Positions 1 to 64,000 are shown, counted from the stretch's first letter. The stretch is 64,000 nucleotides of DNA from Verrucomicrobiota bacterium (GCA_038744685.1 JBCDMB010000012.1:1-64000); one strand, 5' to 3'. A program made the numbers and translations. Notes: a model not told the origin generated them from the sequence alone.

Positions 1-180
1 CATTCTTTCACCCTCCAGAACACCCTCAACCAACCATTCAGGATCGGGCGGAGGAGTTCTAGGTCGGACCGACTTCCTCGCACCATCCGCTCCTTCTTCT
101 CCCGCACGCACGAAAGAGGCAAAGTAATTGGGGTCAGCGTCTTTGGGCGTCCATTCTGGTCTAGTCTTTTCTGAGGTCAT
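1..180 (-). CDS. meaB: MeaB/ArgK-type mutase-chaperone GTPase, N-terminus only (partial)
   Basis: The minus strand is open from an ATG at 180-178 to the window edge, 60 codons. The N-terminus starts MTSEKTRPEW and ends WLVEGVLEGERM. The second motif matches the conserved entry helix of MeaB/ArgK GTPases (about W-x(4)-GVL-x-G-x-R), just before the nucleotide-binding domain. MeaB loads and protects adenosylcobalamin in methylmalonyl-CoA mutase. It lies downstream of the two mutase genes in the same orientation, separated only by the GxxExxY gene, which supports the call. The G1-G4 motifs lie outside the window, so the family call rests on this short stretch plus context. Confidence 0.72.
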   Translation of the reverse strand, partial: MTSEKTRPEWTPKDADPNYFASFVRAGEEGADGARKSVRPRTPPPDPEWLVEGVLEGERM

Positions 181-332
181 TCGTTGTCCGCAGACTATAC
201 AGATTTACACAGATTTTTAAGCTTGGTTTTTCAATCAGACGGATAACCCAAACAGACACGTTATCCGCCAAATCTTGCCGTTTCGATCTAAATCGGGACG
301 AAGCCAGTTCATCGACTCAGTAATCTCTGGAC

Positions 333-752
333 CTAATCACTTTTCCCATCCGCAGATTTCGCTGATTTTCGCAGATTGAAAACCAATCTTTTTGTCTGAA
401 GACTGGAAGCACCGAAATTGATTAGGAGGCCACGGGTTAGGCCAGTTGACTTCAAATAATTGATTACTTGTGCCTCTTCACTTCCGCCAATCTCACGAAG
501 CGCCTTTAATTCAACGATCACTGTTCCATAACAGACGAAATCCGCCTGATACTCCGCTATAATCTCTCCTCGATAAGAAATCGGCAAACGCGACTCACGG
601 GTAAATGGAACGCCAAGGAAATCGAACTCTTTCGCGAGTGCCTTCTGATAGACTGCTTCCAAAAACCCATGACCTAACTCTCGATGAACTGCCATTGCAG
701 CCCCAATGATAGCGTAGGTCTCGTCATCCCTTTTCTCCAAATCTGCGCTCAT
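333..752 (-). CDS. GxxExxY family protein
   Basis: A 139-residue protein with the family hallmarks: IGAAMAVHRELGHGFLEAVY near the N-terminus, a central VIVELKAL and the C-terminal GLLINFG. The family is considered distantly related to PD-(D/E)XK nucleases (E...ELK), but its biological role is not established. It sits between mutB and meaB in the same orientation, which is not part of the usual mutase operon. The last codons (residues about 126-136) are themselves made of the CTGCGAAAATCAGCGAAATC-type repeat that commonly borders such genes, suggesting that it arrived as a unit. Confidence 0.85.
   Translation of the reverse strand: MSADLEKRDDETYAIIGAAMAVHRELGHGFLEAVYQKALAKEFDFLGVPFTRESRLPISYRGEIIAEYQADFVCYGTVIVELKALREIGGSEEAQVINYLKSTGLTRGLLINFGASSLQTKRLVFNLRKSAKSADGKSD
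340..380. repeat. GxxExxY-bordering repeat, 3' side
   Basis: The + strand reads as iterated CGCAGATT / CGCTGATT words (CATCCGCAGATTTCGCTGATT and on). Similar CAGATT words recur at about 196-216 (ACAGATTTACACAGATT). The counterpart on the other side of the gene (about 746-770) reads TCTGCGCTCATCTGCGTAAT then CCGCGGAT. These short iterated words frame the GxxExxY gene and partly encode its C-terminus. Confidence 0.55.
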
Positions 753-802
753 CTGCGTAATCCGCGGATCTTACTCAGCGTCCACCTCCGAACTCAGCAG
801 AC

Positions 803-2971
803 CTATTCCTCCATCAACAAATCAAGGATCTTGTTCGCAGTGTCCGGAATCACTGAACCGGGACCAAAGATCGCTGCGGCACCATGCTCATAGAGAAACT
901 CGTAGTCCTGGACGGGAATCACTCCACCACAAACGACCAACATATCGGGACGACCGAGCTTCTCGAGTTCGCTCTTAAGAGCGGGGAGAAGTGTCTTATG
1001 ACCAGCCGCCAGCGAGCTCATGGCGACAATGTGACAGTCGTTTTCCACAGCTTGCCGAGCCGTCTCCTCCGGTGTCTGGAAAAGGGGTCCAATATCCACG
1101 TCGAATCCCAGATCAGCATAACCTGAAGAAACTACCTTGGCTCCCCGGTCGTGTCCGTCCTGTCCCATCTTAGCCACCATAATCCGGGGACGCCGACCTT
1201 CCGCCTGGGAGAACGCCTTGATTTTTCTCGTTACTTCATCCACCTGCTCACTCTTTCCGAACTCGCGTCCATAGACTCCCGAAACTGAGCGAATCTGCGC
1301 CCGATAGCGACCAAAGTGTTCTTCCATCGCGTCTGAAATTTCTCCGAGCGAAGCCCTTTTCCGAGCGGCATCGACCGCCAGTTCCAAGAGATTCCCTTTC
1401 CCTGTTCCTGAAGCCTCAGCAATTGCGCCTAAGGCTTCGCGAACCGCAGTTTCATCCCGTTCGGTCCGCAACTTCTCTAAACGCTTAATTTGCGACTCCC
1501 GGACGGCGGTGTTGTCGATATCAAGGATATCGAGAGGATCCTCCTTTTCGAGTCGGTATTTATTGAGCCCGACGATAGTCTCTTTCCCCGAGTCAATCCG
1601 GGCTTGCCGCCTTGCTGCCGCCTCTTCGATTCGCAATTTCGGAACACCTTCCTCGATGGCTTTTGTCATCCCACCAAGAGATTCGCACTCCTCAATGTGA
1701 GCCCAAGCCTTGTGCATCAGCTCATGAGTCAACGCTTCCACATAGTAGGAACCTCCCCAAGGATCGATCACCGAGCAAATCCCCGTCTCCTCTTGAAGGT
1801 AGAGCTGGGTGTTTCTGGCGATACGCGCCGAAAAATCAGTCGGAAGGGCAATTGCCTCGTCGAGTGCGTTAGTATGAAGCGACTGGGTGTGGCCTGTCGC
1901 CGAGGCCATCGCTTCAATACAAGTGCGTACCACATTGTTGAATGGATCCTGCTCCGTGAGGGACCATCCGCTGGTCTGAGAGTGGGTGCGGAGAGCAAGG
2001 CTCTTCGGATTCTTTGGGCCAAAGCGATTCACGATCTTTGCCCAGAGCATGCGGGCAGCCCTCATCTTAGCGACCTCCATGAAAAAGTCCTTTCCGATCG
2101 CCCAGAAGAACGACAACCGCGGTGCAAACGCATCCACAGAGAGACCCGCTTCAGTGCCAGTCCGTAGATACTCCAGACCATCGGCTAAGGTGTAGCCCAT
2201 TTCGAGGTCAGCGGTCGCACCCGCTTCCTGCATGTGATAACCGGAAATCGAGATACTGTTGAACTTGGGCATATTCTTGGAGGTATACTCAAAAATATCG
2301 CCAATGATCCTCATCGAGGGTTTGGGCGGATAGATATAGGTGTTCCGCACCATAAACTCCTTCAAAATATCGTTTTGGATCGTGCCCGAGAGTTGAGCAA
2401 GGTCGCACCCCTGCTCCAATCCTGCAACGATGTAGAAAGCAAGAATCGGGATGACCGCTCCGTTCATGGTCATCGAAACCGAAACTTGATCGAGGGGAAT
2501 GTTCGCAAACAACACCTCCATATCGAGAATCGAATCAATCGCGACTCCAGCCTTACCCACGTCGCTGACCACCCTTTCGTGATCACTGTCATACCCGCGG
2601 TGTGTCGCAAGATCGAAGGCAACCGAGAGACCTTTCTGACCCGCTGCAAGGTTTCGCCGGTAAAACGCATTCGATTCCTCCGCAGTGGAGAAACCAGCGT
2701 ACTGCCGAACCGTCCAAGGACGCGTCACATACATCGTAGCGTAGGGACCACGCAAATACGGAGGAAGTCCAGCCGTGAAGTCAAGGTGTTCAAACCCTTC
2801 CATGTCAGCTTCCGTATAGAGAGGGTTAACCGGAAATCCCTCCAGGGTATCCGACACCCACTCCGAAACAGGACGCCCAGTCTTCTCTTTGACGGATTGC
2901 TCCCACTCTCCCCTCGTTGCAGAAAGTGGAGGGGGTTTCAGATCGATTTTTGTGAAATCTGGGTTCTTCAT
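803..2971 (-). CDS. mutB: methylmalonyl-CoA mutase, large (catalytic) subunit
   Basis: A 722-residue protein, the usual length. It catalyses adenosylcobalamin-dependent interconversion of succinyl-CoA and (R)-methylmalonyl-CoA. The N-terminal two thirds is the substrate TIM barrel ([20 protein letters not shown] at about 78-97, [15 protein letters not shown]). The C-terminal cobalamin domain from about 596 carries Asp605-x-His607-x-x-Gly610, the base-off B12 ligand motif, followed by the conserved SSLAAGH and CGGVIP. The start is 12 nt after the small-subunit stop. Together with MeaB and the divergent epimerase/decarboxylase genes it forms the propionate module. Confidence 0.97.
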
Positions 2972-2983
2972 CGATTTTTCGTT

Positions 2984-5092
2984 TCAGCAATTCAAGGTCA
3001 CACCGGCTTTTTCAAGAAGCTCTCGATTGAGCAGGAAATTGTCGCTCTTCACCCAGAGAAACTCGTCCATTCCTGACTTTCGAAAAACCTCCTCATTCTC
3101 CCCCGGATGTCCGGCGAGGACCACGGTGACTTCCGGGCTACTGGCCTTAATGCTTTCGGCAAACGCGCTAAACAACTCACCGTATTGGTCATCCGTTCCG
3201 CAGACGACAGCCACTTTGGCACCGGATTCCGTCAACGCTGCAACTGCCGATTCCGGAGAGTCAAAGCCTTCTGGATAGATCACCGAGAATCCTCCCGAGC
3301 TAAAAAAGCCACGAGTAAAATCCGCCCGTATTTTGTGCTTCCGAAGAGGCCCAAGGTTAACGAGAAACAGTTCGGGCGGCTTTCCGGTTTCTTCTTCGAA
3401 ACGGAAGGCACTCTTCCGCAACCGCTCGAAATCCTCCGCCAATCTCTCGTGCGGTAAGGCAGCAACTCTTTCCTTTTCATCGGTTTCCGGAAAAAATGCT
3501 TTCCGAAACTGACCAACAGAGGCCCCCTTCTTCGCCGCCTCCAGCAAGCTCTGCAAATCCATTCCTTCCCATTCAGGCGGATCTTTGTCGCCCATAGCAG
3601 CAACCGCTCGATCCTTCTCAGCCTCATAGTCGGGCAAACGCGCCTCGATCAACTCTTCCGCCGGATTTGCATACACATTGGTTCCTATGAGCGAAAATCG
3701 ACGCTGATTGAGCCGCTTACTCTGCTCTGCACGAGATCGCGCACAGACTTCGGCAACTTTTCCACCACGGAAAGCATCGACGATGCCGCCTGCCGATTCG
3801 ATCTCCTGAAAACGTTTCCAAGCCTCGTTGACCAACTCGTTCGTCAATGACTCTAGATACCAAGAGCCTCCCGCCGGATCGACAACCCGGTTCAACTCGC
3901 ATTCTTCCCCAAGGATGGTGTGCGTGTTGCGTGAGATTCTTCGCGAGAATGCATCAGACTCCCGAACACATTCGTCAAATGCCCCTATCGTTAGTCCTTC
4001 TAAACCTCCCAGAACCCCGGAGAACGATTCTGTCGTTGTCCGCAGCATGTTGACGTAAGGATCAAACACGGTCTTGTTGAATCTGCCGGTTCGCCCAATC
4101 GCCCTCATCGGAGAAGGTGAGGCAATTGAAAAAGATTCCTGAACCTGTGCCCACGCGATCCTCGCTGCGCGGATCTTGGCGATCTCCATGAAAAAGTTAC
4201 TTCCCAGAGCAAAGGTGAAAACCATTCTCCCGGCAACCGCACCCGGCTCCAATCCCCTTTTGCTCAACTGTCGAAGGTATTCAACACCCTCTGCCAAAAC
4301 GAGCGCCAGCTCATCCACCGCCGATCCCCCTGCAACGTGAAAAGGTATTCCCGAACAACCGATCAGACCGAACTGTGGCAATGAATCAGCAAGAAGGTCC
4401 CACGCGACTTTGACTTGATCCATGAGCACATCATACGCACCCGGCAACGATCCGGCTCCCACCCAGTGTCCAATCGGATCCGAGTGAAACCCACCACGAA
4501 TTTGGGAGAGGTTGGTCCCGTAATTCTCAACCCATATCCGCAAGAACGAAGCCAGTGGGACCATCGCACAACCAGGGCGAACGTGAATGGCCACCGCCTC
4601 TGGAACGAGTCCTTTCAAAGCAGCCTCTAAACCCTTGTACCGAGCCAAAGAAAGGCCGCAGCCACCGACGTCCCCGATTGAGGCCTCTCTGGGATCCAGG
4701 CAAAGTGATGTCGCCAGATCAGGGGAAACGACCACCCCCGTCTGGCCGGATGCCAAGCCCTCCATCAGTTGCCGATTGAACTCCACTGGGTCGCCAACAG
4801 TAATCTCTTGCAGCGAATCCCACGAAGCGGCCAAATAGCCCTCTGCCTTAGCACCCCGCGGACTCCCAACCTGTCCGGGGTAAGTCCCCACGTAAGGCAA
4901 TCCTTCGGTTGAATCCTTTCGATAAATCGGGTTCAGAGTAATCCCCTCCACCGTTTTCGTGTGCATCTTCTTGTCGAAAGGTGCTCCCTTCAGAAGACCC
5001 TCGGCGGCGCTCTTCCAATCGTCGTAAGACGGCTTGGGAAACTCGTCCAAAAGGGTTTCTGATGATGACATTTTACTATCGTATTCGCTCAT
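2984..5092 (-). CDS. mutA: methylmalonyl-CoA mutase, small (non-catalytic) subunit
   Basis: A 702-residue homologue of the large subunit. The TIM-barrel part is recognisable (HVAGGSAVDELALVLAEGVE, GSNFFMEIAKIRAARIAWAQ), but the C-terminal domain (about 570-702) lacks the DxHxxG cobalamin motif, reading NLGPLRKHKIRADFTRGFF in that position. This is the expected signature of the small subunit, which heterodimerises with MutB without binding B12. It is the first gene of the minus-strand operon and diverges from the epimerase gene with 136 bp between the starts. Confidence 0.93.
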   Translation of the reverse strand: MSEYDSKMSSSETLLDEFPKPSYDDWKSAAEGLLKGAPFDKKMHTKTVEGITLNPIYRKDSTEGLPYVGTYPGQVGSPRGAKAEGYLAASWDSLQEITVGDPVEFNRQLMEGLASGQTGVVVSPDLATSLCLDPREASIGDVGGCGLSLARYKGLEAALKGLVPEAVAIHVRPGCAMVPLASFLRIWVENYGTNLSQIRGGFHSDPIGHWVGAGSLPGAYDVLMDQVKVAWDLLADSLPQFGLIGCSGIPFHVAGGSAVDELALVLAEGVEYLRQLSKRGLEPGAVAGRMVFTFALGSNFFMEIAKIRAARIAWAQVQESFSIASPSPMRAIGRTGRFNKTVFDPYVNMLRTTTESFSGVLGGLEGLTIGAFDECVRESDAFSRRISRNTHTILGEECELNRVVDPAGGSWYLESLTNELVNEAWKRFQEIESAGGIVDAFRGGKVAEVCARSRAEQSKRLNQRRFSLIGTNVYANPAEELIEARLPDYEAEKDRAVAAMGDKDPPEWEGMDLQSLLEAAKKGASVGQFRKAFFPETDEKERVAALPHERLAEDFERLRKSAFRFEEETGKPPELFLVNLGPLRKHKIRADFTRGFFSSGGFSVIYPEGFDSPESAVAALTESGAKVAVVCGTDDQYGELFSAFAESIKASSPEVTVVLAGHPGENEEVFRKSGMDEFLWVKSDNFLLNRELLEKAGVTLNC

Positions 5093-5228
5093 GAATCTCT
5101 GTGGGGAAAATCACCGCCCACGCATCTTTGTCCCACTTGACCAATTCTCAGTCAATTAAATAAATTTATGTTCATTTCCATTTGACTTTAATTTTTCTTA
5201 TCGATGTAAGGGAGGAAAGACCAAAATC
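5093..5228. promoter_or_regulatory. divergent promoter region mutA / mce
   Basis: An AT-rich 136 bp gap between divergent starts. On the plus strand a strong ribosome binding site (AAGGGAGGAAAG) lies 7-8 nt before the epimerase ATG, and TTGACT at about 5182 could be a -35 element, though no convincing -10 follows at the right distance. The gap must contain promoters for both the mutase and decarboxylase operons. No operator palindrome stood out. Confidence 0.5.
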
Positions 5229-5633
5229 ATGATACAAAAAATCGATCATTTAGGAATCGCGGTCAGGAGCCTTGACGAAACGATTCCCTACTATGAGAAA
5301 GCCCTCGGACTGCACTGCCACGGTACTGAAGAAGTGGAATCGCAGGGGGTAAAGACAGCATTTTTTGAGGCGGGAGACGTTCATCTCGAACTATTGGAGC
5401 CAACAAGTGAAGACAGCCCTATCGCCAAGTTTCTGGAAAAGAACGGCGAGGGAATCCACCACATTGCTTTTGCCACTGATGATATCACAGGACAGCTCGA
5501 TCAGGCATCCGGACAGGGAATCCGTCTTATTCACGAAGTTCCTTTTGAGGGGGCTGCCAATAAAATGGTTGCATTCCTTCATCCAAAGAGTACCCACGGC
5601 GTGCTGACTGAATTTTGTAGTCCCAAAGAGTGA
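5229..5633 (+). CDS. mce: methylmalonyl-CoA epimerase
   Basis: A 134-residue vicinal-oxygen-chelate protein with two beta-alpha-beta-beta-beta modules. IDHLGIAV near the N-terminus, the central VHLELLEP, then GIHHIAFATDD and the final LTEFC supply the usual His/Glu/His/Glu metal ligands of the family. It interconverts (S)- and (R)-methylmalonyl-CoA, linking the mutase to the carboxylase/decarboxylase encoded immediately downstream. A strong Shine-Dalgarno sequence (GGGAGGAAAG) precedes the ATG. It is the first gene of the plus-strand operon. Confidence 0.94.
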   Translation: MIQKIDHLGIAVRSLDETIPYYEKALGLHCHGTEEVESQGVKTAFFEAGDVHLELLEPTSEDSPIAKFLEKNGEGIHHIAFATDDITGQLDQASGQGIRLIHEVPFEGAANKMVAFLHPKSTHGVLTEFCSPKE

Positions 5634-5713
5634 CTCACTAGACACAATACCGTTACACGCGAAAACGGGTGTCGCCAAAACCGAACTTCACCCCTCAAAA
5701 TTGATTTTGCAGC

Positions 5714-7267
5714 ATGGCTATTGATCCTAGACTTCTCGAAGACCTCAAAGCTCGCCGGGAAACCGCAAAGAAAGCTGGTGGCGAGGCGAAACTTGAGAAA
5801 CGCAAAGCGAGAGGACTTCTCTCCGCCCGTGAGCGACTTGAAGAATTTTTTGATCCGGGGACGTTCCAGGAGTTTGGCATGCACGCCGCTCATCAATGCA
5901 CGAACTTTGGAATGGAAAAGACGGTGCTGCCTGCTGACGGAGTGGTGACAGGAATCGGCAGTGTCGACGGACGATCGGTTGCTGCTTTCAGTCAAGATTT
6001 CACGGTTGGAGGGGGAGCGCTTGGCGCGATTCATGCCAAAAAGATCTGCGAAGTCATGGACTTTGCCCACGAGAACGGGATCCCGATCGTTGGAGTCAAT
6101 GATTCCGGGGGAGCCCGAATCCAGGAAGGCGTCGATGCACTTTCGGGATATGGAAAAGTCTTCTTCAAAAACGTATACCTCTCGGGGGTGGTTCCCCAAA
6201 TCGCCGTAATTTCAGGGCCTTGTGCGGGTGGAGCCGCTTACTCCCCCGCTTTGATGGACTTCCTCATCATGACCCGGGCAAACGCAAACATGTTCATTTG
6301 TGGCCCCGGCGTCATCCAATCAGCCACCGGTGAGAAGGCCTCACTCGAGCAGTTTGCAACCGCCGACGCCCATGCCGCCGTAAGCGGCAACATCCACCTC
6401 ATCGCGGAAGATGACATTCACGCAATGAACTTGGCAGCTGAACTCCTTTCCTATTTGCCTGCCAACAACCTTCAGGATCCTCCGCACAACCTCACTGAGG
6501 ACCTGACCACGGCGAAGGATGAGGGAATGAACGAGCTCATTCCCGAGAACCCAAAAACTCCCTTTGATGTATTCGAGGTGATCGAGCGCCTTGTCGATGA
6601 CGGGGAGTTCTTCGAGATCATGCCAGACTTTGCCAGAAGCCTGGTCACTTGTTTCGCACGGATCGACGGCATGATCATAGGAATTATTGCAAACCAACCG
6701 AAAGTAATGGCTGGAACTCTGGACATTGACTCCTCGGACAAAGGAGCCCGTTTCATTCGAGCCTGCAATATTTACAACATACCGCTGGTCAATCTGGTAG
6801 ACGTGCCTGGATTTATGCCCGGCCTTGCCCAGGAGCGCGGTGGAATCATTCGCCATGGAGCCAAGATGTTGTTTGCCTACGCAGCATCCACAGTTCCAAA
6901 AATAACGGTAATCATGCGGAAAGCTTACGGTGGTGCCTATCTGGCGATGTGTAGCTCCGACTTGGGTGCCGACCAAGTCTTTGCCTGGCCGACAGCAGAA
7001 ATCGCGGTCATGGGCGCCGAGGGCGCGGTCAAGGTTCTCTACCGCAAGGAGCTGGAGAAATCGGAGGATCCTAAAGGCCGCGAGGAGGAGCTCCGGAAGG
7101 AATACCGCGATAAGTTTGCCTCACCCTACCAAGCAGCAGAGAAAGCGATGATTACGGATGTGATCGAACCCTCGGAAACGAAATCCGTAGTTTCGCGGGC
7201 ACTGAGGAACACGATGAACAAGCGTGACACACGGCCACCAAAGAAACACGGTAACATACCACTCTAG
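5714..7267 (+). CDS. mmdA: methylmalonyl-CoA decarboxylase alpha / propionyl-CoA carboxylase beta (carboxyltransferase) subunit
   Basis: A 517-residue acyl-CoA carboxyltransferase, typical length. It has the N-terminal RGLLSARERLEEFFDPGTF, the oxyanion-forming GGARIQEGV and GPCAGGAAYSPAL, and the C-terminal-half VDVPGFMPGLAQE and RKAYGGAYLAM. It moves CO2 between methylmalonyl-CoA and biotin on the carrier protein. No biotin carboxylase is encoded nearby, but a membrane beta subunit is, so the set fits a Na+-pumping decarboxylase better than an ATP-dependent carboxylase. Confidence 0.93.
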   Translation: MAIDPRLLEDLKARRETAKKAGGEAKLEKRKARGLLSARERLEEFFDPGTFQEFGMHAAHQCTNFGMEKTVLPADGVVTGIGSVDGRSVAAFSQDFTVGGGALGAIHAKKICEVMDFAHENGIPIVGVNDSGGARIQEGVDALSGYGKVFFKNVYLSGVVPQIAVISGPCAGGAAYSPALMDFLIMTRANANMFICGPGVIQSATGEKASLEQFATADAHAAVSGNIHLIAEDDIHAMNLAAELLSYLPANNLQDPPHNLTEDLTTAKDEGMNELIPENPKTPFDVFEVIERLVDDGEFFEIMPDFARSLVTCFARIDGMIIGIIANQPKVMAGTLDIDSSDKGARFIRACNIYNIPLVNLVDVPGFMPGLAQERGGIIRHGAKMLFAYAASTVPKITVIMRKAYGGAYLAMCSSDLGADQVFAWPTAEIAVMGAEGAVKVLYRKELEKSEDPKGREEELRKEYRDKFASPYQAAEKAMITDVIEPSETKSVVSRALRNTMNKRDTRPPKKHGNIPL

Positions 7268-7287
7268 AATTTGAATTTCTGAGCTCT

Positions 7288-7659
7288 ATGAACGTCTTTC
7301 CCAGTCTTCCAATCGCTGCTATGGCCGATTCTCCCGAAGCACTGAACCTCCTGTTTACCGGCTTTTCGTTCGTCGTAGTCGTTCTCGCTCTTCTAGCACT
7401 TCTCACTTTTGTCGGGGGAAAGTTTTTTGCGAAGCGGGCGGCCGTTTCGGTTTTGGCGGTTCCGAACGCACCGCGGGCTGCAGATTTAATTAAACAAAAG
7501 GAAGCAGTCGAAGGTCAGGTAGCTGCTGTAGTGACCGCTGCTGTTTACCTGGCCTTACAGGACCATCACTTTCGGGTTCATTCGATCCGCCCGACCCAAC
7601 CCGGTGGTTGGGCGCAGGAGGGGCGCCGCCAACTCTTCTCCTCTCATAGGGTTCGATAA
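7288..7659 (+). CDS. OadG/MmdD-like small membrane subunit of the Na+-pumping decarboxylase
   Basis: A 123-residue protein with one N-terminal membrane helix (about residues 20-46, LLFTGFSFVVVVLALLALLT) and a soluble tail. The tail contains AAVVTAAVYLALQDHHF followed by an EGRRQLFSSHRVR ending, a pattern seen in gamma/delta subunits of sodium-pump decarboxylases. It probably anchors the carboxyltransferase to the membrane subunit. Its place between the alpha and biotin-carrier genes is the standard order. An alternative start at Met12 (7321) is possible. Confidence 0.78.
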   Translation: MNVFPSLPIAAMADSPEALNLLFTGFSFVVVVLALLALLTFVGGKFFAKRAAVSVLAVPNAPRAADLIKQKEAVEGQVAAVVTAAVYLALQDHHFRVHSIRPTQPGGWAQEGRRQLFSSHRVR

Positions 7660-7688
7660 AGAACCAACGCAAAGAATTCATATCGATC

Positions 7689-8078
7689 ATGACCATGAAG
7701 AAGCTTAGAGTTACCGTCGACGGGAAGAGCTACGACGTTGAAGTCGAGATTCTCGACGAGGGCGGATCACAACCAGTTCGAACCTCTTATTCACCCGCAA
7801 GAGCAAGTGCTTCCGCAGCCCCAGCCGCAGCTCCGAGTGCAGGAGCGTCAAAAAGCGCGGCCGGGGAAGGCGAAGTCCCAAGTCCTCTTTCGGCGGTTGT
7901 TGTCTCGGTAGAAGTAAAGGAAGGAGATAGCGTCCAGGAGGGAGATCAATTGCTCACTCTTGAGGCTATGAAAATGAACACTTTGGTTACCGCTCCGAAG
8001 TCCGGAACCGTCGAGTCAATTTTGGTCGGTCCCGGCGACGCAGTCGAGGAGGGTCAGGGCTTAATCAAGCTTTCCTAA
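7689..8078 (+). CDS. biotin carboxyl carrier subunit (MmdC-like)
   Basis: A 129-residue protein. An N-terminal [16 protein letters not shown] strand region is followed by an Ala/Pro/Ser-rich flexible linker (about 36-60) and a C-terminal biotinyl domain with EAMKMN, putting the biotinylated lysine at about Lys95. It carries CO2 from the carboxyltransferase to the membrane decarboxylase MmdB. Two ATGs two codons apart (7689, 7695) are possible starts. Confidence 0.93.
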
Positions 8079-8119
8079 AACCCTCTTCTTCCAAGCCTGC
8101 AAAAGCTTTCCAGAATTTG

Positions 8120-9271
8120 ATGGATTCATTCCTGAAATTGTTATCTGAAACCGGGTTCACTCAGCTCAACTGGCATATGTTTCTGATGTGGGTGATCATC
8201 GGAGCCATATTCTATCTTGCGATCGCTAAAAAGTTTGAGCCGCTTCTTCTCATTCCGATTGGTTTCGGGGCGCTTTTAGTGAATCTGCCGGACACGGGCC
8301 TTCTTAACTCGCCGGTGTATGCAGACGATGGTTCTCTGGAAACAGCCGGGGGCCTCCTCTATTACTTTTACGAGGGTATTCACATTGAGCTGTTTCCTCC
8401 TTTGATCTTCCTGGGAGTGGGAGCCCTTACGGATTTTGGGCCCCTTATCGCAAATCCAAAGACTCTCCTTCTTGGAGCTGCGGCTCAATTCGGGATCTTC
8501 GCAACTTTCTTCGGGGCTGTTTATTTTGGATTCGATATGGCAGCCGCGGCATCCATCGGAATAATCGGTGGCGCAGATGGGCCCACATCGATCTTTCTAA
8601 CCAGCAAACTTGCCCCAGACCTGTTGGGCGCGGTAGCTGTCGCCGCTTATAGCTACATGGCTCTTGTGCCGGTAATCCAGCCCCCAATCATGAGACTGCT
8701 CACAACGGAGTCAGAACGAAAAATCCGCATGGTGCGTCTACGTCCAGTAGGGAAGCTGGAGAAGATCGTCTTCGCACTCGTCGTATCTGTCCTTTGCATA
8801 CTTCTCGTTCCCAGCTCAGCCCCGCTCATCGGAATGCTAATGCTGGGTAATTTTCTTCGGGAATCTGGCGTAACCGAACGCCTCGTAAAAGCCTGCCAAA
8901 ACGAGATTATCAATATTGTCACGATCTTCCTCGGGCTCGCCGTAGGAACAAAGATGAGTTACGACATGTTTCTCGAGCCAAGCACCCTCAAAATCATGCT
9001 CCTGGGGATCATCGCTTTTGTAATCGCTACGGGCTCAGGGGTAATTATGGCAAAAGTCATGAATCTGTTCCTAAAGAAGGATAAGATTAACCCGCTAATT
9101 GGATCGGCAGGTGTAAGTGCGGTCCCGATGGCTGCGAGGGTCTCCCAATTGGAAGGACAAAAAGCTGATCCAGGTAACTTTCTCCTCATGCATGCGATGG
9201 GTCCAAACGTGGCGGGAGTGATTGGGTCCGCACTAGCAGCCGGTTTCTTCCTTACCCTCTTGGGAGGATAA
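8120..9271 (+). CDS. mmdB: sodium-pumping decarboxylase beta subunit (MmdB/OadB)
   Basis: A 383-residue polytopic membrane protein with about nine or more hydrophobic helices. It has the family signatures [20 protein letters not shown] (conserved Asp in GGADGPT) and [13 protein letters not shown] near the C-terminus, with [15 protein letters not shown] closing. It decarboxylates carboxybiotin and exports Na+, conserving energy during propionate formation. The ATG at 8120 is preferred over an adjacent upstream TTG. Confidence 0.95.
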
Positions 9272-9408
9272 CCCATTCAGTGTATCCCTCTGAATTCCCG
9301 CCCTTGGAGACACGCTCGATTTGATCGAAATGAAAAGATACTTACTCAACCACTTACGCCATAGGAGAATCAATCGAGACTCGTTTAAGGGAGATCGTCT
9401 GTAGAACA

Positions 9409-10902
9409 ATGCCAATCAAAGAAATAACTGCCGAAGAGGCGGCCAGTCTTATCAAACACGGAGACACCGTTGGGTTTAGTGGTTTTACGCCGGCAGGAGC
9501 GGTCAAGGAAATCCCCCGGGCGATCGCCGAAAAGGCAAAGAGAGAACACTCCAATGGCCAACCGTTTCAAATCGGTGTTGTGACAGGAGCATCTACCGGA
9601 GATTCTCTCGACGGTAGTCTGGCGCTCGCGAAAGCAGTTTCTTTTCGGACTCCTTATCAGTCGAACAAGGACTTGCGCAAAGCGATCAACGAAGGTGAAG
9701 CGCACTTCTTTGACATGCACCTCTCCATGCTACCCCAAAGCGTCCGCTACGGTTTCATGGGACGTTTCGCCATGGCAGTGGTCGAAGCCTGCGATGTCTC
9801 GGAGGATGGTCACATCGTTCTCTCAACATCTGTCGGAGCCTCGCCGACCTTTTGCCACTGCGCTGATCGGATTCTCATCGAATTGAACGAGTTTCACCCG
9901 AAGAGTCTCCGTGGTTTTCATGATATCTATGAGCCGGAAGATCCACCCCATCGCCGGGAAATTCCCATTTATTCGTGCTCGGAACGCATCGGGTCTGACA
10001 CCATTAAGGTCGATCCGTCGAAAATAGCTGGGATCGTCCGGACGAGGTTGCCTGACGAAGTCGGGACCTTCAAGGATCCGGACGAAATCACTAATAAAAT
10101 AGGCGAGAATGTCGCAGACTTTCTCGCTGGTGAGTTGAAACGTGGGGCAATCCCCAAGGATTTCCTCCCCATCCAGAGCGGGGTTGGTAATATCGCCAAC
10201 TCTGTGCTCGGTGCTATGGGAAGAAATCCTGATATCCCCTCCTTTGAGATGTATTCCGAGGTTATCCAAGACTCGGTGGTGCAACTGATGGAAGACGAGC
10301 ATGTTCACTTCGGCAGCGCGACCTCATTGACCTTGAGTCAGCCTGTTCTAGCGAAGGTATATGATAACCTAGATTTCTTTCGGTCACGCATTCTCCTTCG
10401 TCCGCAAGAAATTTCCAACCATCCGGAAATTGTTCGCCGGCTCGGTATTATATCCATCAATACCGCAATCGAGACCGATATCTTTGGAAACGTGAACAGC
10501 ACCCATGTCATGGGCAACAACCTCATGAACGGTATCGGCGGATCGGGTGACTTTACCAGAAACGCCTACTTGTCTGTCTTTACCTGTCCTTCAATGGCGA
10601 AGGGAGGTAAGATCAGCACCATCGTTCCTTTGGTCAGCCACATGGATCACAGTGAGCATTCCGTTCAGGTGATCATTACCGAACGTGGAGTCGCCGACTT
10701 GCGAGGCAAGGATCCGCTCGAACGAGCCCGCCTTATTGTTGAGAACTGCGCTCATCCGGAATATCAGGATCTCCTACGCGGGTATTTCGCTAGCGTGAAG
10801 AACGGCCATACCCCGCAGACGCTCAGCTGCGCATTTTCCATGCACCAAGAGTTTCTTGAGACGGGAGACATGCGAAAAGTGGAGTGGTCTCTGCCAATTT
10901 AG
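9409..10902 (+). CDS. succinyl-CoA:acetate/propionate CoA-transferase (Cat1/AarC/ScpC type)
   Basis: A 497-residue class I CoA-transferase of the acetyl-CoA hydrolase/transferase family. It has an N-terminal GDTVGFSGFTPAGAVKEIP and a C-terminal half with AIETDIFGNVNSTH, whose Glu is the likely catalytic residue, followed by GIGGSGDFTRNA. Placed directly after the methylmalonyl-CoA decarboxylase genes, the likely reaction is transfer of CoA from propionyl-CoA to succinate, closing a succinate-to-propionate cycle. Acetate as the acceptor or donor cannot be excluded. Confidence 0.9.
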   Translation: MPIKEITAEEAASLIKHGDTVGFSGFTPAGAVKEIPRAIAEKAKREHSNGQPFQIGVVTGASTGDSLDGSLALAKAVSFRTPYQSNKDLRKAINEGEAHFFDMHLSMLPQSVRYGFMGRFAMAVVEACDVSEDGHIVLSTSVGASPTFCHCADRILIELNEFHPKSLRGFHDIYEPEDPPHRREIPIYSCSERIGSDTIKVDPSKIAGIVRTRLPDEVGTFKDPDEITNKIGENVADFLAGELKRGAIPKDFLPIQSGVGNIANSVLGAMGRNPDIPSFEMYSEVIQDSVVQLMEDEHVHFGSATSLTLSQPVLAKVYDNLDFFRSRILLRPQEISNHPEIVRRLGIISINTAIETDIFGNVNSTHVMGNNLMNGIGGSGDFTRNAYLSVFTCPSMAKGGKISTIVPLVSHMDHSEHSVQVIITERGVADLRGKDPLERARLIVENCAHPEYQDLLRGYFASVKNGHTPQTLSCAFSMHQEFLETGDMRKVEWSLPI

Positions 10903-10975
10903 TCACCTCGGATCTCCTTCGAAATCCATCGCCGAAATCTTAGCCCCGAAAAGACGACGGAGTTTAAAGCGTAGT

Positions 10976-10995
10976 CCCGATTTTTGAAAATCGGG
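10976..10995 (+). terminator. possible terminator hairpin after the propionate operon
   Basis: CCCGAT...ATCGGG forms a 6 bp stem around an A/T loop, about 75 nt downstream of the CoA-transferase stop. Only a short ATTT follows, so it is a weak candidate. It also overlaps the earliest possible (TTG) start of the next gene, arguing that that gene starts further downstream. Confidence 0.35.
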
Positions 10996-11031
10996 ATTTC
11001 CCCCACTGTGGGAATCTGTTTTCTTTCCCCA

Positions 11032-11895
11032 GTGTCATTCTTCAGTGAGCCCCTTTCATTCGAATTTGTACAACGTGCAATCTGGACAGCTGGGGTAATT
11101 GGATTTACCAATGGATTTCTAAGCGGTTTCGTTGTCCTCCGCAGGTCTGCATTGATGATGGGTGCCCTTTCCCACTCTCTGTTGCCGGGAATTGCGGTAG
11201 CTGTTCTTCTCTTGGGCCTCACTACTGCTACCGCTTTTGTTGGTGCACTTGTTTCGGCTCTAATCGTAGGTCTAGTCGCACTCTTCATCGCAAAAACCTC
11301 GAGGATCGATAGCCATACAGCACTTGCGGTCCTGTACACCGCGGCCTTTGCAGGTGGGCTTTTGATCATCGATTGGATCTCTACTCCCACAGAGTTGGAG
11401 CACTGGCTCTTCGGTAACATTCTCGCTCTCTCTGACGAAGACCTGTTTCTTTCCCTGGCAGCTTCCGGTCTGATTCTATTGACGCTCGCAGCATTCTCAC
11501 GGCCTCTCCTACTGTTTCTTTTCGAGCCAACTATTGCGCAGAGCCAGGGAGTTCCTGTTCGTTTTCTTGGCTATCTGCTCACAGGTTTGGTTATCCTTGG
11601 ACTAGTGGTATCTATTCAGGCAGTTGGCTGTATCCTCTCGGTTGCGATGCTTGTGGCTCCGGCAGCTGCAATGCTACAGTTTGCCAAGAGTCCGTTCGCA
11701 CTGGTCTGGGGTGGAGCGTTGCTTGGCTCTACGATCTCCATCGCTGCCGTTTTTGTATCCTATTGGCTAGACCTGAGAGTCGGTGCAGTAATCGTCCTTA
11801 TGCTTGGAGGGACTGTCTTCGTTGCCTACCTCACCGGAATCCGAAACGGGGCCGTTCGGTTTCTTCTAAATCGACCCCGATCCAAGCAAAGCTAA
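11032..11895 (+). CDS. metal ABC transporter permease (ABC-3 / ZnuB-MntB family)
   Basis: A polytopic protein of about 287 residues with eight or so membrane helices. It contains SALMMGALSHSLLPGIAVAVLL, the ABC-3 coupling region, and SIQAVGCILSVAMLVAPAAA, both typical of Zn/Mn/Fe ABC permeases. No ATPase or substrate-binding protein gene is adjacent, so the partners must be elsewhere. The start is uncertain: the frame opens at a TTG at 10984 inside a hairpin, and GTG 11032 is the next candidate. Neither has a clear ribosome binding site. Confidence 0.85.
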   Translation: MSFFSEPLSFEFVQRAIWTAGVIGFTNGFLSGFVVLRRSALMMGALSHSLLPGIAVAVLLLGLTTATAFVGALVSALIVGLVALFIAKTSRIDSHTALAVLYTAAFAGGLLIIDWISTPTELEHWLFGNILALSDEDLFLSLAASGLILLTLAAFSRPLLLFLFEPTIAQSQGVPVRFLGYLLTGLVILGLVVSIQAVGCILSVAMLVAPAAAMLQFAKSPFALVWGGALLGSTISIAAVFVSYWLDLRVGAVIVLMLGGTVFVAYLTGIRNGAVRFLLNRPRSKQS

Positions 11896-11914
11896 ACAAA
11901 GAGGTAAGCATTCC

Positions 11915-12484
11915 ATGGGAAGAAATTCGGTCAAAAAACTTCGAAAACCACCGCGCTACAATCGGGGAACTGCTATCGTTCACCTTCTTGACGAAGCCGA
12001 CCTGATGAGATTGGTAGAGTCGGCAGACAATCCTCTACTTCTTGTTCTTGAAGGGGTGCAGGATCCTCACAACCTTGGCGCTTGCCTAAGGACCGCCTCG
12101 GGTGCAGGCGTGACCTCGGTAGTTGCTCCGATCAAAGGCGCATGTGGCATAACGGATACGGTCAGAGATATTTCCTGTGGAGGAACAGAGGATGTCCCAT
12201 TTCTTCAGGTGAGGAATCTCAGTCAGACTCTCCGGAAGTTCCAAGATTTAGGCATCTGCCTTGTCGCTACCGCCGACGAGGCCGAGGAATCTCTCTACGA
12301 AGTTGACCTGCGTGGACCCACCGCACTGATCTTGGGAAGCGAGGGTTGGGGTGTTCGCCGAAAGACAGCAGAAAATGCCGACCATCGTGTCAACATTCCG
12401 ATGATGGGAAGCGTTGATTGCCTCAACGTTTCCGTTTCAACTGGCGTTTGCCTTTATGAGGCAGTGCGCCAAAGGCAACAGTAA
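11915..12484 (+). CDS. TrmH/SpoU-family RNA 2'-O-ribose methyltransferase
   Basis: A 189-residue knotted SPOUT methyltransferase lacking the usual N-terminal substrate-binding domain. The three motifs are present: EGVQDPHNLGACLRTA (about 46-61), LILGSEGWGVR (about 133-143) and IPMMGSVDCLNVSVSTGVCL near the C-terminus. It methylates the ribose of a guanosine in tRNA or 23S rRNA. RlmB is the closest type by motif, but the target cannot be fixed from sequence. The ATG follows GAGGTAAGC. Confidence 0.92.
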   Translation: MGRNSVKKLRKPPRYNRGTAIVHLLDEADLMRLVESADNPLLLVLEGVQDPHNLGACLRTASGAGVTSVVAPIKGACGITDTVRDISCGGTEDVPFLQVRNLSQTLRKFQDLGICLVATADEAEESLYEVDLRGPTALILGSEGWGVRRKTAENADHRVNIPMMGSVDCLNVSVSTGVCLYEAVRQRQQ

Positions 12485-12503
12485 CACCAACCAAAGACTT
12501 GCT

Positions 12504-13151
12504 ATGGAATCATCAGACACCCGTGAAAAATCGGTTCTTTGCTTCGGCGACTCCCTTACCTGGGGCTACAACCCCGTCTCGGGGGAACGTCATCCGAGGC
12601 ACCAGCGATGGCCATTTGTAGCCGAAAGCCACCTTGGATCCGGCTATCATCTAATTGAAGAAGCCTTGAACGGGCGGACGACCGTGGTCGATGATCCGTA
12701 CCGGGATTTTCGCTCGGGCAAGTCGGTTCTCCCGATGCTGCTCGAGAGTCATTCGCCAATCGACCTAGTGGTCATTTTCCTCGGGGTGAATGACTTTAAG
12801 TTTCGGAGTAGCCAAACGAGCCGGGAAGTAGCGTTGGGCATTCTTTCGCTCTACAATACTGTGGTTACCAGCCGTGCCGGACCAGACCAGACATCTCCTG
12901 AATGTTTGATCGTCTCACCACCCCTGATCCCAGAACCACACGGGATGATGAACACCCTCTTTAGAAATGGGCTGGATGAAGTTCCAAAACTATTTGCGGA
13001 GCTGGAGATGGCCAGTGAGACGTTTCCGTTGCATCTACTAGATGCTGCGCAGATCGTTAAACCTAGTGTTCCGGATGGTATTCACCTTTCCACCGAAGAA
13101 ACGGAAAAGCTCGGTATCGCAATTGGAACGAGAATTGGCGAATTGATCTAA
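12504..13151 (+). CDS. SGNH/GDSL hydrolase (arylesterase-like)
   Basis: A 215-residue protein with block I CFGDSLTWGYNP (catalytic Ser17), block III FLGVNDFK and block V PDGIHLS (Asp191, His194), the complete SGNH catalytic set. It hydrolyses an ester, with the substrate unknown. No signal peptide is seen, so it is probably cytoplasmic. The start is 19 nt after the TrmH stop, suggesting co-transcription. The frame extends upstream into the TrmH gene, but the ATG at 12504 gives the standard N-terminus. Confidence 0.9.
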   Translation: MESSDTREKSVLCFGDSLTWGYNPVSGERHPRHQRWPFVAESHLGSGYHLIEEALNGRTTVVDDPYRDFRSGKSVLPMLLESHSPIDLVVIFLGVNDFKFRSSQTSREVALGILSLYNTVVTSRAGPDQTSPECLIVSPPLIPEPHGMMNTLFRNGLDEVPKLFAELEMASETFPLHLLDAAQIVKPSVPDGIHLSTEETEKLGIAIGTRIGELI

Positions 13152-13217
13152 AAGCACTCAATCTCGGGTAACCGACGTCGTTCAAAATTCTCAATTCCCG
13201 GCAACCTCCTGCTACCC

Positions 13218-13793
13218 GTGACAACTCTTGTTGAAAGAGCTCACCAGTGGCTAATACCCGCTTTCGGCCGCGGCGGCCTTCTGGTTGATGCCACTTGCGG
13301 GAATGGCAAAGACACTCTTTTTCTTTGCCGCTTCGCGAAAAATGGTGATCGGGTAATTGGTCTCGACAAACAGGAACTGGCGATCCATCGGACAAGGTCA
13401 TTGCTGGAGGAGAATGGTTACCGAGCTGACCTCTTCCAGACGAATCATACGGAAGTGGGCAAAATCCTCAAAACGATCGACAGTTCCTTGATTGCGGCAG
13501 CCATATTTAATTTGGGCTACCTCCCCAGAGGCGACCACTCGATAGTCACGGAGCCGTCCTCCACCCTCACTGCCATTAAAGCCCTCCTTGAACAGGCGTC
13601 ACCGGTCTTCCGACTATCGGTCGTTGCCTACCGCGGTCATCCCGGAGGCATTGAAGAAGAAGAGGTGGTTAGAAGATTCTTCGAGGAACTATCTGGTGCA
13701 GGATTTTCAGTAGAAACCGAATCTGGAAGCGAATCTCCTACCGCACCTGTGTTCTTTGGATTGAGAAGATCAGCCCACATTGACAGGTGCTGA
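13218..13793 (+). CDS. class I SAM-dependent rRNA/tRNA methyltransferase (YtqB/TrmM-like)
   Basis: A 191-residue protein with a GTG start. Motif I is LVDATCGNGKDTLFL (about 22-36), motif II VIGLDKQ, and NLGYLPRGDHSI is the signature of the YtqB-like family, whose characterised members modify the wobble uridine of tRNA. The C-terminal YRGHPGGIEE is also typical. The third RNA- or ester-related gene in a plausible 11.9-13.8 kb transcription unit. Confidence 0.88.
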   Translation: MTTLVERAHQWLIPAFGRGGLLVDATCGNGKDTLFLCRFAKNGDRVIGLDKQELAIHRTRSLLEENGYRADLFQTNHTEVGKILKTIDSSLIAAAIFNLGYLPRGDHSIVTEPSSTLTAIKALLEQASPVFRLSVVAYRGHPGGIEEEEVVRRFFEELSGAGFSVETESGSESPTAPVFFGLRRSAHIDRC

Positions 13794-14181
13794 ATATTTT
13801 TTCCAACGCGATACGTGATCAAGAGGTCTTCCTGGCCGAGGCTATCAGATGACCGCCACTGTCGAGACCCGGATAGGGATATCACTCAACAGGCCTTCAA
13901 AAAGACCTGCAACAATCCCGAACCAGAACTTCCCCCCCTTTTGGCCTGCTCCCTTGATTAGCAGACATAAAATATAGGCAAGGCACCCGCGAATAGCACC
14001 ATTTCAGGAATGAATCGGGAAAATTGTGTAGCATCTCGCCGTGAGGCGGATGATTACGATTTCATCGGTTTCCTTGGGTCATCGGCCTCACCCGGCCTTC
14101 GCCAAGGTTTCTGCGGGCAGGTCGACCGGTTCTCGGAGCACCCACTGGGCACCGGCTCGTGCGATTCAGATCGCCCAAGCC
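13794..14181. other. intergenic, nothing recognised
   Basis: 388 bp between convergent genes. Short open frames occur (for example 14010-14198) but none has a ribosome binding site or a recognisable product. No strong terminator hairpin with a T-run was seen. Confidence 0.4.
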
Positions 14182-14781
14182 TTAGGAATTGCGGCTAACC
14201 AGACGGCGACGCAAAGACACAAAGCTGATAGCAACCATGCCTAACAGGACCCCGAAAGAATCCGGTTCGGGAACAATCTGGATGTTAAACGGATCTGTCG
14301 TAGTGGGGTCGGGATTGGTAGGAACACCCACATACGTTCCTAGAGGAAAGTCCCAAATCCCTGCGACGATCGAACCTTCTTTGGTATCAAAAGTAAGAGT
14401 AGCAGGCACGCCTCGGTCAGTTGTCTCCGTCGCCTTAAAAACCAAATCTTTGGTCGAAATATCGAAGAGATCAAAATTGTCAAATCTGGCACCACCAGCT
14501 GTTCCTTCCAATGCGAAATCGTCGTTCAGCTCTTTAAACAACTCGTCCAATTCAGCACGCAAGGCCGGAGAAGGAGCGAACTCCCATGAATACTCATATC
14601 CGGGCGTGCCTGTTGAATCGAACAAACCAGGTCCAGCATCTGCCCCTTTGATGAAATACTCACCGGTAACATTGTTGTAAATAAGGTCAATAATCCCATA
14701 TGACTGATTGGATGCAAACGCAGCAATTGCAACTGCGGCGAAAAGTGGAAGACGAAGTTGTTTTGTGAATATTGTTCCCAT
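14182..14781 (-). CDS. PEP-CTERM sorting-domain protein (copy 1)
   Basis: An exported protein of 199 residues with signal peptide KQLRLPLFAAVAIAAFASNQSYG. An unassigned central domain rich in aromatic and acidic residues is followed by a C-terminal VPEPDSFGVLLG, a hydrophobic helix and RRRLVSR, the PEP-CTERM signal that exosortase-type systems process in extracellular-polymer-producing bacteria. It is a paralogue of the next gene, sharing for example GYEY-W-F, ELFKELND, GTAGG and AGIWDF. An upstream in-frame start (14823) exists, but the ATG at 14781 places the signal peptide correctly. The function of the central domain is unknown. Confidence 0.85.
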   Translation of the reverse strand: MGTIFTKQLRLPLFAAVAIAAFASNQSYGIIDLIYNNVTGEYFIKGADAGPGLFDSTGTPGYEYSWEFAPSPALRAELDELFKELNDDFALEGTAGGARFDNFDLFDISTKDLVFKATETTDRGVPATLTFDTKEGSIVAGIWDFPLGTYVGVPTNPDPTTTDPFNIQIVPEPDSFGVLLGMVAISFVSLRRRLVSRNS

Positions 14782-14814
14782 TCCGCAACCGGAGAAAAGT
14801 TCCGCTGTTGTCGT

Positions 14815-15095
14815 TGTCAACATAAATTTATAAGAGATCGACTCTTTTAGAGGTACTTTTTGCTACGCCAGCCGATCCGAACCTCCGAACCGTAAATAAT
14901 TTGCACAGGGCAAAAAAACCAGTGTTCTTGAGCCGGACATCTAATTCTGGATCCGGGGTCTTCTCGTGTGCATTCCGCCTAATTTTAATATTACGGACCA
15001 TCCTGTTTTAGTAGACATTCCAGTGTAAGCAGAAACCGTCATGGGCCAAGACTTTACCAACTTGCTAAGAGAACAGAAGAGCCAAATCACCCACG
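14815..15095. repeat. duplicated upstream segment of the PEP-CTERM pair (copy 1)
   Basis: The sequence right of the first PEP-CTERM gene resembles 15931-16215 right of the second. Shared features in the same order are GTTGTCAACATAAATTT, GATCCGGGGTCTT / GATCCGAAGTCTT, TGTTTTAGTAGACAT / TGTGTTAGTCTGTAT and GAGAACAGAAGAGCCAA / GAGAACAGAAGATCCAA. Gene plus upstream region therefore arose by tandem duplication followed by divergence. Confidence 0.6.
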
Positions 15096-15194
15096 AATTG
15101 AAGGTCCTTTCATAACCGCTTGGATTCTAACCGCATTCGATACTGAGAACCCTTCTTGGCTTAGGTTTAAAGAGTTACAGCGCATTTTGAAAGC

Positions 15195-15300
15195 CGGATG
15201 GGCCATCGCTCCCTCGCAAACACCTACGTCTACTTAGAATCAGACTTTACCAAGTCAGACCAACCCGCAAGAAAAAAAGGGCCCAGAATCGAATTGGAGG
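15195..15300 (+). pseudogene. possible C-terminal remnant of a tyrosine recombinase
   Basis: A short plus-strand frame encodes RMGHRSLANTYVYLES, matching the LGHxSxxTTxxY pattern around the last catalytic residues of phage-type integrases. The frame is closed just upstream (TAA at 15168) and nothing else of the enzyme was found, so at most this is a fragment. It lies between the duplicated PEP-CTERM genes and could mark an old insertion event. Confidence 0.35.
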
Positions 15301-15310
15301 ACAAACCCCT

Positions 15311-15901
15311 TCAGCTGCGGCTAGCGCGGCGACGAACCAAAGACGCAAAGGACACCGCAGCGACACCCAAAAGCACTCCAAAAGAGCTAGGTTCGGGTAC
15401 GATCGTTAAAGTAAAAGGATCCGTCGTAGTATTGTTTGGAAGGACAGGTTGGCCTACAAAAGTTCCGAACGCAAAGTCCCAAATGCCCGCTAATATAGCC
15501 CCGGTTTGCTCGTTTAAAATTAGGGGCGCAGGGTCGAGATCCCTTTGGGACGAACCCGCAGCTTGAAACGTCAGGGATTTCGTGGCGATATCCACCAGAT
15601 TCAAACTATTAAACACCGTTCCACCAGCGGTTCCCAAAATAGCATCCGCGTCGTTCAACTCTTTGAACAGCTCATCCACTTCAGCTCGCCAAACCGCACC
15701 AGGACCAAATTCCCAAGTGTATTCGTATCCACCAGTTTGGAAGTCCCCAGGTCCCGCATCGCTACCTTCCACGACATACGCGCCAGTGGTGTTATTGTAG
15801 GTAATGTTGATACCGGCATTTACTTGGGTGGAAGCAAACACAATGGTAAAAACCACGGCGAAGGCAGAGAGTTGTAGCTGCATTGTTAAATTCTTTCCCA
15901 T
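15311..15901 (-). CDS. PEP-CTERM sorting-domain protein (copy 2)
   Basis: A 196-residue exported protein. The signal peptide is QLQLSAFAVVFTIVFASTQVNA, and the C-terminus is VPEPSSFGVLLG plus a hydrophobic segment and VRRRASRS. The central region is a diverged copy of the preceding PEP-CTERM protein. Probably surface-anchored or released into an extracellular matrix. Just upstream of the start is the palindrome TGTTGTCAACA (15931-15941) followed by TAAATTT, shared with the other copy. Confidence 0.85.
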   Translation of the reverse strand: MGKNLTMQLQLSAFAVVFTIVFASTQVNAGINITYNNTTGAYVVEGSDAGPGDFQTGGYEYTWEFGPGAVWRAEVDELFKELNDADAILGTAGGTVFNSLNLVDIATKSLTFQAAGSSQRDLDPAPLILNEQTGAILAGIWDFAFGTFVGQPVLPNNTTTDPFTLTIVPEPSSFGVLLGVAAVSFASLVRRRASRS

Positions 15902-16689
15902 ATCGCCGAAGAGCCAGACCTACCCATTTTTGTTGTCAACATAAATTTCTTAAAGGGGCGCACTCTAAATATGGTATTTTTACTTACTCTCAAATGTGGT
16001 GAAATTAGAAGAGGGATCGGTTTAAGGTAGGAAAACAACTCTACCCACTTTACTATACCCTCACTCTAAATCCTAGATCCGAAGTCTTTTCGTTTCTGTT
16101 CCTTCAAAATCCAAGAAACTATTCTGTGTTAGTCTGTATCCCATGTAGGCCAAAAACGCCATGGACAACGATTCTCCAACCTAACTGCGAGAACAGAAGA
16201 TCCAACTCAACCACAAATTGACGTATAACGAAAATGTGTTTTTAGACCCCCAGTTTTTTCCACACCAAGCGATTGCGCACCCGACTGAATGGAAAAGACA
16301 AAGCATCGACTAGACTAAGTCTACGAACAGAAAGACTCATCTGAGTTTCTACCGGTACATCAGCGCAACACAGACAATCGTCCGCTTCGCTCGCAGACTG
16401 ATCAACTCGATAGACAACCAGATTCCCAAAGTCAGAATGCAATCGGTGTGACTCGAGGCGAGTTTTTGTGCACAAAACTCGCTTAAACACCGAGGTAGTG
16501 AAGAGAAACCCTTCGAATTCGCTATTGATATATAGGTTAACAGAAACCTCTCTCTGGAACTTTCTCCATGCCCAAAGAACCTTAGGAGTCGGTCACTGTC
16601 CGTTGAATGGACGATCATTTTGAGATTGAGAAAACGATCAAATCCGACCAGCTTTATACCTGTTACCCAGCACGATCATTTCGAGCAAT
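15902..16689. other. gene-poor interval with degenerate duplicated sequence
   Basis: 788 bp without a convincing gene. The left part is the second copy of the duplicated PEP-CTERM upstream segment. The open frames at 16242-16490 and 16349-16618 (minus) overlap each other, lack recognisable motifs and have no ribosome binding site. A promoter for the operon starting at 16690 must lie here but could not be defined. Confidence 0.4.
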
Positions 16690-17727
16690 TTGACCAGATC
16701 CGGCATATCTATATCACGTTGGCTCGTTGGTGCTATCGCTCGATGCCTTGTTTTTAGCAGCACGGCACTTGCTTCTGAAGAGTTCATAGAGGCGACCCAG
16801 TGGCGGACGATTCAGCAACGGGAAATTCTTTTTTTTCTGCCTGAAGCGTGGAAAGTCGAAACGGATGTTCTAGACAGTGGTTTTGAGGGCATCTCTCCAG
16901 TAACGAGTAAAGATGACCCTTTTCAGGAGAGGATCGAAGTCGATGTCGTTGAGGATCGAGACGGTCGCTCTCTGACCGAGTTTGCCACGGAGGAAATCGT
17001 TGGTCTGGCAAGCCGCCTGTCAAACTTAACGATTATCACTAGCGGTCCAGTCGAACACGGAGAGCATATCGGTCTTGGGGTTGAAGCCTCGTACACTTCG
17101 TCGTGGGGAGAAATGTTCGTTGAGATCTTCTTTTTAAAAACGGAAGGGCGGTTTTATGAATTTACCGTCAAGGGTCAGGCGCAGGATTTAGATAGATTTC
17201 GACCAATCTTTGACAAAATGTTGGCATCGATGAGACCCATACCGGCGATCTTTGATCAAGTTTACGTCAATCAAAAATTTCTCATCCAGTTCCCGTCCAA
17301 TTGGGAGATCAGAGAAGGTCTTCCCGGAACAGTCGTAGCGGGCGTGAGTCCTCGGAATGGAAGAGACGATGAATTCCGGGAGAGAGTAACTGTCGCATAC
17401 GAGCGGCTTAGAGAGGGAATGACTTTCGAAATATACGCGTCAAAGATGTTTGGAGTTCTTCTTGAACGCCTCCCCGGCTCACAAGAGATCTCTCGACGCA
17501 ATGTGATGTTTGGAAACACGAAAGGTCTCGCCCTCGAGCTATCTCACAAGATCCAGCGGATCCGCACTACTCTAGAAGTCCTAATCGTTCCTGACGGAAG
17601 ACAAGTATTTGTCTTTAATTGTGCGGGACGAGATCCCGACTACACGAGTTTCAAACCAATCTTTAGTCGGATTCTGAATAGCTTTGCATCGACAACCCCG
17701 CCTCCTACGCTTTTCGAAGACCCATGA
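16690..17727 (+). CDS. exported protein with two tandem PsbP/DcrB-like domains
   Basis: A 345-residue protein with an N-terminal signal sequence (ISRWLVGAIARCLVFSSTALA). Two similar halves follow, each opening with an aromatic strand and a proline-tryptophan motif (ILFFLPEAWKV at about 48, FLIQFPSNWEI at about 198) and ending with RFRPIFDKMLASM / SFKPIFSRILNSF. This repeat resembles the PsbP/DcrB fold, an inference from pattern only. It heads the TonB-type operon and overlaps the next gene by ATGA. The start codon is TTG, with no obvious ATG alternative. Confidence 0.65.
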   Translation: MTRSGISISRWLVGAIARCLVFSSTALASEEFIEATQWRTIQQREILFFLPEAWKVETDVLDSGFEGISPVTSKDDPFQERIEVDVVEDRDGRSLTEFATEEIVGLASRLSNLTIITSGPVEHGEHIGLGVEASYTSSWGEMFVEIFFLKTEGRFYEFTVKGQAQDLDRFRPIFDKMLASMRPIPAIFDQVYVNQKFLIQFPSNWEIREGLPGTVVAGVSPRNGRDDEFRERVTVAYERLREGMTFEIYASKMFGVLLERLPGSQEISRRNVMFGNTKGLALELSHKIQRIRTTLEVLIVPDGRQVFVFNCAGRDPDYTSFKPIFSRILNSFASTTPPPTLFEDP

Positions 17728-18215
17728 CGAGTCTGTTGCGAACTTCCCTCCTGTTTTTCCTTCCGGTTTTCGGGGGCCTAATCCTCTACCAGTACTACAT
17801 TTCCGACCAGCCAACCGTTGAGGAGCAGAAAGTTCTTCTAAAGGAGACTCACGCCGACCTGTTGAACAGAGCAAAGGAATCAGCTGAAACCTGGTTGCTG
17901 GAGGGAGAAAACGGAGAAAACCGAATGCCTGCAAATCTCGAGTCAGAAGGTCTCATTCTGGCGGAGGTGATTCAGGAGACGCAGCCTGTAGTTTCCGCTC
18001 TCTCCTCTACCCTTTTTGAAAATGTATGGTCTTTGTACCCGGAAACAATTCGGGTCCCGGCCCATATCTCGAAATTTCGCTTTAGTATTGGCTCTGGTCC
18101 AGACATCAACGAGACCATGGCCATTTTATTGGAAGAGACAATTTACTACCCGAATGGAGACCCAGCCCGGTTAAATGTATTTCTTCGTTGGGATGCCTCG
18201 TTTAACTATGACTAG
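17724..18215 (+). CDS. membrane-anchored protein of unknown function in the TonB operon
   Basis: A 163-residue protein with one N-terminal hydrophobic segment (LLRTSLLFFLPVFGGLILYQYY) acting as anchor or signal, then a soluble periplasmic-type domain with no recognised motif. Its start overlaps the previous stop (ATGA) and its 3' end overlaps the next start, so it is translationally coupled into the energy-transduction operon. Confidence 0.6.
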   Translation: MTSLLRTSLLFFLPVFGGLILYQYYISDQPTVEEQKVLLKETHADLLNRAKESAETWLLEGENGENRMPANLESEGLILAEVIQETQPVVSALSSTLFENVWSLYPETIRVPAHISKFRFSIGSGPDINETMAILLEETIYYPNGDPARLNVFLRWDASFNYD

Positions 18216-18972
18216 TTCTTATCCGTTTGTGAAACTTGGAATTCTCCCTCTCTCTTTTGCCGTGTTTTTAGTGCCGAGCTTTTCGGCCGAAACAACTGAT
18301 CCCGTCTCTGAAAGCATGACGGGATTTGAAGAAGCGATTCGTTTGCAAACTCAGCTTTCAGACGAGAAGCGCGATTGGAATCGGCAACGGGATATTCTCA
18401 CCGCGGAGATAAAAATGCTTGAGGCACAGTTGGAGGAGTCTTTGGAACGGGTTCGCTCGATCGAAGCTGAGAGAACGTCAATTCAAGAGCAAAGACAGGA
18501 GCTCGTCGAAGACCTCGCGACTGAACGTAAGACGGCGGCTCACCTACAGTCGGTTATGGATTCGACGGAGGACCAGTTTAGGAGTTTGTTGACCGCCCTC
18601 CCTCCGTGGTTCAATGGATCTACACCAAGAATAGACGTAGATTCAGAGACGATTGATCCCGTGGAATTGTTTAGGGCCCTTCGATCCATCCAAATTGAAA
18701 ATGAGCGAATTTCGGTCAGCTCGGGCGAAGTTTCTCCCGTCGATTCAAACTTGGACTACCGGGTGGATTTACTCTCTTTCGGTCTGGGTGGAGCTTTTTT
18801 CTCGTCCGCCGATGGAAGTTTTGGAGGTAGATATGTCTTTGATGGAGAAATGTGGCAGGTAGAAGACATCAGCCAATTTGCCGGAGAGATTCGATCAGCG
18901 ATCCTCCAAACGAATGGTTTAGTTGCCCCTGAGATCCTTTTATTACCAGTCTCAGTTAGCGGAAATCCATGA
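18208..18972 (+). CDS. DUF3450-like periplasmic coiled-coil protein
   Basis: A 254-residue protein. A signal peptide (GILPLSFAVFLVPSFSA) is followed by a long coiled coil (about 45-125) and a globular C-terminus with LLSFGLGGAFFSSADG and WQVEDISQFAGEIRSAI. The layout (signal, coiled coil, then a domain reporting on substrate residues) matches DUF3450 proteins, which occur next to TtpC/ExbB/ExbD/TonB genes in TonB2-type systems. The ATG at 18208 overlaps the previous gene. A longer frame starts at 18175 but lacks a signal in the right place. Confidence 0.7.
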   Translation: MTSSYPFVKLGILPLSFAVFLVPSFSAETTDPVSESMTGFEEAIRLQTQLSDEKRDWNRQRDILTAEIKMLEAQLEESLERVRSIEAERTSIQEQRQELVEDLATERKTAAHLQSVMDSTEDQFRSLLTALPPWFNGSTPRIDVDSETIDPVELFRALRSIQIENERISVSSGEVSPVDSNLDYRVDLLSFGLGGAFFSSADGSFGGRYVFDGEMWQVEDISQFAGEIRSAILQTNGLVAPEILLLPVSVSGNP

Positions 18973-20336
18973 TCAGCAGAAAGGAAATATGGTTCTCCAT
19001 TTTCATTGCTTGTTTGCTCGGGGCTTTCTCTGCATCCGGTGATCCACTCGCAGAAATAAGTGAGCAGGGTCGCGCTCAGGCCAGGGAAGCGCTATCCGAG
19101 TTGCGCGAATTCCGACTCAGCGTAGAACAAGAAGCGCTTCCACTCGAGACCCGCGTTCGCGAGCTCCGGGAGCAACTCGATGAGGCTCAAAGACGTCTTG
19201 AGCAGTTTCGCGAAGCAGCAGACTCCAGCGCAATCGCCCTGAGTGAACTTCAGGATGAGAAAGAGAAGCTTTCTCTGCGAAGACAAACGATCGAATCCCT
19301 TCTCGATGAGATCATCGGCTCACATGCCGTAGCCCCGCGTTATGGAGAACGTGAAATTATCAAAAGCCTATGGAAAGAATGGACTTCGACCAGAGGAACG
19401 GCTGACCAACTACTACTCGCGGAACCTATCCTTGTCCAAGTGCTTTCAGATCTGAGCAGCGAGGTAGGAGGCAACATCTCTTCGCTCACTGTATTCCTGC
19501 CAACGGGTCAAAAAATAGGAGGTATTGGTCTTTCACTCGGTCCACTTCTCTACTTCGCCGCTCAGGGAGTGAATGTAGGTATGGTAGACAGTTCAGATCC
19601 AGTGCTCCCGACTTTGCGACCTTCAGTCGGAAAAGAAGAAGACTTGATTCGAAACACATTGGCCGACCGATCAGGTATTTTGCCGATCGACCCAACTGGA
19701 GGAGTAGCACTGGCTCTCCGCGACAGTCAGTCTGGCTTGACTGGCGAGATTCGGCAGGCCGGAATCTGGATTTATCCCATCCTCATCGCCGCAATTGTAG
19801 CTCTTGTTGTCGTACTCTTGAAATGGACTATGATCGCCCGGACCCAGATGGCATTTCGTAGAGGGATCCCACTTGGGTTAAGGTTTCAGGCAAATCCTGG
19901 GAAGGACACCCTCCGGAAGTTGCTGAAAGACCAGCCAGAACAACTGCGGAGCTTTTGGGAAACACTCTATTCTTCCGGCGGGATCGACCCGGATTCACGA
20001 GAAGACCTTCTCTTCGCAAGGTTGATTGAAGTCCGCCTGAGGCTTACCAAAGGCCTTGCCGCTCTGTCCGTTATTGCAGCAACTACACCGCTTCTCGGCC
20101 TCCTCGGAACGGTTACTGGAATGATTGCGACGTTTCAACAGATCACTCTTTTCGGTCAGGGCGACCCTCGCAGTCTGTCCGGCGGAATTTCCGAAGCCCT
20201 CCTCACTACAAAATACGGGCTGATCGTCGCTATTCCAACCTTCCTGATCTACGCCTACCTGTCGCGCAAAGCCCATGGAACAGTCTCGGACCTAGAGAAT
20301 TTTGCCCGGGCCGCTGAGAGTCCGGAACAAGGATGA
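18969..20336 (+). CDS. TtpC-like MotA/TolQ/ExbB-family protein with periplasmic coiled coil
   Basis: A 455-residue protein. Signal sequence, a coiled-coil periplasmic region (about 30-115) and a periplasmic domain come first, then a membrane helix (IWIYPILIAAIVALVVVLLKW, about 267-287) and a TolQ/ExbB module with TPLLGLLGTVTGMIATFQ and GISEALLTTKYGLIVAIPTF. This fused architecture is that of TtpC, an extra component of TonB2 systems. It overlaps its neighbours by ATGA on both sides. Confidence 0.85.
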   Translation: MISRKEIWFSIFIACLLGAFSASGDPLAEISEQGRAQAREALSELREFRLSVEQEALPLETRVRELREQLDEAQRRLEQFREAADSSAIALSELQDEKEKLSLRRQTIESLLDEIIGSHAVAPRYGEREIIKSLWKEWTSTRGTADQLLLAEPILVQVLSDLSSEVGGNISSLTVFLPTGQKIGGIGLSLGPLLYFAAQGVNVGMVDSSDPVLPTLRPSVGKEEDLIRNTLADRSGILPIDPTGGVALALRDSQSGLTGEIRQAGIWIYPILIAAIVALVVVLLKWTMIARTQMAFRRGIPLGLRFQANPGKDTLRKLLKDQPEQLRSFWETLYSSGGIDPDSREDLLFARLIEVRLRLTKGLAALSVIAATTPLLGLLGTVTGMIATFQQITLFGQGDPRSLSGGISEALLTTKYGLIVAIPTFLIYAYLSRKAHGTVSDLENFARAAESPEQG

Positions 20337-20875
20337 GTCAACTGCTGAAAGAATCTTGGACGATCTGGAAGGCAGGTGGCTTTCTCATGGTGCCTCTGGC
20401 GATCATAGCATTTGCCGTTCTCTACGCGGAAATCAGGCTCTACCTACAGATCCGCTTCTACCAACCCGAAAGTTCTGTTTCTGTGACAGGCCCACGCTCG
20501 ATTTCTACAGTTTTCGAGACTCTCCGCGAATCGATCCTTCAGCCGATCGACCGGAAAGTTCGCTACTACTCCGTTTTGGTTGGCGTCTGTCCGCTCCTTG
20601 GCCTTCTAGGCACGGTTGTCGGGATGACTACGACTTTTACGGGAATGGCGCAGCCTGGAACTACCAACCTTTCCCAAGAGGTAGCCAATGGAATCTCCGA
20701 GGCTCTCGTTACCACTCAAGCGGGTCTACTGGTCGCGATTCCGGGTCTGATTCTTATCTCTCTCTTGAAACGAAGTCGTGACCGAATTGCTCTCCGTTTC
20801 TTTGCTTTGGAAGCCGAACAACTTCAGTCAACCGAGAACGGGTGTCCAAATCAGTTGAAGTTGCACACAATGTAG
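20333..20875 (+). CDS. exbB: ExbB proton-channel protein
   Basis: A 180-residue three-helix protein of the ExbB/TolQ family with CPLLGLLGTVVGMTTTFTGM and EVANGISEALVTTQAGLLVAIPGL. With ExbD it uses the proton gradient to energise TonB. It overlaps the preceding gene by 4 nt. The second ExbB-like protein in the operon besides the TtpC-like one. Confidence 0.93.
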   Translation: MSQLLKESWTIWKAGGFLMVPLAIIAFAVLYAEIRLYLQIRFYQPESSVSVTGPRSISTVFETLRESILQPIDRKVRYYSVLVGVCPLLGLLGTVVGMTTTFTGMAQPGTTNLSQEVANGISEALVTTQAGLLVAIPGLILISLLKRSRDRIALRFFALEAEQLQSTENGCPNQLKLHTM

Positions 20876-20876
20876 A

Positions 20877-21299
20877 ATGAAATTACGCAAGACCACGACA
20901 ACCCCGAGCCACATTGGAGCTACTGATGAATCCATCAACGTGTCACCATTGATCGACGTCGTGTTCATCCTCCTCATTTTCTTTATCGTAACGACAGTTT
21001 TCGTTCAGGAGACTGGTATTCAGGTAGAACGACCCCAAGCTGCGAGTGCGTCAGAGCTTTCGCGTGAGGCGATTCTTATCGCAGTAGACCGTGAGGGCAG
21101 GATCTACTACGGCGGTAATCCAATCGAGCTTCAGGCCGTGCGACCAGTCGTCAAAAGACTACTTCAAGGAGACGTCCGTCCCGTAATTATCCAGGCGGAC
21201 CGTGCAACCGCTACAGAAGATCTCGTCGCGGTTATTGACGAGATCAATCTGGCCGGCGCAGCCACAATCAATATCGCAACGACTGCAACCGGTGGATAG
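20877..21299 (+). CDS. exbD: ExbD biopolymer transport protein
   Basis: A 140-residue protein with one N-terminal membrane helix preceded by NVSPLIDVVFILLIFFIVTT, containing the conserved membrane Asp of ExbD/TolR that carries the proton. A periplasmic domain with VIIQADRATATEDLVAVID follows. The start is 1 nt after the ExbB stop. Confidence 0.95.
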   Translation: MKLRKTTTTPSHIGATDESINVSPLIDVVFILLIFFIVTTVFVQETGIQVERPQAASASELSREAILIAVDREGRIYYGGNPIELQAVRPVVKRLLQGDVRPVIIQADRATATEDLVAVIDEINLAGAATINIATTATGG

Positions 21300-21951
21300 A
21301 CCTACACAATCAGGACAACGACTGGTCCCGGCGATCATAGCCGCTATCTTAACTTTTGCTCTCTTTCTCCTTCTCCCGCTCTCACGGTTTCTCTCTCCCC
21401 TGCCGGAACAGGAGGTCTGGACCGTTCGGGAGATCAACCGCATTGAAGTACCTCCTCCGCCTCCCCCAAAACTTTCTCAAACCGAACCAACGCCTGGTCA
21501 ACAAGTTCAATCTCCTAATCTTCAGCCTCTACCCAGTAGAGTCACTCTAGACGCCCTCCCAATCACCCTTTCGGTCAATCCCGACCCAGACTTAACAACT
21601 GTCCCCTCCTTCGTTGATTTGTCAGAGAGTTTCGACGCTGGAGAAGAGATCCGACGTTTTACTTTTGAGGATCTTGACGGCGGACCCGTCGCTCTGAGTG
21701 TTCCACCCGTCTCTATACCGCTGCGACTGGCTAGAAGCGGTTTTGGCCGAGGTCGAGTTGTCTTCTCAATCAGGATTCTTACGGACGGGTCCGTCGAGAT
21801 TCTCGATGTCGTAGAGAGTTCTCATCCCGATCTCATTGAACCCGCGAGAAGGTCAGCGAGAAGAGCCAGGTTCGAAACTCCGAAAATCAACGGAGAACCG
21901 GTTGAAGTAGAAGGTCATTGGCCCTTGGTCATCGACGCCACAAGAAGATAA
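21292..21951 (+). CDS. tonB: TonB energy-transducing protein
   Basis: A 219-residue protein. A short cytoplasmic tail leads into a membrane helix (LVPAIIAAILTFALFLLLPL, about 12-31), a proline-rich spacer (EVPPPPPPKLSQTEPTPG), and a C-terminal TonB domain with GRGRVVFSIRILTDGSVEILDVV. The start is taken at GTG 21292, overlapping the ExbD stop by 8 nt. The frame is open further upstream but lies inside exbD. It links ExbBD in the inner membrane to outer-membrane receptors. Confidence 0.92.
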   Translation: MDRPTQSGQRLVPAIIAAILTFALFLLLPLSRFLSPLPEQEVWTVREINRIEVPPPPPPKLSQTEPTPGQQVQSPNLQPLPSRVTLDALPITLSVNPDPDLTTVPSFVDLSESFDAGEEIRRFTFEDLDGGPVALSVPPVSIPLRLARSGFGRGRVVFSIRILTDGSVEILDVVESSHPDLIEPARRSARRARFETPKINGEPVEVEGHWPLVIDATRR

Positions 21952-22156
21952 TAACCACCCGCCTTCTCTGTAGAAACGAATGATTTTCCGCGCCAGCACA
22001 ATCGAACTAGTGAGTAATCGGACCAGCCTGCCTGCCAAACGGTTTTTCCTGTTTCACCGAAAAACGAGAGCTTTGCCTCACAGAGAGAACTCATTCGTCG
22101 TCTCGCCGGCGTCTCAAGGATCATCATTTCAGCAACACTTTTCAATTTCTGCACGA

Positions 22157-23539
22157 ATGCCGAAGCGAATCTATTTCGGTTTCTTACTCTTTTTGCTTTC
22201 TGCCCTTCCAACATTGGGATTTGAACTCGAACCTGTGGAATTCTCCTGGGACAACCCTGACTTTCAGAATAGTTTTATTGGCACCTACGGTTTCAACAGC
22301 GACATCGAACCTCGACTATCAACGGCAGACCAAGCCTTTCTGCGAAACACTATCCTTCCCCTTATTGAAACTGATCCTGCAGTGGCGCGGGAGCGCGTAA
22401 ATGAACGTCTCACCCAAACTTCTTCTCCCGTGCTGTACTTCGTGCAAGGCAACGTTCTCTTACAACTCGGAGAAACGGAAGAAGCCGCATTCTATTTGAA
22501 AAGAGCTCTGTCCCTCTTTCCAAGCTTTCGCCGAGCTTACCGGTCACTTGCGCTCCTGCAGCTTCAGGAAGACAACTTTCAAGACTCAATTCCTCTCTGG
22601 ATCAAAGTGATCGAACTCGGTGGAGGAGACGGTCAGAGCTACGGTTTGCTTGGCTACGCCTACCTGCAGGAAGAGAATTGGATAGCAGCAGCGAGGGCTC
22701 TGGAGAATGCGTTAGTCTTCCGGCCGGAGAGTCGTGATATTCGAAGAGGTATTGTTCATGCCTTCACTCAATCGGGCAGACCAGAGCAAGCAAGTGAACT
22801 GGTCATCGAACTACTGAACGAAAATCCCGAAGAGCCACAACTATGGAGGCTTTTGGCCAACCTGCGGCTTGCAGAAGACGATCTTTCCGGAACTGCGGCT
22901 GCCCTCGAGGTCAGCACGCGGTTTCCAACAAAGCAGCCGGACTCCCTGCTTTTACTAGGGACCATATACGCCAGTTTAGGACTTCCTCAAAAGGCGCTCG
23001 ATGCCTATGAAAGGTTACTCGAAGTCCCAAAAGCCGACCTATCCTTCGAAACTGCCATGAAGCCGCTGAGGACCCTGATGACTCAAAGATTGTGGGACGA
23101 GAGTCTTCGATATGCAGCACTCCTCCGAACCTCTTTTGGTAGGGATCTTGATTCGGACCAATCCAATCTGGTCAATGCGGCGATTGTTACTGCATCTCTA
23201 TACACAAACCCATCAGAGGAGGTCGCAGAGACTGCGGAATCCTATGCAGAAGTGTTCCCATTGGACGGGCTTCTACACCTGTCCCTTGGCGAGTATTTCA
23301 CGAATCAGGAAAACCTAGGAATGGCCATACTCTTTCTGCGAAGAGCTGCGGCGACCGATGAACACCAATATGAGGCGAAGCTGCGCCTAGCCAACTTATT
23401 CGTATCCGAAGAACGCTACGAGGAGGCGATCACTACTTTGCGAGAGTTACAGCAGATCCAGTTCGATAGTCGGGTAGCCGCCTTTCTCTCCAGGATCGAA
23501 AATCTCGAAAACTCCGAACGACTAACGGTTGGACCCTAG
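22157..23539 (+). CDS. tetratricopeptide-repeat protein of the TonB operon
   Basis: A 460-residue protein with a signal peptide (IYFGFLLFLLSALPTLGF) then a series of TPR-like helical pairs from about residue 95 to the end (for example GETEEAAFYLKRALSLFPSF, GLPQKALDAYERLLEVP). TonB2 loci often end with such a TPR protein. The frame is open from 21980, but the ATG at 22157 is the only one that exposes the signal peptide. The 205 bp gap after tonB leaves room for a separate promoter. Confidence 0.82.
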   Translation: MPKRIYFGFLLFLLSALPTLGFELEPVEFSWDNPDFQNSFIGTYGFNSDIEPRLSTADQAFLRNTILPLIETDPAVARERVNERLTQTSSPVLYFVQGNVLLQLGETEEAAFYLKRALSLFPSFRRAYRSLALLQLQEDNFQDSIPLWIKVIELGGGDGQSYGLLGYAYLQEENWIAAARALENALVFRPESRDIRRGIVHAFTQSGRPEQASELVIELLNENPEEPQLWRLLANLRLAEDDLSGTAAALEVSTRFPTKQPDSLLLLGTIYASLGLPQKALDAYERLLEVPKADLSFETAMKPLRTLMTQRLWDESLRYAALLRTSFGRDLDSDQSNLVNAAIVTASLYTNPSEEVAETAESYAEVFPLDGLLHLSLGEYFTNQENLGMAILFLRRAAATDEHQYEAKLRLANLFVSEERYEEAITTLRELQQIQFDSRVAAFLSRIENLENSERLTVGP

Positions 23540-23636
23540 GGGAACCCACTCAAGACCCATTCGGGAAGTTATCGTAGTGTCGTTCGCAAAGACCGATGAC
23601 CCGCAACAACAGACGGTTACTCATGGCTCCGAAATC

Positions 23637-23657
23637 ATCCGCCTCCGAGGCGGATGC
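23637..23657. other. perfect 21 bp palindrome
   Basis: CATCCGCCTC-C-GAGGCGGATG, a perfect 10 bp inverted repeat around one base, in the gap between the TPR gene and the O-antigen-ligase-like gene. There is no T-run, so it is not a classical terminator. It may be an operator or a transcription-end hairpin. Confidence 0.5.
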
Positions 23658-23819
23658 AACTCCCTCATAGGGATAGACACCTTACCTCAGCGCGGTTTCA
23701 CCTTTGGACCGGCTCTTCCAAATTATCGGTTCGATAAGACCGACATCGAAGGGTTTTGTGGCGATCCGAAACTAGTGCGAGTTCTGCCCTACTCCTAAAG
23801 TCTTGCACCCTACCAAGCT

Positions 23820-25418
23820 TTGCATTCGCATCGGCCTGTGCAAGCAGAGAGGGTTCAGCTTACCGCACGGGAAACTGCGGGTAGTTTTGTTCGCACTTCT
23901 CTGAATTTGAGGGGCACACAGGATGAAAATGGAAGCGTTTTCCATTGGGTGATCATTGCACTGATCGGCTTTTATTTCGTAGCCGGATCGTGGCTGTTTG
24001 GGGGAGTAGTTCTTTGGACCCGACTCATCCTCTTTTGGATGGCGGTTGTCATATTTCTTCTCGCAGTTGCTCCGGTAAAGGATCGGCGGACTCGAGATGG
24101 CGCATTAAACCGTTCCAGAAAGGCTTTCGTTACCCTACTCCGATTTCCTGTGTTTTGGATTGGCCTGCTCTTGTTTGGATATGTTGGGCTCCAGTGGTCC
24201 AACCCAGCTTGGACTTACACTGAAATAGGCGGTAGGTGGTGGATCTCCAATGTGGGTCTTAAACCGAACTTGGATTGGCCGACATCAGTTTATGCGCCAA
24301 TTGAAAGAGGAAACCCCGGAAGCTTCCTTTTGCGATTTGTAGGAGTGTGGTTGGTCATTTGCGCAGGCTGGATCGTGATACGCCGTAGGAAAGAGCTGCT
24401 CACGGTTCTAATCATATTTGCCGTCAACTCCTTTCTCGTTGCACTCGTAGCCGTCATTCAGGCTATCGACCTTCCGAGTAAAGTGCTCTGGGTCTACCCT
24501 TGGCCCAGACCTGACTTTGCAGGACCGTTCTTCTATCGAAACCATGGAGGCGCTTTTTTTTACTTAGCAGCAGCCATTTCATTTGGCCTCGCACTCTATT
24601 TTCAGCGGAAATGGGAACCCTCCCAAACGAGAAGCTCTCCAACGATAGTGTTCGCAGTCTTTGGTCTAATGAACAGCGGCGCCGTAGCGGCTTCCGGATC
24701 GAGGGCTGGATGGGTTTTCGGAACCGCTATACTCCTTTGTTACGCCGTACTTTCGACCGGAATCTGGCTGCGGAGAAGCCAGTGGCGGACAAGTTCATTT
24801 AGCGGCATAATAGTTGGTTTATTGGTTTCAATACTGATCGTTTCCATCGTGGCAGCCCAGAACCAGGAAACATTGGAACGACACTTCCGCCGGTTGCTAA
24901 ATGTTCCTGCCGAGTTGGAGTATTCAGGAAGAACGATCGGAAATGACGCCTCGATAGTGATGTTTCAAGACGTTCCTATCTTCGGCTACGGTGCAGACTC
25001 TTACGGACATGTCTTTAGCCTGTACATCGATCAGTTTCCTGAACTGGTCCGCCAGAACAGACGAACGGGTGGAATCAGAACGAGCTGGGTCCAAGCACAC
25101 AACGACCCGTTGCAGATGGCAGTGGAACTGGGAATCGTTGGTGCCTCAATCATCAGCTTATTTCTTCTTTATTACCTCGTCATGTTTCTCGCCAAAATTA
25201 GTTGGTTTCGAGAAGAGACGATTCTTTGGAGTGTTGCTGTGCTTGTTCTATTTCTCCACTCCTTCGCCGATCTGATTTTCCAAAGTACGATATTGCTGGC
25301 GCTGTTCGCTCTGCTCCCCGCTACTGTGCTTTTAAGCCTAAGGTTCGAAAAACAAGAACAGGTATCCTTACAGGGTCCAAAGTCTTCTACCGGGAAACTG
25401 ACGCCGAGAACCCCTTAG
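23820..25418 (+). CDS. O-antigen ligase / Wzy-polymerase-like membrane protein
   Basis: A polytopic protein of about 530 residues with 10 or more membrane helices. It has a large periplasmic loop holding FQDVPIFGYGADSYGHV and, near the C-terminus, WVQAHNDPLQMAVELGIVG, the AHND-x-LQ-x-x-E-x-G motif of the WaaL/Wzy_C superfamily. It probably joins or polymerises surface glycans. The start is uncertain (TTG 23820, and membrane segments begin only at about residue 40). No other glycan genes are adjacent. Confidence 0.82.
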   Translation: MHSHRPVQAERVQLTARETAGSFVRTSLNLRGTQDENGSVFHWVIIALIGFYFVAGSWLFGGVVLWTRLILFWMAVVIFLLAVAPVKDRRTRDGALNRSRKAFVTLLRFPVFWIGLLLFGYVGLQWSNPAWTYTEIGGRWWISNVGLKPNLDWPTSVYAPIERGNPGSFLLRFVGVWLVICAGWIVIRRRKELLTVLIIFAVNSFLVALVAVIQAIDLPSKVLWVYPWPRPDFAGPFFYRNHGGAFFYLAAAISFGLALYFQRKWEPSQTRSSPTIVFAVFGLMNSGAVAASGSRAGWVFGTAILLCYAVLSTGIWLRRSQWRTSSFSGIIVGLLVSILIVSIVAAQNQETLERHFRRLLNVPAELEYSGRTIGNDASIVMFQDVPIFGYGADSYGHVFSLYIDQFPELVRQNRRTGGIRTSWVQAHNDPLQMAVELGIVGASIISLFLLYYLVMFLAKISWFREETILWSVAVLVLFLHSFADLIFQSTILLALFALLPATVLLSLRFEKQEQVSLQGPKSSTGKLTPRTP

Positions 25419-25609
25419 TCGATCGCTAGATTTATTCCACCACTTCGGTAGCAAAAGTACTTGGAACAAACAGTCTCTCGATCAAACAGTCGTGGGATAA
25501 AGTGTAGTCTGTATAGACCCGAATATCTTCCCTCCCGAATCCCGACGCCTCAGGCTTTCGCATCATTCTGGTTTCGACTCGTGGCACAAACACTGCTTTA
25601 GTAACGCCT

Positions 25610-27202
25610 ATGAGCGCTCCAACAGATGTGAAAGACGCCCCGAAAAAAACTGAAGTAAAGAAGACGATTGATCTCAATAATCTGCCCGAGTGGCTACGCG
25701 ACTATTCCTATAACGCCTCAACTTTAGAAAAGGGAAATTTCTCCGATCACCCGGTCCACGGAACAACAGTTTATTTGGCCTACACTGCGGTTCCAACTAG
25801 GTTCGGTGATTTCCGAGCCTGCATTTTTCAGGACATTATTCACAAAGGCTACATCATTGCGCTCACCTATGGAGACGTTGAAAATGCGGATCTTCTTTAC
25901 ACCCGCATGCATTCCAGTTGCGTCACCAGCGAAACCCTGGGCGGATGCGACTGCGACTGTGTTCAGCAGTTGGAAGGAGCAATGGAGAAGATTGCGAAAA
26001 GCGGAGATGGAGTCCTCTTTTATCTTCTACAGGAAGGAAGAGGGGTTGGCTACTCAGCCAAAGCGCGTGATCGAATGCTGGTTCAGGCGAGTGGTGACAC
26101 CCTCTCGACATTCGATGCCTACCGACTCCTTGGTCTGAAAAAAGACTACCGGCAGTATCTCAACATTGCGGATATCGTGCACATACTCGGAATTGATGCA
26201 GAATGGGTAATCCTGACCAACAATCCGGACAAAGTCGCAGCGATGGAGAGGAACGGTCTCACCGTTGCCCGAACAGAGACCATCGAGTTCGAACCGGGAC
26301 CGTTCAACTTATTCTACCTGAAGTCGAAAAAAGAATCGGGACACGAGCTATCGCGTCCCAACGAAATACCACTTGCCGACATCAAGCTTCCCGAACCAGT
26401 AGTACCATTCAAACCGAAGCGGCTGACGGAGGCTGAGCGTTTTATTTATATGGCAAGCTATCTCCTTCCAGTGCGCCCTATTGACGACGAGATTGTGGTT
26501 TCGTACGAGGCAGTCCGGAGCATGCTAGGCGACTCTGCGATTGAAGAATACACGACGGGTATCCATCCGCTGATCAAGGAGTTTGAGTCTCTGCGGGGAA
26601 ATCGGCTCATGCTGAAGATAGACCCTGAGACCATGAAAAGAGCCAATGAAAGTGCGGAGGGTAATCCTCTCCAGGGCCTTCTCTTTGAACCGTATTGGTT
26701 TCGCGTTCACGTTTACTACGACATCGTGACGGGTGATGACTTTGTGGTGCTTACTCATGGCAAACCGAAACCCTACGAAAGCCCAATTGTCCGAATTCAA
26801 AGCGAATCCATTCTCAATCGATTCCCGGTCAAAGTGGATGACAACAAAGCCAAATACAATCGGGCCATCCAGCACATTGTTCGCTATGGTAGTGGCGCAG
26901 TAGTCTTGGTATACCAGGACGGCAGAGGAGCAGGATTCGGAGCTTTTGCAGTGGATAGAATGCTAATGGAGCAAAACCGGAGCAGGGGAACCAGAGACTC
27001 CTATGAAAAACTTGGAATTCCCTTTGACCAACGCGACTATGAAGTGGCGTTTCAGGTTTTAAAGAGTCACCTCCCGAGCCTAAACATTCAGATGGTTATG
27101 AATTCCCCAAATAGTTTGGTGCAGAAGAATGAATACGCCCAAGCCCTTCACAGGAGTGGACTCAATGTGGTGAATTGGATCTTCCTGGAATCAGAAGGCT
27201 GA
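25610..27202 (+). CDS. tandem GTP-cyclohydrolase-II-like protein
   Basis: A 530-residue protein, more than twice the length of RibA. The N-terminal half (about 50-250) has a RibA-type zinc site with exact spacing (Cys104, Cys115, Cys117), QEGRGVGYSAKAR (141-153) and LTNNPDK (202-208). The C-terminal half (about 350-527) repeats the fold in degenerate form: YQDGRGAGFG (about 435-444) and MNSPN (about 497-501) without zinc cysteines. There is no DHBP-synthase domain, so a riboflavin role is unlikely. GCHII-like proteins that open pyrimidine rings (URC1 type) are a better analogy. It heads an eight-gene coupled operon of amide-bond and ring-processing enzymes. The substrate is unknown. Confidence 0.82.
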   Translation: MSAPTDVKDAPKKTEVKKTIDLNNLPEWLRDYSYNASTLEKGNFSDHPVHGTTVYLAYTAVPTRFGDFRACIFQDIIHKGYIIALTYGDVENADLLYTRMHSSCVTSETLGGCDCDCVQQLEGAMEKIAKSGDGVLFYLLQEGRGVGYSAKARDRMLVQASGDTLSTFDAYRLLGLKKDYRQYLNIADIVHILGIDAEWVILTNNPDKVAAMERNGLTVARTETIEFEPGPFNLFYLKSKKESGHELSRPNEIPLADIKLPEPVVPFKPKRLTEAERFIYMASYLLPVRPIDDEIVVSYEAVRSMLGDSAIEEYTTGIHPLIKEFESLRGNRLMLKIDPETMKRANESAEGNPLQGLLFEPYWFRVHVYYDIVTGDDFVVLTHGKPKPYESPIVRIQSESILNRFPVKVDDNKAKYNRAIQHIVRYGSGAVVLVYQDGRGAGFGAFAVDRMLMEQNRSRGTRDSYEKLGIPFDQRDYEVAFQVLKSHLPSLNIQMVMNSPNSLVQKNEYAQALHRSGLNVVNWIFLESEG

Positions 27203-27205
27203 TCG

Positions 27206-28264
27206 ATGGCCGCCAGTGCAGGCCTTGAGATTCTCAAAGACAGAATCTCCCAGATTCCGCAGTTTCTTGCCGAGACGTTTGATTCGGTGTTTCCGCATCC
27301 AGAAAAACTTCGATCATCATCAGGGGTAGTCGCCACGGGTTTGGGAAGCTCCGAAGCCGCTGCTCGTTACCTAGTGAGATTACTGAACGAATGGACGTCT
27401 ATCCCTGCAGAGTTTCTTCCCCTAAATCGATTTTATCAATCCAAGCCAGCAGAAGAGAACTCCCGGTACCTCATTGTTTTTACCCAAGGGCTAGCACCCA
27501 ACGCCCAGATCGCACTTGCAAGACGAGAGTCGTATTCCGGCCTGACCCTGATTACCTCTTCCACGACCAAGGGCCAAAGGGCGGCCGGAAAACCTGATCG
27601 GGCAGACCTCCTCGAAAAAGTCAGAGAGGAAGGAGCAACCATCTTCTGCCATCCTTTCGAAAACGAGTTCGAGATTCTTCCTCGGGTGATCGGTCCAGTC
27701 TGCACAATGGCATCGGCACTACTAATCGGATCTTCACTCAGTGAACGGAATATCCCAGTTGGAGAAATCCTATCTTTTTTTGAACATCCTCCTTTGGACG
27801 ACCTAACCACCGATAAGCTCGCGGCAGAGATTCTAGCCGGAGTGGACTTCTACTTTACTGACCTTACGGTCCTCTACGCGCAGAACCTGAGTGCGAAGAT
27901 TTTAGAAACTTTGTTTCTCCGAGCTCCTTCTTGCCGAGATGTGTTCGACTACTCACACGGGCCCTTTCAAGCGGAGACGCAAAATCCATCGAGCCGATGG
28001 ATCTTCAGTTCCCAAAGCCAAGCAGACCACACCCTCCTAAAGGAGATAGGACCCCTTTTTGACCGGATAAATCCTGCGAGGGCCTTCTCGTCTCCACTTC
28101 CTGAGCCGTATTCCATTTTTTACTACGAGAGCCTTCTCAACCAAATCACCCTTCAGGCAGCTGCAGAGTACGGCGTAGACCTGGTCGACTGGCCCGGAAA
28201 AGGTCTGGATAAAGAAGGGTATTCTCTGGCAAGTCCGTTTGAGGAGAAAGAGATGGAATCATGA
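27206..28264 (+). CDS. SIS (sugar isomerase) domain protein
   Basis: A 352-residue protein with the SIS pattern VVATGLGSSEAAARYLVRLL (about 41-60), ENSRYLIVFTQGLAPNAQIAL and a second similar module (about 190-345). Such proteins bind phosphosugars or their amino derivatives. The usual glutamine-amidotransferase domain of GlmS is absent. The start is 3 nt after the preceding stop and the end overlaps the next gene (ATGA), so it is expressed with the ring-opening cluster and may act on a ribose-phosphate fragment, an inference. Confidence 0.75.
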   Translation: MAASAGLEILKDRISQIPQFLAETFDSVFPHPEKLRSSSGVVATGLGSSEAAARYLVRLLNEWTSIPAEFLPLNRFYQSKPAEENSRYLIVFTQGLAPNAQIALARRESYSGLTLITSSTTKGQRAAGKPDRADLLEKVREEGATIFCHPFENEFEILPRVIGPVCTMASALLIGSSLSERNIPVGEILSFFEHPPLDDLTTDKLAAEILAGVDFYFTDLTVLYAQNLSAKILETLFLRAPSCRDVFDYSHGPFQAETQNPSSRWIFSSQSQADHTLLKEIGPLFDRINPARAFSSPLPEPYSIFYYESLLNQITLQAAAEYGVDLVDWPGKGLDKEGYSLASPFEEKEMES

Positions 28265-29067
28265 GAGTGTTTCGGGTGGCCTTGGAATCCGGTGATGAAA
28301 CCTACGCGACTTCCCGAGAGGGAGACTTTTACCGCTGTGAAGGAGATCTTACTACTGGTTTCGTTGGGACCGATGAGGAGATCCAAGTTGCCTCGGTTCT
28401 GGCTCCGATCGCCCTCGGTTCCACTCTTTTCGCTATTGGATTGAACTATCGCGAGCACGCCATGGAGATGAACCAGCCACTCCCTGACTTCCCGGTAGTT
28501 ACAATGAAGTCCCCCTCTGCAGTCATTGGTACTGGAGAACCGATTCTCCTTCCTCGGGCGCTGCGTAGCGAACAGGTAGATTTTGAAGCGGAACTCGCCA
28601 TCGTAATCGGCAAGAGGTGTAAAAATGCTTCCGTTAAAGAGGCATTGTCCTACGTCGCAGGATTTACTGTTGCGAACGACGTGAGTGCACGAGATTGGCA
28701 GAAGATTTACAGTGGTGGCCAGTGGTGCAAAGGAAAGGGGTTTGATACGTTCTGCCCTCTTGGACCTTTACTGGTCACTCCAGACAGCATTGGAGACCCG
28801 AATAACCTTCACATTAGCTCCCGCCTCAACGGCGAAACTTTTCAGGACTCTTCGACAAGCGATCTAATTTTTCCCGTCGAAGACCTGATCGTTTTTCTCA
28901 GCGGAAGCACCACTCTTTTACCAGGAACCGTCATTTTGACGGGCACCCCGCCGGGTGTTGGAACCGCCCGAAATCCGCCTCGCTTTCTGAAACCCGGTGA
29001 TACTGTGGAGATCGAAATCGAAGGAATCGGAGTTCTCAGGAATCCAGTCGAAGAAGAGAACATCTAG
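28261..29067 (+). CDS. fumarylacetoacetate hydrolase family protein
   Basis: A 268-residue protein with LFAIGLNYREHAMEMN, the metal-binding DFEAELAIVIGK (two Glu) and NDVSARDWQ (Asp), then KGKGFDTFCPLGP and TGTPPGVG. The FAH family covers C-C hydrolases, decarboxylases and tautomerases of oxo-acids. Which one applies here is unclear. It overlaps the SIS gene by ATGA. In the operon it could process the carbon skeleton left after nitrogen removal. Confidence 0.9.
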   Translation: MRVFRVALESGDETYATSREGDFYRCEGDLTTGFVGTDEEIQVASVLAPIALGSTLFAIGLNYREHAMEMNQPLPDFPVVTMKSPSAVIGTGEPILLPRALRSEQVDFEAELAIVIGKRCKNASVKEALSYVAGFTVANDVSARDWQKIYSGGQWCKGKGFDTFCPLGPLLVTPDSIGDPNNLHISSRLNGETFQDSSTSDLIFPVEDLIVFLSGSTTLLPGTVILTGTPPGVGTARNPPRFLKPGDTVEIEIEGIGVLRNPVEEENI

Positions 29068-29080
29068 CTCAATTCTGTCC

Positions 29081-30331
29081 GTGAAGAACACTGTCAAGAC
29101 TCACGTAAAGGAAGATACCCCGTCAGTTTCAGCCTTTTACGAACAAGTAAACACGTTCTCGGCAGGACTAAAAAGGGCGGTATTTTCCGAGTTAACTCCA
29201 ACGGAGTCTACCGTTGCTGAACATGAGGTTTCAAAGTCTACAAACAAGCCACTCGCGGGAATGACTTGCCTCATTAAAGACAATTTCGACGTCGCAGGAT
29301 TTCCCACCCGCGCGTCATCCCTCTTTCTCGAGGAGGTGCGGCCATCTCCTCATCGTGATGGACCGTTCGTCCAGAAAATCCGGGAAACAGGACTTACTAT
29401 TCTCGGCAAAACCCAAATGAACGAATTTGCTTACGGCTTGGACGGAGCGAATCCTCATTACGGAGATTGCCCACATCCGTTCGAACCCGACTTCGTCTCG
29501 GGCGGATCCAGTAGCGGCAGTGCTTGGGCAGTGGCAAAACAATTGGTGAACGTTGGATTCGGCACGGATACAGGAGGATCCATTCGCGTACCCTCCGCCT
29601 TCTGTGGACTTTTTGGCCTGCGCCTTCCGCCTAACCCATGGGCCCACGAAGGTTGCATACCTCTTGCCCCTTCACTCGATACCGTTGGATGGATGACACA
29701 CAACTTGGTGGACCTCATCTCAGTCTCAGAAGCCCTACTGGACCTTGACCTTTCCGAACAGGAAACGATCCTCCGAGGTCTTCAGATCGAGTTTCCCGAG
29801 ATACCTGTTCCGACCTCTGCAAAAACCAAAATCTCAAGCCCAACGATCCACCGCGATAATCTACCTGACTTGTTTGCACCGATTGTTTCCCAATCATTTT
29901 CAATTGTTCAGAGTCTAGAGGCTTACGAAGTCCACAAGGGTTGGATCGAGAGATATCGCGCCCAATACGACCCATCTGTTCTTGCAAAGATATTAAGAGC
30001 CCTGTCTTGGAGTTCCGGAGAAATTCAGAAAGCCCATCTAGTTCAGGAAAGAGTCAAAAGGGCCTTTTCTGAGCTATTCGAGAAGTTCGATTTTGTCTTC
30101 CTACCGGTCACTCCGGGCGACGTTCCCCGCAAGAGGATGTCGCCTAGGGATCGTGAGCGACTGCTTCAATTAACGTCGCCAGCCAGCCTCGCTGGATTAT
30201 CTGCGATCACCCTACCCTTTCGCTCTAAGGAAAACCCTTACTGCGCGCTCCAGTGCTTGCTTCCACCAGACCGATGGAAAAGAGTCCTGCCTTCCCTTTT
30301 TCAGGCAATGATCTCTCAGGAACAATCATGA
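29081..30331 (+). CDS. amidase signature family enzyme
   Basis: 416 residues from a GTG start. It has the Ser-cisSer-Lys triad: CLIKDNFDV (Lys66), GGSSSGSAWAVA (cis-Ser at about 143) and DTGGSIRVPSAFCG (nucleophile Ser167), with the 24-residue spacing typical of the family. It hydrolyses an amide or ureide bond. GatA is unlikely, given the operon context and the shorter length. The frame is open upstream into the FAH gene, but GTG 29081 is the first start after its stop. Confidence 0.88.
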   Translation: MKNTVKTHVKEDTPSVSAFYEQVNTFSAGLKRAVFSELTPTESTVAEHEVSKSTNKPLAGMTCLIKDNFDVAGFPTRASSLFLEEVRPSPHRDGPFVQKIRETGLTILGKTQMNEFAYGLDGANPHYGDCPHPFEPDFVSGGSSSGSAWAVAKQLVNVGFGTDTGGSIRVPSAFCGLFGLRLPPNPWAHEGCIPLAPSLDTVGWMTHNLVDLISVSEALLDLDLSEQETILRGLQIEFPEIPVPTSAKTKISSPTIHRDNLPDLFAPIVSQSFSIVQSLEAYEVHKGWIERYRAQYDPSVLAKILRALSWSSGEIQKAHLVQERVKRAFSELFEKFDFVFLPVTPGDVPRKRMSPRDRERLLQLTSPASLAGLSAITLPFRSKENPYCALQCLLPPDRWKRVLPSLFQAMISQEQS

Positions 30332-31557
30332 ACGACCTATCCGGAAAAATTGAAGATTGCGTCGTGTTGCTTGGCCAAGAGCTATCTCCTGTCCTGTGCT
30401 CGTCATTTGAATACGAGAATGGCTCGATTTCATCGATCTCGGTCACCGGAGAGGCTCCCACACCGATCGGTAGCCGATCAGTCATCGTTCCGGGTTTTGT
30501 CAATGGTCACACCCACGTGGGCGATTGTTTCCTTGCTGACGCGGCTACCAAACTGACTCTCGCAGAAGGGTTCTTCCGGCCTGATGGCTTCAAGTATCGC
30601 TCGCTTGCCGCAGTTGCCGCAAAGAAGCATTCCCAAGCAATCGAGAATTTTCTTACCGGCATGGCAGCGTCGGGAACGATTGGGCATATTGATTTCCGAG
30701 AACAGGGATCAGTGGGCTGCACCCGTCTTCGTGAGGCATCCGATAGAACGGGTGTTCGGTCAGTAATTCTGAGCCAGTTCGATCAGTTGCCTTTCACCCA
30801 AAAAGAATTGGAAGAGAATGTATCTTCTCTCCCCAAAGAGTCAGTCAATGAGCTCAAGGAATTCCTCACTCTGTCCGATGGGTTCTCAGAAAGCACCATG
30901 AACGATCTTACCGACACTGCATGGAAGGAGATCAATGAGATTTGTGTTCAGGCAGGAAAGAGAAAAGCCATCCATTGTCTCGAAGACGGAACTTATCGAA
31001 GCACTAGTTGGGAAAGGACGGGTGAGGGTGATCTGACCAGAGCAATCCAGTCACTGGATCCTGATCTGATCGTCCATTTGACCGTAGCCACTGAAGAAGA
31101 AATCAACGAGATCGCTGAGGCAGGTATTCCCGCGGTCGTCAATCCGCGGGCCAACGCGACCCTCGGGCTGTCACTGCCCCCGGTAGCTCGACTTCTCGAT
31201 GCGGGCATTCCGGTCCTTTTAGGGACTGACAACGGAATGCTCAATGGTCCCAGTCTCCTTCCCGAACTCGACTTCACCTACAAACTCGTCCGATCACAAA
31301 CTGGAAACGAGAACTTGGTAGACCCTGCCGTGGTCCTCAAAATGGTAACTACCAACCCAGGCAGAACTTGCTGGGGCAACTGGTTTCCCGGAAGCCTCGA
31401 GGTAGGGAATACCGCTTCTTTTGTTGAATTCGACTTCTCTTCACCTCTTCTTTCCACTTCACACCACGCGATTGCTTCGGTCGTCACCCGCTGCCAGCCG
31501 GGCGATATTATCCAAACAGTCAGGGACGGGCAAGTAATTCATTATCGCCGTTCATGA
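30328..31557 (+). CDS. amidohydrolase superfamily (cytosine/guanine deaminase-like) enzyme
   Basis: A 409-residue metal-dependent hydrolase. It has PGFVNGHTHVGD (HxH, about 55-66), AIHCLEDG (His), IVHLT (His) and LLGTDNGML (Asp), the full ligand set of the deaminase/chlorohydrolase branch. It starts by ATGA overlap with the amidase gene. A role in deaminating or hydrolysing a nitrogen heterocycle or its ring-opened product fits the operon, but the substrate is not predictable from sequence. Confidence 0.88.
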   Translation: MNDLSGKIEDCVVLLGQELSPVLCSSFEYENGSISSISVTGEAPTPIGSRSVIVPGFVNGHTHVGDCFLADAATKLTLAEGFFRPDGFKYRSLAAVAAKKHSQAIENFLTGMAASGTIGHIDFREQGSVGCTRLREASDRTGVRSVILSQFDQLPFTQKELEENVSSLPKESVNELKEFLTLSDGFSESTMNDLTDTAWKEINEICVQAGKRKAIHCLEDGTYRSTSWERTGEGDLTRAIQSLDPDLIVHLTVATEEEINEIAEAGIPAVVNPRANATLGLSLPPVARLLDAGIPVLLGTDNGMLNGPSLLPELDFTYKLVRSQTGNENLVDPAVVLKMVTTNPGRTCWGNWFPGSLEVGNTASFVEFDFSSPLLSTSHHAIASVVTRCQPGDIIQTVRDGQVIHYRRS

Positions 31558-32123
31558 GTGGGCTTTTTGAGATCGACGCGGATATGGCGTGGCACTCGTT
31601 GCCATGGCAAGGGTTCGAACCGAGTTCGGAAGTCCTCCCGCGAATGGCAATCCAACCGGTTTGTGCCTTTGTAAACCGCGGCAATGATGTCCCACTCAAC
31701 CGCGAATATGAGGTAGTCTGGAAGCAAATCGAAGTCGCCTGCCAATCATTTTTTTCCGGGGAAAATCAACCTTCGAATCTCCACTCATCGTTCCGAATTC
31801 TTCCCTCTTTTAACCGAGTCCCAAACCTTGTCCCGGAAATACTATTTGGAACAAGCCTTCCTGCCGCATCGAAAGCCCTTTTTGAGATTGCCGACTCTGT
31901 CCAGAAGGCAAACGTAAGAAAAATCGTATTTGTTCACGCAAACCCAATCCTTGGTCCGTGGTTAGACACGGTCGCCCGTGAATTGAGGATATACTCTGAT
32001 ATGAGGGTATTCACGATCCAATTGGAATTCGGTTCTTCTGAAGCCGGGGTTGTCGCTGAAGAAAGAACTTTGGATGCACTACTTCGTGAGGTAATCGCTT
32101 TTCCTGCGAATCCTCCCTTTTAG
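31554..32123 (+). CDS. degenerate creatininase-like protein
   Basis: A 189-residue protein coupled by ATGA to the amidohydrolase gene. The segment VRKIVFVHANPILGPWLDTVARELRI (given in part: KIVFVHANPILGPWL) aligns by eye with the creatininase helix-strand that normally reads RIALLNTHGGN. The usual N-terminal ligand motif (E-x-H-G-x-HLP) is absent. It may be a non-catalytic partner of the intact creatininase encoded next, an inference from adjacency and pattern. Confidence 0.5.
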   Translation: MSGLFEIDADMAWHSLPWQGFEPSSEVLPRMAIQPVCAFVNRGNDVPLNREYEVVWKQIEVACQSFFSGENQPSNLHSSFRILPSFNRVPNLVPEILFGTSLPAASKALFEIADSVQKANVRKIVFVHANPILGPWLDTVARELRIYSDMRVFTIQLEFGSSEAGVVAEERTLDALLREVIAFPANPPF

Positions 32124-32137
32124 GGAATGGTTGTAAA

Positions 32138-32911
32138 ATGACTCAAGAGAACACACGTTCCCAGCGGTTTTTGGTTTCGATGACGCCAAAAATGATTCGG
32201 GAGGCAGCCCGGAATTCAAAAGCACTCATCATTCTTCCCACAGGTGCCATCGAGCAACATGGCCCACACCTTCCAGTTGGAGTGGATTCCCTTCTGGGCA
32301 CTTCCTTCGTTTCCAGACTAATCGCAGGTCTTAATGAGGATGAGCCCGTCTGGTTTGCACCTCCCATTTGGATAGGAAAAAGCAACGAACACGACGGTTA
32401 CCCGGGAACCCTGAGCCTTTCAGGCGATTCATTTCGCGCACAGGTGCTTTCGACCGCCGAACAAGTCAAGCAGATGGGATTCTCCCGAATCGCCCTTTTG
32501 AATACGCACGGTGGGAATCAGCCTGTGCTACAAACGACCGTGTTAGAAATTGAAACCTCCTTTGGAATCAAGGCATCCATTCTCGATTCGCATCCGATTA
32601 CCGATCTTGATCCCAGGGAAGAACAGTTCGGTATCCACGCAGGACAATATGAAACCTCTCTCATGCTCGCCATTTGTCCGGATATGGTCGAAATGGACAA
32701 GGCGGACTGCTATTGGATGGACGACCGGTTTCCAAAAGGCTCTTTCGCCGCGGAGAACCATTTCGCCACTTTCGCTTGGAAAATCGCTGATTTTACCCCG
32801 AGCGGCACTCTCGGGGACGCGACTCTCGCATCAGCTTCAGATGGAGAAAGATGGGTAACCGGGGTCATTGACGTGCTCCTGAAGCAGATCCGAGAAAAAG
32901 TTAGCGGATGA
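32138..32911 (+). CDS. creatininase family protein
   Basis: A 257-residue protein with LPTGAIEQHGPHLPVGVDS (ligands Glu39, His41, Asp50), IALLNTHGGNQ and GIHAGQYETSLMLA (distal His and Glu). The family includes creatininase and the archaeal FAPy deformylase ArfB, which acts on the product of a GTP cyclohydrolase. That parallel is notable because this operon starts with a GTP-cyclohydrolase-II-like protein. It overlaps the downstream transporter by ATGA. Confidence 0.92.
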   Translation: MTQENTRSQRFLVSMTPKMIREAARNSKALIILPTGAIEQHGPHLPVGVDSLLGTSFVSRLIAGLNEDEPVWFAPPIWIGKSNEHDGYPGTLSLSGDSFRAQVLSTAEQVKQMGFSRIALLNTHGGNQPVLQTTVLEIETSFGIKASILDSHPITDLDPREEQFGIHAGQYETSLMLAICPDMVEMDKADCYWMDDRFPKGSFAAENHFATFAWKIADFTPSGTLGDATLASASDGERWVTGVIDVLLKQIREKVSG

Positions 32912-33909
32912 AGCAGTTGCTTACTGCCAATTCCTTTGTGGTTGGAATCGCAGTTGCCATTCTTCTTGCCGCGCTAGCTCCTGAATTCGGTTCCGAGTCT
33001 GGTATTCTTCCAGTTCCTCTGCTTAAGGCAGTAGGGATCTTTTTTATTTTTTTTCTTCAGGGAGTTTTGCTTCCACTCGGCGAGCTGAAAAAGGGCCTTA
33101 CAGACTGGAAGCTACATCTCTGCGTTCAGACGACTACGTTTCTCTTTTTTCCGGTCGTTGTTTCTGCAGCGTTAGCCGCATTCTCGAGCCAATTTGCCCA
33201 ACCAGATCTCCGTCTGGGTTTTTTATACCTCTCGTTCCTTCCTACGACCATTGCGTCGGCAATAGCGCTAACGACAACGTCGAACGGCAACGTAAGTGGA
33301 GCTCTTTTCAACACTACCCTCTCCAACGTGGGTGGCATATTTCTCGTGCCTTTTCTTTGCCTGGGCTTTCTTGGCTTGAGTGGGACCTTCCAGCAAATTG
33401 AGGTCGGTCCAATTCTTATCGGAATACTCCTAAAGATTATCCTTCCGTTACTTTTAGGCCAGGGATGCCGCTGGTTCTTGAAAGGTTGGGCCGAAAGGCA
33501 CAAAGTCGGGATTCGACGATTCAACAATACCGTAATCCTCTTCATCGTTTATGCTGCCTTTTGCCAGAGCTTTACTGAGGACGTTTGGACTACTATCGAG
33601 GGACCTGTGCTATTGCTCACCTTTATTGGGGCACTAGTCCTTCTCGCGGTTGCTTCCTTTTACGTCTGGTTCCTTTCAGGCCTAATCCGCCTCGATCCGC
33701 CTACCCGAGTCGCAGCTTTCTTTTGCGGGAGCCAGAAGACCCTCGCTGTGGGTCTACCACTCTCGGTAATGATTTTCGGCCAAGACGGCCTCCACGCCGA
33801 CTTAAGCCTACTGATGGTCCCTCTCCTCGTGTATCACCCTGCCCAGCTCGTGCTAGGAGGATGGCTCAGCCCTCGCCTTGCAAAGTATGCGGAGAAGTCA
33901 GTTGGATAA
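32908..33909 (+). CDS. bile-acid:sodium-symporter-like (SBF-type) transporter
   Basis: A 333-residue membrane protein with nine to ten hydrophobic helices. It has FLSFLPTTIASAIALTTTS-type and FCGSQKTLAVGLPL motifs and a final YHPAQLVLGGWLSPRLA, as in the SBF-like (RCH1/YfeH) branch. It is the last gene of the eight-gene operon and plausibly imports the heterocyclic substrate or an acid product. Only 27 bp separate it from the convergent RidA gene. Confidence 0.88.
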   Translation: MKQLLTANSFVVGIAVAILLAALAPEFGSESGILPVPLLKAVGIFFIFFLQGVLLPLGELKKGLTDWKLHLCVQTTTFLFFPVVVSAALAAFSSQFAQPDLRLGFLYLSFLPTTIASAIALTTTSNGNVSGALFNTTLSNVGGIFLVPFLCLGFLGLSGTFQQIEVGPILIGILLKIILPLLLGQGCRWFLKGWAERHKVGIRRFNNTVILFIVYAAFCQSFTEDVWTTIEGPVLLLTFIGALVLLAVASFYVWFLSGLIRLDPPTRVAAFFCGSQKTLAVGLPLSVMIFGQDGLHADLSLLMVPLLVYHPAQLVLGGWLSPRLAKYAEKSVG

Positions 33910-33936
33910 CAAACCGACAGCTTGATTCAGACAGCT

Positions 33937-34407
33937 TTAAGACCCATCCCGAAGCTTGAAGTTCACCTGAATCTCCACCGCGGCATTCATCGGTAGACCT
34001 GCGACGGCAACGGCGGCACGGGCATGCCTTCCCAAATCACCGAAAACGGCGACAAAGAGATCGGACGCTCCGTTCACCACGGAAGGGCTCTTCCCATATG
34101 CAGGAATCGCGTTCACATAGCCGCCGACGTAAAGAATTTGCTCTACGTCTTCCAAAGATCCCGTAATCGTCTTCATCACCGCCAAAGCGTTGAGTGCACA
34201 AACCCGTGCTGCCTCATAACCATCCTCCAAAGATAAGTCTTCGCCCACTTGCCCGATAAACTCGCCTGCGGTCGGAGAGCAGCTAATGACACCTGCTAGA
34301 AAAACGAGATTTCCATCCTTACGAAACGGGAGGTAGTTTCCTCCGGGCTTCGGAGGCTCGGGAAGAGAGAGGCCCAACTCAATCAATCGTGTTTCCGCAC
34401 CAGTCAT
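33937..34407 (-). CDS. RidA/YjgF-family enamine/imine deaminase
   Basis: A 156-residue protein of the longer RidA subgroup. It has GNLVFLAGVIS, a mid-region VEQILYVGGYVNAIPAY and C-terminal HARAAVAVAGLPMNAAVEI, holding the conserved Arg that binds the carboxylate. It hydrolyses reactive enamines or imines, or in related groups acts on aminoacrylate from pyrimidine breakdown. It overlaps DUF3891 by ATGA, and is the last gene of the convergent minus-strand operon. Confidence 0.92.
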   Translation of the reverse strand: MTGAETRLIELGLSLPEPPKPGGNYLPFRKDGNLVFLAGVISCSPTAGEFIGQVGEDLSLEDGYEAARVCALNALAVMKTITGSLEDVEQILYVGGYVNAIPAYGKSPSVVNGASDLFVAVFGDLGRHARAAVAVAGLPMNAAVEIQVNFKLRDGS

Positions 34408-35231
34408 GATGGCTTCGGGAAAAAGAAGATCTCCTTAGATACTCTTTCTGCAGATTGATAAGCCCTGCGAAAGTCTCCCAGACTTCCGGTGGCCTCTTTA
34501 GGAACACGTGCATAAGGAATACAGAACGCAAGGCCCTCTTCGTCAAATGGGTAAGGATCCAGTTGAAAGATTCCCTTCCCTTTCGGCTCGAAACCTATCT
34601 CGGTCTTCCGTCCGTCGCGGGTTCGCTGGGCATGCCGCAATTGAGAGGGAGAAGAGAAATCGACGCCTACCAAAAGGGATAAGCTATCGCAGCCCTGAAG
34701 AAACTCGAAGCCCAACCGAAAAGATTCCTCCGCGAGAGCCGCCTCTGGAAAACCGGTTTCCCGCAGACCTTCCACCAACTCTTTCTGACGCGAAAGTTGT
34801 CCGGCAATAAAATCGCCGTGAATTCGGCTTTCCTCTTCGTTGAGCTGACTCAAATCAGCCTGTTCGGTCAACAGATTCACCGTGTGCATGGAAATTAAGA
34901 CCGCAGCATAGGAATCTCGTTGGGCTGCCTTTTCCGTAGCCCTTCCACGTACCGACAGGTAGTCCTCCAAATCGATCTCCTCAAAGGCGTCATAAGTTCC
35001 CACCAGCTCGCTCGAAAAAGCCGACGGGTTTCCCTCAGGGGTCAGGTTGGGATTTGCATCCACCTCTTTCCAACTGTCGTCATGCCGGGAGACAGCGTCC
35101 AACACGTGAACGAAAGGTTCCGGAGGAAGAAATCGCTCATTCTTCCAATGCCGCGCAAATTCCCCCGCCAACGCAGCATGCTTGTCATGCTCGAGCAAGA
35201 GCCAGGAGTCTCTCTCTTCGATACGAATCAT
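34404..35231 (-). CDS. DUF3891 family protein
   Basis: A 275-residue protein beginning MIRIEERDSWLLLEHDKHAALAGEFARHW, followed by DAVSRHDDSW: histidines and Asp pairs recalling HD-type metal sites. This matches the DUF3891 pattern, a family of unknown function. The ATG at 35231 overlaps the formamidase stop by 4 nt. An upstream in-frame extension lies inside that gene. Confidence 0.75.
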   Translation of the reverse strand: MIRIEERDSWLLLEHDKHAALAGEFARHWKNERFLPPEPFVHVLDAVSRHDDSWKEVDANPNLTPEGNPSAFSSELVGTYDAFEEIDLEDYLSVRGRATEKAAQRDSYAAVLISMHTVNLLTEQADLSQLNEEESRIHGDFIAGQLSRQKELVEGLRETGFPEAALAEESFRLGFEFLQGCDSLSLLVGVDFSSPSQLRHAQRTRDGRKTEIGFEPKGKGIFQLDPYPFDEEGLAFCIPYARVPKEATGSLGDFRRAYQSAERVSKEIFFFPKPS

Positions 35232-36175
35232 GGCGTCACTGTAGAACGTTCGTCGAAAACCGCTTCGGGAAAGTACCCTGAGATCGTCATCGTAGGCTCG
35301 TTGACCAATTGACTGATCTTTAGACGGATTACTGCACTGCAAGTGATATACGCCTGCTCCCGCGACAAACCCAAACGTTTAACGAGGTAGTCAATTGCGC
35401 GTCTGACTACCCGCTTGCTTGCCTCACGTGGATCAGGGTCAGACTCGATGAACACATGGTATCCATGTTCGGCAAACTCAGGAGGCTCCAGCTCACCCGG
35501 ACATTCGAGGTAGGGTCCCGGGAGAGGACGATCCTTTTGCAACTCTACCTTCATCCGCACCGTCATGGGTGCCTCCATCCCGTTTAGGCATACCTCTCCG
35601 TCTCCTTGGGCTGCATGAGCATCCCCTGCACAAAGACCGGCACCAGGGATTTGGACCGGAAGGTGAAGACGACTCCCCGCAACTAAATGCCTTACGTCAA
35701 GATTTCCTCCAAATTTGCCGGGTGGTCGCGTGCGGAATTCCCCTTTTTCCTCGGGCTGAACTCCGATAATTCCACAAAACGGACGAAGAGGGATCGTCAG
35801 CCCAGGCATCGATCTCGTTTCATTCCCCTCAAAACGCCAAGTATGCAAGAATGATCCCGAAAAGTCGTCCGCCAATAACCCGAGCCCATCCACAAGACCA
35901 CTCCAGCCCCAACCCTCGTGCTGGTAGTCAAGAATTTCCAGAACCAATCGATCCCCCGGTTCAGCACCTTCTACACAAACGGGTCCGGTAAGTGCATGGA
36001 TACGGGATTTATCGATTTTTCCGAAATCAGAGGCTGTCATATCCGGCGAAACCTGACCGTCGCTAGAGTCACGCATTTCGAAACTAACTGTGTCGCCGGA
36101 CTTGATCGTCAGCCGAGCCGGGTAGTCCCGATTCCATCGATTGACGACTTCTGATCGGTCGAGAAAGAAATCCAT
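35228..36175 (-). CDS. acetamidase/formamidase family protein
   Basis: A 315-residue protein with SGDTVSFEMRD, GAEPGDRLVLEIL, GLCAGDAHAAQGDGEVC and a C-terminal SREQAYITCSAV, the pattern of FmdA/AmdA-type hydrolases. It would release ammonia and a short acid from an amide such as formamide. The ATG at 36175 is 14 nt after the phosphoribosyltransferase stop. The start beginning MDFFLDRS is preferred over an extension to 36217 inside the upstream gene. Confidence 0.88.
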   Translation of the reverse strand: MDFFLDRSEVVNRWNRDYPARLTIKSGDTVSFEMRDSSDGQVSPDMTASDFGKIDKSRIHALTGPVCVEGAEPGDRLVLEILDYQHEGWGWSGLVDGLGLLADDFSGSFLHTWRFEGNETRSMPGLTIPLRPFCGIIGVQPEEKGEFRTRPPGKFGGNLDVRHLVAGSRLHLPVQIPGAGLCAGDAHAAQGDGEVCLNGMEAPMTVRMKVELQKDRPLPGPYLECPGELEPPEFAEHGYHVFIESDPDPREASKRVVRRAIDYLVKRLGLSREQAYITCSAVIRLKISQLVNEPTMTISGYFPEAVFDERSTVTP

Positions 36176-36189
36176 ACGTGGGAAGACTG

Positions 36190-36639
36190 CTATTCTTCCC
36201 AGGGGAAGACAATCCACTTTGAGGTCTCTTCCACGTAATGGTGAGGAACGATTACAGAGGTGGGTTTGTAGTAAAGAGTCGCGATCGTAATTTTCGGGCC
36301 TGTGAGCTCCTTGAACTTCTCTAGCAAAAACGCAAAGGTCCTACCGCTATCCGCCAAGTCATCAACCAAAAGCACATGCCCAGTGCATCGGTTGAGAACC
36401 TCCTCAGGCGTATCCAGAACGACATCCCCTTGAGTCCGATCCTCGCGGTAGCTTCTCACTTCTACAGGTGTAAAAGGTAGACCGAGCCGGTGGGACAGGC
36501 ACACACCGATCGGAAGACCACCGCGGCTAATTCCAACGAGCCGGTCAATAGGCTCACGGCAGTGCAGTGCACGCACTTGCTCAGTCAACTGAGAGATTAG
36601 ATTCCCAAGCTCAGACCACGAAAGCGGTTGTTGTTCCAT
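36190..36639 (-). CDS. purine-type phosphoribosyltransferase (XGPRT-like)
   Basis: A 149-residue protein with LVGISRGGLPIGVCLSHRL near the N-terminus, the PRPP loop HVLLVDDLADSGRTF, and a C-terminal SKWIVFPWEE characteristic of xanthine/guanine phosphoribosyltransferases. It would convert a purine-like base to its nucleotide. As the first gene of the four-gene minus operon it may provide the nucleotide form of the compound degraded by the cluster. An extended frame (to 36690) lacks a better start. Confidence 0.85.
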   Translation of the reverse strand: MEQQPLSWSELGNLISQLTEQVRALHCREPIDRLVGISRGGLPIGVCLSHRLGLPFTPVEVRSYREDRTQGDVVLDTPEEVLNRCTGHVLLVDDLADSGRTFAFLLEKFKELTGPKITIATLYYKPTSVIVPHHYVEETSKWIVFPWEE

Positions 36640-37007
36640 TCCGGACGGAAAGCAAATCCTGTTCCAAAGGCAAGAACCGCCGGGACCCAACTACCCTCGC
36701 TGAACAGAAGTTTCCAATTTAAGGAGCGAAAAAGGGGGGACGTGTTACTTTGGCAACGAATTCAAACTAGATCTCTAAAAAAGTAGATCGATCTCGGGAT
36801 TCATTATTCTTTCGCTGAACGTAAACTACCGGCATCGAATGTTGGGTTGGATGCTGGAGCTGTCATCCAGCTTCGTTGATATTACTTCGCTGCTCAAATG
36901 GAACATACTCGGGATTCGATATCGGGTCTCGAGGGCTTTCGATTGCGATACCGATTTCGATTTTTGCGATCATACTTTGTATCAGGCGCAGTTTAACAAC
37001 CGTTCAC
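36640..37007. other. intergenic with a small hairpin
   Basis: 368 bp. GCTGGA...TCCAGC (about 36853-36871) forms a short hairpin, and GTTTAACAACCGTTCAC immediately precedes the next stop. No gene was recognised. This is the left border of the accessory region. Confidence 0.35.
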
Positions 37008-37436
37008 TCATTCCCCCGGAATTCTCATGTACATCCCCAGTAAATCCGCCGACTCCGCTTTGTTGAATCCAAACTTGTTGTAGAATTCCGGAGTGCCCTG
37101 CTCGGCGAAGAGACCCACAAAGGCCGTCTTAGGCGCATTCCTCTTCAGGAAATCGGCAAGCGATTCCATAATTAGGCTTCCTACTCCTTTACCTTGATGA
37201 TCTGGCAAAACAGCCACATCTGTCACCTCAAAGAAACAACCTCCATCTCCGATGATTCGTCCGATTCCAACTCTTTCATTCCCGTGATACGCTACCACAG
37301 AGAAAAGAGTGTTTGCCAGACCGACCGCGGCCGCCTCTTTGGACTTTCTCGATAGGCCAGCCTTTAGGCGAATAGCAATATAGTCCGTCACAGATGGAGT
37401 CTCTAGTCTTAGATCATAAACCATTCTCTGAGGCAT
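37008..37436 (-). CDS. GNAT acetyltransferase 1
   Basis: About 142 residues, with the acetyl-CoA motif A VTDVAVLPDHQGKGVGSLIMESL and C-terminal GTPEFYNKFGFNKAE. It resembles small GNATs that acetylate small amines, with the acceptor unknown. Starts at 37436 (MPQRMVYD) or 37424 are both possible, and an ATG at 37502 would add an atypical N-terminus. None has a clear Shine-Dalgarno sequence. The leftmost gene of the cassette-like array. Confidence 0.88.
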   Translation of the reverse strand: MPQRMVYDLRLETPSVTDYIAIRLKAGLSRKSKEAAAVGLANTLFSVVAYHGNERVGIGRIIGDGGCFFEVTDVAVLPDHQGKGVGSLIMESLADFLKRNAPKTAFVGLFAEQGTPEFYNKFGFNKAESADLLGMYMRIPGE

Positions 37437-37605
37437 CAACACAATTGGGAGAGAGAGGCTACCAAACTTGCTCGCAGAAGGGCAATCCCTGTGTCGATTC
37501 ATGCTTCTGGTTGCGTGCTAGGAAGAGCAGTTAAGAAAAGTCAAAATGCCACACGGAATGGAGGTCAGAGCCTTTCACCGAGTGGATGCTTCCGTCTTGT
37601 TCTAA

Positions 37606-37896
37606 AGGGCACTTCGATTCACCTACTTTGGACGTGGCGAGAGCAATTTTGGTTTTGAGCAAGGCGACGGCTCTGCTTGGCGGGCTAGTGGCCCGGCTGC
37701 GGAGCCGCAACGCGGCTCAAACCCAAAAGTGTCTCGCCCCGAAGGGGTTGCGGCAGCACCGGTTCCGGGCAGCGTTAGCGGAGAGGTCCGAGGGCCTCTG
37801 GCCCGCAGACCTCTCCGCAGTCTCGCCCTCCGCAGTCTCGCCCGGATTCCGGCGGTGCCGCAATCACGAGCCAAAGGAAGTTAATCGAAGTGCCCT
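37606..37896 (+). mobile_element. MITE-like element, copy 1 (291 bp)
   Basis: Bounded by inverted repeats starting AGGGCACTTCGATT, the left one reading ...CACCTACTTTGG and the right one ...AACTTCCTTTGG. It is flanked on both sides by AA, an apparent 2 bp target duplication. It is in the opposite orientation to the other three copies. The inside is rich in nested palindromes (GCGGAGAGGT...ACCTCTCCGC). It was inserted exactly at the stop codon of GNAT 2 and regenerates a TAG there. Confidence 0.85.
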
Positions 37897-38398
37897 AAAC
37901 TCCAGCATTGTTAAAGAGAATGACTTGCTGCTCACCATCCTCCGTGATCATTACTTGCTTTTCGAAATTTCCCGACGTGTATTCATCAACCACATTCTCC
38001 CAAAAGATCATTGATTTCTTGTTTTCCACGAATTGGTGAATCTCCCACGTTCCGGGAAACAGGTTGAATACTCTTACGGCTGCTCTTTGACCAATTCGCT
38101 GGCGCCTGAACGTCTTCATAACAAAGAACTCTGCTATCGTTTTTGCATTTGGATCCTTCGCAACCTCACAATAACTGTTCACCATGATGAATCCTGCGAT
38201 TCTTGATTCGACCATGATCCAGTAGGCATAACGGTCGGTTTCTGTCCGATAGTTGTCGAAATATCGGTATCCAAAACATCCATATTCGTTGACTTGATGG
38301 CCTGTGTATGGAGACAGCTCATATTCATAGAGCTCGAACAGCTGCCGAAGCACAGCCTTCTTACTCTCTGGAACTTCGACAAGGTCGTTCTTACTCAT
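37895..38398 (-). CDS. GNAT-like acetyltransferase 2
   Basis: A 167-residue protein with YAYWIMVESRIAGFIMVNS, AEFFVMKTFRRQRIGQRAAVRVF (motif A) and WEIHQFVENKKSMIFWENVV, a layout seen in GNAT proteins annotated as predicted acetyltransferases. The ATG at 38398 is used; the longer frame starts with TTG. Its stop codon TAG is formed by one host T plus the first two bases of the adjacent mobile element. Removing the element and one TT duplication restores the same TAG. Confidence 0.8.
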   Translation of the reverse strand: MSKNDLVEVPESKKAVLRQLFELYEYELSPYTGHQVNEYGCFGYRYFDNYRTETDRYAYWIMVESRIAGFIMVNSYCEVAKDPNAKTIAEFFVMKTFRRQRIGQRAAVRVFNLFPGTWEIHQFVENKKSMIFWENVVDEYTSGNFEKQVMITEDGEQQVILFNNAGV

Positions 38399-38432
38399 GT
38401 TTTTCAAAGAACCTCAACGTGTTCCGATTCAG

Positions 38433-39119
38433 CTAGATGGTGCCACCGCAATCCGGAGCACAATGCTTTGTTTTTGCATGGACTAGAATGCGCCTGCACT
38501 CAGGAAACCTTCTGATCGAAATATTTACCGTGTGAGGTTCGAGCCATTCGTGAAACTCCTCATCTGAGAAAAAGTGTTTAATCACCCGGAAGCGCTTACC
38601 TCCGGCGAGGCTCCGTTCCTGAAGGTGGTTTCCTTCCTCGTCGAACTTTCCACTGAAAGAACCTGAAACCGCAAGCTGGTCGATAAATACAATTGAGCTT
38701 CCCTCCGGAACCCTTTGGGTGATTCCGGAGAGAAAACCGGGAATTCTTGATTTGGGAACGTGGGCAAACCAATCAACCGCCATCACCATGTCAAAATCGC
38801 CTGAAATCGACCTCAAGTCATAGGCATCGGCTTGTTCCAGAGTGATTCGTTGCCATGGCAGCTCCTTTTTCCTCGCCTGTTCCAGGGTGGTCTCATTGTA
38901 GTCAGTTGCCGTAATCGAATCCGCATCGTCGCTAATCTGCCCCGTCCAGAAGCAGGGACCACATGCGAGTTCCAGGACCCGCTTCCTTTTTGCGATTTTC
39001 TTGAGCGCCCGAATTACAGGATGAAGCCCTTCGATCACGCTCGGGTCATCATAACCCATCGAAGAGTCATATTCGGAAGCACGTTGACCATAGTAGACCT
39101 GCATCTCTTGGACGATCAT
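38433..39119 (-). CDS. class I SAM-dependent methyltransferase
   Basis: A 228-residue protein. YYGQRASEYD at the N-terminus, motif I RVLELACGPCFWTGQI (about 47-62), ITATDYNE (motif II) and FDMVMAVDWFAHVP (motif IV) define a class I methyltransferase acting on a small molecule or natural product. Substrate unknown. The start lies 24 nt from the next gene's stop. It belongs to the minus-strand cassette-like series. Confidence 0.88.
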   Translation of the reverse strand: MIVQEMQVYYGQRASEYDSSMGYDDPSVIEGLHPVIRALKKIAKRKRVLELACGPCFWTGQISDDADSITATDYNETTLEQARKKELPWQRITLEQADAYDLRSISGDFDMVMAVDWFAHVPKSRIPGFLSGITQRVPEGSSIVFIDQLAVSGSFSGKFDEEGNHLQERSLAGGKRFRVIKHFFSDEEFHEWLEPHTVNISIRRFPECRRILVHAKTKHCAPDCGGTI

Positions 39120-39143
39120 CTCTTCTCACACAGGGGCGACGTG

Positions 39144-39668
39144 TCAGGATCGAGAAGACGAAGCTTCCGGATCTTGAACTACCGATCGGTTCGACCGAAT
39201 GGTCTTCTGTATCTTTATCTCAGATACGGTTTCGGAAACTACTTCAAACCCGTAGTTCCTGTAAAAACTCAACGCTCTTCCGTTGTTCTTGGTTACTTCG
39301 CCAATGACCTTTGAGAAGCCGTTGTTCTCAGCCCAAGCAAAAACTGTATCCATCATTTTCTTAGCGAGGCCAGAGCCCCTCAAATCCGGGGTAATCCAAA
39401 CCTGAAGCACTTCAGCTTCACCTTCTTTTTCTTCGCTTCCGTAGATTGCTGCAATGGCTACTGGCTCATCCTCGCGAAAGGCAATAAATGTCGAACGTGT
39501 AGAACCTTCCGCTGTGCTATCGGCCTGCTGACACCAACTTTCCGGCGAACGTTCTATGGCTGTTTCGTACGTCGAACAGAACGCATAAGGATCGCTCTTG
39601 AGCGCCGCGAGTCTCAGATCCCGAAAAAGAGCCCCTTCACAACGCTGGATTCTTCGGATGGTTAACAT
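39144..39668 (-). CDS. GNAT acetyltransferase 3
   Basis: A 174-residue protein beginning LTIRRIQRCEGALFRDLRLAAL, with VLQVWITPDLRGSGLAKKMMDTVF (motif A) and NNGRALSFYRNYGFEVVSE (motif B), close to ribosomal-protein-alanine or amine acetyltransferases. The ATG at 39668 is chosen over a TTG at 39698 that would lie inside the attC-like site just upstream. That site ends 4 bp before the start codon. Confidence 0.92.
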   Translation of the reverse strand: MLTIRRIQRCEGALFRDLRLAALKSDPYAFCSTYETAIERSPESWCQQADSTAEGSTRSTFIAFREDEPVAIAAIYGSEEKEGEAEVLQVWITPDLRGSGLAKKMMDTVFAWAENNGFSKVIGEVTKNNGRALSFYRNYGFEVVSETVSEIKIQKTIRSNRSVVQDPEASSSRS

Positions 39669-39671
39669 TTC

Positions 39672-39735
39672 TTTCAACGAACATCCAAGTTCAGCCAACC
39701 TACCTTTCGCAGTTGGCTGACGAACCTAGTTAGCC
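39672..39735 (-). other. attC-like site m (64 bp)
   Basis: On the + strand TTTCAAC...GTTAGCC brackets a perfect 9 bp inverted repeat (TCAGCCAAC / GTTGGCTGA). The site fills the space between the SdpI stop (TAA at 39730-39732, overlapped) and the start of GNAT 3 (3 bp away). AAC/GTT outer boxes, an inner stem and stop/start placement are the layout of integron attC sites. The outer boxes match RYYYAAC/GTTRRRY only partly. Confidence 0.55.
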
Positions 39736-40137
39736 GTTGTTCTCGTGGTCAATCTGCCGAGCCCTCGAGTAGCTGATCAAACAACTGGTCATCGGTGAAA
39801 TCACCAAGATGGCAGTTCCGATTGAGAAAAAGTTCTCCGGCTTCTGAATCAGACCGTAAACGCCGGACAGAAATATGGGAAGTGCCGAGACCAAAAGGGC
39901 TTTGCCTCCATACTCATTGATCTCAAACCACGCTTCTTCTGATTTGAATGACTGCGGAAAACGGACTCCGTAAAAGTGGTTCATAGGAACCTTCCGTAGA
40001 ATCAGTGGGATGCTAAGACCTGAAATCAAGATCGCGATTCCGATATTTACGAAGGCGTAGGTTTCGGGATTCATGAGTTTCGGAAAACGGAGACAAAGGA
40101 AAATCAGCGCTGTGACGATAGTGAGTTCGCTGATCAC
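39730..40137 (-). CDS. SdpI/YhfL-family membrane protein
   Basis: A 135-residue protein with three to four membrane helices and the SdpI signature VPMNHFYGVRFPQSFKSEEAWFEINEYGGKALL. SdpI of Bacillus is an immunity/signalling protein, and many homologues are uncharacterised. Typical small cargo of mobile cassettes. Its TAA stop overlaps the attC-like site m. Confidence 0.82.
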   Translation of the reverse strand: MISELTIVTALIFLCLRFPKLMNPETYAFVNIGIAILISGLSIPLILRKVPMNHFYGVRFPQSFKSEEAWFEINEYGGKALLVSALPIFLSGVYGLIQKPENFFSIGTAILVISPMTSCLISYSRARQIDHENNG

Positions 40138-40165
40138 AGCGCAATCCCGGAGTTAATTCCTTCCT

Positions 40166-40198
40166 CTGTTTACGGACTGAGAAGCTGTTCGTAAACAG
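40166..40198. other. inverted repeat upstream of the SdpI gene
   Basis: CTGTTTACG...CGTAAACAG: 9 bp arms around a 15 bp loop, 29 bp upstream of the SdpI start. There is no T-run on either strand, so an operator or recombination hairpin is more likely than a terminator. Confidence 0.45.
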
Positions 40199-40268
40199 GT
40201 AGCTGGCCTCTTAACCTCAATCTGGTCCACCAAAGTCTTTGTGAAAGTGGGAGATCCAAGAGAGACGG

Positions 40269-40318
40269 CTCCATCGCAGCGCCGCATTGCGGCAATCGCG
40301 AAGCGATGGATCCAACGA
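40269..40318. repeat. repeat family B, right-end fragment (B6)
   Basis: Contains GCGCCGCATTGCGGCAATCG and GCGAAGCGATGG, the hairpin-rich right end of family B (compare 51000-51040). Only about 50 bp are present. It lies just 3' of the GNAT 4 gene. Confidence 0.6.
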
Positions 40319-40324
40319 AACGAA

Positions 40325-40882
40325 TCACTCGCCCCTTGAAGCGATTACGCGGTTCCGCTCCTTATCCCCCGGCTGTTTTTCGATCGAGTAGACATGATCA
40401 GGATAGTCATATCCTTCTAAAAAAGCCTCTTTTTCGAATTCCATACCAATCTTCCTAGCCACCCGAATCGAAGCCGTATTATCTGGATCGACTAAAGCAA
40501 TGAGCCTTTCTAGACCGACTACATTGAATCCATATTCACGAACTGCTAAGGCGGCCTCAGTCGCGAAACCAAATCCCCATCTAGAACGTGCTAACCGGTA
40601 GCCGACTTCAACTTCTTTCTGCCCGCAGATATCAGGAAAACAGGATAACCCACAATAACCGATCACTTCCTGTCCACTTTTCTCAACCACAGCCCAAAGT
40701 CCGAATCCAAAGCTTGAATAATTATTGCTGCACTTTGCCAGCCAAGCCCGGGTCTCTTCTCGCGATTTAATCCCACGACTAAACTTCATGACTTCGGCAT
40801 CTGCGAAGATATACGCCAATGAATCGATATCGGCGGTCTCAAACTCCCGAAGCAATAATCGTTCTGTTTCGATTATTGTCAT
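40325..40882 (-). CDS. GNAT acetyltransferase 4 (RimJ/RimL type)
   Basis: A 185-residue protein starting MTIIETERLLLREFETADIDSL, with EVEVGYRLARSRWGFGFATEAA (motif A) and YGFNVVGLERLIALVDPDNTAS, typical of the RimJ/RimL subgroup that acetylates N-terminal alanines or small amines. The start at 40882 gives the canonical N-terminus. Upstream codons overlap the PhyH 3' end. Confidence 0.93.
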   Translation of the reverse strand: MTIIETERLLLREFETADIDSLAYIFADAEVMKFSRGIKSREETRAWLAKCSNNYSSFGFGLWAVVEKSGQEVIGYCGLSCFPDICGQKEVEVGYRLARSRWGFGFATEAALAVREYGFNVVGLERLIALVDPDNTASIRVARKIGMEFEKEAFLEGYDYPDHVYSIEKQPGDKERNRVIASRGE

Positions 40883-40913
40883 TGATGGAAACGGTGAGAA
40901 GAGGCGCGGCGCA

Positions 40914-41612
40914 TTAACGATGTTGTCCCGAAGCGACTGGTTCGCTTTGTGAGGGTTCATGCCAAGACAACCTATCGTCTAGGCTGTTTAGTCGTGCATA
41001 TTCGAAATGCAGAATCCTTCTTCGTTTGGGTGATTCAGATCTCTTAGATGAGTGAAGGATCAAAGGAGACATTAACAGAACGTCGCCTGCGCCACATGCA
41101 CATATCGCTTCTGAAGCGTTCACATGTGAGAGAACCTCTCGCGATTCTATCTTTCCTCTCTTGTGGGACTCAGGGATGACTCTAAGCGCTCCGTTTTTCT
41201 GTGGTGTGTCGTCTAGGTGAATTCTGATCGTCATCATTCTTTCGAGAACTTCAACAGGCGGTTGGACATGGACAGAACCATCTTTGGTCGACCAAGGGCC
41301 ATATCCTTTAATTTCGCATTTTTCTTCGACCGTGATCGTGAGGTCCTGATGCCAAGTAACTGGCCAATTCTCCTGTGGAGTCTTGTCAAAGAGGATACTC
41401 CTTACAGGTGATAGTCCTTTGGAGAGGAGATTCTGAAGCCGCACTGATTTCGCCAGTTGGTTGAATTCCTTCGATTTGCTCCGAATGTGCCGAACGCAAG
41501 CCGAACCTTCGTTCTTCGAAAGCCGATCTGCCTCTTCCCGCATGGCTTCCACTTCGTCCTTGGTGAAAACCTCACGGACGATCTCAAACCCTTGTGAATG
41601 GAAGTCGTTCAT
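40914..41612 (-). CDS. phytanoyl-CoA dioxygenase (PhyH) family protein
   Basis: A 232-residue Fe(II)/2-oxoglutarate oxygenase with WHQDLT (His and Asp ligands), a C-terminal LMSPLILHSSKRS (second His) and RRRILHFEY (Arg for 2-oxoglutarate). N-terminal FEIVREVFTKDEVEAMREEA is typical. Substrate unknown. The frame extends to 41681 only because the inverted repeat of element copy 2 supplies an ATG. The native start is MNDFHSQG at 41612. Confidence 0.88.
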   Translation of the reverse strand: MNDFHSQGFEIVREVFTKDEVEAMREEADRLSKNEGSACVRHIRSKSKEFNQLAKSVRLQNLLSKGLSPVRSILFDKTPQENWPVTWHQDLTITVEEKCEIKGYGPWSTKDGSVHVQPPVEVLERMMTIRIHLDDTPQKNGALRVIPESHKRGKIESREVLSHVNASEAICACGAGDVLLMSPLILHSSKRSESPKRRRILHFEYARLNSLDDRLSWHEPSQSEPVASGQHR

Positions 41613-41674
41613 TGTTTGCGCGAATGCAGCGCATGAGCTCTTGAACACCGTCTGGCTCGCAGCAGTTTCTAGGA

Positions 41675-41989
41675 AGGGCATTTCGATTAACCTCCTTTGG
41701 CTCGTGATTGCGGCACCGCCGGAATCCAGGTGAGGCTGCGGAGAGGTTTGCGGGCCAGAGGCCCTCGGACCTCTTCGCTAACGCTGCCCGGAACCGGTGC
41801 TGCCGCAACCCCTTCCCTTCGGCAGGCTCAGGGCCTTGAGTCTTATCGAAAGGAGGGGCGAGGCACTTTTGGATTTGAGCCGCGTTGCGGCTTCGCAGAT
41901 GGGCTTCTAGCCCGCCAAGCGAAGCCGTCGCCTTGCTCAAAACCAAAATTGCTCTCGTCACGTCCAAAGGAGGTTAGTCGAAGTGCCCT
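41675..41989 (-). mobile_element. MITE-like element, copy 2 (315 bp)
   Basis: Ends AGGGCATTTCGATTAACC and (right) its inverted partner, GGTTAGTCGAAGTGCCCT. It is flanked by GA on both sides (apparent 2 bp duplication). It lies between the methyltransferase-like gene at 42034 and the PhyH gene, 62 bp upstream of the PhyH start, so it may have displaced that gene's promoter or recombination site. It carries a 24 bp insertion relative to copy 1. Confidence 0.85.
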
Positions 41990-42033
41990 GAAGTTAAAAA
42001 CTCGAAAAGCGAAGGCAGGTGCTCAGTACCACA

Positions 42034-42720
42034 TCAATCGAATTGTCTGATAAAAAGAGCCTCATTACCATTTAACTGTAGCTCGTAGTCAACCCGCCTG
42101 ACCTCAGCTGACATGCCTGAGCCCCGTAGGTAGTCGATTATACCCTCCAGGTATTTGGATTTACCCTGCTTCAATGTGAGGACAGGGAAAATTCTGACTT
42201 CTTCCGCAATCCTGCACATTTCAAGTATCGATGACAGGTGAAACTCGTAGGAAAAATGATCAGAATAGAGGAACAGGAAGTGGGAACAAAGAGCCAAATC
42301 GAACTCTCGATCAGCGTATTCTACTGTTGGTAGCTCTTTCAGCTCATATCTTTCCTCTCTTTTGCCTTTTTCAAAGTCATTTAGGAACAGCCTCAAGGCT
42401 CTGCGCCGATTGAGAAGGAGATTCTCTGGGTCGCGATGATAGGCCCACGTCCAGGAATCCAGACTTGCCCTCACTTGGTTGATTACAAGATCGACGCTTT
42501 CTTCAAAACGGGCAGCGATTTCCTCGCCCGAGAAGCGATATAATGGATCGAAAGAAACAACGCGGTTCCCGATTTCACTCATTTCAGCATTGAAGCTAGC
42601 CGGGCCATCTCCACATCCAACAATCCTTTTCCTCAAGTCACTATCTGAGAGAGAAAACATCAGCCGATATTCATCCAGTGATCTTCCCCAGGGAACGACT
42701 TTTTCAAGTGATAATGGCAT
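42034..42720 (-). CDS. SAM-methyltransferase-like protein
   Basis: A 228-residue protein. VPWGRSLDEYRLMFSLSDSD, then RIVGCGDGPASFNAEMSE (glycine-rich motif-I position), VVSFDPLYRF (acidic end of strand 2) and FDLALCSHFLFLY (motif IV) give a class I methyltransferase fold of a family common in small mobile clusters. The target is unknown. Precedes element copy 2 in the transcription direction. Confidence 0.72.
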   Translation of the reverse strand: MPLSLEKVVPWGRSLDEYRLMFSLSDSDLRKRIVGCGDGPASFNAEMSEIGNRVVSFDPLYRFSGEEIAARFEESVDLVINQVRASLDSWTWAYHRDPENLLLNRRRALRLFLNDFEKGKREERYELKELPTVEYADREFDLALCSHFLFLYSDHFSYEFHLSSILEMCRIAEEVRIFPVLTLKQGKSKYLEGIIDYLRGSGMSAEVRRVDYELQLNGNEALFIRQFD

Positions 42721-42760
42721 GTCCTTTTTCTCCGAAGGTTAAAGGATGGCAACGACTGCG

Positions 42761-43321
42761 CTAGCCAAAGTTGCCACCACTACCCTGTTGGCTCTTGGTT
42801 ATACCGTAGAATTCAGTGGTGTGAAATCGGCCACTCTTAAGGGTGTGGTCAGCTAAGCTTCCTTCGTGTTTCATTCCACACTTTTCCATCACTCTTCCCG
42901 AGGCTCGATTCTCTTTCATATGGTTTGCCTCAATCTTGTGACAGTTCATCTCAGTAAATCCATATTCAATAACCGCTTTCGCTGCTTCGGTGCAGAATCC
43001 TTTACCCCAGAATTGCGTTCCGATCCAATAGCCCAGCGTTCCTCTTTTTTGAGAGGCATTGAATTCAAGTCCAATCGCACCAATAAGCTCACCGCTTTCT
43101 CTTTCCTCTATCGCAAATGTAATTCCCTCTTGGTGGTAAAACTGCTTCAAGTGTGTCGAAATCCACCGTTCCGCCATCCCGTCCAAATACGGGTGTGGAA
43201 TGTGTTGCGTAGTCTTGGCTACCGCTGGATTCCCAGCGAGCTTCTGCACCCGGCTAGCCTCTTCGATTCTGAACCCCCGAAGGGTTAGACGCGTAGTCTG
43301 TATTGTAGGAAAACGCTTCAT
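42761..43321 (-). CDS. GNAT acetyltransferase 5 (RimJ/RimL type)
   Basis: A 186-residue protein starting MKRFPTIQTTRLTLRGFRIEEASRV, with RGTLGYWIGTQFWGKGFCTEAAKAV (motif A region) and MNCHKIEANHMKENRASGRVMEK, as in RimJ/RimL-like enzymes. The start at 43321 is preferred to upstream starts that lack family similarity. The fifth GNAT within 6.5 kb. Confidence 0.92.
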   Translation of the reverse strand: MKRFPTIQTTRLTLRGFRIEEASRVQKLAGNPAVAKTTQHIPHPYLDGMAERWISTHLKQFYHQEGITFAIEERESGELIGAIGLEFNASQKRGTLGYWIGTQFWGKGFCTEAAKAVIEYGFTEMNCHKIEANHMKENRASGRVMEKCGMKHEGSLADHTLKSGRFHTTEFYGITKSQQGSGGNFG

Positions 43322-43450
43322 ATTGTTTGCGAACGGCATAGCGATCACGCTGCCTGCTGACAACGCTCACCGACCCTAGGGTTGATGGTTGAACGTTCAT
43401 TTCGTCTTCGGCTCGGAGAGAGAAGGCAGTTGATCATCCGCGTCTTGTTC

Positions 43451-44071
43451 TTACTTGCCGGTTTGCAGGGCCTCTAGTTCGCCTTTGATGTTCGACCTGG
43501 CCTGTTCTTCAAGCTGACTAAAGAATTCGGTCGCGTAGATGCGCTGACAGAGAAACGACTGAAGGATCGATCTCCGACCTGCGGAAAACTGTGCCTCCGG
43601 AACGGAGGAATATTCGCGTCTGACGGCAGTCTGGTAGGCCTCGTAATCTTCTGGCTCCGATCCAAGGATGCTCAGATCAATATCAATGATTAGATCCTCA
43701 TCCTCCCTACCTGATCTGGAGCGTTTTGGATCGGTTGCCACAACTAAGCGCTCAACGTCGTCGGTCAGCTTTCCTCCGACGAATGAACCGATTCGATCCG
43801 CAAAATATTGTGCACTCTGTGCTTCGTTGTGGCTATCTAGTGGATCGTAGATGGCGTCATGAAACCAAATCGCGAACTCTATTTCGTCCGAATGCTGTCC
43901 AGATGCGTCCAACCAAGAGAGCATTCGGTCAATATGCGACAGATTGTGGTAGGCACGATTCTCGTCGGAGTAGAGCCCTTTCAGTTCTCGGAACGTGCTC
44001 TAAGCCGTCTCGTCCGCTACTCCCGCCCGACGGCAAAGTTCGTTGAATCGGCTGGAAGTCGTATGATCCAT
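43451..44071 (-). pseudogene. HD-domain protein interrupted by an in-frame TAG
   Basis: One reading frame runs from ATG 44071 through MDHTTSSRFNELCRRAGVAD, an in-frame TAG at 44002-44000 and on to STFRELKGLYSDENRAYHNLSHIDRML and FAIWFHDAIYDP. The parts before and after the stop together form the usual N-terminus of this predicted metal-dependent HD hydrolase family (L..YS....R-YH...HI, then FHDA-YD). Either a nonsense mutation truncates the gene or translation reinitiates at ATG 43924. AAGAGA precedes the upstream ATG. Confidence 0.7.
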
Positions 44072-44104
44072 TCTCTTAAGCTGTTGTTGAGGAATAGCAC
44101 GGCT

Positions 44105-44754
44105 CTAGCCGTTGCCTCTATCGACTGGTTCAGACGGTTGGCCGATAAACATGAGGGTTTTTGTGTAGGGGATAGTCACATGGACTTCTCTCATTCCATA
44201 CGGCTGTTGGAATGGCTCACGTATTTTTAGGGCACTTCGATTAACCTCCTTTGGCTCGTGATTGCGGCACCGCCGGAATCCGGGTGAGGCTGCGGAGAGG
44301 TTTGCGGGCCAGAGGCCCTCGGACCTCTCCGCTAACGCTGCCCGGAACCGGTGCTGCCGCAACCTCCTAGGGGCGAGGCCCTTTTGGATTTGAGCCGCGT
44401 TGCGGCTTCGCAGACGGGCTTCTAGCCCGCCAAGCGAAGCCGTCGCCTTGCTCAAAACCAAAATTGCTTTCGTCACGTCCAAAGGAGGTTAATCGAAGTG
44501 CCCTTTAAAAATCCCTTCTTCTCTTTCAGTAAGCTCCATACCCTATCGATGTCATCTACTGTCATGTAAAAGCTCATTTCTCCTATATCCTCTCCAGCTT
44601 TTTGGATATGAATCTCAATCCTCCCAAGGCCCACGATGCAGTAGTCCGGTGAATCCATAATGACTTCAAACTTGAGTATGTCGGTGAAGAATTCCTTCGT
44701 TTCCGAAACACTGTATGATGGGACCATCGGGCTTATACGTGTCGCCTTATACAT
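44105..44754 (-). pseudogene. VOC/glyoxalase-family gene split by element copy 3
   Basis: The N-terminal part (44754-44505) reads MYKATRISPMVPSYSVSETK ... SLLKEKKGFLK. The C-terminal part (44228-44105) reads IREPFQQPYGMREVHVTIPY ... SEPVDRG. Deleting the 276 bp element plus one copy of its 2 bp duplication joins them in frame into about 123 residues, the normal size of a VOC protein, with the typical PYGMRE-x(3)-P C-terminal motif. As it stands, translation from the start ends in the element after ten foreign codons. The function was probably small-molecule binding or resistance, as for many VOC cassettes. Confidence 0.82.
44229..44504 (-). mobile_element. MITE-like element, copy 3 (276 bp)
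   Basis: Inverted repeats AGGGCACTTCGATTAACCTC / GAGGTTAATCGAAGTGCCCT extend over 26 bp without mismatch. TT flanks both ends on the + strand. It is inserted in the coding region of a VOC gene, and the frame-restoring reconstruction independently supports a 2 bp target duplication. The shortest copy, it lacks a segment containing CCTTCCCTTCGG and GGCTCAGGGCC present in copies 2 and 4. Confidence 0.9.
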
Positions 44755-44840
44755 TTTATTGGTTTTGTTTTCGCCGAAAGTGGGCGGGAGCCCAACAGGA
44801 AAAAGAGTCGTGTAAGATTGTAGGAACAGTACCCAAGGAT

Positions 44841-44900
44841 CCGCTCTGAAGCGGTCGTTGTGCCTTTCGTCTGATGGCGGTAATCCCTTCCTATCAGACG
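44841..44900 (-). other. hairpins 3' of the third PEP-CTERM gene
   Basis: CCGC...GCGG (44841-44854) and an 8 bp stem CGTCTGAT...ATCAGACG (44868-44900) lie about 50-110 nt downstream of the PEP-CTERM stop. No T-run follows on the minus strand, so they may be processing or termination structures, or remains of a recombination site. Confidence 0.4.
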
Positions 44901-44949
44901 CATCTACGGAGTGGAAGAGGTAAAGTCTAGTAGTAGGTTTGCGCGGTTT

Positions 44950-45585
44950 CTACCTGGTTCTGCGTCTGAGTAACAGGAGACCTGCACAGAACATTCCGGC
45001 CAGCGCGGCGTAGGCTGTTGGCTCAGGAATCACAGTGATTGTGGAAAAGCCGGGCGATATAAATTCGTCCAGTGAGCTGAAGTTGATGTCTCCTCCCACC
45101 GTTTCCGTGAAAGTTGAGGGAGGCGGCGTGATGTCCTCAGCGCGCAAATTTGTGACCTCACCTACGATGTTTCCGACAGTAAAGCGAAATGTGCCGAGGA
45201 AAATCTCATTACCAGTCAGAGGAGCGAAGATGTCGTCTACCGAGTCGATGAAGTAGGCACTCGAGCCGGGAGTCAGGGATTTTTCTTCACCAAGAAGCGT
45301 GTCATCAAAGGCGGGATTCGCAGAAATGTCGCTGAGTTCCAATACCACTGCAGGATCAGAGGGTGCGTTTTCGCCAAAGACGACCTGAACGCCCGCGCTG
45401 AAGATCCCATCGACGGCTAGATCGATCGGGTTGGCTTCTACTTGTATGAGTGAAACCTGCACATCCACCTTTTCGCCCGGTAAAACTTCATAATTACTCT
45501 GGCTGAAGCCATACCTAAAATTCGCGTAGGATTGGCTTGCGGCAACGAGAGTCAAAACGACGAGAAGTGGTTTGCTAGGTTTCAC
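44950..45585 (-). CDS. PEP-CTERM sorting-domain protein (third)
   Basis: A 211-residue exported protein. The signal peptide is LLVVLTLVAASQSYA, a beta-rich domain resembles a cohesin/adhesin-like fold (FRYGFSQSNYEVLPGEKVDVQV), and the C-terminus is IPEPTAYAALAG plus a hydrophobic stretch and RRRTR. Not closely similar to the tandem pair at 14-16 kb. The start codon is GTG. Its presence in the cassette-like region is unusual because it has its own 150 bp upstream region. Confidence 0.85.
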   Translation of the reverse strand: MKPSKPLLVVLTLVAASQSYANFRYGFSQSNYEVLPGEKVDVQVSLIQVEANPIDLAVDGIFSAGVQVVFGENAPSDPAVVLELSDISANPAFDDTLLGEEKSLTPGSSAYFIDSVDDIFAPLTGNEIFLGTFRFTVGNIVGEVTNLRAEDITPPPSTFTETVGGDINFSSLDEFISPGFSTITVIPEPTAYAALAGMFCAGLLLLRRRTR

Positions 45586-45737
45586 AAGACCTCGGTTATG
45601 GGCTCTCCAAGGTCACGTCAATCGTAAAGGGCAAGATGTCTTATCAACTTACCAAAACCGAGATGAGTTTTCGTCATTTTGACAGTGGGGTTCCAAGTCT
45701 GGTTGACCACTTGGTTCTTCCGTCTTCCTCCAAATGG

Positions 45738-45825
45738 TTCTAACCGCCTAGTTGTGGTGGAATCGCGGCGTCTCAAGAATGAAGCGCTGAGCGCGAAAAG
45801 AATTGAGACCACCGATTGGTTAGCT
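45738..45825 (-). other. attC-like site j (88 bp)
   Basis: On the + strand TTCTAAC...GTTAGCT (CTAACC/GGTTAG pair perfectly). The inner boxes GTCTCAA/TTGAGAC are a perfect 7 bp inverted repeat around GCGCTGAGCGC. The right end abuts the TAG stop of the lipoprotein gene. The inner core is shared with sites g and b, so these three form a subfamily. Confidence 0.55.
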
Positions 45826-46183
45826 ATTCCTCTCTGTGAATTTTGTGGACAACCGCGAAACCGTCACCGTCTTTATTTGTGTAGAAGTCAGCGGCGTAGG
45901 CATATGAATCGTCTTCCGGAGTGTAATTCCTTTCTATTTTCTCTCCTCCGACGGTAACATAAAAGGAGATGCTAGACCCATAGTGCCCGTTCGGTCCACC
46001 TTGCGACTTAAACGGCCCTTCACTTTCGCCAAAGCTCTCGAGAAAATCAAAACCAGATGAGCCTCTTCCGGATTCGGCATCACTTTTACTTACCTCGAAT
46101 TCGACTCTATCGGCGCAAGCAACAAGGCAAAATACAACCAGAACACTACCAAAGATTTTTAATTTCGTTTTCGTTTTAGCCAA
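45824..46183 (-). CDS. small lipoprotein of unknown function
   Basis: 119 residues if translated from TTG 46183, giving a textbook lipoprotein signal (short KTKTKLK n-region, GSVLVVFCLVAC lipobox). An ATG at 46225 would place about 14 extra residues in front of it. The mature part is rich in Gly, Ser and Asp and has no recognised domain. The TTG overlaps the right box of attC-like site i, as expected if the cassette boundary lies there. Confidence 0.65.
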   Translation of the reverse strand: MAKTKTKLKIFGSVLVVFCLVACADRVEFEVSKSDAESGRGSSGFDFLESFGESEGPFKSQGGPNGHYGSSISFYVTVGGEKIERNYTPEDDSYAYAADFYTNKDGDGFAVVHKIHREE

Positions 46184-46244
46184 CGTCGAAGCGAACCCTT
46201 CCCTGACCGAATCGGCGGTCAACATCACGGAGGCACGGTTCTAT
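46178..46244 (-). other. attC-like site i (67 bp)
   Basis: On the + strand AGCCAAC...GTTCTAT with an inner hairpin TGACCG...CGGTCA. The left box overlaps the likely TTG start of the lipoprotein gene. CGACGTTGGCTAAAA on the minus strand parallels CGACGTTAGTAAAA at site c. Confidence 0.42.
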
Positions 46245-46302
46245 CAAATTCCGATTCAAGATGCAAGAACTCAAGAATCTTGTCGGGGATAGATACCTCG
46301 GT

Positions 46303-46701
46303 TTATTCGCCTCCAGATGTTTTGAAAAGGCCGGGGAAAAACTTTCTCACCAGAACAGTGTCAAACAGAGTCAAAACCACCGCTCCAACAATAGAGATTC
46401 CGATGAAAGCTAACACCGCTTTCCCAATGGAAAAGAAAAAGAAAACTCCAATACTCATTGAGAACAGCAAAAGTATAGTGAACATGTATAGCCCAATAGC
46501 CAGCTGAGCTCTCCGGTCTAGCGATCTATCCAATGCACTAAAAACTACTGCTAACAACCCACATAAGCTCAAAGAGATTGATAACGAGTGGCCATCTTCG
46601 AACAAAATATATGGGCAGATGACCATCGCACTGAAGAAGACAAATAAGATTGGCGCAATCAGACTTCGCTTTGCTCGAGTTTTTGGTTCTTTTGGGTTCA
46701 T
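46303..46701 (-). CDS. small polytopic membrane protein, unknown function
   Basis: A 132-residue protein starting MNPKEPKTRAKRS, with four hydrophobic segments (for example LIAPILFVFFSAMVICPYIL and AVLAFIGISIVGAVVLTLF). No family recognised. The open frame continues upstream through repeat B1, whose own conserved frame is in phase, but the ATG at 46701 is the natural start. A minus-strand member of the cassette-like series. Confidence 0.6.
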   Translation of the reverse strand: MNPKEPKTRAKRSLIAPILFVFFSAMVICPYILFEDGHSLSISLSLCGLLAVVFSALDRSLDRRAQLAIGLYMFTILLLFSMSIGVFFFFSIGKAVLAFIGISIVGAVVLTLFDTVLVRKFFPGLFKTSGGE

Positions 46702-46730
46702 TTGAAGCCAATGTGGAGGTGGTAGGCGCG

Positions 46731-46945
46731 TGGGTCGAACAGTAGCCCCGACATCGTCTGGGGAAAAGGAAAATCCCGGAGTCGCCTCGTTCTCCTGGTT
46801 GCAGCCTACGGAGCAGGCCGGAAACAGAAGCAGGAGCTCTTGACCGCCATCTAGCCCGCCGAAGTTTCTACGAAGATGGAAACTCGAAGAGCAACGGCTG
46901 TTGCTCAGTGCCGCAATGCGGCCATCGTGAAGCGATGGACTTAGC
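46731..46945. repeat. repeat family B, copy B1
   Basis: About 215 bp similar to B2 (49822-50056) and B3 (50811-51040). Shared landmarks are TAGCCCCGACAT, CTCCTGGTTGC, GAGCTCTTGACCGCCATCT, CGAAGAGCAACGGCTGTTGC and the terminal hairpin region GCGATGGAC. GTTAAGC, matching the GTTRRRY core, ends it. It lies directly 5' of the membrane-protein gene, whose upstream open frame it forms. Confidence 0.75.
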
Positions 46946-47010
46946 GTTAAGCGTGGCAAACGGAGGAAGGCATCCGCTTTCCGGGGCCGAGGCTACGAAT
47001 TTGTTCTGTG

Positions 47011-47373
47011 CTATTTTGCAAGAGCCACTGCGAAATCTGGATTGAGCGGATTAATATCCACACGCCTCTCGTGAGCAATGACAACTAAATCCATATCTTC
47101 CATAGGAATGGCTCCAAGCAAGATCTCGTCACCCATGACAATCGCCCCGACATAGGCACGACGGTTATTAAACCTAGTTTCGATAGGCCCAACGTAAGGA
47201 ACCATCTGTTTGCTACCGTCGGCAAGTGTGACCTCCTTTTGACCGCCTGCTCTTAGTTCAAGCTGTAGGCAAACATGCTCCGGTATCGCAAGATAGACGG
47301 AACCTGTGTCCGCAAGTGCCTCTGCCTCAATAGGTTCTTTTTCTGGTAGACTCGGATTGCGCAACAAAAGCAA
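47011..47373 (-). CDS. retroviral-like (clan AA) aspartic protease
   Basis: About 120 residues with EALADTGSVYLAIPEHV (catalytic DTG), LADGSKQMVPYVGPIETRF and ILLGAIPMEDMDLVV, the pattern of small bacterial clan AA proteases. The start is doubtful: the frame begins with TTG 47373 immediately after a stop and no ATG is available, so the first few residues of the usual N-terminus may be missing. It could be slightly truncated. Confidence 0.78.
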   Translation of the reverse strand: MLLLRNPSLPEKEPIEAEALADTGSVYLAIPEHVCLQLELRAGGQKEVTLADGSKQMVPYVGPIETRFNNRRAYVGAIVMGDEILLGAIPMEDMDLVVIAHERRVDINPLNPDFAVALAK

Positions 47374-47439
47374 TCAACAAGATAGTCCCATATCCGAGAA
47401 ATATCAATCTTATGTCTGTGGGGAAGTACTTTCTTCCGA

Positions 47440-47505
47440 TTGTAAAGGTGTCTCAGGACCGGAACGCGGAGAGTGAGTGGAATTGAGACTACCCTCTGGT
47501 TAGCA
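47440..47505 (-). other. attC-like site g (about 66 bp)
   Basis: GTGTCTCAGG...TTGAGACTA (inner boxes TGTCTCA/TGAGAC) followed by GTTAGCA directly before the TAA stop of the SMI1/KNR4 gene on the + strand. The left outer box is not recognisable. The inner core matches sites j and b. Confidence 0.45.
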
Positions 47506-47979
47506 TTATTCCGCAAGGATTAAGAGATCGAGAAATACCTCAAATGAATCCGCAATGGGATACTCATTCTTGTGAATGCGATCCGCATCAGTGGGAATTC
47601 CAATGCTCAGGCAACCAGCTACGTCGTCCTCGTGGTCCCAGAAAATCACCTTACCGTAACGTAGTCCCATTCTTCCTAAGCAGAATTGGTTGCCAAAAGA
47701 ATCGAATCCCACGGGAACAAGATCTGGGGAAACTCTACCCTCGTAGATCTCCCTTGCTTCAAATATCTCAGGTATTGTGTAAAGCTGTAGCCCATAAAGA
47801 TCGCCGCCTGGGATCTTTTGTATTCTCATTGGATCCACCAAGCACTCTGGTTCGTATGCACCGTCGTGTTCTTCTATAAATAACCGAAACTCTCGAGGAA
47901 TTCCCTCCGGAAAAACCTGGTTAAGTCTCTCTATGTCCTGCGCTGATGGTGGACCACTTAATTCGTGGAATTCAATCAT
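47506..47979 (-). CDS. SMI1/KNR4 family protein
   Basis: A 157-residue protein with DIERLNQVFPEGIPREFRLFIEEHDGAYEP and a C-terminal RIHKNEYPIADSFEVFLDLL, characteristic of the SMI1/KNR4 (SUKH) superfamily. These proteins often act as immunity proteins to polymorphic toxins, but no toxin gene is adjacent. Start at ATG 47979, 1 bp after the GTTGACA box of attC-like site f. Confidence 0.85.
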   Translation of the reverse strand: MIEFHELSGPPSAQDIERLNQVFPEGIPREFRLFIEEHDGAYEPECLVDPMRIQKIPGGDLYGLQLYTIPEIFEAREIYEGRVSPDLVPVGFDSFGNQFCLGRMGLRYGKVIFWDHEDDVAGCLSIGIPTDADRIHKNEYPIADSFEVFLDLLILAE

Positions 47980-48033
47980 TGTCAACGTGGAGACCAGAGA
48001 ATAACCCCGCAAGGCTCGGTCGTTCGGTTGATT
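47980..48033 (-). other. attC-like site f (54 bp)
   Basis: On the minus strand AATCAAC...GTTGACA (TCAAC/GTTGA complementary) with inner boxes GACC/GGTC. The site runs exactly from the TAG stop of the 48034 gene to the ATG of the SMI1/KNR4 gene. Size and placement fit an integron attC site. Confidence 0.5.
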
Positions 48034-48360
48034 CTAGATTTGGCGGAACGGTTCACTGGTTGTCTGTGTCGTCTTGATATCATACTTTGGAAGTAGGTAA
48101 ACGATACCAACGCCTATAGGTCCGGCAAAAGAGAGGAGAAACCATGATGTGTGTCGCCCTCTATCTCTGATAACCCGCCAAAAACCTGTGTAATAGCATA
48201 TAAGTCCGAGTATCCAGGTTGCATTTACTATAACCTTTAAAACCTCTGGGTGTCTCTCGGATTCAAAGAACTGCCTCCCAAGGACTATTCCGCCCAAAAG
48301 AGCTAACCCCACAAATAGAAGGAAATTTGAGGGGAGTCCGTCGTCTCTGACAGTTTTCAT
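48034..48360 (-). CDS. small membrane protein, unknown function
   Basis: A 108-residue protein with three hydrophobic segments (FLLFVGLALLGGIVLG, VIVNATWILGLICYYTGFW, WFLLSFAGPIGVGIVYLL) and a polar tail. No family recognised. Flanked on both sides by attC-like sites (f and e). Confidence 0.55.
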   Translation of the reverse strand: MKTVRDDGLPSNFLLFVGLALLGGIVLGRQFFESERHPEVLKVIVNATWILGLICYYTGFWRVIRDRGRHTSWFLLSFAGPIGVGIVYLLPKYDIKTTQTTSEPFRQI

Positions 48361-48363
48361 TCC

Positions 48364-48466
48364 TTCTAATCACTTCAAGGCTAGGCGACCCGGCCCGAGG
48401 AGTCCAGCGTTCTGTCGATTGTCGATTTCACAGGCGATTACACCGGAGTGCCTACGCCGTTTGTTC
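48364..48466 (-). other. attC-like site e (about 103 bp)
   Basis: Homologous to site c: both read (minus) GCGTAGGCA...CGCC-GTGAAAT-GACAATC...GTCGCCTAGCCT. TAGGC...GCCTA are the inner boxes. It lies between the stop of the 48470 gene and the start of the 48034 gene. The left outer box is degenerate (TCTAATC on the + strand). Confidence 0.5.
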
Positions 48467-48469
48467 TCG

Positions 48470-48760
48470 TTATCTTTGCTCAACCGGAAGAGGCGGTGTT
48501 CCACCACGTATTGAATGTTGCAAATCTATACTCTTCCCTGTCCGACTAGTTCCAAGTTCGACTCGACCACCGAGATCGACTGAAACTCCTTGGGGGCCGA
48601 ACAATCTGGTTTGTATTCCAGGTTCGAGTGATATTTCCAATCGAGATTTTTCTCTTATTGCAGATGCGTGAGTCTTTATAGCATCTGAAAGCAGCAGGGC
48701 TGCGACGACAATTCCTACTGACAGGATGATCAAGGGGATAAGTGTATTTTTCATATTCAT
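48470..48760 (-). CDS. single-pass membrane protein, unknown function
   Basis: A 96-residue protein with one N-terminal membrane helix (LIPLIILSVGIVVAALLLS) and a soluble tail without recognised motif. Tandem ATGs (48760, 48754) are possible starts. Cassette-like placement between site e and repeat B4. Confidence 0.5.
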   Translation of the reverse strand: MNMKNTLIPLIILSVGIVVAALLLSDAIKTHASAIREKSRLEISLEPGIQTRLFGPQGVSVDLGGRVELGTSRTGKSIDLQHSIRGGTPPLPVEQR

Positions 48761-48770
48761 TAGAGAATGC

Positions 48771-48895
48771 GGTGCAGAGACCCACAGGAATTTGACTATA
48801 GCCCCGACATCATCGGAGTGGAAGGATAATCCCGGACTCGCCTCTTGCTCCTCGTTGCGAATACGGCCATAGCGAAGCGATGGACGAAACGTTCA
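48771..48895. repeat. repeat family B, internally deleted copy B4
   Basis: About 125 bp: the left end (TATAGCCCCGACATCATCGG, CCCGGACTCGCCTC) is joined directly to the right end (GGCCATAGCGAAGCGATGGAC), missing the centre found in B1-B3. It lies between the HxlR gene 3' end and the 48470 gene. Confidence 0.65.
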
Positions 48896-48949
48896 TTGGA
48901 CGCACTCGATCCATCGCGTCGTCTTCCCCCGATCTGTTATATCTCTGTT

Positions 48950-49306
48950 TCACCCAGTTCCCGAGGCGTCGGGAAATGTTTCGGTATCGTCAATGTTCTG
49001 CAGGCCCCAATTGGCAATGTTTTGCACGATCGGCCGGAGAGACTCCCCACGTTCGGTAAGGAGGTAATTAAATCTTCGTTTATCGTCTATGTCGGGCTCT
49101 CTCTTCACCATGCCCAACTCAGTGAGCCGGCGTAATCGGTGACTCAGAATGTTCCGGGCGATTCGCTCTGGCGCATTTCTAAGTTCGTCGAATTGCGTGG
49201 CCCCGTGAAGAAGATCACGCACGATCAGCAGGGTCCACTTATCTCCCAAAATATCCAAAGTGCACGCGACAGGGCACCCCGATCTACGATTTTTGTTCAA
49301 ACTCAT
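48950..49306 (-). CDS. HxlR-family winged-helix transcriptional regulator
   Basis: A 118-residue protein. Start MSLNKNRRSGCPVACTLDIL, then GDKWTLLIVRDLLHG, FDELRNAPERIARNILSHRLRRL (recognition helix) and VKREPDIDDKRRFNYLLTERG (wing) are hallmark HxlR features. It diverges from a cupin gene, with a palindromic operator candidate between them, so it probably controls itself and the cupin. The conserved N-terminal cysteine may sense redox or electrophiles. An upstream TTG extension is not needed. Confidence 0.93.
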   Translation of the reverse strand: MSLNKNRRSGCPVACTLDILGDKWTLLIVRDLLHGATQFDELRNAPERIARNILSHRLRRLTELGMVKREPDIDDKRRFNYLLTERGESLRPIVQNIANWGLQNIDDTETFPDASGTG

Positions 49307-49345
49307 GCTTTTAGGTTGCAAATTTAAACTGAAATACGAATATAG

Positions 49346-49360
49346 GTTGCATTATGCAAC
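49346..49360. promoter_or_regulatory. candidate HxlR operator palindrome
   Basis: GTTGCATTATGCAAC, a perfect 6-3-6 palindrome in the 62 bp gap between the divergent HxlR and cupin starts. A half-site, TAGGTTGCA, is repeated at 49312-49320 and 49343-49351. The position suits repression of both genes. Confidence 0.7.
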
Positions 49361-49368
49361 TTTAATCG

Positions 49369-49818
49369 ATGAGTGATCCAATCCAGATATTTGAAGCAGG
49401 TTCTCTCAAAGGCTGGAGAGACTTTCACTTCTCCATTCCAGGTCTCCCAACAAAGTCGAAGCAATTCCTGAAGAGTGAACTTGGACTCACCAGCATGGAG
49501 GTCTCACTGAATGCCCTTCGAGTCGGCGAAGATATGCCCTTCGTTCATAAGCACAGAGAGAATGAAGAACTGTATTTGTTCTTATCGGGCTCTGGAGAAT
49601 TCCAAGCAAACGGAGAGGTCTATCCCGTGAAAGACGGTACTTGCGTCAAGTGTTCGCCAGACGTTCGCAGGACTTTTCGAAACACTGGGGAAGCAGAGAT
49701 GCTCTTCATCGTCATCCAAGCAAAAGACAATTCGTTGCTTGATCACTTCACGATCCAAGATGGAGAGCTGGTTGATGAACTTCCCAAATGGTCCGCTTCC
49801 AACGATTCTTCGACATAA
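49369..49818 (+). CDS. cupin-domain protein
   Basis: A 149-residue single-domain cupin. PFVHKHRENEELYLFLSGSG is motif 1 (His, His, Glu ligands) and CVKCSPDVRRTFRNTGEAEMLF is motif 2 with an atypical ligand set. The only plus-strand gene between 37 and 53 kb, paired with the divergent HxlR regulator. It may be an enzyme or a small-molecule sensor responding to the same signal. Confidence 0.88.
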   Translation: MSDPIQIFEAGSLKGWRDFHFSIPGLPTKSKQFLKSELGLTSMEVSLNALRVGEDMPFVHKHRENEELYLFLSGSGEFQANGEVYPVKDGTCVKCSPDVRRTFRNTGEAEMLFIVIQAKDNSLLDHFTIQDGELVDELPKWSASNDSST

Positions 49819-49821
49819 TAC

Positions 49822-50056
49822 GGCGCTGAGGCGCACAGGGGTTGGACTGTAGCCCCGACAATGTCGGGGCGGCAAGGGCAATCCCTGAGTTGCCTCATGC
49901 TCCTGGTTGCGGCCTGCGGAGCGGTCCGGAAGCTGGGCATGAGCTCTTGACTGCCATCTGGTCCGCCGAAGTCTCTACGGAGGTGGAAGTTCGAAGAGCA
50001 ACGGCTGTTGCTCAGCGCCCCATTACGGTCATCGCGAAGCGATGGACGCAACGTAG
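49822..50056. repeat. repeat family B, copy B2
   Basis: About 235 bp filling the gap between the cupin stop and the 50070 gene. It begins CGGCGCTGAGGCGC, contains GTTGGAC (matching GTTRRRY), the palindrome CCCCGACAATGTCGGGG and CGAAGAGCAACGGCTGTTGC, and ends GCGAAGCGATGGACGCAACG. On the minus strand it keeps an open frame similar to those of B1 and B3. Confidence 0.78.
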
Positions 50057-50069
50057 AGAGGAGGCGCGC

Positions 50070-50795
50070 CTATGGCGTTGCCTCCCTCGCCTTGTTCGGA
50101 TTTGGTTTGTTAACTTCAATTTCAATCACCTTGGCTCGTTCATCATCGAATTTGATTCTATAGGACCAACCATTACTTGAGCTAGAGGATTTGCCAAGAA
50201 TTGGCTGATCAAATACCTGGGGATAGTCCCTATTCAGTTCTTCGAATGTGTCTCCAACCTCAACTCTTTCAATAACTGCATAGAGTGCTTCTTGTCCGAT
50301 TGCTCCCTCGGCAATCACATGTGTAGTGTATGGAAAGTAAGCTATCCCGATTGGTAGTAGAACAAAACGAACAAGGGGAAAGAAAAGAATTGGTGACAAC
50401 CAAGCTACGAGTGTGGGAACAAAATTCTTTACTTGGAGTAGCCAAAAAACGCTTCCGGCAATCGCGCCTATCAAAACGGGCCACCATATCAGAAAGATTA
50501 TTCCGAATTCAAACAAGGCTGCGACCAGAAGGAACGAAATCGTAGTCGCTAGAGTCCAGTAGATCACAGAGACCCAAAATTTTGTTTCTTTTCCTTTTCC
50601 TATTTTTAGCGCTAGCGGTAAGCCGACAACCAGCCAGCCGAGAAAAGTGAATATGAGGGGCCAGAACAGAAAAAACTCGAAGTCGGTTATGTAGCCGAAT
50701 CCGGTGGTGCGGAATTGCATCCACGATAGGAACCCGATGAATGGGAGGAGCCAGCCAATGAAGACGGCAAAAAAGCTATGTCCGGCTCGTTTCAT
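50070..50795 (-). CDS. polytopic membrane protein, unknown function
   Basis: A 241-residue protein with about five to six hydrophobic segments in the first 160 residues and a soluble C-terminal part of about 75 residues (VIERVEVGDTFEELNRDYPQVF). No family recognised. It lies between repeat copies B2 and B3, so the gene plus one repeat forms a unit resembling a cassette. Confidence 0.55.
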   Translation of the reverse strand: MKRAGHSFFAVFIGWLLPFIGFLSWMQFRTTGFGYITDFEFFLFWPLIFTFLGWLVVGLPLALKIGKGKETKFWVSVIYWTLATTISFLLVAALFEFGIIFLIWWPVLIGAIAGSVFWLLQVKNFVPTLVAWLSPILFFPLVRFVLLPIGIAYFPYTTHVIAEGAIGQEALYAVIERVEVGDTFEELNRDYPQVFDQPILGKSSSSSNGWSYRIKFDDERAKVIEIEVNKPNPNKAREATP

Positions 50796-50810
50796 TCTTT
50801 ATGCGAATGC

Positions 50811-51040
50811 TACGCTGAGGCGCGTTGGGATTGAACCGTAATGAGCTCACTCATGGAGGTTCAAGCCCGGAGTCGCCTCATGCTCCTGGTCGCGGCCTGC
50901 GGAGCGGGCCGGAAGCTGGAGCAGGAGCTCTTGACCGCCATCTAGTCCGCCGAAGTTTCTACGAAGGAGGAAGCTCGAAGAGCGACCGTTGTTGCTCAGC
51001 GCCGCATCGCGGCCATCGCGAAGCGATGGACGCAACGTAG
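50811..51040. repeat. repeat family B, copy B3
   Basis: About 230 bp, similar to B1 and B2 over the central and right parts (CTCATGCTCCTGGTCGCGGC, GAGCTCTTGACCGCCATCTA, GCCATCGCGAAGCGATGGAC) but with a different left segment, which suggests recombination between copies. The hairpin CCATCGCTTCGCGATGG (minus) is common to all complete copies. Confidence 0.78.
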
Positions 51041-51092
51041 AAGTGTGAAGACGGCGGCGCTGGCCGGCGTTGATCACTCCTACAATTTAAAT

Positions 51093-51893
51093 CTATTCTT
51101 TTGAATTGTATTCGTCGAGTGCTTTTAATGCAGTCTCATTACCTTCGTTAGCAGCTTTGATTAAACCCTGTGAAGCTCCCCGCCAAAGTGCTCTAGATTT
51201 ATCGTCTGATATAACGGCAGCTAAAAAATCAATCGCTTCCTGATTTCCTTGTTCTGCAGGATATTGCAGCGCAAAGACTGTAGATGAAAGAAGGAGTCCA
51301 TATCGTTTGTGATTGAGTAGGACTTCCAAGCACTTTCGAGACCCCATACCAGCGCCAATACCAAAAGCGTTGGCTGTAAAACTCCTTATTCTAGATTCGC
51401 CTGTAGCACTAATCAGTACTTCTACAGCCTGATCATTACCTTCCCCCGCAGCTTCACCTAAAGGTGTGAAAAATGATCGCATTATTTCAAGATTCTCAAG
51501 AACGCGATCACGCTCTTCGTCGTAATCGATACCTTCATAGAGTATTTCTCGATAATCAGAGACTATTTGTAAAACAAGCGGATTTCCCTCTAATGCTAGT
51601 TTCAAGAGCTTTCTGAAATGCTGCTTACTCGGTCTCTTTACATCTCTGAGCTTCTGAACTTCAATCGTATTGAATTTAAGCTCTTTCAGAAAGTCCTGAT
51701 CTTGCTTGGAAAGCGTGGAAATCGGAATTTCGAATATTTGAAAATCCGATTCTCTCCTTATTTTTACTGTTTCGTCATTCTGGGAAAGGTATTCCGCCTC
51801 TAGTTTTTGACCTTCCGCGTTCGTCCATTCTCGTGCATCGAGGCAGAGCGAAAGAAGGGCTGGAAGGAGCCAGATAGTTGTTCGTGATCTCAT
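51093..51893 (-). CDS. exported SHD1-domain protein
   Basis: A 266-residue protein. A signal peptide (TTIWLLPALLSLCLDA) is followed by an SHD1-like domain (REWTNAEGQKLEAEYLSQND ... IPISTLSKQDQDFL, about 20-72), a domain frequent in secreted Planctomycetes and Verrucomicrobia proteins. The rest is helical, with repeated AAxxGNxxAxxxL-type units (for example GEAAGEGNDQAVEVLISA, PAEQGNQEAIDFLAA), probably an ankyrin- or HEAT-like array. Function unknown. Its ATG lies 3 bp after attC-like site c. Confidence 0.72.
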   Translation of the reverse strand: MRSRTTIWLLPALLSLCLDAREWTNAEGQKLEAEYLSQNDETVKIRRESDFQIFEIPISTLSKQDQDFLKELKFNTIEVQKLRDVKRPSKQHFRKLLKLALEGNPLVLQIVSDYREILYEGIDYDEERDRVLENLEIMRSFFTPLGEAAGEGNDQAVEVLISATGESRIRSFTANAFGIGAGMGSRKCLEVLLNHKRYGLLLSSTVFALQYPAEQGNQEAIDFLAAVISDDKSRALWRGASQGLIKAANEGNETALKALDEYNSKE

Positions 51894-51896
51894 TTT

Positions 51897-51996
51897 TACT
51901 AACGTCGAGGCTAGGCGACTCGGCCTTAGACATCCAAACTTCTGTGGATTGTCAATTTCACGGGCGAGTTCATCGGGTTGCCTACGCTGGTTGGAT
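51897..51996 (-). other. attC-like site c (100 bp)
   Basis: On the minus strand ATCCAAC (perfect RYYYAAC) - CAGCG spacer - TAGGCAAC ... GTCGCCTA - spacer - GTTAGTA, then AAAATG, the start of the SHD1 gene. Inner boxes pair with one mismatch. The best match in this window to the R''-L''-L'-R' architecture of an integron attC site. Confidence 0.62.
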
Positions 51997-52240
51997 ATGG
52001 GCCTGGTTACTAAGGATCAGTCACGATATTCTGTACAGGGCCGTTGCCTTCATTGCAATCTGTTTCTCACCACGGAGAACACGGAAAACGCAGATCCAAT
52101 AGTTCATTTTTCTCTTCGTTCTCCCTTCCGTGCTTTCTGAGCGATCCGTTGTTCAGATTCTTTTCTTTCCCATACGTCAAAGGTCATACGACGAAGGAAA
52201 GCGGAGCTTCCGATAGTTATGTGCACTGGCTTGTTGTGTG
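51997..52240. other. intergenic, possible degenerate cassette
   Basis: 244 bp without a convincing gene. It contains ACCACGGAGAACACGGAAAA and CTTCCGTGCTTTCTG, words like those that border GxxExxY genes elsewhere, and a hairpin GGAAGCTCCGCTTTCC next to the following stop codon. Confidence 0.35.
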
Positions 52241-52768
52241 TTAGTAGTAGTGAAGCGTCCCATTAGGATTAGGTTCATTAAGACTTAATGGAGTTATGCC
52301 GCAGGGCAAATGTCCATTCTGATATACTTCTAATAGTCTGTCATGAAATCGAGGGATGCGAAACTGTGAAAATGCTATCTCTTGTAGAGCAGTGACTATA
52401 TCCCATCCAATCGCTTCGATCAGCTTGCTTCCCAGGTTCAAATCCGAAATTCTTCCTTCGACCTTGGGAGCAATATGGACGTCAAAAAAACCTCTGAGGG
52501 CGCGAGCGGAGTTATTCCATTCCGTATAGTTTTGAGAATGTCTGGACGACAGGAAGCCGGTAACTTCGTTACGCATTTCAAGGCGGAAATCTGTCCAATC
52601 ATCTGACATTGCCATGCTTATGGCTTCATCTCGGTCTTGAACATTTATGGCGTCTTTGATGCTGTCCTTCTGACCAATTCGGTTGAGCCAATCAATTCCA
52701 GCAATCCTTTCCAATTCTTCTTCAGGAAAGGGCTTTAGATAATACAGTGGTCTTGGATAGGTAAGCAT
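52241..52768 (-). CDS. hypothetical protein
   Basis: A 175-residue soluble protein (starts MLTYPRPLYYLKPFPEEELE, ends GTLHYY) with a helical central part. No family recognised. Its ATG lies 7 nt after GTTGGGT, the core box of attC-like site b, typical cassette spacing. Confidence 0.5.
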   Translation of the reverse strand: MLTYPRPLYYLKPFPEEELERIAGIDWLNRIGQKDSIKDAINVQDRDEAISMAMSDDWTDFRLEMRNEVTGFLSSRHSQNYTEWNNSARALRGFFDVHIAPKVEGRISDLNLGSKLIEAIGWDIVTALQEIAFSQFRIPRFHDRLLEVYQNGHLPCGITPLSLNEPNPNGTLHYY

Positions 52769-52775
52769 TATTTTT

Positions 52776-52847
52776 ACCCAACGCCGAGATGTCTCAAGAC
52801 TGAAGCGCGGAGCGCGTAATGAAGTTTATACGACTGCCTAGTTCTAC
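52776..52847 (-). other. attC-like site b (72 bp)
   Basis: On the minus strand GTAGAAC...GTTGGGT, the latter a perfect GTTRRRY. It spans exactly from the TAG stop of the 52844 gene (overlapped) to just before the next start. The inner part GCGCTCCGCGC sits in an imperfect stem including GTCTTGAGAC, shared with sites j and g. Confidence 0.58.
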
Positions 52848-53248
52848 TTCTCACTTGTCCATCCGTCTGATTTTTGGATAGCGGTAAAAAGCATTTCGAT
52901 AGCTTCAGTCTCCGAGTACGCTCTACCCGAAACACGAGCTTCACTCCATGGTTGTGATTCTCTAGGCATCAAGTAATCGATACGGTATTCATTTGGAGTC
53001 GTTCCAAAGACCGAGACATACCACGGAGACTCATATGTGTCTTCTTCTAAAAAATAGAGTTTAGCGTGAGATGTAAGGCCAAACGCAACCGTTTCATTTC
53101 TACTCTTTTTTAAGTTTCGGAGTAGGCTAAGCATTGCCTCTCCCATCTTCTTGGAAGCTTCACTTTCTGATCTGGCAAATTCTGTGTAGAATTCTTCGAG
53201 ACTCTGACGTTTTTGGTCTTTGCAGCGAGATAGATTCATTTCTTTCAT
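52844..53248 (-). CDS. hypothetical protein
   Basis: A 134-residue soluble protein from ATG 53248 (MKEMNLSRCKDQ), or 143 residues from 53275. It ends with a small alpha/beta segment (YRIDYLMPRESQPWSEARV). No family recognised. The rightmost member of the cassette-like series. Confidence 0.5.
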   Translation of the reverse strand: MKEMNLSRCKDQKRQSLEEFYTEFARSESEASKKMGEAMLSLLRNLKKSRNETVAFGLTSHAKLYFLEEDTYESPWYVSVFGTTPNEYRIDYLMPRESQPWSEARVSGRAYSETEAIEMLFTAIQKSDGWTSEK

Positions 53249-53263
53249 AGATTGCGCCGTTGA

Positions 53264-53325
53264 AACGCGCAACACTTGGACTATAGCCCCGACATGACCG
53301 GGGTGGAAGGAAAATCGCGGAGCCG
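53264..53325. repeat. repeat family B, left-end fragment (B5)
   Basis: GGACTATAGCCCCGACATGA followed by GGTGGAAGGAAAATCGCGGA, matching only the left part of family B. It marks the right border of the accessory region, 5' of the 52844 gene. Confidence 0.55.
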
Positions 53326-53402
53326 TCTTTTGGTCTTATCAATCCCTTTTTGTCTACTCACGGTTGACTCGACTAGACTCGGACGAAGGGTGTGGCGCCC
53401 TC

Positions 53403-54800
53403 CTACTCTTTCCCAGCCTCTTCACGAACCGGCAGCAAGGTCGCTTCGCTCATTCCGTGAATTATTTTTTTATCTGCTGGGCAGACGGTGGCTAGGATGC
53501 CTTCGAGCTCGTAGCTGTCGCTTCCCAAGCGGAAGTAGAACGGGCAAAGGCGGACCCTTCCTTCCATGATTTTGGGTTCGCCGTCAGGTCCGTAAACCGG
53601 ATGCCGAATTCTCTTTGGCTTGTGAAAACGCTGAAGCACGTAGAGGTTCTCATCGGCTTCTCTCATCGCCTGGCGGAGAGCCGCCGTCCAGTTCTCCCGG
53701 GACACGTCGCTCCCGAGAACCACACTTCTCGCACCCCAGGCCTTTTCGTTGAAACCACTCATTTTGAGGATCAAATTGCGCTCTTTTTGCGATCCTTCTC
53801 CCAGTTCATCCCAAGAGGATATTGGCAACTGGCCGACCGTCGGCGCGTGAAGGAAAGCGTTTGCCGAAACGGGAGCCGAATCGACAATCCAAGTATCCGG
53901 GACGATTCGAAACAGAATGCGGCGGCTCTTCTTCCCCAGGTTTTCCTCCCAAAATGCCTTTAGCTTTGGATGGTGAAGCAAGCCGAGGCTCAGCTTCTCT
54001 TCCTGATAGTGCTTTACAGGAGGAGTCACCCGCAACGAACCATTCTCAACGGCCTTCACCAGATCGTCCGCCCACGCAAAGCCCGCCAGGTCAAACAGCT
54101 CCCAGAAGCGATACATGACATCAATCTTCTGCGGATTTCCATCAATGGAGGCGCAAATCGATTCCCCCAGAACCATGATTTCCTCCGGATGGAAAACAAA
54201 GACCCTCCGTCCTTTCCGCTGAAGCTGCGAAGCAATCCACTCCATCTCCGGTCGGTAGGTCTCTGCTTCGTCACTCACCACCAAGGCGACGAAGGGATTC
54301 TCATACAGGTCGGAGCCATCCGTGATCGCACGGAAAAAGGCCTCCGGAATCTCTTCTTCGGACTCAACCACCGGGCCATCCCCGCGGTAGAGTTCATTCA
54401 AAAAGCCGGTCAAACCAATCCCGCCCGGAACTGAATCAATCTCGGTGAGACAAAAGCCCTCGTCGGTGAGCAGAAGATCCGGCCTGATGATCGCCGGAAG
54501 ATCGTTCTTGACGGTTTCGACTCTTCCATGCTCGACGAGTGGGCCCGGTTTTCCCCGGTCAAGGTATTCGGCTACCCATCCTGCTTCCAACTCTCCGTTC
54601 CTTAGAATGCGACTGCCGCTCGAAGAACGTCGATACAACCTTTCGAGCGCCAACTGAAACTCTGCGAGCGCCGGACCGATTTCGCGGATCGAAGCCAACT
54701 GCTGCGGACTCAAGGGGAACGCGTCCGGAGAAGTGATCCAGGTCTTGTCTGCGAAAAGCGTTGTCCCGGCAAAAGCCTTCTGGAGGTCGTCCTTCTTCAC
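53403..54800 (-). CDS. ATP-grasp-like protein (glutathionylspermidine-synthase-like)
   Basis: A 465-residue protein. [30 protein letters not shown] recalls the substrate/Mg segment of circularly permuted ATP-grasp enzymes, and [19 protein letters not shown] and [14 protein letters not shown] resemble ATP-binding strands. The family is a pattern-based guess and no substrate is suggested. Its start overlaps the prfB stop by ATGA, so it is translationally coupled to release factor 2. Confidence 0.5.
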
Positions 54801-55946
54801 ACGTCCGAGTCATTCCCCGCTGCTGCGTTGCGGCCAACCGGGCCGCCCGCTCTGAGCCAGGCATGAACAAATGGATCCAGTTCTCCATCCATAACGCCCT
54901 GAATATTGGATGTCTCCTCGCCTGTCCGAAGATCCTTGACCATCTGATAGGGCTGGAAAACGTAGTTCCGAATCTGATTCCCCCAGGCAATTTCACCCTT
55001 CTCCCCATAAAATTTCTCCATCTCCGAACGCTTCTCGTCCTCCATCTGTTCGTAGATGCGCGACTTCAGCATCTTCATCGCAGTCGCCTTGTTCTTGTGC
55101 TGGGAGCGATCACTTTGACAAGCGGCCACCAGGCCGGTCGGCAGGTGTGTCAGACGGACCGCCGAGTCGGTCTTATTCACGTGCTGCCCACCCTTCCCAC
55201 TGGACCGGTAGGTATCAATCCGTAAATCCTCATCGCGAATCTCCAGCTCGATGTCGTCATCCACTTCCGCAATCACATCCACCGAGCAGAAGGAGGTGTG
55301 CCGTCTCTTATTGGAATCAAACGGGCTGATCCGCACCAAGCGATGAACCCCCCGCTCCGCTTTGGAGAACCCATAAGCATTATCCCCCGAGATTCGTAGA
55401 GTGGCCCTCGATATTCCCGCTTCTTCCCCCGGTTGAATATCCTGCACCTCGACCTCAAATCCCGAGCGTTCACTCCACCGAGTGTACATCCGCAAAAGCA
55501 TATCCGCCCAATCACAGGACTCGGTCCCTCCAGCACCCGCATGGATGCTGAGGATCGCATCCTTCGCGTCATGCGGACCACTCAGGAAAGACTGCAGCTC
55601 CAACCGATCGATTTTTTTCTGGAGAGCGCCTGCCAACTGTTCGGTCTCCGCAGCAGCCGTCATAGCATCTTCGCCCTCTTCTTCATCGGCCAGCTCTGCC
55701 ATGGTTTTGACGTCCTCCACTTCGGACTGGAGACCCTCCATCCCCTCCACAAGGCGCTTCATCCGACTGACCTCGCCCGTGAGTCTCTGGGCTTCTTCGT
55801 TGTTATCCCAAAACCCGGGCTCCGACATCTTTTGCTCCGATGCCGCTATCTCCTTCTTCTTTTGATCGACGTCAAAGATACCTCCAGAGGTAACCGGCAC
55901 GCTTGTGCAGTTCATCAATCTGGGAAAGAAGCTCGGGCGTAATCAT
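54797..55946 (-). CDS. prfB: peptide chain release factor 2, with programmed +1 frameshift
   Basis: 382 residues when decoded with a +1 shift. The zero-frame part runs from ATG 55946 ([20 protein letters not shown]) through 24 codons to an in-frame TGA at 55874-55872. A shift at CTT TGA C continues as [13 protein letters not shown]. It carries the RF2 anticodon tripeptide SPF ([14 protein letters not shown]) and the catalytic GGQ ([18 protein letters not shown]). It reads UGA and UAA stops, and the frameshift autoregulates it. Starting at the downstream Met (55918) would lose the conserved N-terminus. Confidence 0.97.
55871..55885 (-). promoter_or_regulatory. RF2 programmed-frameshift signal
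   Basis: On the minus strand GGAGG TAT CTT TGA C: an internal Shine-Dalgarno-like GGAGG, 3 nt spacer, the slippery CTT, the UGA stop and the following C, as in Escherichia coli prfB. When RF2 is scarce, slow UGA decoding lets the ribosome slip +1 and make full-length factor. Confidence 0.96.
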
Positions 55947-56059
55947 AGTGAAAATTCTAGGCACCCTCTGATCAGGAAACCGTCCTGATTGAGAAACAGG
56001 TCACTAGAATCGTCAACCGGTTTCGCAATCGAAGGGAAACCCGCGAACTGCGGAGGGAC

Positions 56060-57154
56060 CTACGAAGCGAACCCTCCCTTGAGATAAACCACTGGGAATC
56101 TTCTAGTCGTCGAATTGATCGCACCGGCCAGCAAGCGGCTCGTTACACCATTCTCACAAACCAGACAAACCGTCCGGTCCTCCGGGAGAATCGTTGGATC
56201 TTCCAATATATCGTCGGTCCGAATGCTCTCGGCACTACTGAGAATTCCTGAAGGGGCCGGAACTCCTTCCCTTAAGTTCACCAGGAGGAATGGTTTGTTC
56301 ATGGAGCAAGCCCTTTCAATTCTCTCCAGGGTCCAGTCGGCTTCTTCACTTTCCCCCTCTTCGTTCCCGAATCTCTCCGGTGACTTTGCCCCCGGGATCC
56401 TGAACTGCACGGATTCATTGGTCACTGCATGGACGGAAGTCACGACTCCCGGTGCGACCGTTCCCGATCCGGTGATTACATTCACCGCTTCACGAGCTTG
56501 CCAGTTTCCCGCTAGAGAGGAGGTTGTTCCCATCATACCAGTCACCTCGCAATTTGAGGATCCATCAGCGGCGGCGAAAAGATCACGAAACCGTGCCCCA
56601 TATTCCGCCCAAAAAAGAGCCATCTGAAAGCTGTCTCCATGGAGACCAGCAAAAATCCACGGACGGCCGACTTCGGCGCATACCTGATCGATGCAGACTC
56701 TGGTTTGAAAATTATCGGTAGCGTCAATCACAAGATCATGGCTCTCGGCGATAGACGTTCCATTCTCAACCCCGAAGGCCTCGACCCGCGCTGAGACCTC
56801 GATGAAGGGATTCTGCCGACGGATGCGGCCCACCGCAGTCACCGCCTTACTTCGACCGGCATCTTCGAGGGAATACAACCACTGGCGGGCAATGTTCGTA
56901 GGTTCAATTGAATCGGGATCCATCACAGTGAGGTGGCCGACACCTGCTCCTGCCAAAGCCTGCAAAACCGGGCAGCCGAGCCCACCTGCACCGACCACCA
57001 AAACCCGTGAACACTTCAGCTTCAACTGCCCCTCCAAACCGATACGCGGCAAACCGATCTGGCGGGAGTAAAAAGACCGCTCTTCGCTGGAAAGTGACTC
57101 TCCGGAGAAACGATCAAAAACAGCTCTCAAGTACGACACAGGCAGACGATACAA
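56060..57154 (-). CDS. ThiF/MoeB-like E1 protein with C-terminal rhodanese-like domain
   Basis: A 364-residue protein. FYSRQIGLPRIGLEGQLKLK and RVLVVGAGGLGCPVLQALAGAGVGHLTVMD form the nucleotide-binding core, and VIDATDNFQTR is also conserved. The C-terminal 90 residues resemble a rhodanese domain with CENGVTSR holding a candidate active cysteine. The zinc CxxC of MoeB is not obvious. It would adenylate a small sulfur-carrier protein for thiamine, molybdopterin or thiolation pathways. MoeB-like use would suit the molybdenum-dependent nitrate reductase nearby, which is an inference. Confidence 0.85.
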   Translation of the reverse strand: MYRLPVSYLRAVFDRFSGESLSSEERSFYSRQIGLPRIGLEGQLKLKCSRVLVVGAGGLGCPVLQALAGAGVGHLTVMDPDSIEPTNIARQWLYSLEDAGRSKAVTAVGRIRRQNPFIEVSARVEAFGVENGTSIAESHDLVIDATDNFQTRVCIDQVCAEVGRPWIFAGLHGDSFQMALFWAEYGARFRDLFAAADGSSNCEVTGMMGTTSSLAGNWQAREAVNVITGSGTVAPGVVTSVHAVTNESVQFRIPGAKSPERFGNEEGESEEADWTLERIERACSMNKPFLLVNLREGVPAPSGILSSAESIRTDDILEDPTILPEDRTVCLVCENGVTSRLLAGAINSTTRRFPVVYLKGGFAS

Positions 57155-57171
57155 AGGGTTTCCAACACCCT

Positions 57172-57209
57172 CAAAACAAAAAAGGCGGGGCCGAAAACTC
57201 GACCCCGCC
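57172..57209 (-). terminator. Rho-independent terminator, probably of the porin gene
   Basis: On the minus strand GGCGGGG...CCCCGCC followed by TTTTTTGTTTTG: a 7 bp G/C stem plus a T-run. The nearest upstream minus-strand gene is the porin, but element copy 4 now lies between the porin stop and this terminator. Confidence 0.88.
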
Positions 57210-57226
57210 CACCAAACAACTACCTT

Positions 57227-57541
57227 AGGGCACTTCGATTAACCTCCTTTGGCTCGTGATTGCGGCACCGCCGGAATCCGGGTGAGGCTGCGGAGAGGTT
57301 TGCGGGCCAGAGGCCCTCGGACCTCTCCGCCAACGCTGCCCGGAACCGGTGCTGCCGCAACCCCTTCCCTTCGGTAGGCTCAGGGCCTTGAGTCTTGTCG
57401 AAAGGCGGGGCGAGACACTTTTGGTTTTGAGCCGCGTTGCGGCTTCGCAGACGGGCTTCTAGCACGCCAAGCGAAGCCGTCGCCTTGCTCAAAACCAAAA
57501 TTGCTCTCGTCACGTCCAAAGGAGGTTAATCGAAGTGCCCT
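57227..57541 (-). mobile_element. MITE-like element, copy 4 (315 bp)
   Basis: Same 26 bp inverted repeats as copy 3, flanked by TT on both sides. It sits outside the cassette-like region, between the porin stop and its terminator. It is the same length as copy 2 and carries the same extra internal segment. Inside, the arms TTTTGGTTTTGAGC / GCTCAAAACCAAAA and GGCTTCGC / GCGAAGCC nest as a long hairpin. Confidence 0.9.
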
Positions 57542-57555
57542 TTATTTGAACAAAC

Positions 57556-58836
57556 CTAGTAGATGAAATTGATTTCGATGGTGAACATCGTCTTGTCGAG
57601 CGCGCCCGCCAGGCCGCCTACGTTTCCACCGACTCCGCCGGTTCCAACCCCACCGTCAGTGGAGTAGTCTCCAAACTTCGTGACCACTGAGAAATACTCG
57701 GCGAACTTGTAGGCAGCAACGAAGTCGATCTCGGTTCCCCCATTTTGCCCGGGAGCACTCTTCGACTCCGGATCGAACCAGTGGTAGATTACCTTGGTCA
57801 TGATTCCGTTACCCACCGGGATTTTGTAACCCGCGTAGATGTAGTAGTCCTCCAGACCATCGGTGAATCCATTGAGAGGAATCAGGGCATCGGCAAACCC
57901 GTTGAACTTGTGAACCGTTGCATAAGGCGTTCTGAACCCGGGCTCAAGAATCTCAAAGCCAGCACCAAGAGTCACTCCGAACACATTGGTCGACAGATCG
58001 CCCGCGTAGTAAAAGCCGTCGTAATCCAGTGGTGAAGGATCAATCGCTTCCTGCCAGGCGATACTGGCAGCATACTTGAACTTTTGTTCCGAAACCGAGA
58101 ATCCTCCGACAACCCGGGATCCAATGGTTTGGTTGGAAGAGCCCGCATTTCCGGTGTCTTCACCTTCGATATTGTAATAGAACGCCGTAAGCGTTGCCTT
58201 CTCTGGAAAACCGTAGGCGAAGTTGAAACCGAACGAATCAATATCGTTCTCCTCCGCAGTCACGGTATTCTGCTGGCCAAAGTAGAAAGCTTTCGCCGAA
58301 AGGTTTTCAATTCCGGTAAAGTCACCGGTTCCACCGTCAAAAGTCTGATCGTTCATCCTCCACCCGACGGATCCGATGAAGCGCTGGTCATCAAGATTGT
58401 ATACCTGACGTCCCACCTTTGCTTTCCCGTAGTCTGGATTTGCATACTGGATCCAGAGTTGGTTGAGCTCCGTGCCCTCACCGGCTTCATCGAGCGGTTG
58501 GATGTCTCCTTCCACCGAAGTAAGAGTCTCCCCTTCTGCCATGGCTGTGAACCCATAGAAGTTGGGTGTGGTGTAGCCGTATCGGATGCGGAAAGCCGTT
58601 CCATCCCGGTCGGCGGGACTCCCGTCCGGAAGATTGCCGGATGGCGTGTCTAAATCGAAGACTTCGTTCCGCAAACGGATATTGATGTTGAACTTCCCAG
58701 GGACGGTTTCTTCGAGCTTGTTGAATCCTTGAGTCAGCAAAGATTCTTTTGGCTCGGGTGCGTCTTGGGCGAGGAGAGAGACCGCACCAGATATGGCTAG
58801 GAACGGAATGGATGCGATTAGTTTTCGATTTTTCAT
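57556..58836 (-). CDS. outer-membrane porin-like beta-barrel protein
   Basis: A 426-residue protein. A signal peptide (LIASIPFLAISGAVSLLA) is followed by alternating aromatic strands (FNINIRLRNEVF, GTAFRIRYGYTTPNFYGF, KVIYHWFD) and a C-terminal FTIEINFIY ending in an aromatic residue, as expected of an outer-membrane barrel. It could let anions such as nitrate through, given its position next to the nitrate operon; this is an inference. A separate promoter is likely in the 157 bp upstream. Confidence 0.8.
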   Translation of the reverse strand: MKNRKLIASIPFLAISGAVSLLAQDAPEPKESLLTQGFNKLEETVPGKFNINIRLRNEVFDLDTPSGNLPDGSPADRDGTAFRIRYGYTTPNFYGFTAMAEGETLTSVEGDIQPLDEAGEGTELNQLWIQYANPDYGKAKVGRQVYNLDDQRFIGSVGWRMNDQTFDGGTGDFTGIENLSAKAFYFGQQNTVTAEENDIDSFGFNFAYGFPEKATLTAFYYNIEGEDTGNAGSSNQTIGSRVVGGFSVSEQKFKYAASIAWQEAIDPSPLDYDGFYYAGDLSTNVFGVTLGAGFEILEPGFRTPYATVHKFNGFADALIPLNGFTDGLEDYYIYAGYKIPVGNGIMTKVIYHWFDPESKSAPGQNGGTEIDFVAAYKFAEYFSVVTKFGDYSTDGGVGTGGVGGNVGGLAGALDKTMFTIEINFIY

Positions 58837-58993
58837 TTATTGTGTTTGTTTTGGAAGAGTGCGCTCACGCGCGTGCTTTTATGCATCACTTTGGATGCCA
58901 AAATTATTAATACGAAACCTTTATACATTAATATTATTCATGTTTTGGCTGAAAGAATTTCGTCTGTGATTTTGATCGGCAAATTACTCCACG

Positions 58994-60745
58994 TTAGTAA
59001 ACGTCCCGCTGATAGTGCTTCTCCGATTTCAGCTTCTTCACGTAACCGGAAGCCTCGTCTTCGGACATCTTTCCGTGTTCGGCAATGATCTCGTGGAGAG
59101 CGAGATCCACGTCCTTTGCCATTCTCGATGCGTCTCCGCAAACGAAGAAAGAAGCTCCTCCTTCGAGCCACGCAAACAACTCAGCTCCCTGCTCCCGCAT
59201 ACGATCCTGAACGTAGATCTTCTCCTTTTGGTCGCGGGAAAAAGCGGTGTCCAATCGCTGGAGCTTTCCGTCTTTGAACCATTGCTCTAAGGTGTCTCGA
59301 TAGAGGAAATCGGTCGCACACTTCTGATCTCCAAAAAACAGCCAGTTTCGGCCCGAAGCCTCCTTTGCGATCCGATCTTCCATGAAGGCTCTAAAGGGGG
59401 CGATACCCGTTCCCGGACCAATCATGATCGCATCCTGAGAAAGGTCCTCGGGAGGACGGAAATTCTTATTCGCGTGCGTGTAGACCATCACTTCAGAACC
59501 CTCCGGAGCGAGGGATAAGAAATCAGAGCACACTCCAAATCTTGTCCGCCCCTCCTTCTCATAAAACACCCGTGCAACAGTGACGTGAACCTCACTAGGA
59601 TGGGCTTCCGGACTGGATGAGATGGAATACAAACGGTGATTCAGCTTCTTTAAGATCGAGACCAAAGCCTCTCCGTTTGCGAACTGAACCGGGTAGTCGG
59701 TAACGAGATCGAGCAAGTCACGGCCCCAGCAATACTCATCAAAAGCCTTCTTGTTCTCAATGAGTGTGAGAAGGGATTCGCTTCCATTACTGGCAGCCAC
59801 AGCTTCTGCCAATTTTTTGGTTACATTGGTGATCTCAAAATCAGAACGAAGAGCCTCTTCGAGCGACTTGCTGGCACCATCCGCACCCATCACTTCCCCT
59901 TTTGGATCGAGCTCCAGACGTGCAATCAGATCATTCACGAGCTTTTCATTGTTGAGAGGAATCACCGCAAGTGCATCCCCGACCTCGTATTCAAGCCCCG
60001 AACCCTCCAACGAGAGGGATACGTGCCGGGTTTCCTTGGCTGAACCTTCTTTATTCAAGTTTAGATTCTGAAGGACTTTGGCTGGAAATGGGTTCTTCTT
60101 TCCATAGGCTTCGGCGACTTCAGTCTCGGCGGAAACCTCTGGTGCAACGACCGTTTCTGTTGGAGCGGAACTCGCCAAAGCAGATCCCAGTGATTGGATC
60201 CAACCTTCAAAAGGTTCCTCAAACTCAACGTCAGCGTCGACCCGATCAACAAGCCTTTTCGCCCCCAGAGTCTCGAGGCGCCCGTCGAAGTCCTTCGCAC
60301 ATTTACAAAACTCCGGGTAGCTGGTATCCCCGAGACCGAAGACAGCAAAAGAGGTTTTCTCGAGGCGCGGCGCACCTTCGTCCATGAGAAAGGAATGTAA
60401 CCCCGCTGCATTATCCGGTGGTTCGCCATCACCATAGGTGCTGGATACCAAAACAAGGTTTTCTTCCTCGGTAATTTTGTCCGTTGAATAGGCGTCCATG
60501 TCGACAACTGTCGCTTCAACACCGGAGGACTTCAGTTGTTTGGCTGCTTGACCGGCAAGTGCTTCCGCATTGCCCGTTTGAGATCCAAAAAGGATCGTTG
60601 CTTTGACGGCGGGAGTTTCCTCCACCGCTTCCCCCGGACGTTCTGAGAACATACCTGCCAGAAAACCGTTGAGCCAGGCACGCTGGTCCGCGGAAAACGG
60701 CGCATTATCCGGAACGAAGGGGATATATGAGTTAGACTGTGGCAT
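58994..60745 (-). CDS. CysJ-type diflavin reductase (sulfite-reductase flavoprotein family)
   Basis: A 583-residue protein with three modules. An N-terminal [19 protein letters not shown] segment leads into a flavodoxin domain ([14 protein letters not shown] at about 51-64, [13 protein letters not shown]), an FAD-binding domain ([21 protein letters not shown]), and an NADPH domain ([31 protein letters not shown], ending YQRDVY). It would pass electrons from NADPH to the siroheme enzyme encoded upstream, overlapping it by 14 nt. In this operon it probably serves nitrite reduction, although sulfite reduction is possible. Confidence 0.93.
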
Positions 60746-62504
60746 GATTGAAAAATAGTGTTTTCAGGGCTTCGATGTCGTGACGCCGGACGAACTCGAG
60801 GAAACTCTCACCTCTCTCGCGACCGGCCATGTATCGCTCCAACATATACTCGATGACATCCGGCAACTCGTCCCCAGGTATTCCGTTGTGAAGTTCCCGG
60901 GCAATACCCTGTTCGTTATCCACTCCACCTCCGATGACCATATTGTATCCTTCAACGGATTCACCGTCCCGCTTCACCGGCGTAGCGACGAGGCCGATAT
61001 CACCAATGTAATGTTGAGCACAAGAGTTAGGGCATCCGGTCAGGTGAATGTTGATCGGTTGGTCCAATGAAATCTCACCGGAAAGTCTTTCGCTTATCTT
61101 CATGGCATGGCCCTTGGTGTCTGCCGAGGAAAACCTACAGCCCCGATTTCCCGTGCAGGCTACCAAGCCTCCTGTAACAAAGTTAGCCGTATATTCCAGC
61201 TGGAGCGCCTTAATCTCCCCCTTCACCGTTTCCAAATCGGCATCGGAGATGTGGGGCAGAATAACGTTCTGCCATACGGTCAGTCGAATATCTCCCGTCC
61301 CGTAGCGTCGTGAGATTTTCGCGAGTCCTCTCATTTGCTCTGGAGTCAGGAAACCAACTGGAACGACCACGCCGATGTAGTTCAGACCTTTTTGCTTTTG
61401 AGGGTGCACTCCCAGGTAACCGTGACGGACAATTTCGAATCTCGGCTCACACTCGTCGAACGGTAAGCAGCCCATCGTGAAGGCGAGTTTCTTCTGCGTC
61501 TCCTCGAGAAACTTTTCGACACCCCAATCATCAATTAAATACTTCAGACGCGCCTTTTTACGGTTCGTGCGACAACCGTGCTCTACAAAAACTCGAACCA
61601 TTGCCGCAGCGACAGGAACACACTCATCGGGCCTGAGCAGCAAACCGCAGTCGCTGGCAAACTGCCTGTGCCCTGTGATTCCACACAGCTGAACTCGGAA
61701 ATATACCCCGGGATCGACACCGTGCCCCTCTCCGACCCGAACCGCGAGAAAGCCAATATCGTTTGTATCCGCGCAGACACTAATCGAACCTCCACCGTCA
61801 AAAGAAATGTTAAACTTCCGCGGAAGATCATACATTTCCCGGGTGTTCAGGATATACGTATGCATGTTTCTCGCGAGGGGGAGGACATCGTACACTTCGT
61901 TTGGATCGAAACCGGCAGTCGGCGAAGCGGTAACGTTACGAAGATTGTCTGCTCCAGAGCCTTTCGAGGTGAGTCCGAGGTCAGCCAAGTGAAGTAAAAC
62001 CTTCATTGAATCCTTCGGCATGATCTCACGGATTTGAAAGTTACCCCGGGTCGTCACATGAGCATATTGACCTCCCCATTTTTCCGCGATCTCCGCAAGG
62101 CCTTCCATCTGGTGAGCCAGTAAGGCGCAGCCCGCAATTCGGCAGCGAAGCATCAGGGAGTCCTGTGCCGGCTTCACGTAGAAGAGGCCGTGAAACTTCC
62201 AGCGAAAGACATCGCCACCCTCGGGAAACTTGTCCTGTTCGGCGTGCTCCCAGATTTTGTCGAAAACATCCAGACCATGTTCCTCGTGCTTGATCTTCTC
62301 CTCCTTGCAAAGGTCTTCGATGGGAACTCCATAGACCTCCTCGAGCTTGTTCCCGGTTACGGACTCTCCAGCATTATTCGTGATCCGACCGTCTGCGGTT
62401 TCTCCGAGAAAAGAACTGCCCGCCCTCTGAGCGACTCCGGAAAAGAATCCCTCAAGATAGTTTTTCTGCTCACGGGAAAAACCGGTCTGATTCGGAATAT
62501 TCAT
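60732..62504 (-). CDS. nirA: siroheme nitrite (or sulfite) reductase, NirA type
   Basis: A 590-residue protein. The siroheme/[4Fe-4S] ligands are CTGNRGC and GCPNSC (C-x5-C and C-x3-C) in the C-terminal half. N-terminal [13 protein letters not shown] and [20 protein letters not shown] are the nitrite/sulfite reductase repeats. An extra N-terminal tag, [20 protein letters not shown], precedes the catalytic fold. It reduces nitrite to ammonium using six electrons, fed by the adjacent flavoprotein. The nitrate reductase gene upstream favours nitrite over sulfite. Confidence 0.9.
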
Positions 62505-62507
62505 ACC

Positions 62508-62753
62508 CTACCCAACATCGCCTGTTCTTGTTTCGTCCTCAGGCTCGTCTTGCTTAGGTCCGACTGACTCCTCAGCCTCCGTTGATACCCGATACTTTGG
62601 ATCGAGTTGGGAGCTACGAATTTGAAAAGAGGGATTGGCTGACCGCAATGCCGCCCCGGTAAAGAAAGCCTGAAGATACTCTTTCTGTTCGGAAGAAAAC
62701 TCCTCTCCCTCAAAGTGCTCCGTTGGCTTCTTCATGGTTAGTTCAGAGATCAT
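62508..62753 (-). CDS. small protein sharing the N-terminal tag of the reductases
   Basis: 81 residues from ATG 62753 (overlapping the nasA stop) or 75 from ATG 62735. It contains FSSEQKEYLQAFFTGAALRS, nearly the same motif as at the start of NirA and of the diflavin reductase, followed only by an acidic, probably disordered tail. Too short to be an enzyme. It may be an assembly or adaptor protein for the nitrate/nitrite complex, or the remnant of a duplicated gene. Confidence 0.6.
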   Translation of the reverse strand: MISELTMKKPTEHFEGEEFSSEQKEYLQAFFTGAALRSANPSFQIRSSQLDPKYRVSTEAEESVGPKQDEPEDETRTGDVG

Positions 62754-64000
62754 TTCTCGTCTCCTTATCAGTTTCTGAATCGGATGGTTTGTGCAGGAGA
62801 AAACGTAGGTTGGCCCTAGCCATCTCAAAACCTTCCTCGTAAAGATCCGGTCGATCTTCGCCGTGCTGCAAGGCCTCTCCCAAACCGCCTCCCTTGGACT
62901 CCACTTTTATGGAGACGGAAGCAGACTTCAGGGCTGGCTGTTTGGATAGAGGATCCGCTTCTTCGATCGTGGAGGCATTGACCGAGAACTTTTCCCCGAA
63001 TGCCTGGTTCCAATGAATGGGCGCGAAGCAATGCCCGGGAAGAACCTCTTTCGAAAGCTTCGCCGTAATCCGAAAATCGCCGCTCTCAGACGTCACCGCA
63101 AGAAGATCGTTGTCTTCAACTCCCAGTCGTTTCGCGTCCGAGGGATGAATTTCCAGATGAGGAGCTGGGTTCAGCTCATTCAACTTTCTGACCCTCCCGG
63201 TTTTCGTCAGCGTGTGCCATTGATGGGGATACCTACCGGTGTTGAGGATGAGGCTCTCTTCGAGAGCGGATTCTCCTTTAGGCTCGTAGGGAGTTTCTAC
63301 GAATCGGGCCTTTCCTGACTCTGTGGCGAAACGTATCCGATCCGAAGCTACTCCCGAAAGAGACTTCGCCTCCTTCGGGTGCCATCCGTAGCGCTTTGAA
63401 ATCCCTCCGTGACTTGCCTCAAAGCAGGGCCATTGAACTGCACCTTTCGCCAATAAATCGTAATCGACTCCATCAAGGACATACCGGGTCCGCTCGTTGC
63501 GAAACCGTTTCACTTCTTCGAAGACATCGGATGCCTTACCGAATCCGAAGCCGGGGTAGCCCATCCGACTCGCAACGCTACAAACAAGCTCCCAATCCGG
63601 CCGGGCATCACCCGGTGGATCCACTGCTTTTTGCATGAGAGTGATGCGACGTTCCGAGTTGACCATCGTTCCTTCGGCCTCTGCCCAGAGAGCGCCGGGA
63701 AAAAGGAAGTGAGCGTATTCGGAAGTCTCATTCCCCTCGTAAACGTCCTGCACGATTAGACAATCCACTTCCTTGAGTGCTTGGACGACCTGGCCGTTTT
63801 TCGGCATCGAGGCAACTGGGTTCGTGCCAATCACCCAAAGCGCACGGATCTTTCCCGCTTTCACCCGTTTAAACATCTCTACTGCATCGGGTCCCGGTTT
63901 AGCCTGAATCTTTTCGGAGGGAACTCCCCAAACCGAGGAGACAAACTCGCGGTCGGCACTTTCGGTGACTGTCCTCTGGCCCGGAAGACCTGCAGCAAGA
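62743..64000 (-). CDS. nasA: assimilatory nitrate reductase catalytic subunit, C-terminal part (partial)
   Basis: The frame is open to the right edge (419 codons visible). GLPGQRTV and KPGPDAVEMF at the upstream end, ALWVIGTNPVASMP, YAHFLFPGALWAEAEGTMVNSERRI and LNTGRYPHQWHTLTKTGR are conserved in NasA/NarB molybdopterin oxidoreductases. The C-terminal GHCFAPIHWNQAFG belongs to the molybdopterin-dinucleotide-binding domain. It reduces nitrate to nitrite for the NirA enzyme downstream. The N-terminal [4Fe-4S] domain lies beyond the window. Confidence 0.94.
   Translation of the reverse strand, partial: LAAGLPGQRTVTESADREFVSSVWGVPSEKIQAKPGPDAVEMFKRVKAGKIRALWVIGTNPVASMPKNGQVVQALKEVDCLIVQDVYEGNETSEYAHFLFPGALWAEAEGTMVNSERRITLMQKAVDPPGDARPDWELVCSVASRMGYPGFGFGKASDVFEEVKRFRNERTRYVLDGVDYDLLAKGAVQWPCFEASHGGISKRYGWHPKEAKSLSGVASDRIRFATESGKARFVETPYEPKGESALEESLILNTGRYPHQWHTLTKTGRVRKLNELNPAPHLEIHPSDAKRLGVEDNDLLAVTSESGDFRITAKLSKEVLPGHCFAPIHWNQAFGEKFSVNASTIEEADPLSKQPALKSASVSIKVESKGGGLGEALQHGEDRPDLYEEGFEMARANLRFLLHKPSDSETDKETRNDL

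Follow-up and report, generated by a model that had tools for sequence, protein, structure and literature searches.

A probable cluster of decayed integron cassettes lying away from the integron integrases in a genome of the Verrucomicrobiota

The window considered here is a stretch of 64,000 nucleotides (C12:1-64000) from a genome of 3,643,384 bases in 56 contigs, with a completeness of 97.8% and a contamination of 0%. It contains a series of small accessory ORFs, almost all on the minus strand, as the first-pass annotation had described; the exception is a cupin ORF on the plus strand (49369-49818). Five GNATs, one methyltransferase, SdpI, PhyH and SMI1/KNR4 named in that annotation are recovered with Pfam (E 0.001), while a second methyltransferase (42034) and a VOC protein (44473) give no match. 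The cassette ORFs of the supported array (45824..53275, minus strand) are located at 45824-46228, 46303-46700, 47011-47373, 47506-48012, 48034-48360, 48470-48760, 50070-50795, 51093-51893, 52241-52768, and 52844-53275. Assignments among them are limited to SMI1/KNR4 and, weakly, a clan AA aspartic protease. Defence-system models yield no convincing match with ten cassette proteins, and no relatives of the window cassette proteins are found in the other arrays fetched. To the right follow, on the minus strand, a gene for a 465-aa protein and a prfB-like gene (53403..55918), a pair that is kept in four relatives, including two congeners.

Two kinds of repeats are interspersed. The non-coding repeat D1 (50806..51049, minus strand, 244 bp) begins at a cassette start (TTGCGTCC) and ends just before an ORF; further copies are present at 49879-50057, 46772-46940, and 40142-40317, a partial copy at 48864-48892, and a D1-related end segment at 48750-48850 and 53235-53335. 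D1 was considered as a gene and rejected, with no codon-phase bias and with stops in the shared frame of the copy at 40143. The other repeat is a MITE-like element bounded by 26-bp terminal inverted repeats (44226..44510, with copies at 37600-37899, 41675-41989, and 57225-57544); these elements are not part of the cassettes.

The attC assignments are based on covariance models of our own. Model R1, whose loop is 4 nt, failed to detect long sites; hence, R2 was trained on six sites of contig C5 only, all long, and R3 on short sites of C5, C51, C10, and C30, with no window sites included. Models trained outside the window support seven attC sites in it (45755-52848), all on the minus strand like the cassette ORFs, six of them scoring 47-67 bits and one 29, against 14 for the best other match. 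R2 gives 66.5, 57.7, 53.8, and 28.8 bits, the next match in the 64 kb being at 12.6; R3 gives 57.4, 49.0, and 46.6 bits, followed by 13.9 at 50044, which is already an R2 site, and by 11.0 for the next new one. Thus, the covariance search proposed by the first-pass annotation is positive, with the same polarity for sites and cassette ORFs. By BLAST, six window sites are 80-89% identical to C5 attC sites; an Rfam scan of the window found nothing. A strict AAC-GTT descriptor recovered six of the nine C5 sites; in the window it did not exceed chance, owing to the decay of the cores there.

From right to left, the first site is of the short f-type (52774..52848; R3 49.0 bits; 89% identity over 35 bp to a C5 attC) and has both AAC and GTT but a mutated L'' arm. 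The best preserved long site is of the b-type (51897..51999; R2 66.5 bits; 83% over 89 bp to a C5 attC). It is followed by a site with intact AAC and GTT (50046..50099; R2 28.8 bits, R1 25.4 bits), which overlaps the end of the ORF 50070-50795. The R' core is altered to GTG in a second long b-type site (48367..48468; R2 53.8 bits; BLAST 83%), and the R'' core reads ATC, not AAC, in a long c-type site (47980..48081; R2 57.7 bits; 83% over 90 bp). Two f-type sites complete the set, one with an R' core altered to AAT (47433..47506; R3 46.6 bits; BLAST 82%) and the leftmost well-supported one with a disrupted R' core (45755..45826; R3 57.4 bits; BLAST 80%). Six of eight sites proposed earlier are hereby retained on the grounds of BLAST (80-89%) and covariance models; 39672-39735 and 46178-46244 are without model support, and 50046-50099 had been overlooked. 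The site given as 45738-45825 actually spans about 45755-45826, its outer AAC being coincidental, and that given as 47980-48033 extends to 48081. Outer AAC...GTT boxes, ascribed to all eight, are found in few sites; in most of the seven, one triplet is altered or disrupted at the homologous position (ATC, AAT, GTG, or a gap), and the "perfect RYYYAAC" of 51897-51999 is displaced by 3 nt to the inside of the true inverse core. At 46178..46250 (minus strand), where R1, R2, and R3 find no match, only the L'-R' half is recognisable (TTCGACGTT / TTCGACGTTGGC); because of this half and of the complementarity of GTTGGCT with the inverse core AGCTAAC of the next site at 6/7 positions, it is read as a probable attC remnant.

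Between 37.0 and 45.7 kb, none of the three models scores above chance. This part (37.0-45.6 kb) holds all GNATs, three MITE copies, and ordinary accessory genes, and its only signs of cassettes are one weak site and one remnant of the array-linked repeat. The SdpI ORF is preceded by a diverged D1 copy and followed by an attC-like hairpin with AAC/GTT ends (39672..39735, minus strand), which folds and is a candidate only, with no support from R1, R2, R3, or BLAST; one old cassette may lie here. The first-pass annotation had taken all of 37008-53275 for one array of about 22 cassettes. The uniform strand and gene kind throughout would agree with this, as would the D1 remnant at the start of the SdpI ORF and the hairpin behind it; with the model scores of the left part staying at chance, such an extent is unlikely and was drawn too wide. 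The supported array is that of 45.75-52.85 kb, perhaps with its edge at about 53300, and remnants toward the left to 37-40 kb are possible.

An integron integrase above the cut-off of the TIGR02249 model is not encoded on C12, so that the earlier statement of a window free of intI is correct. In the whole genome, two intact integrases above the curated cut-off are found, on C5 (5056-5985, 373.6 bits) and C21 (58028-58963, 364.6 bits), with TIGR02249 matched over its full length. The closest relative of IntI with a solved structure is Vibrio cholerae IntI (2a3v, E 4e-66), with which residues 90-398 of the 399-aa C5 protein (ORF start at 4789) align, leaving an N-terminal extension of about 90 residues. 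The C21 integrase is less than 1 kb from the end of its contig, and no attC was seen next to it. The host integrase is 70-77% identical to integrases from Puniceicoccaceae, Opitutales, and Opitutia genomes, which assigns the host to the Verrucomicrobiota, Puniceicoccales/Opitutales type. Its congeners encode five (G001) and two (G002) integrases above the cut-off.

IntI binds the folded bottom strand of attC and cuts in the R' core; a cassette circle is then inserted at attI or at another attC, which results in a head-to-tail array whose polarity is set by the orientation of attC. On C5, such a system is intact. An array of small ORFs, divergent from intI, extends to the contig start. The attI junction reads GTTCTAC and is located upstream of intI at a distance of about 220 bp, and nine attC sites are present beside IntI; with intI, attI, and array adjoining, this is a real integron. 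In cassette orientation, the nine sites are organized as R''-spacer-L''-loop-L'-spacer-R'; most of them carry an additional L'' base, which is in the 5' arm, three bases into it. The imperfect R''-L''-L'-R' palindrome with its unpaired spacer and the extra L'' base, as seen in the C5 sites, is inherited by the homologous window sites. Each C5 cassette begins with the bases that follow the G of the upstream core, and its own inverse core complements that start at 7/7 positions in eight of nine cassettes and at 6/7 in the ninth. This complementarity is expected only of units that were once closed as circles at attC, and for this reason the C5 cassettes are read as former circles.

The same relation was followed over 134 attC sites of three genomes, providing 78 neighbouring pairs. 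Start and inverse core match at 7/7 positions in 30 of these pairs, against a mean of 1.5 and a maximum of 6 in 200 draws of the null. In the host genome alone, all three flanking bases match in 21/36 pairs versus 5.5% of random pairs, and a match within a single site itself occurs in 2/65. This pairing is the strongest proof of the cassette nature of the elements. It bears directly on the proposal that the palindromes are ordinary intergenic hairpins, such as terminators or REP-like elements, in a horizontally acquired gene island without any integron link. The folding of several window sites is only moderate, AAC/GTT is missing from some, and MITEs as well as the D1 repeat occur in the region, all of which would be in line with that proposal. 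It is, however, largely refuted by the way in which neighbours of this site family pair, namely as formerly circular cassettes do; since, in addition, the identity of 80-89% is to sites abutting IntI with an attI junction, and models trained outside the window match only these places in it, ordinary hairpins are a highly improbable explanation.

The R' triplet of the 134 sites is GTT in 92 and GAT in 19, the latter in 14 different heptamers, with any other triplet occurring at most five times. Among the 35 pairs with four matched flanking bases, 23 are GTT/AAC, seven are GAT/ATC, and none is crossed (Fisher 5e-7); the remaining five show other single changes, one being GAT with a decayed ATC. 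GAT/ATC also accounts for 7/30 of the perfect 7/7 pairs. Of the seven GAT/ATC cassettes, three are relatives of one another (GATATGG, ORF-less), which leaves about five independent cases. Point decay would strike the two ends independently. Whether the integrase of the genus would accept two kinds of cores, GTT/AAC and a self-consistent GAT/ATC, with GAT cassettes being heritable and mobile instead of decay products, is judged from these counts to be evenly balanced. IntI1 tolerates changes at the second triplet base and can cut at GAT in secondary sites (PMC10127599); in attC sites, AAC/GTT have been called nearly invariant (PMC2674596). A search of the literature, incomplete in its coverage, returned no report of natural cassettes with a class of matched GAT/ATC cores. 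If GAT/ATC cores were active, the nearly invariant GTT core of attC would not be invariant, and standard attC detectors keyed to AAC/GTT may overlook some cassettes.

Genome-wide, R2 finds 67 matches at E up to 10; the number of attC sites is about 65. The ends of C5, C10, C15, C23, C32, and C47 bear arrays, as does a large part of C51 (9.9 kb); C11, C12, C16, and C30 have clusters in their interior, and singletons also occur. At E 0.001, R2 counts 61 sites in the host genome and 36 and 22 in the two congeners; of 35 genomes of the order, 26 have no match. The window sites have attC subfamilies, polarity, and one ORF-less cassette family in common with the other arrays of the genome. This cassette (51893..52190, minus strand) ends in the attC 51897-51999, and its non-coding body is similar to sequences on C28 (73% over 134 bp, E 6e-14), C32 (84% over 44 bp), and C10 (80% over 49 bp); it can be aligned with ORF-less cassettes of C10, C11, and the two congeners. 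The GATATGG family is common to the window, C10, C11, C28, C32, and both congeners. A cassette between 52774-52848 and 51897-51999, based on a 7/8 core match, was dropped; 51897-51999 closes the ORF-less cassette with its own inverse core.

Decay of the window array is evident from a comparison with C5. AAC and GTT are both intact in one of four R2 sites of the window versus 7/7 C5 sites of the R2 alignment, and by eye in all nine C5 sites. With regard to the f-type window sites, 45755 has a disrupted R', 47433 an AAT core, and 52774 a damaged stem with mismatched arms; none of those with intact arms has intact AAC/GTT. Within the window, start and inverse core match in one pair only, at 6/7, which is as expected of decayed sites and is no proof by itself. 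Considering the decay of cores and stems, the window array is probably mostly immobile.

From the sequence data taken together, the region 45755-52848 is very probably a CALIN, whose cassettes would once have been captured by an integron integrase and now lie away from it; the reading of the first-pass annotation as an integron cassette array without an integrase, thus, gains support from covariance models and the polarity of cassettes and ORFs for 45.75-52.85 kb. The array would have been deposited by the integrase of the host's genus and would mostly have become immobile afterwards; the route may have been off-target insertion in trans or the rearrangement of a main array. According to the latter route, it would have been the distal part of a single large chromosomal integron, since broken off or rearranged, with the other parts on C5, C10, C15, C23, C32, C47, and C51. 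The shared attC subfamilies and ORF-less cassette, together with the many arrays at contig ends, as if one long repetitive array had broken the assembly, speak for this origin; the location of the array in the interior of a 95-kb contig, with conserved genes to its right, and the greater decay of its sites than of those on C5 speak against it, making it a plausible route short of a probable one. Insertion by IntI in trans, as for the scattered single attC sites of the genome, can be put forward only tentatively as well. Solitary sites are found in the interior of C2, C6, C9, C24, and C28, and IntI1 makes use of GNT secondary sites (PMC10127599). At C6:110240, an insertion of about 2.2 kb with attC and a PEP-CTERM gene is absent in both congeners; with this non-cassette gene inside, it is not a clean cassette insertion. 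For the window array itself, no clean empty site was found, because in the congeners the right flank is conserved and the left flank is not. As to the gain or loss of cassettes for which the first-pass annotation had suggested looking in relatives, the conserved genes of the right flank have no array next to them in the two congeners, and no gene of the window array was found there.

Together, the intact and decaying arrays form a shared pool of genes of considerable size in a genus of the Puniceicoccales type that has received little study. With the same site families being intact on C5 and decaying in the window, the loss of cassette mobility can be measured. This intragenomic comparison and the matched GAT/ATC cores are where the value for the specialist lies. 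A description of integrons in the host's genus was not found in the literature searched.

In the IntegronFinder definition, a CALIN is a cluster of attC sites lacking an integron-integrase (PMC9024848), with a minimum of two attC sites spaced by less than 4 kb and no adjoining integron integrase. Seven supported sites in 7.1 kb and the absence of IntI from C12 correspond to this definition; intI and attI beside the array, as in a complete integron, are present on C5 and absent in the window. As in other CALINs, at least two attC sites of one polarity are accompanied by cassette ORFs with no integrase nearby; unlike them, the window sites, which were defined with our own models, are decayed, two integrases are encoded elsewhere in the genome, and the host belongs to the Verrucomicrobiota. 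This phylum, the same as that of the host, is already listed with integrons, as a phylum entry only, in "The Natural History of Integrons" (PMC8618304). As an element, a CALIN is of a known kind. Sedentary chromosomal integrons of Vibrio, Xanthomonas, and Treponema resemble the host system in the intI, attI, and divergent array of small unknown genes on C5 and in the interrelated attC sites of one genome, about 65 in all. They differ in that the host sites form several subfamilies, not one, in that its arrays are scattered over many contigs, and in that it possesses some matched GAT/ATC cassettes and an IntI N-terminal extension of about 90 residues.

The cassette array of the window contains a 244-bp element, designated D1, which is non-coding and folds strongly. 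Copies are found at positions 50806-51049, 49879-50057, 46772-46940, 40142-40317, and 48864-48892, as well as on contigs C24 (32184-32305), C30 (10040-10189), and C10 (103977-104013) of the same genome. With the sole exception of a 24-bp match, D1 is confined to the window array or, on C10, C24, and C30, adjoins attC sites. Its 5' end coincides with cassette starts (TTGCGTCCATCGC), while its 3' end is located directly upstream of the start codons of mutually unrelated ORFs. D1 is perhaps a common cassette leader or an ORF-less cassette that became fused. A separate MITE-like element, bounded by 26-bp terminal inverted repeats (AGGGCACTTCGATTAACCTCCTTTGG), occurs in the window at 37600-37899, 41675-41989, 44226-44510, and 57225-57544, and in approximately 10 near-full copies genome-wide.

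On contig C6, an insertion of about 2.2 kb (positions 1878-4128 of locus L117, C6:108001-112500), comprising one attC site and a PEP-CTERM gene, separates a response-regulator gene from a nuclease-like gene; unlike on C6, these two genes are directly adjacent in both congeners, G001 and G002. Cassettes with matched GAT/ATC core variants form seven perfect pairs in this genome, G001, and G002, and among the sites of loci L009, L011-L017, and L113-L141 from these genomes, no case of GAT/ATC crossed with GTT/AAC was found.

Five integron integrases of G001 (contigs C118, C132, C22, C95, and C80) score above the curated cut-off. In the integron integrases of the lineage (L009:4789-5988, on contig C5; L010:6026-7351; L028-L040, from other Puniceicoccales), the TIGR02249 domain is preceded by an N-terminal extension of approximately 90-130 residues; of the matches from outside the Verrucomicrobiota, most begin only at around residue 90 of the query.
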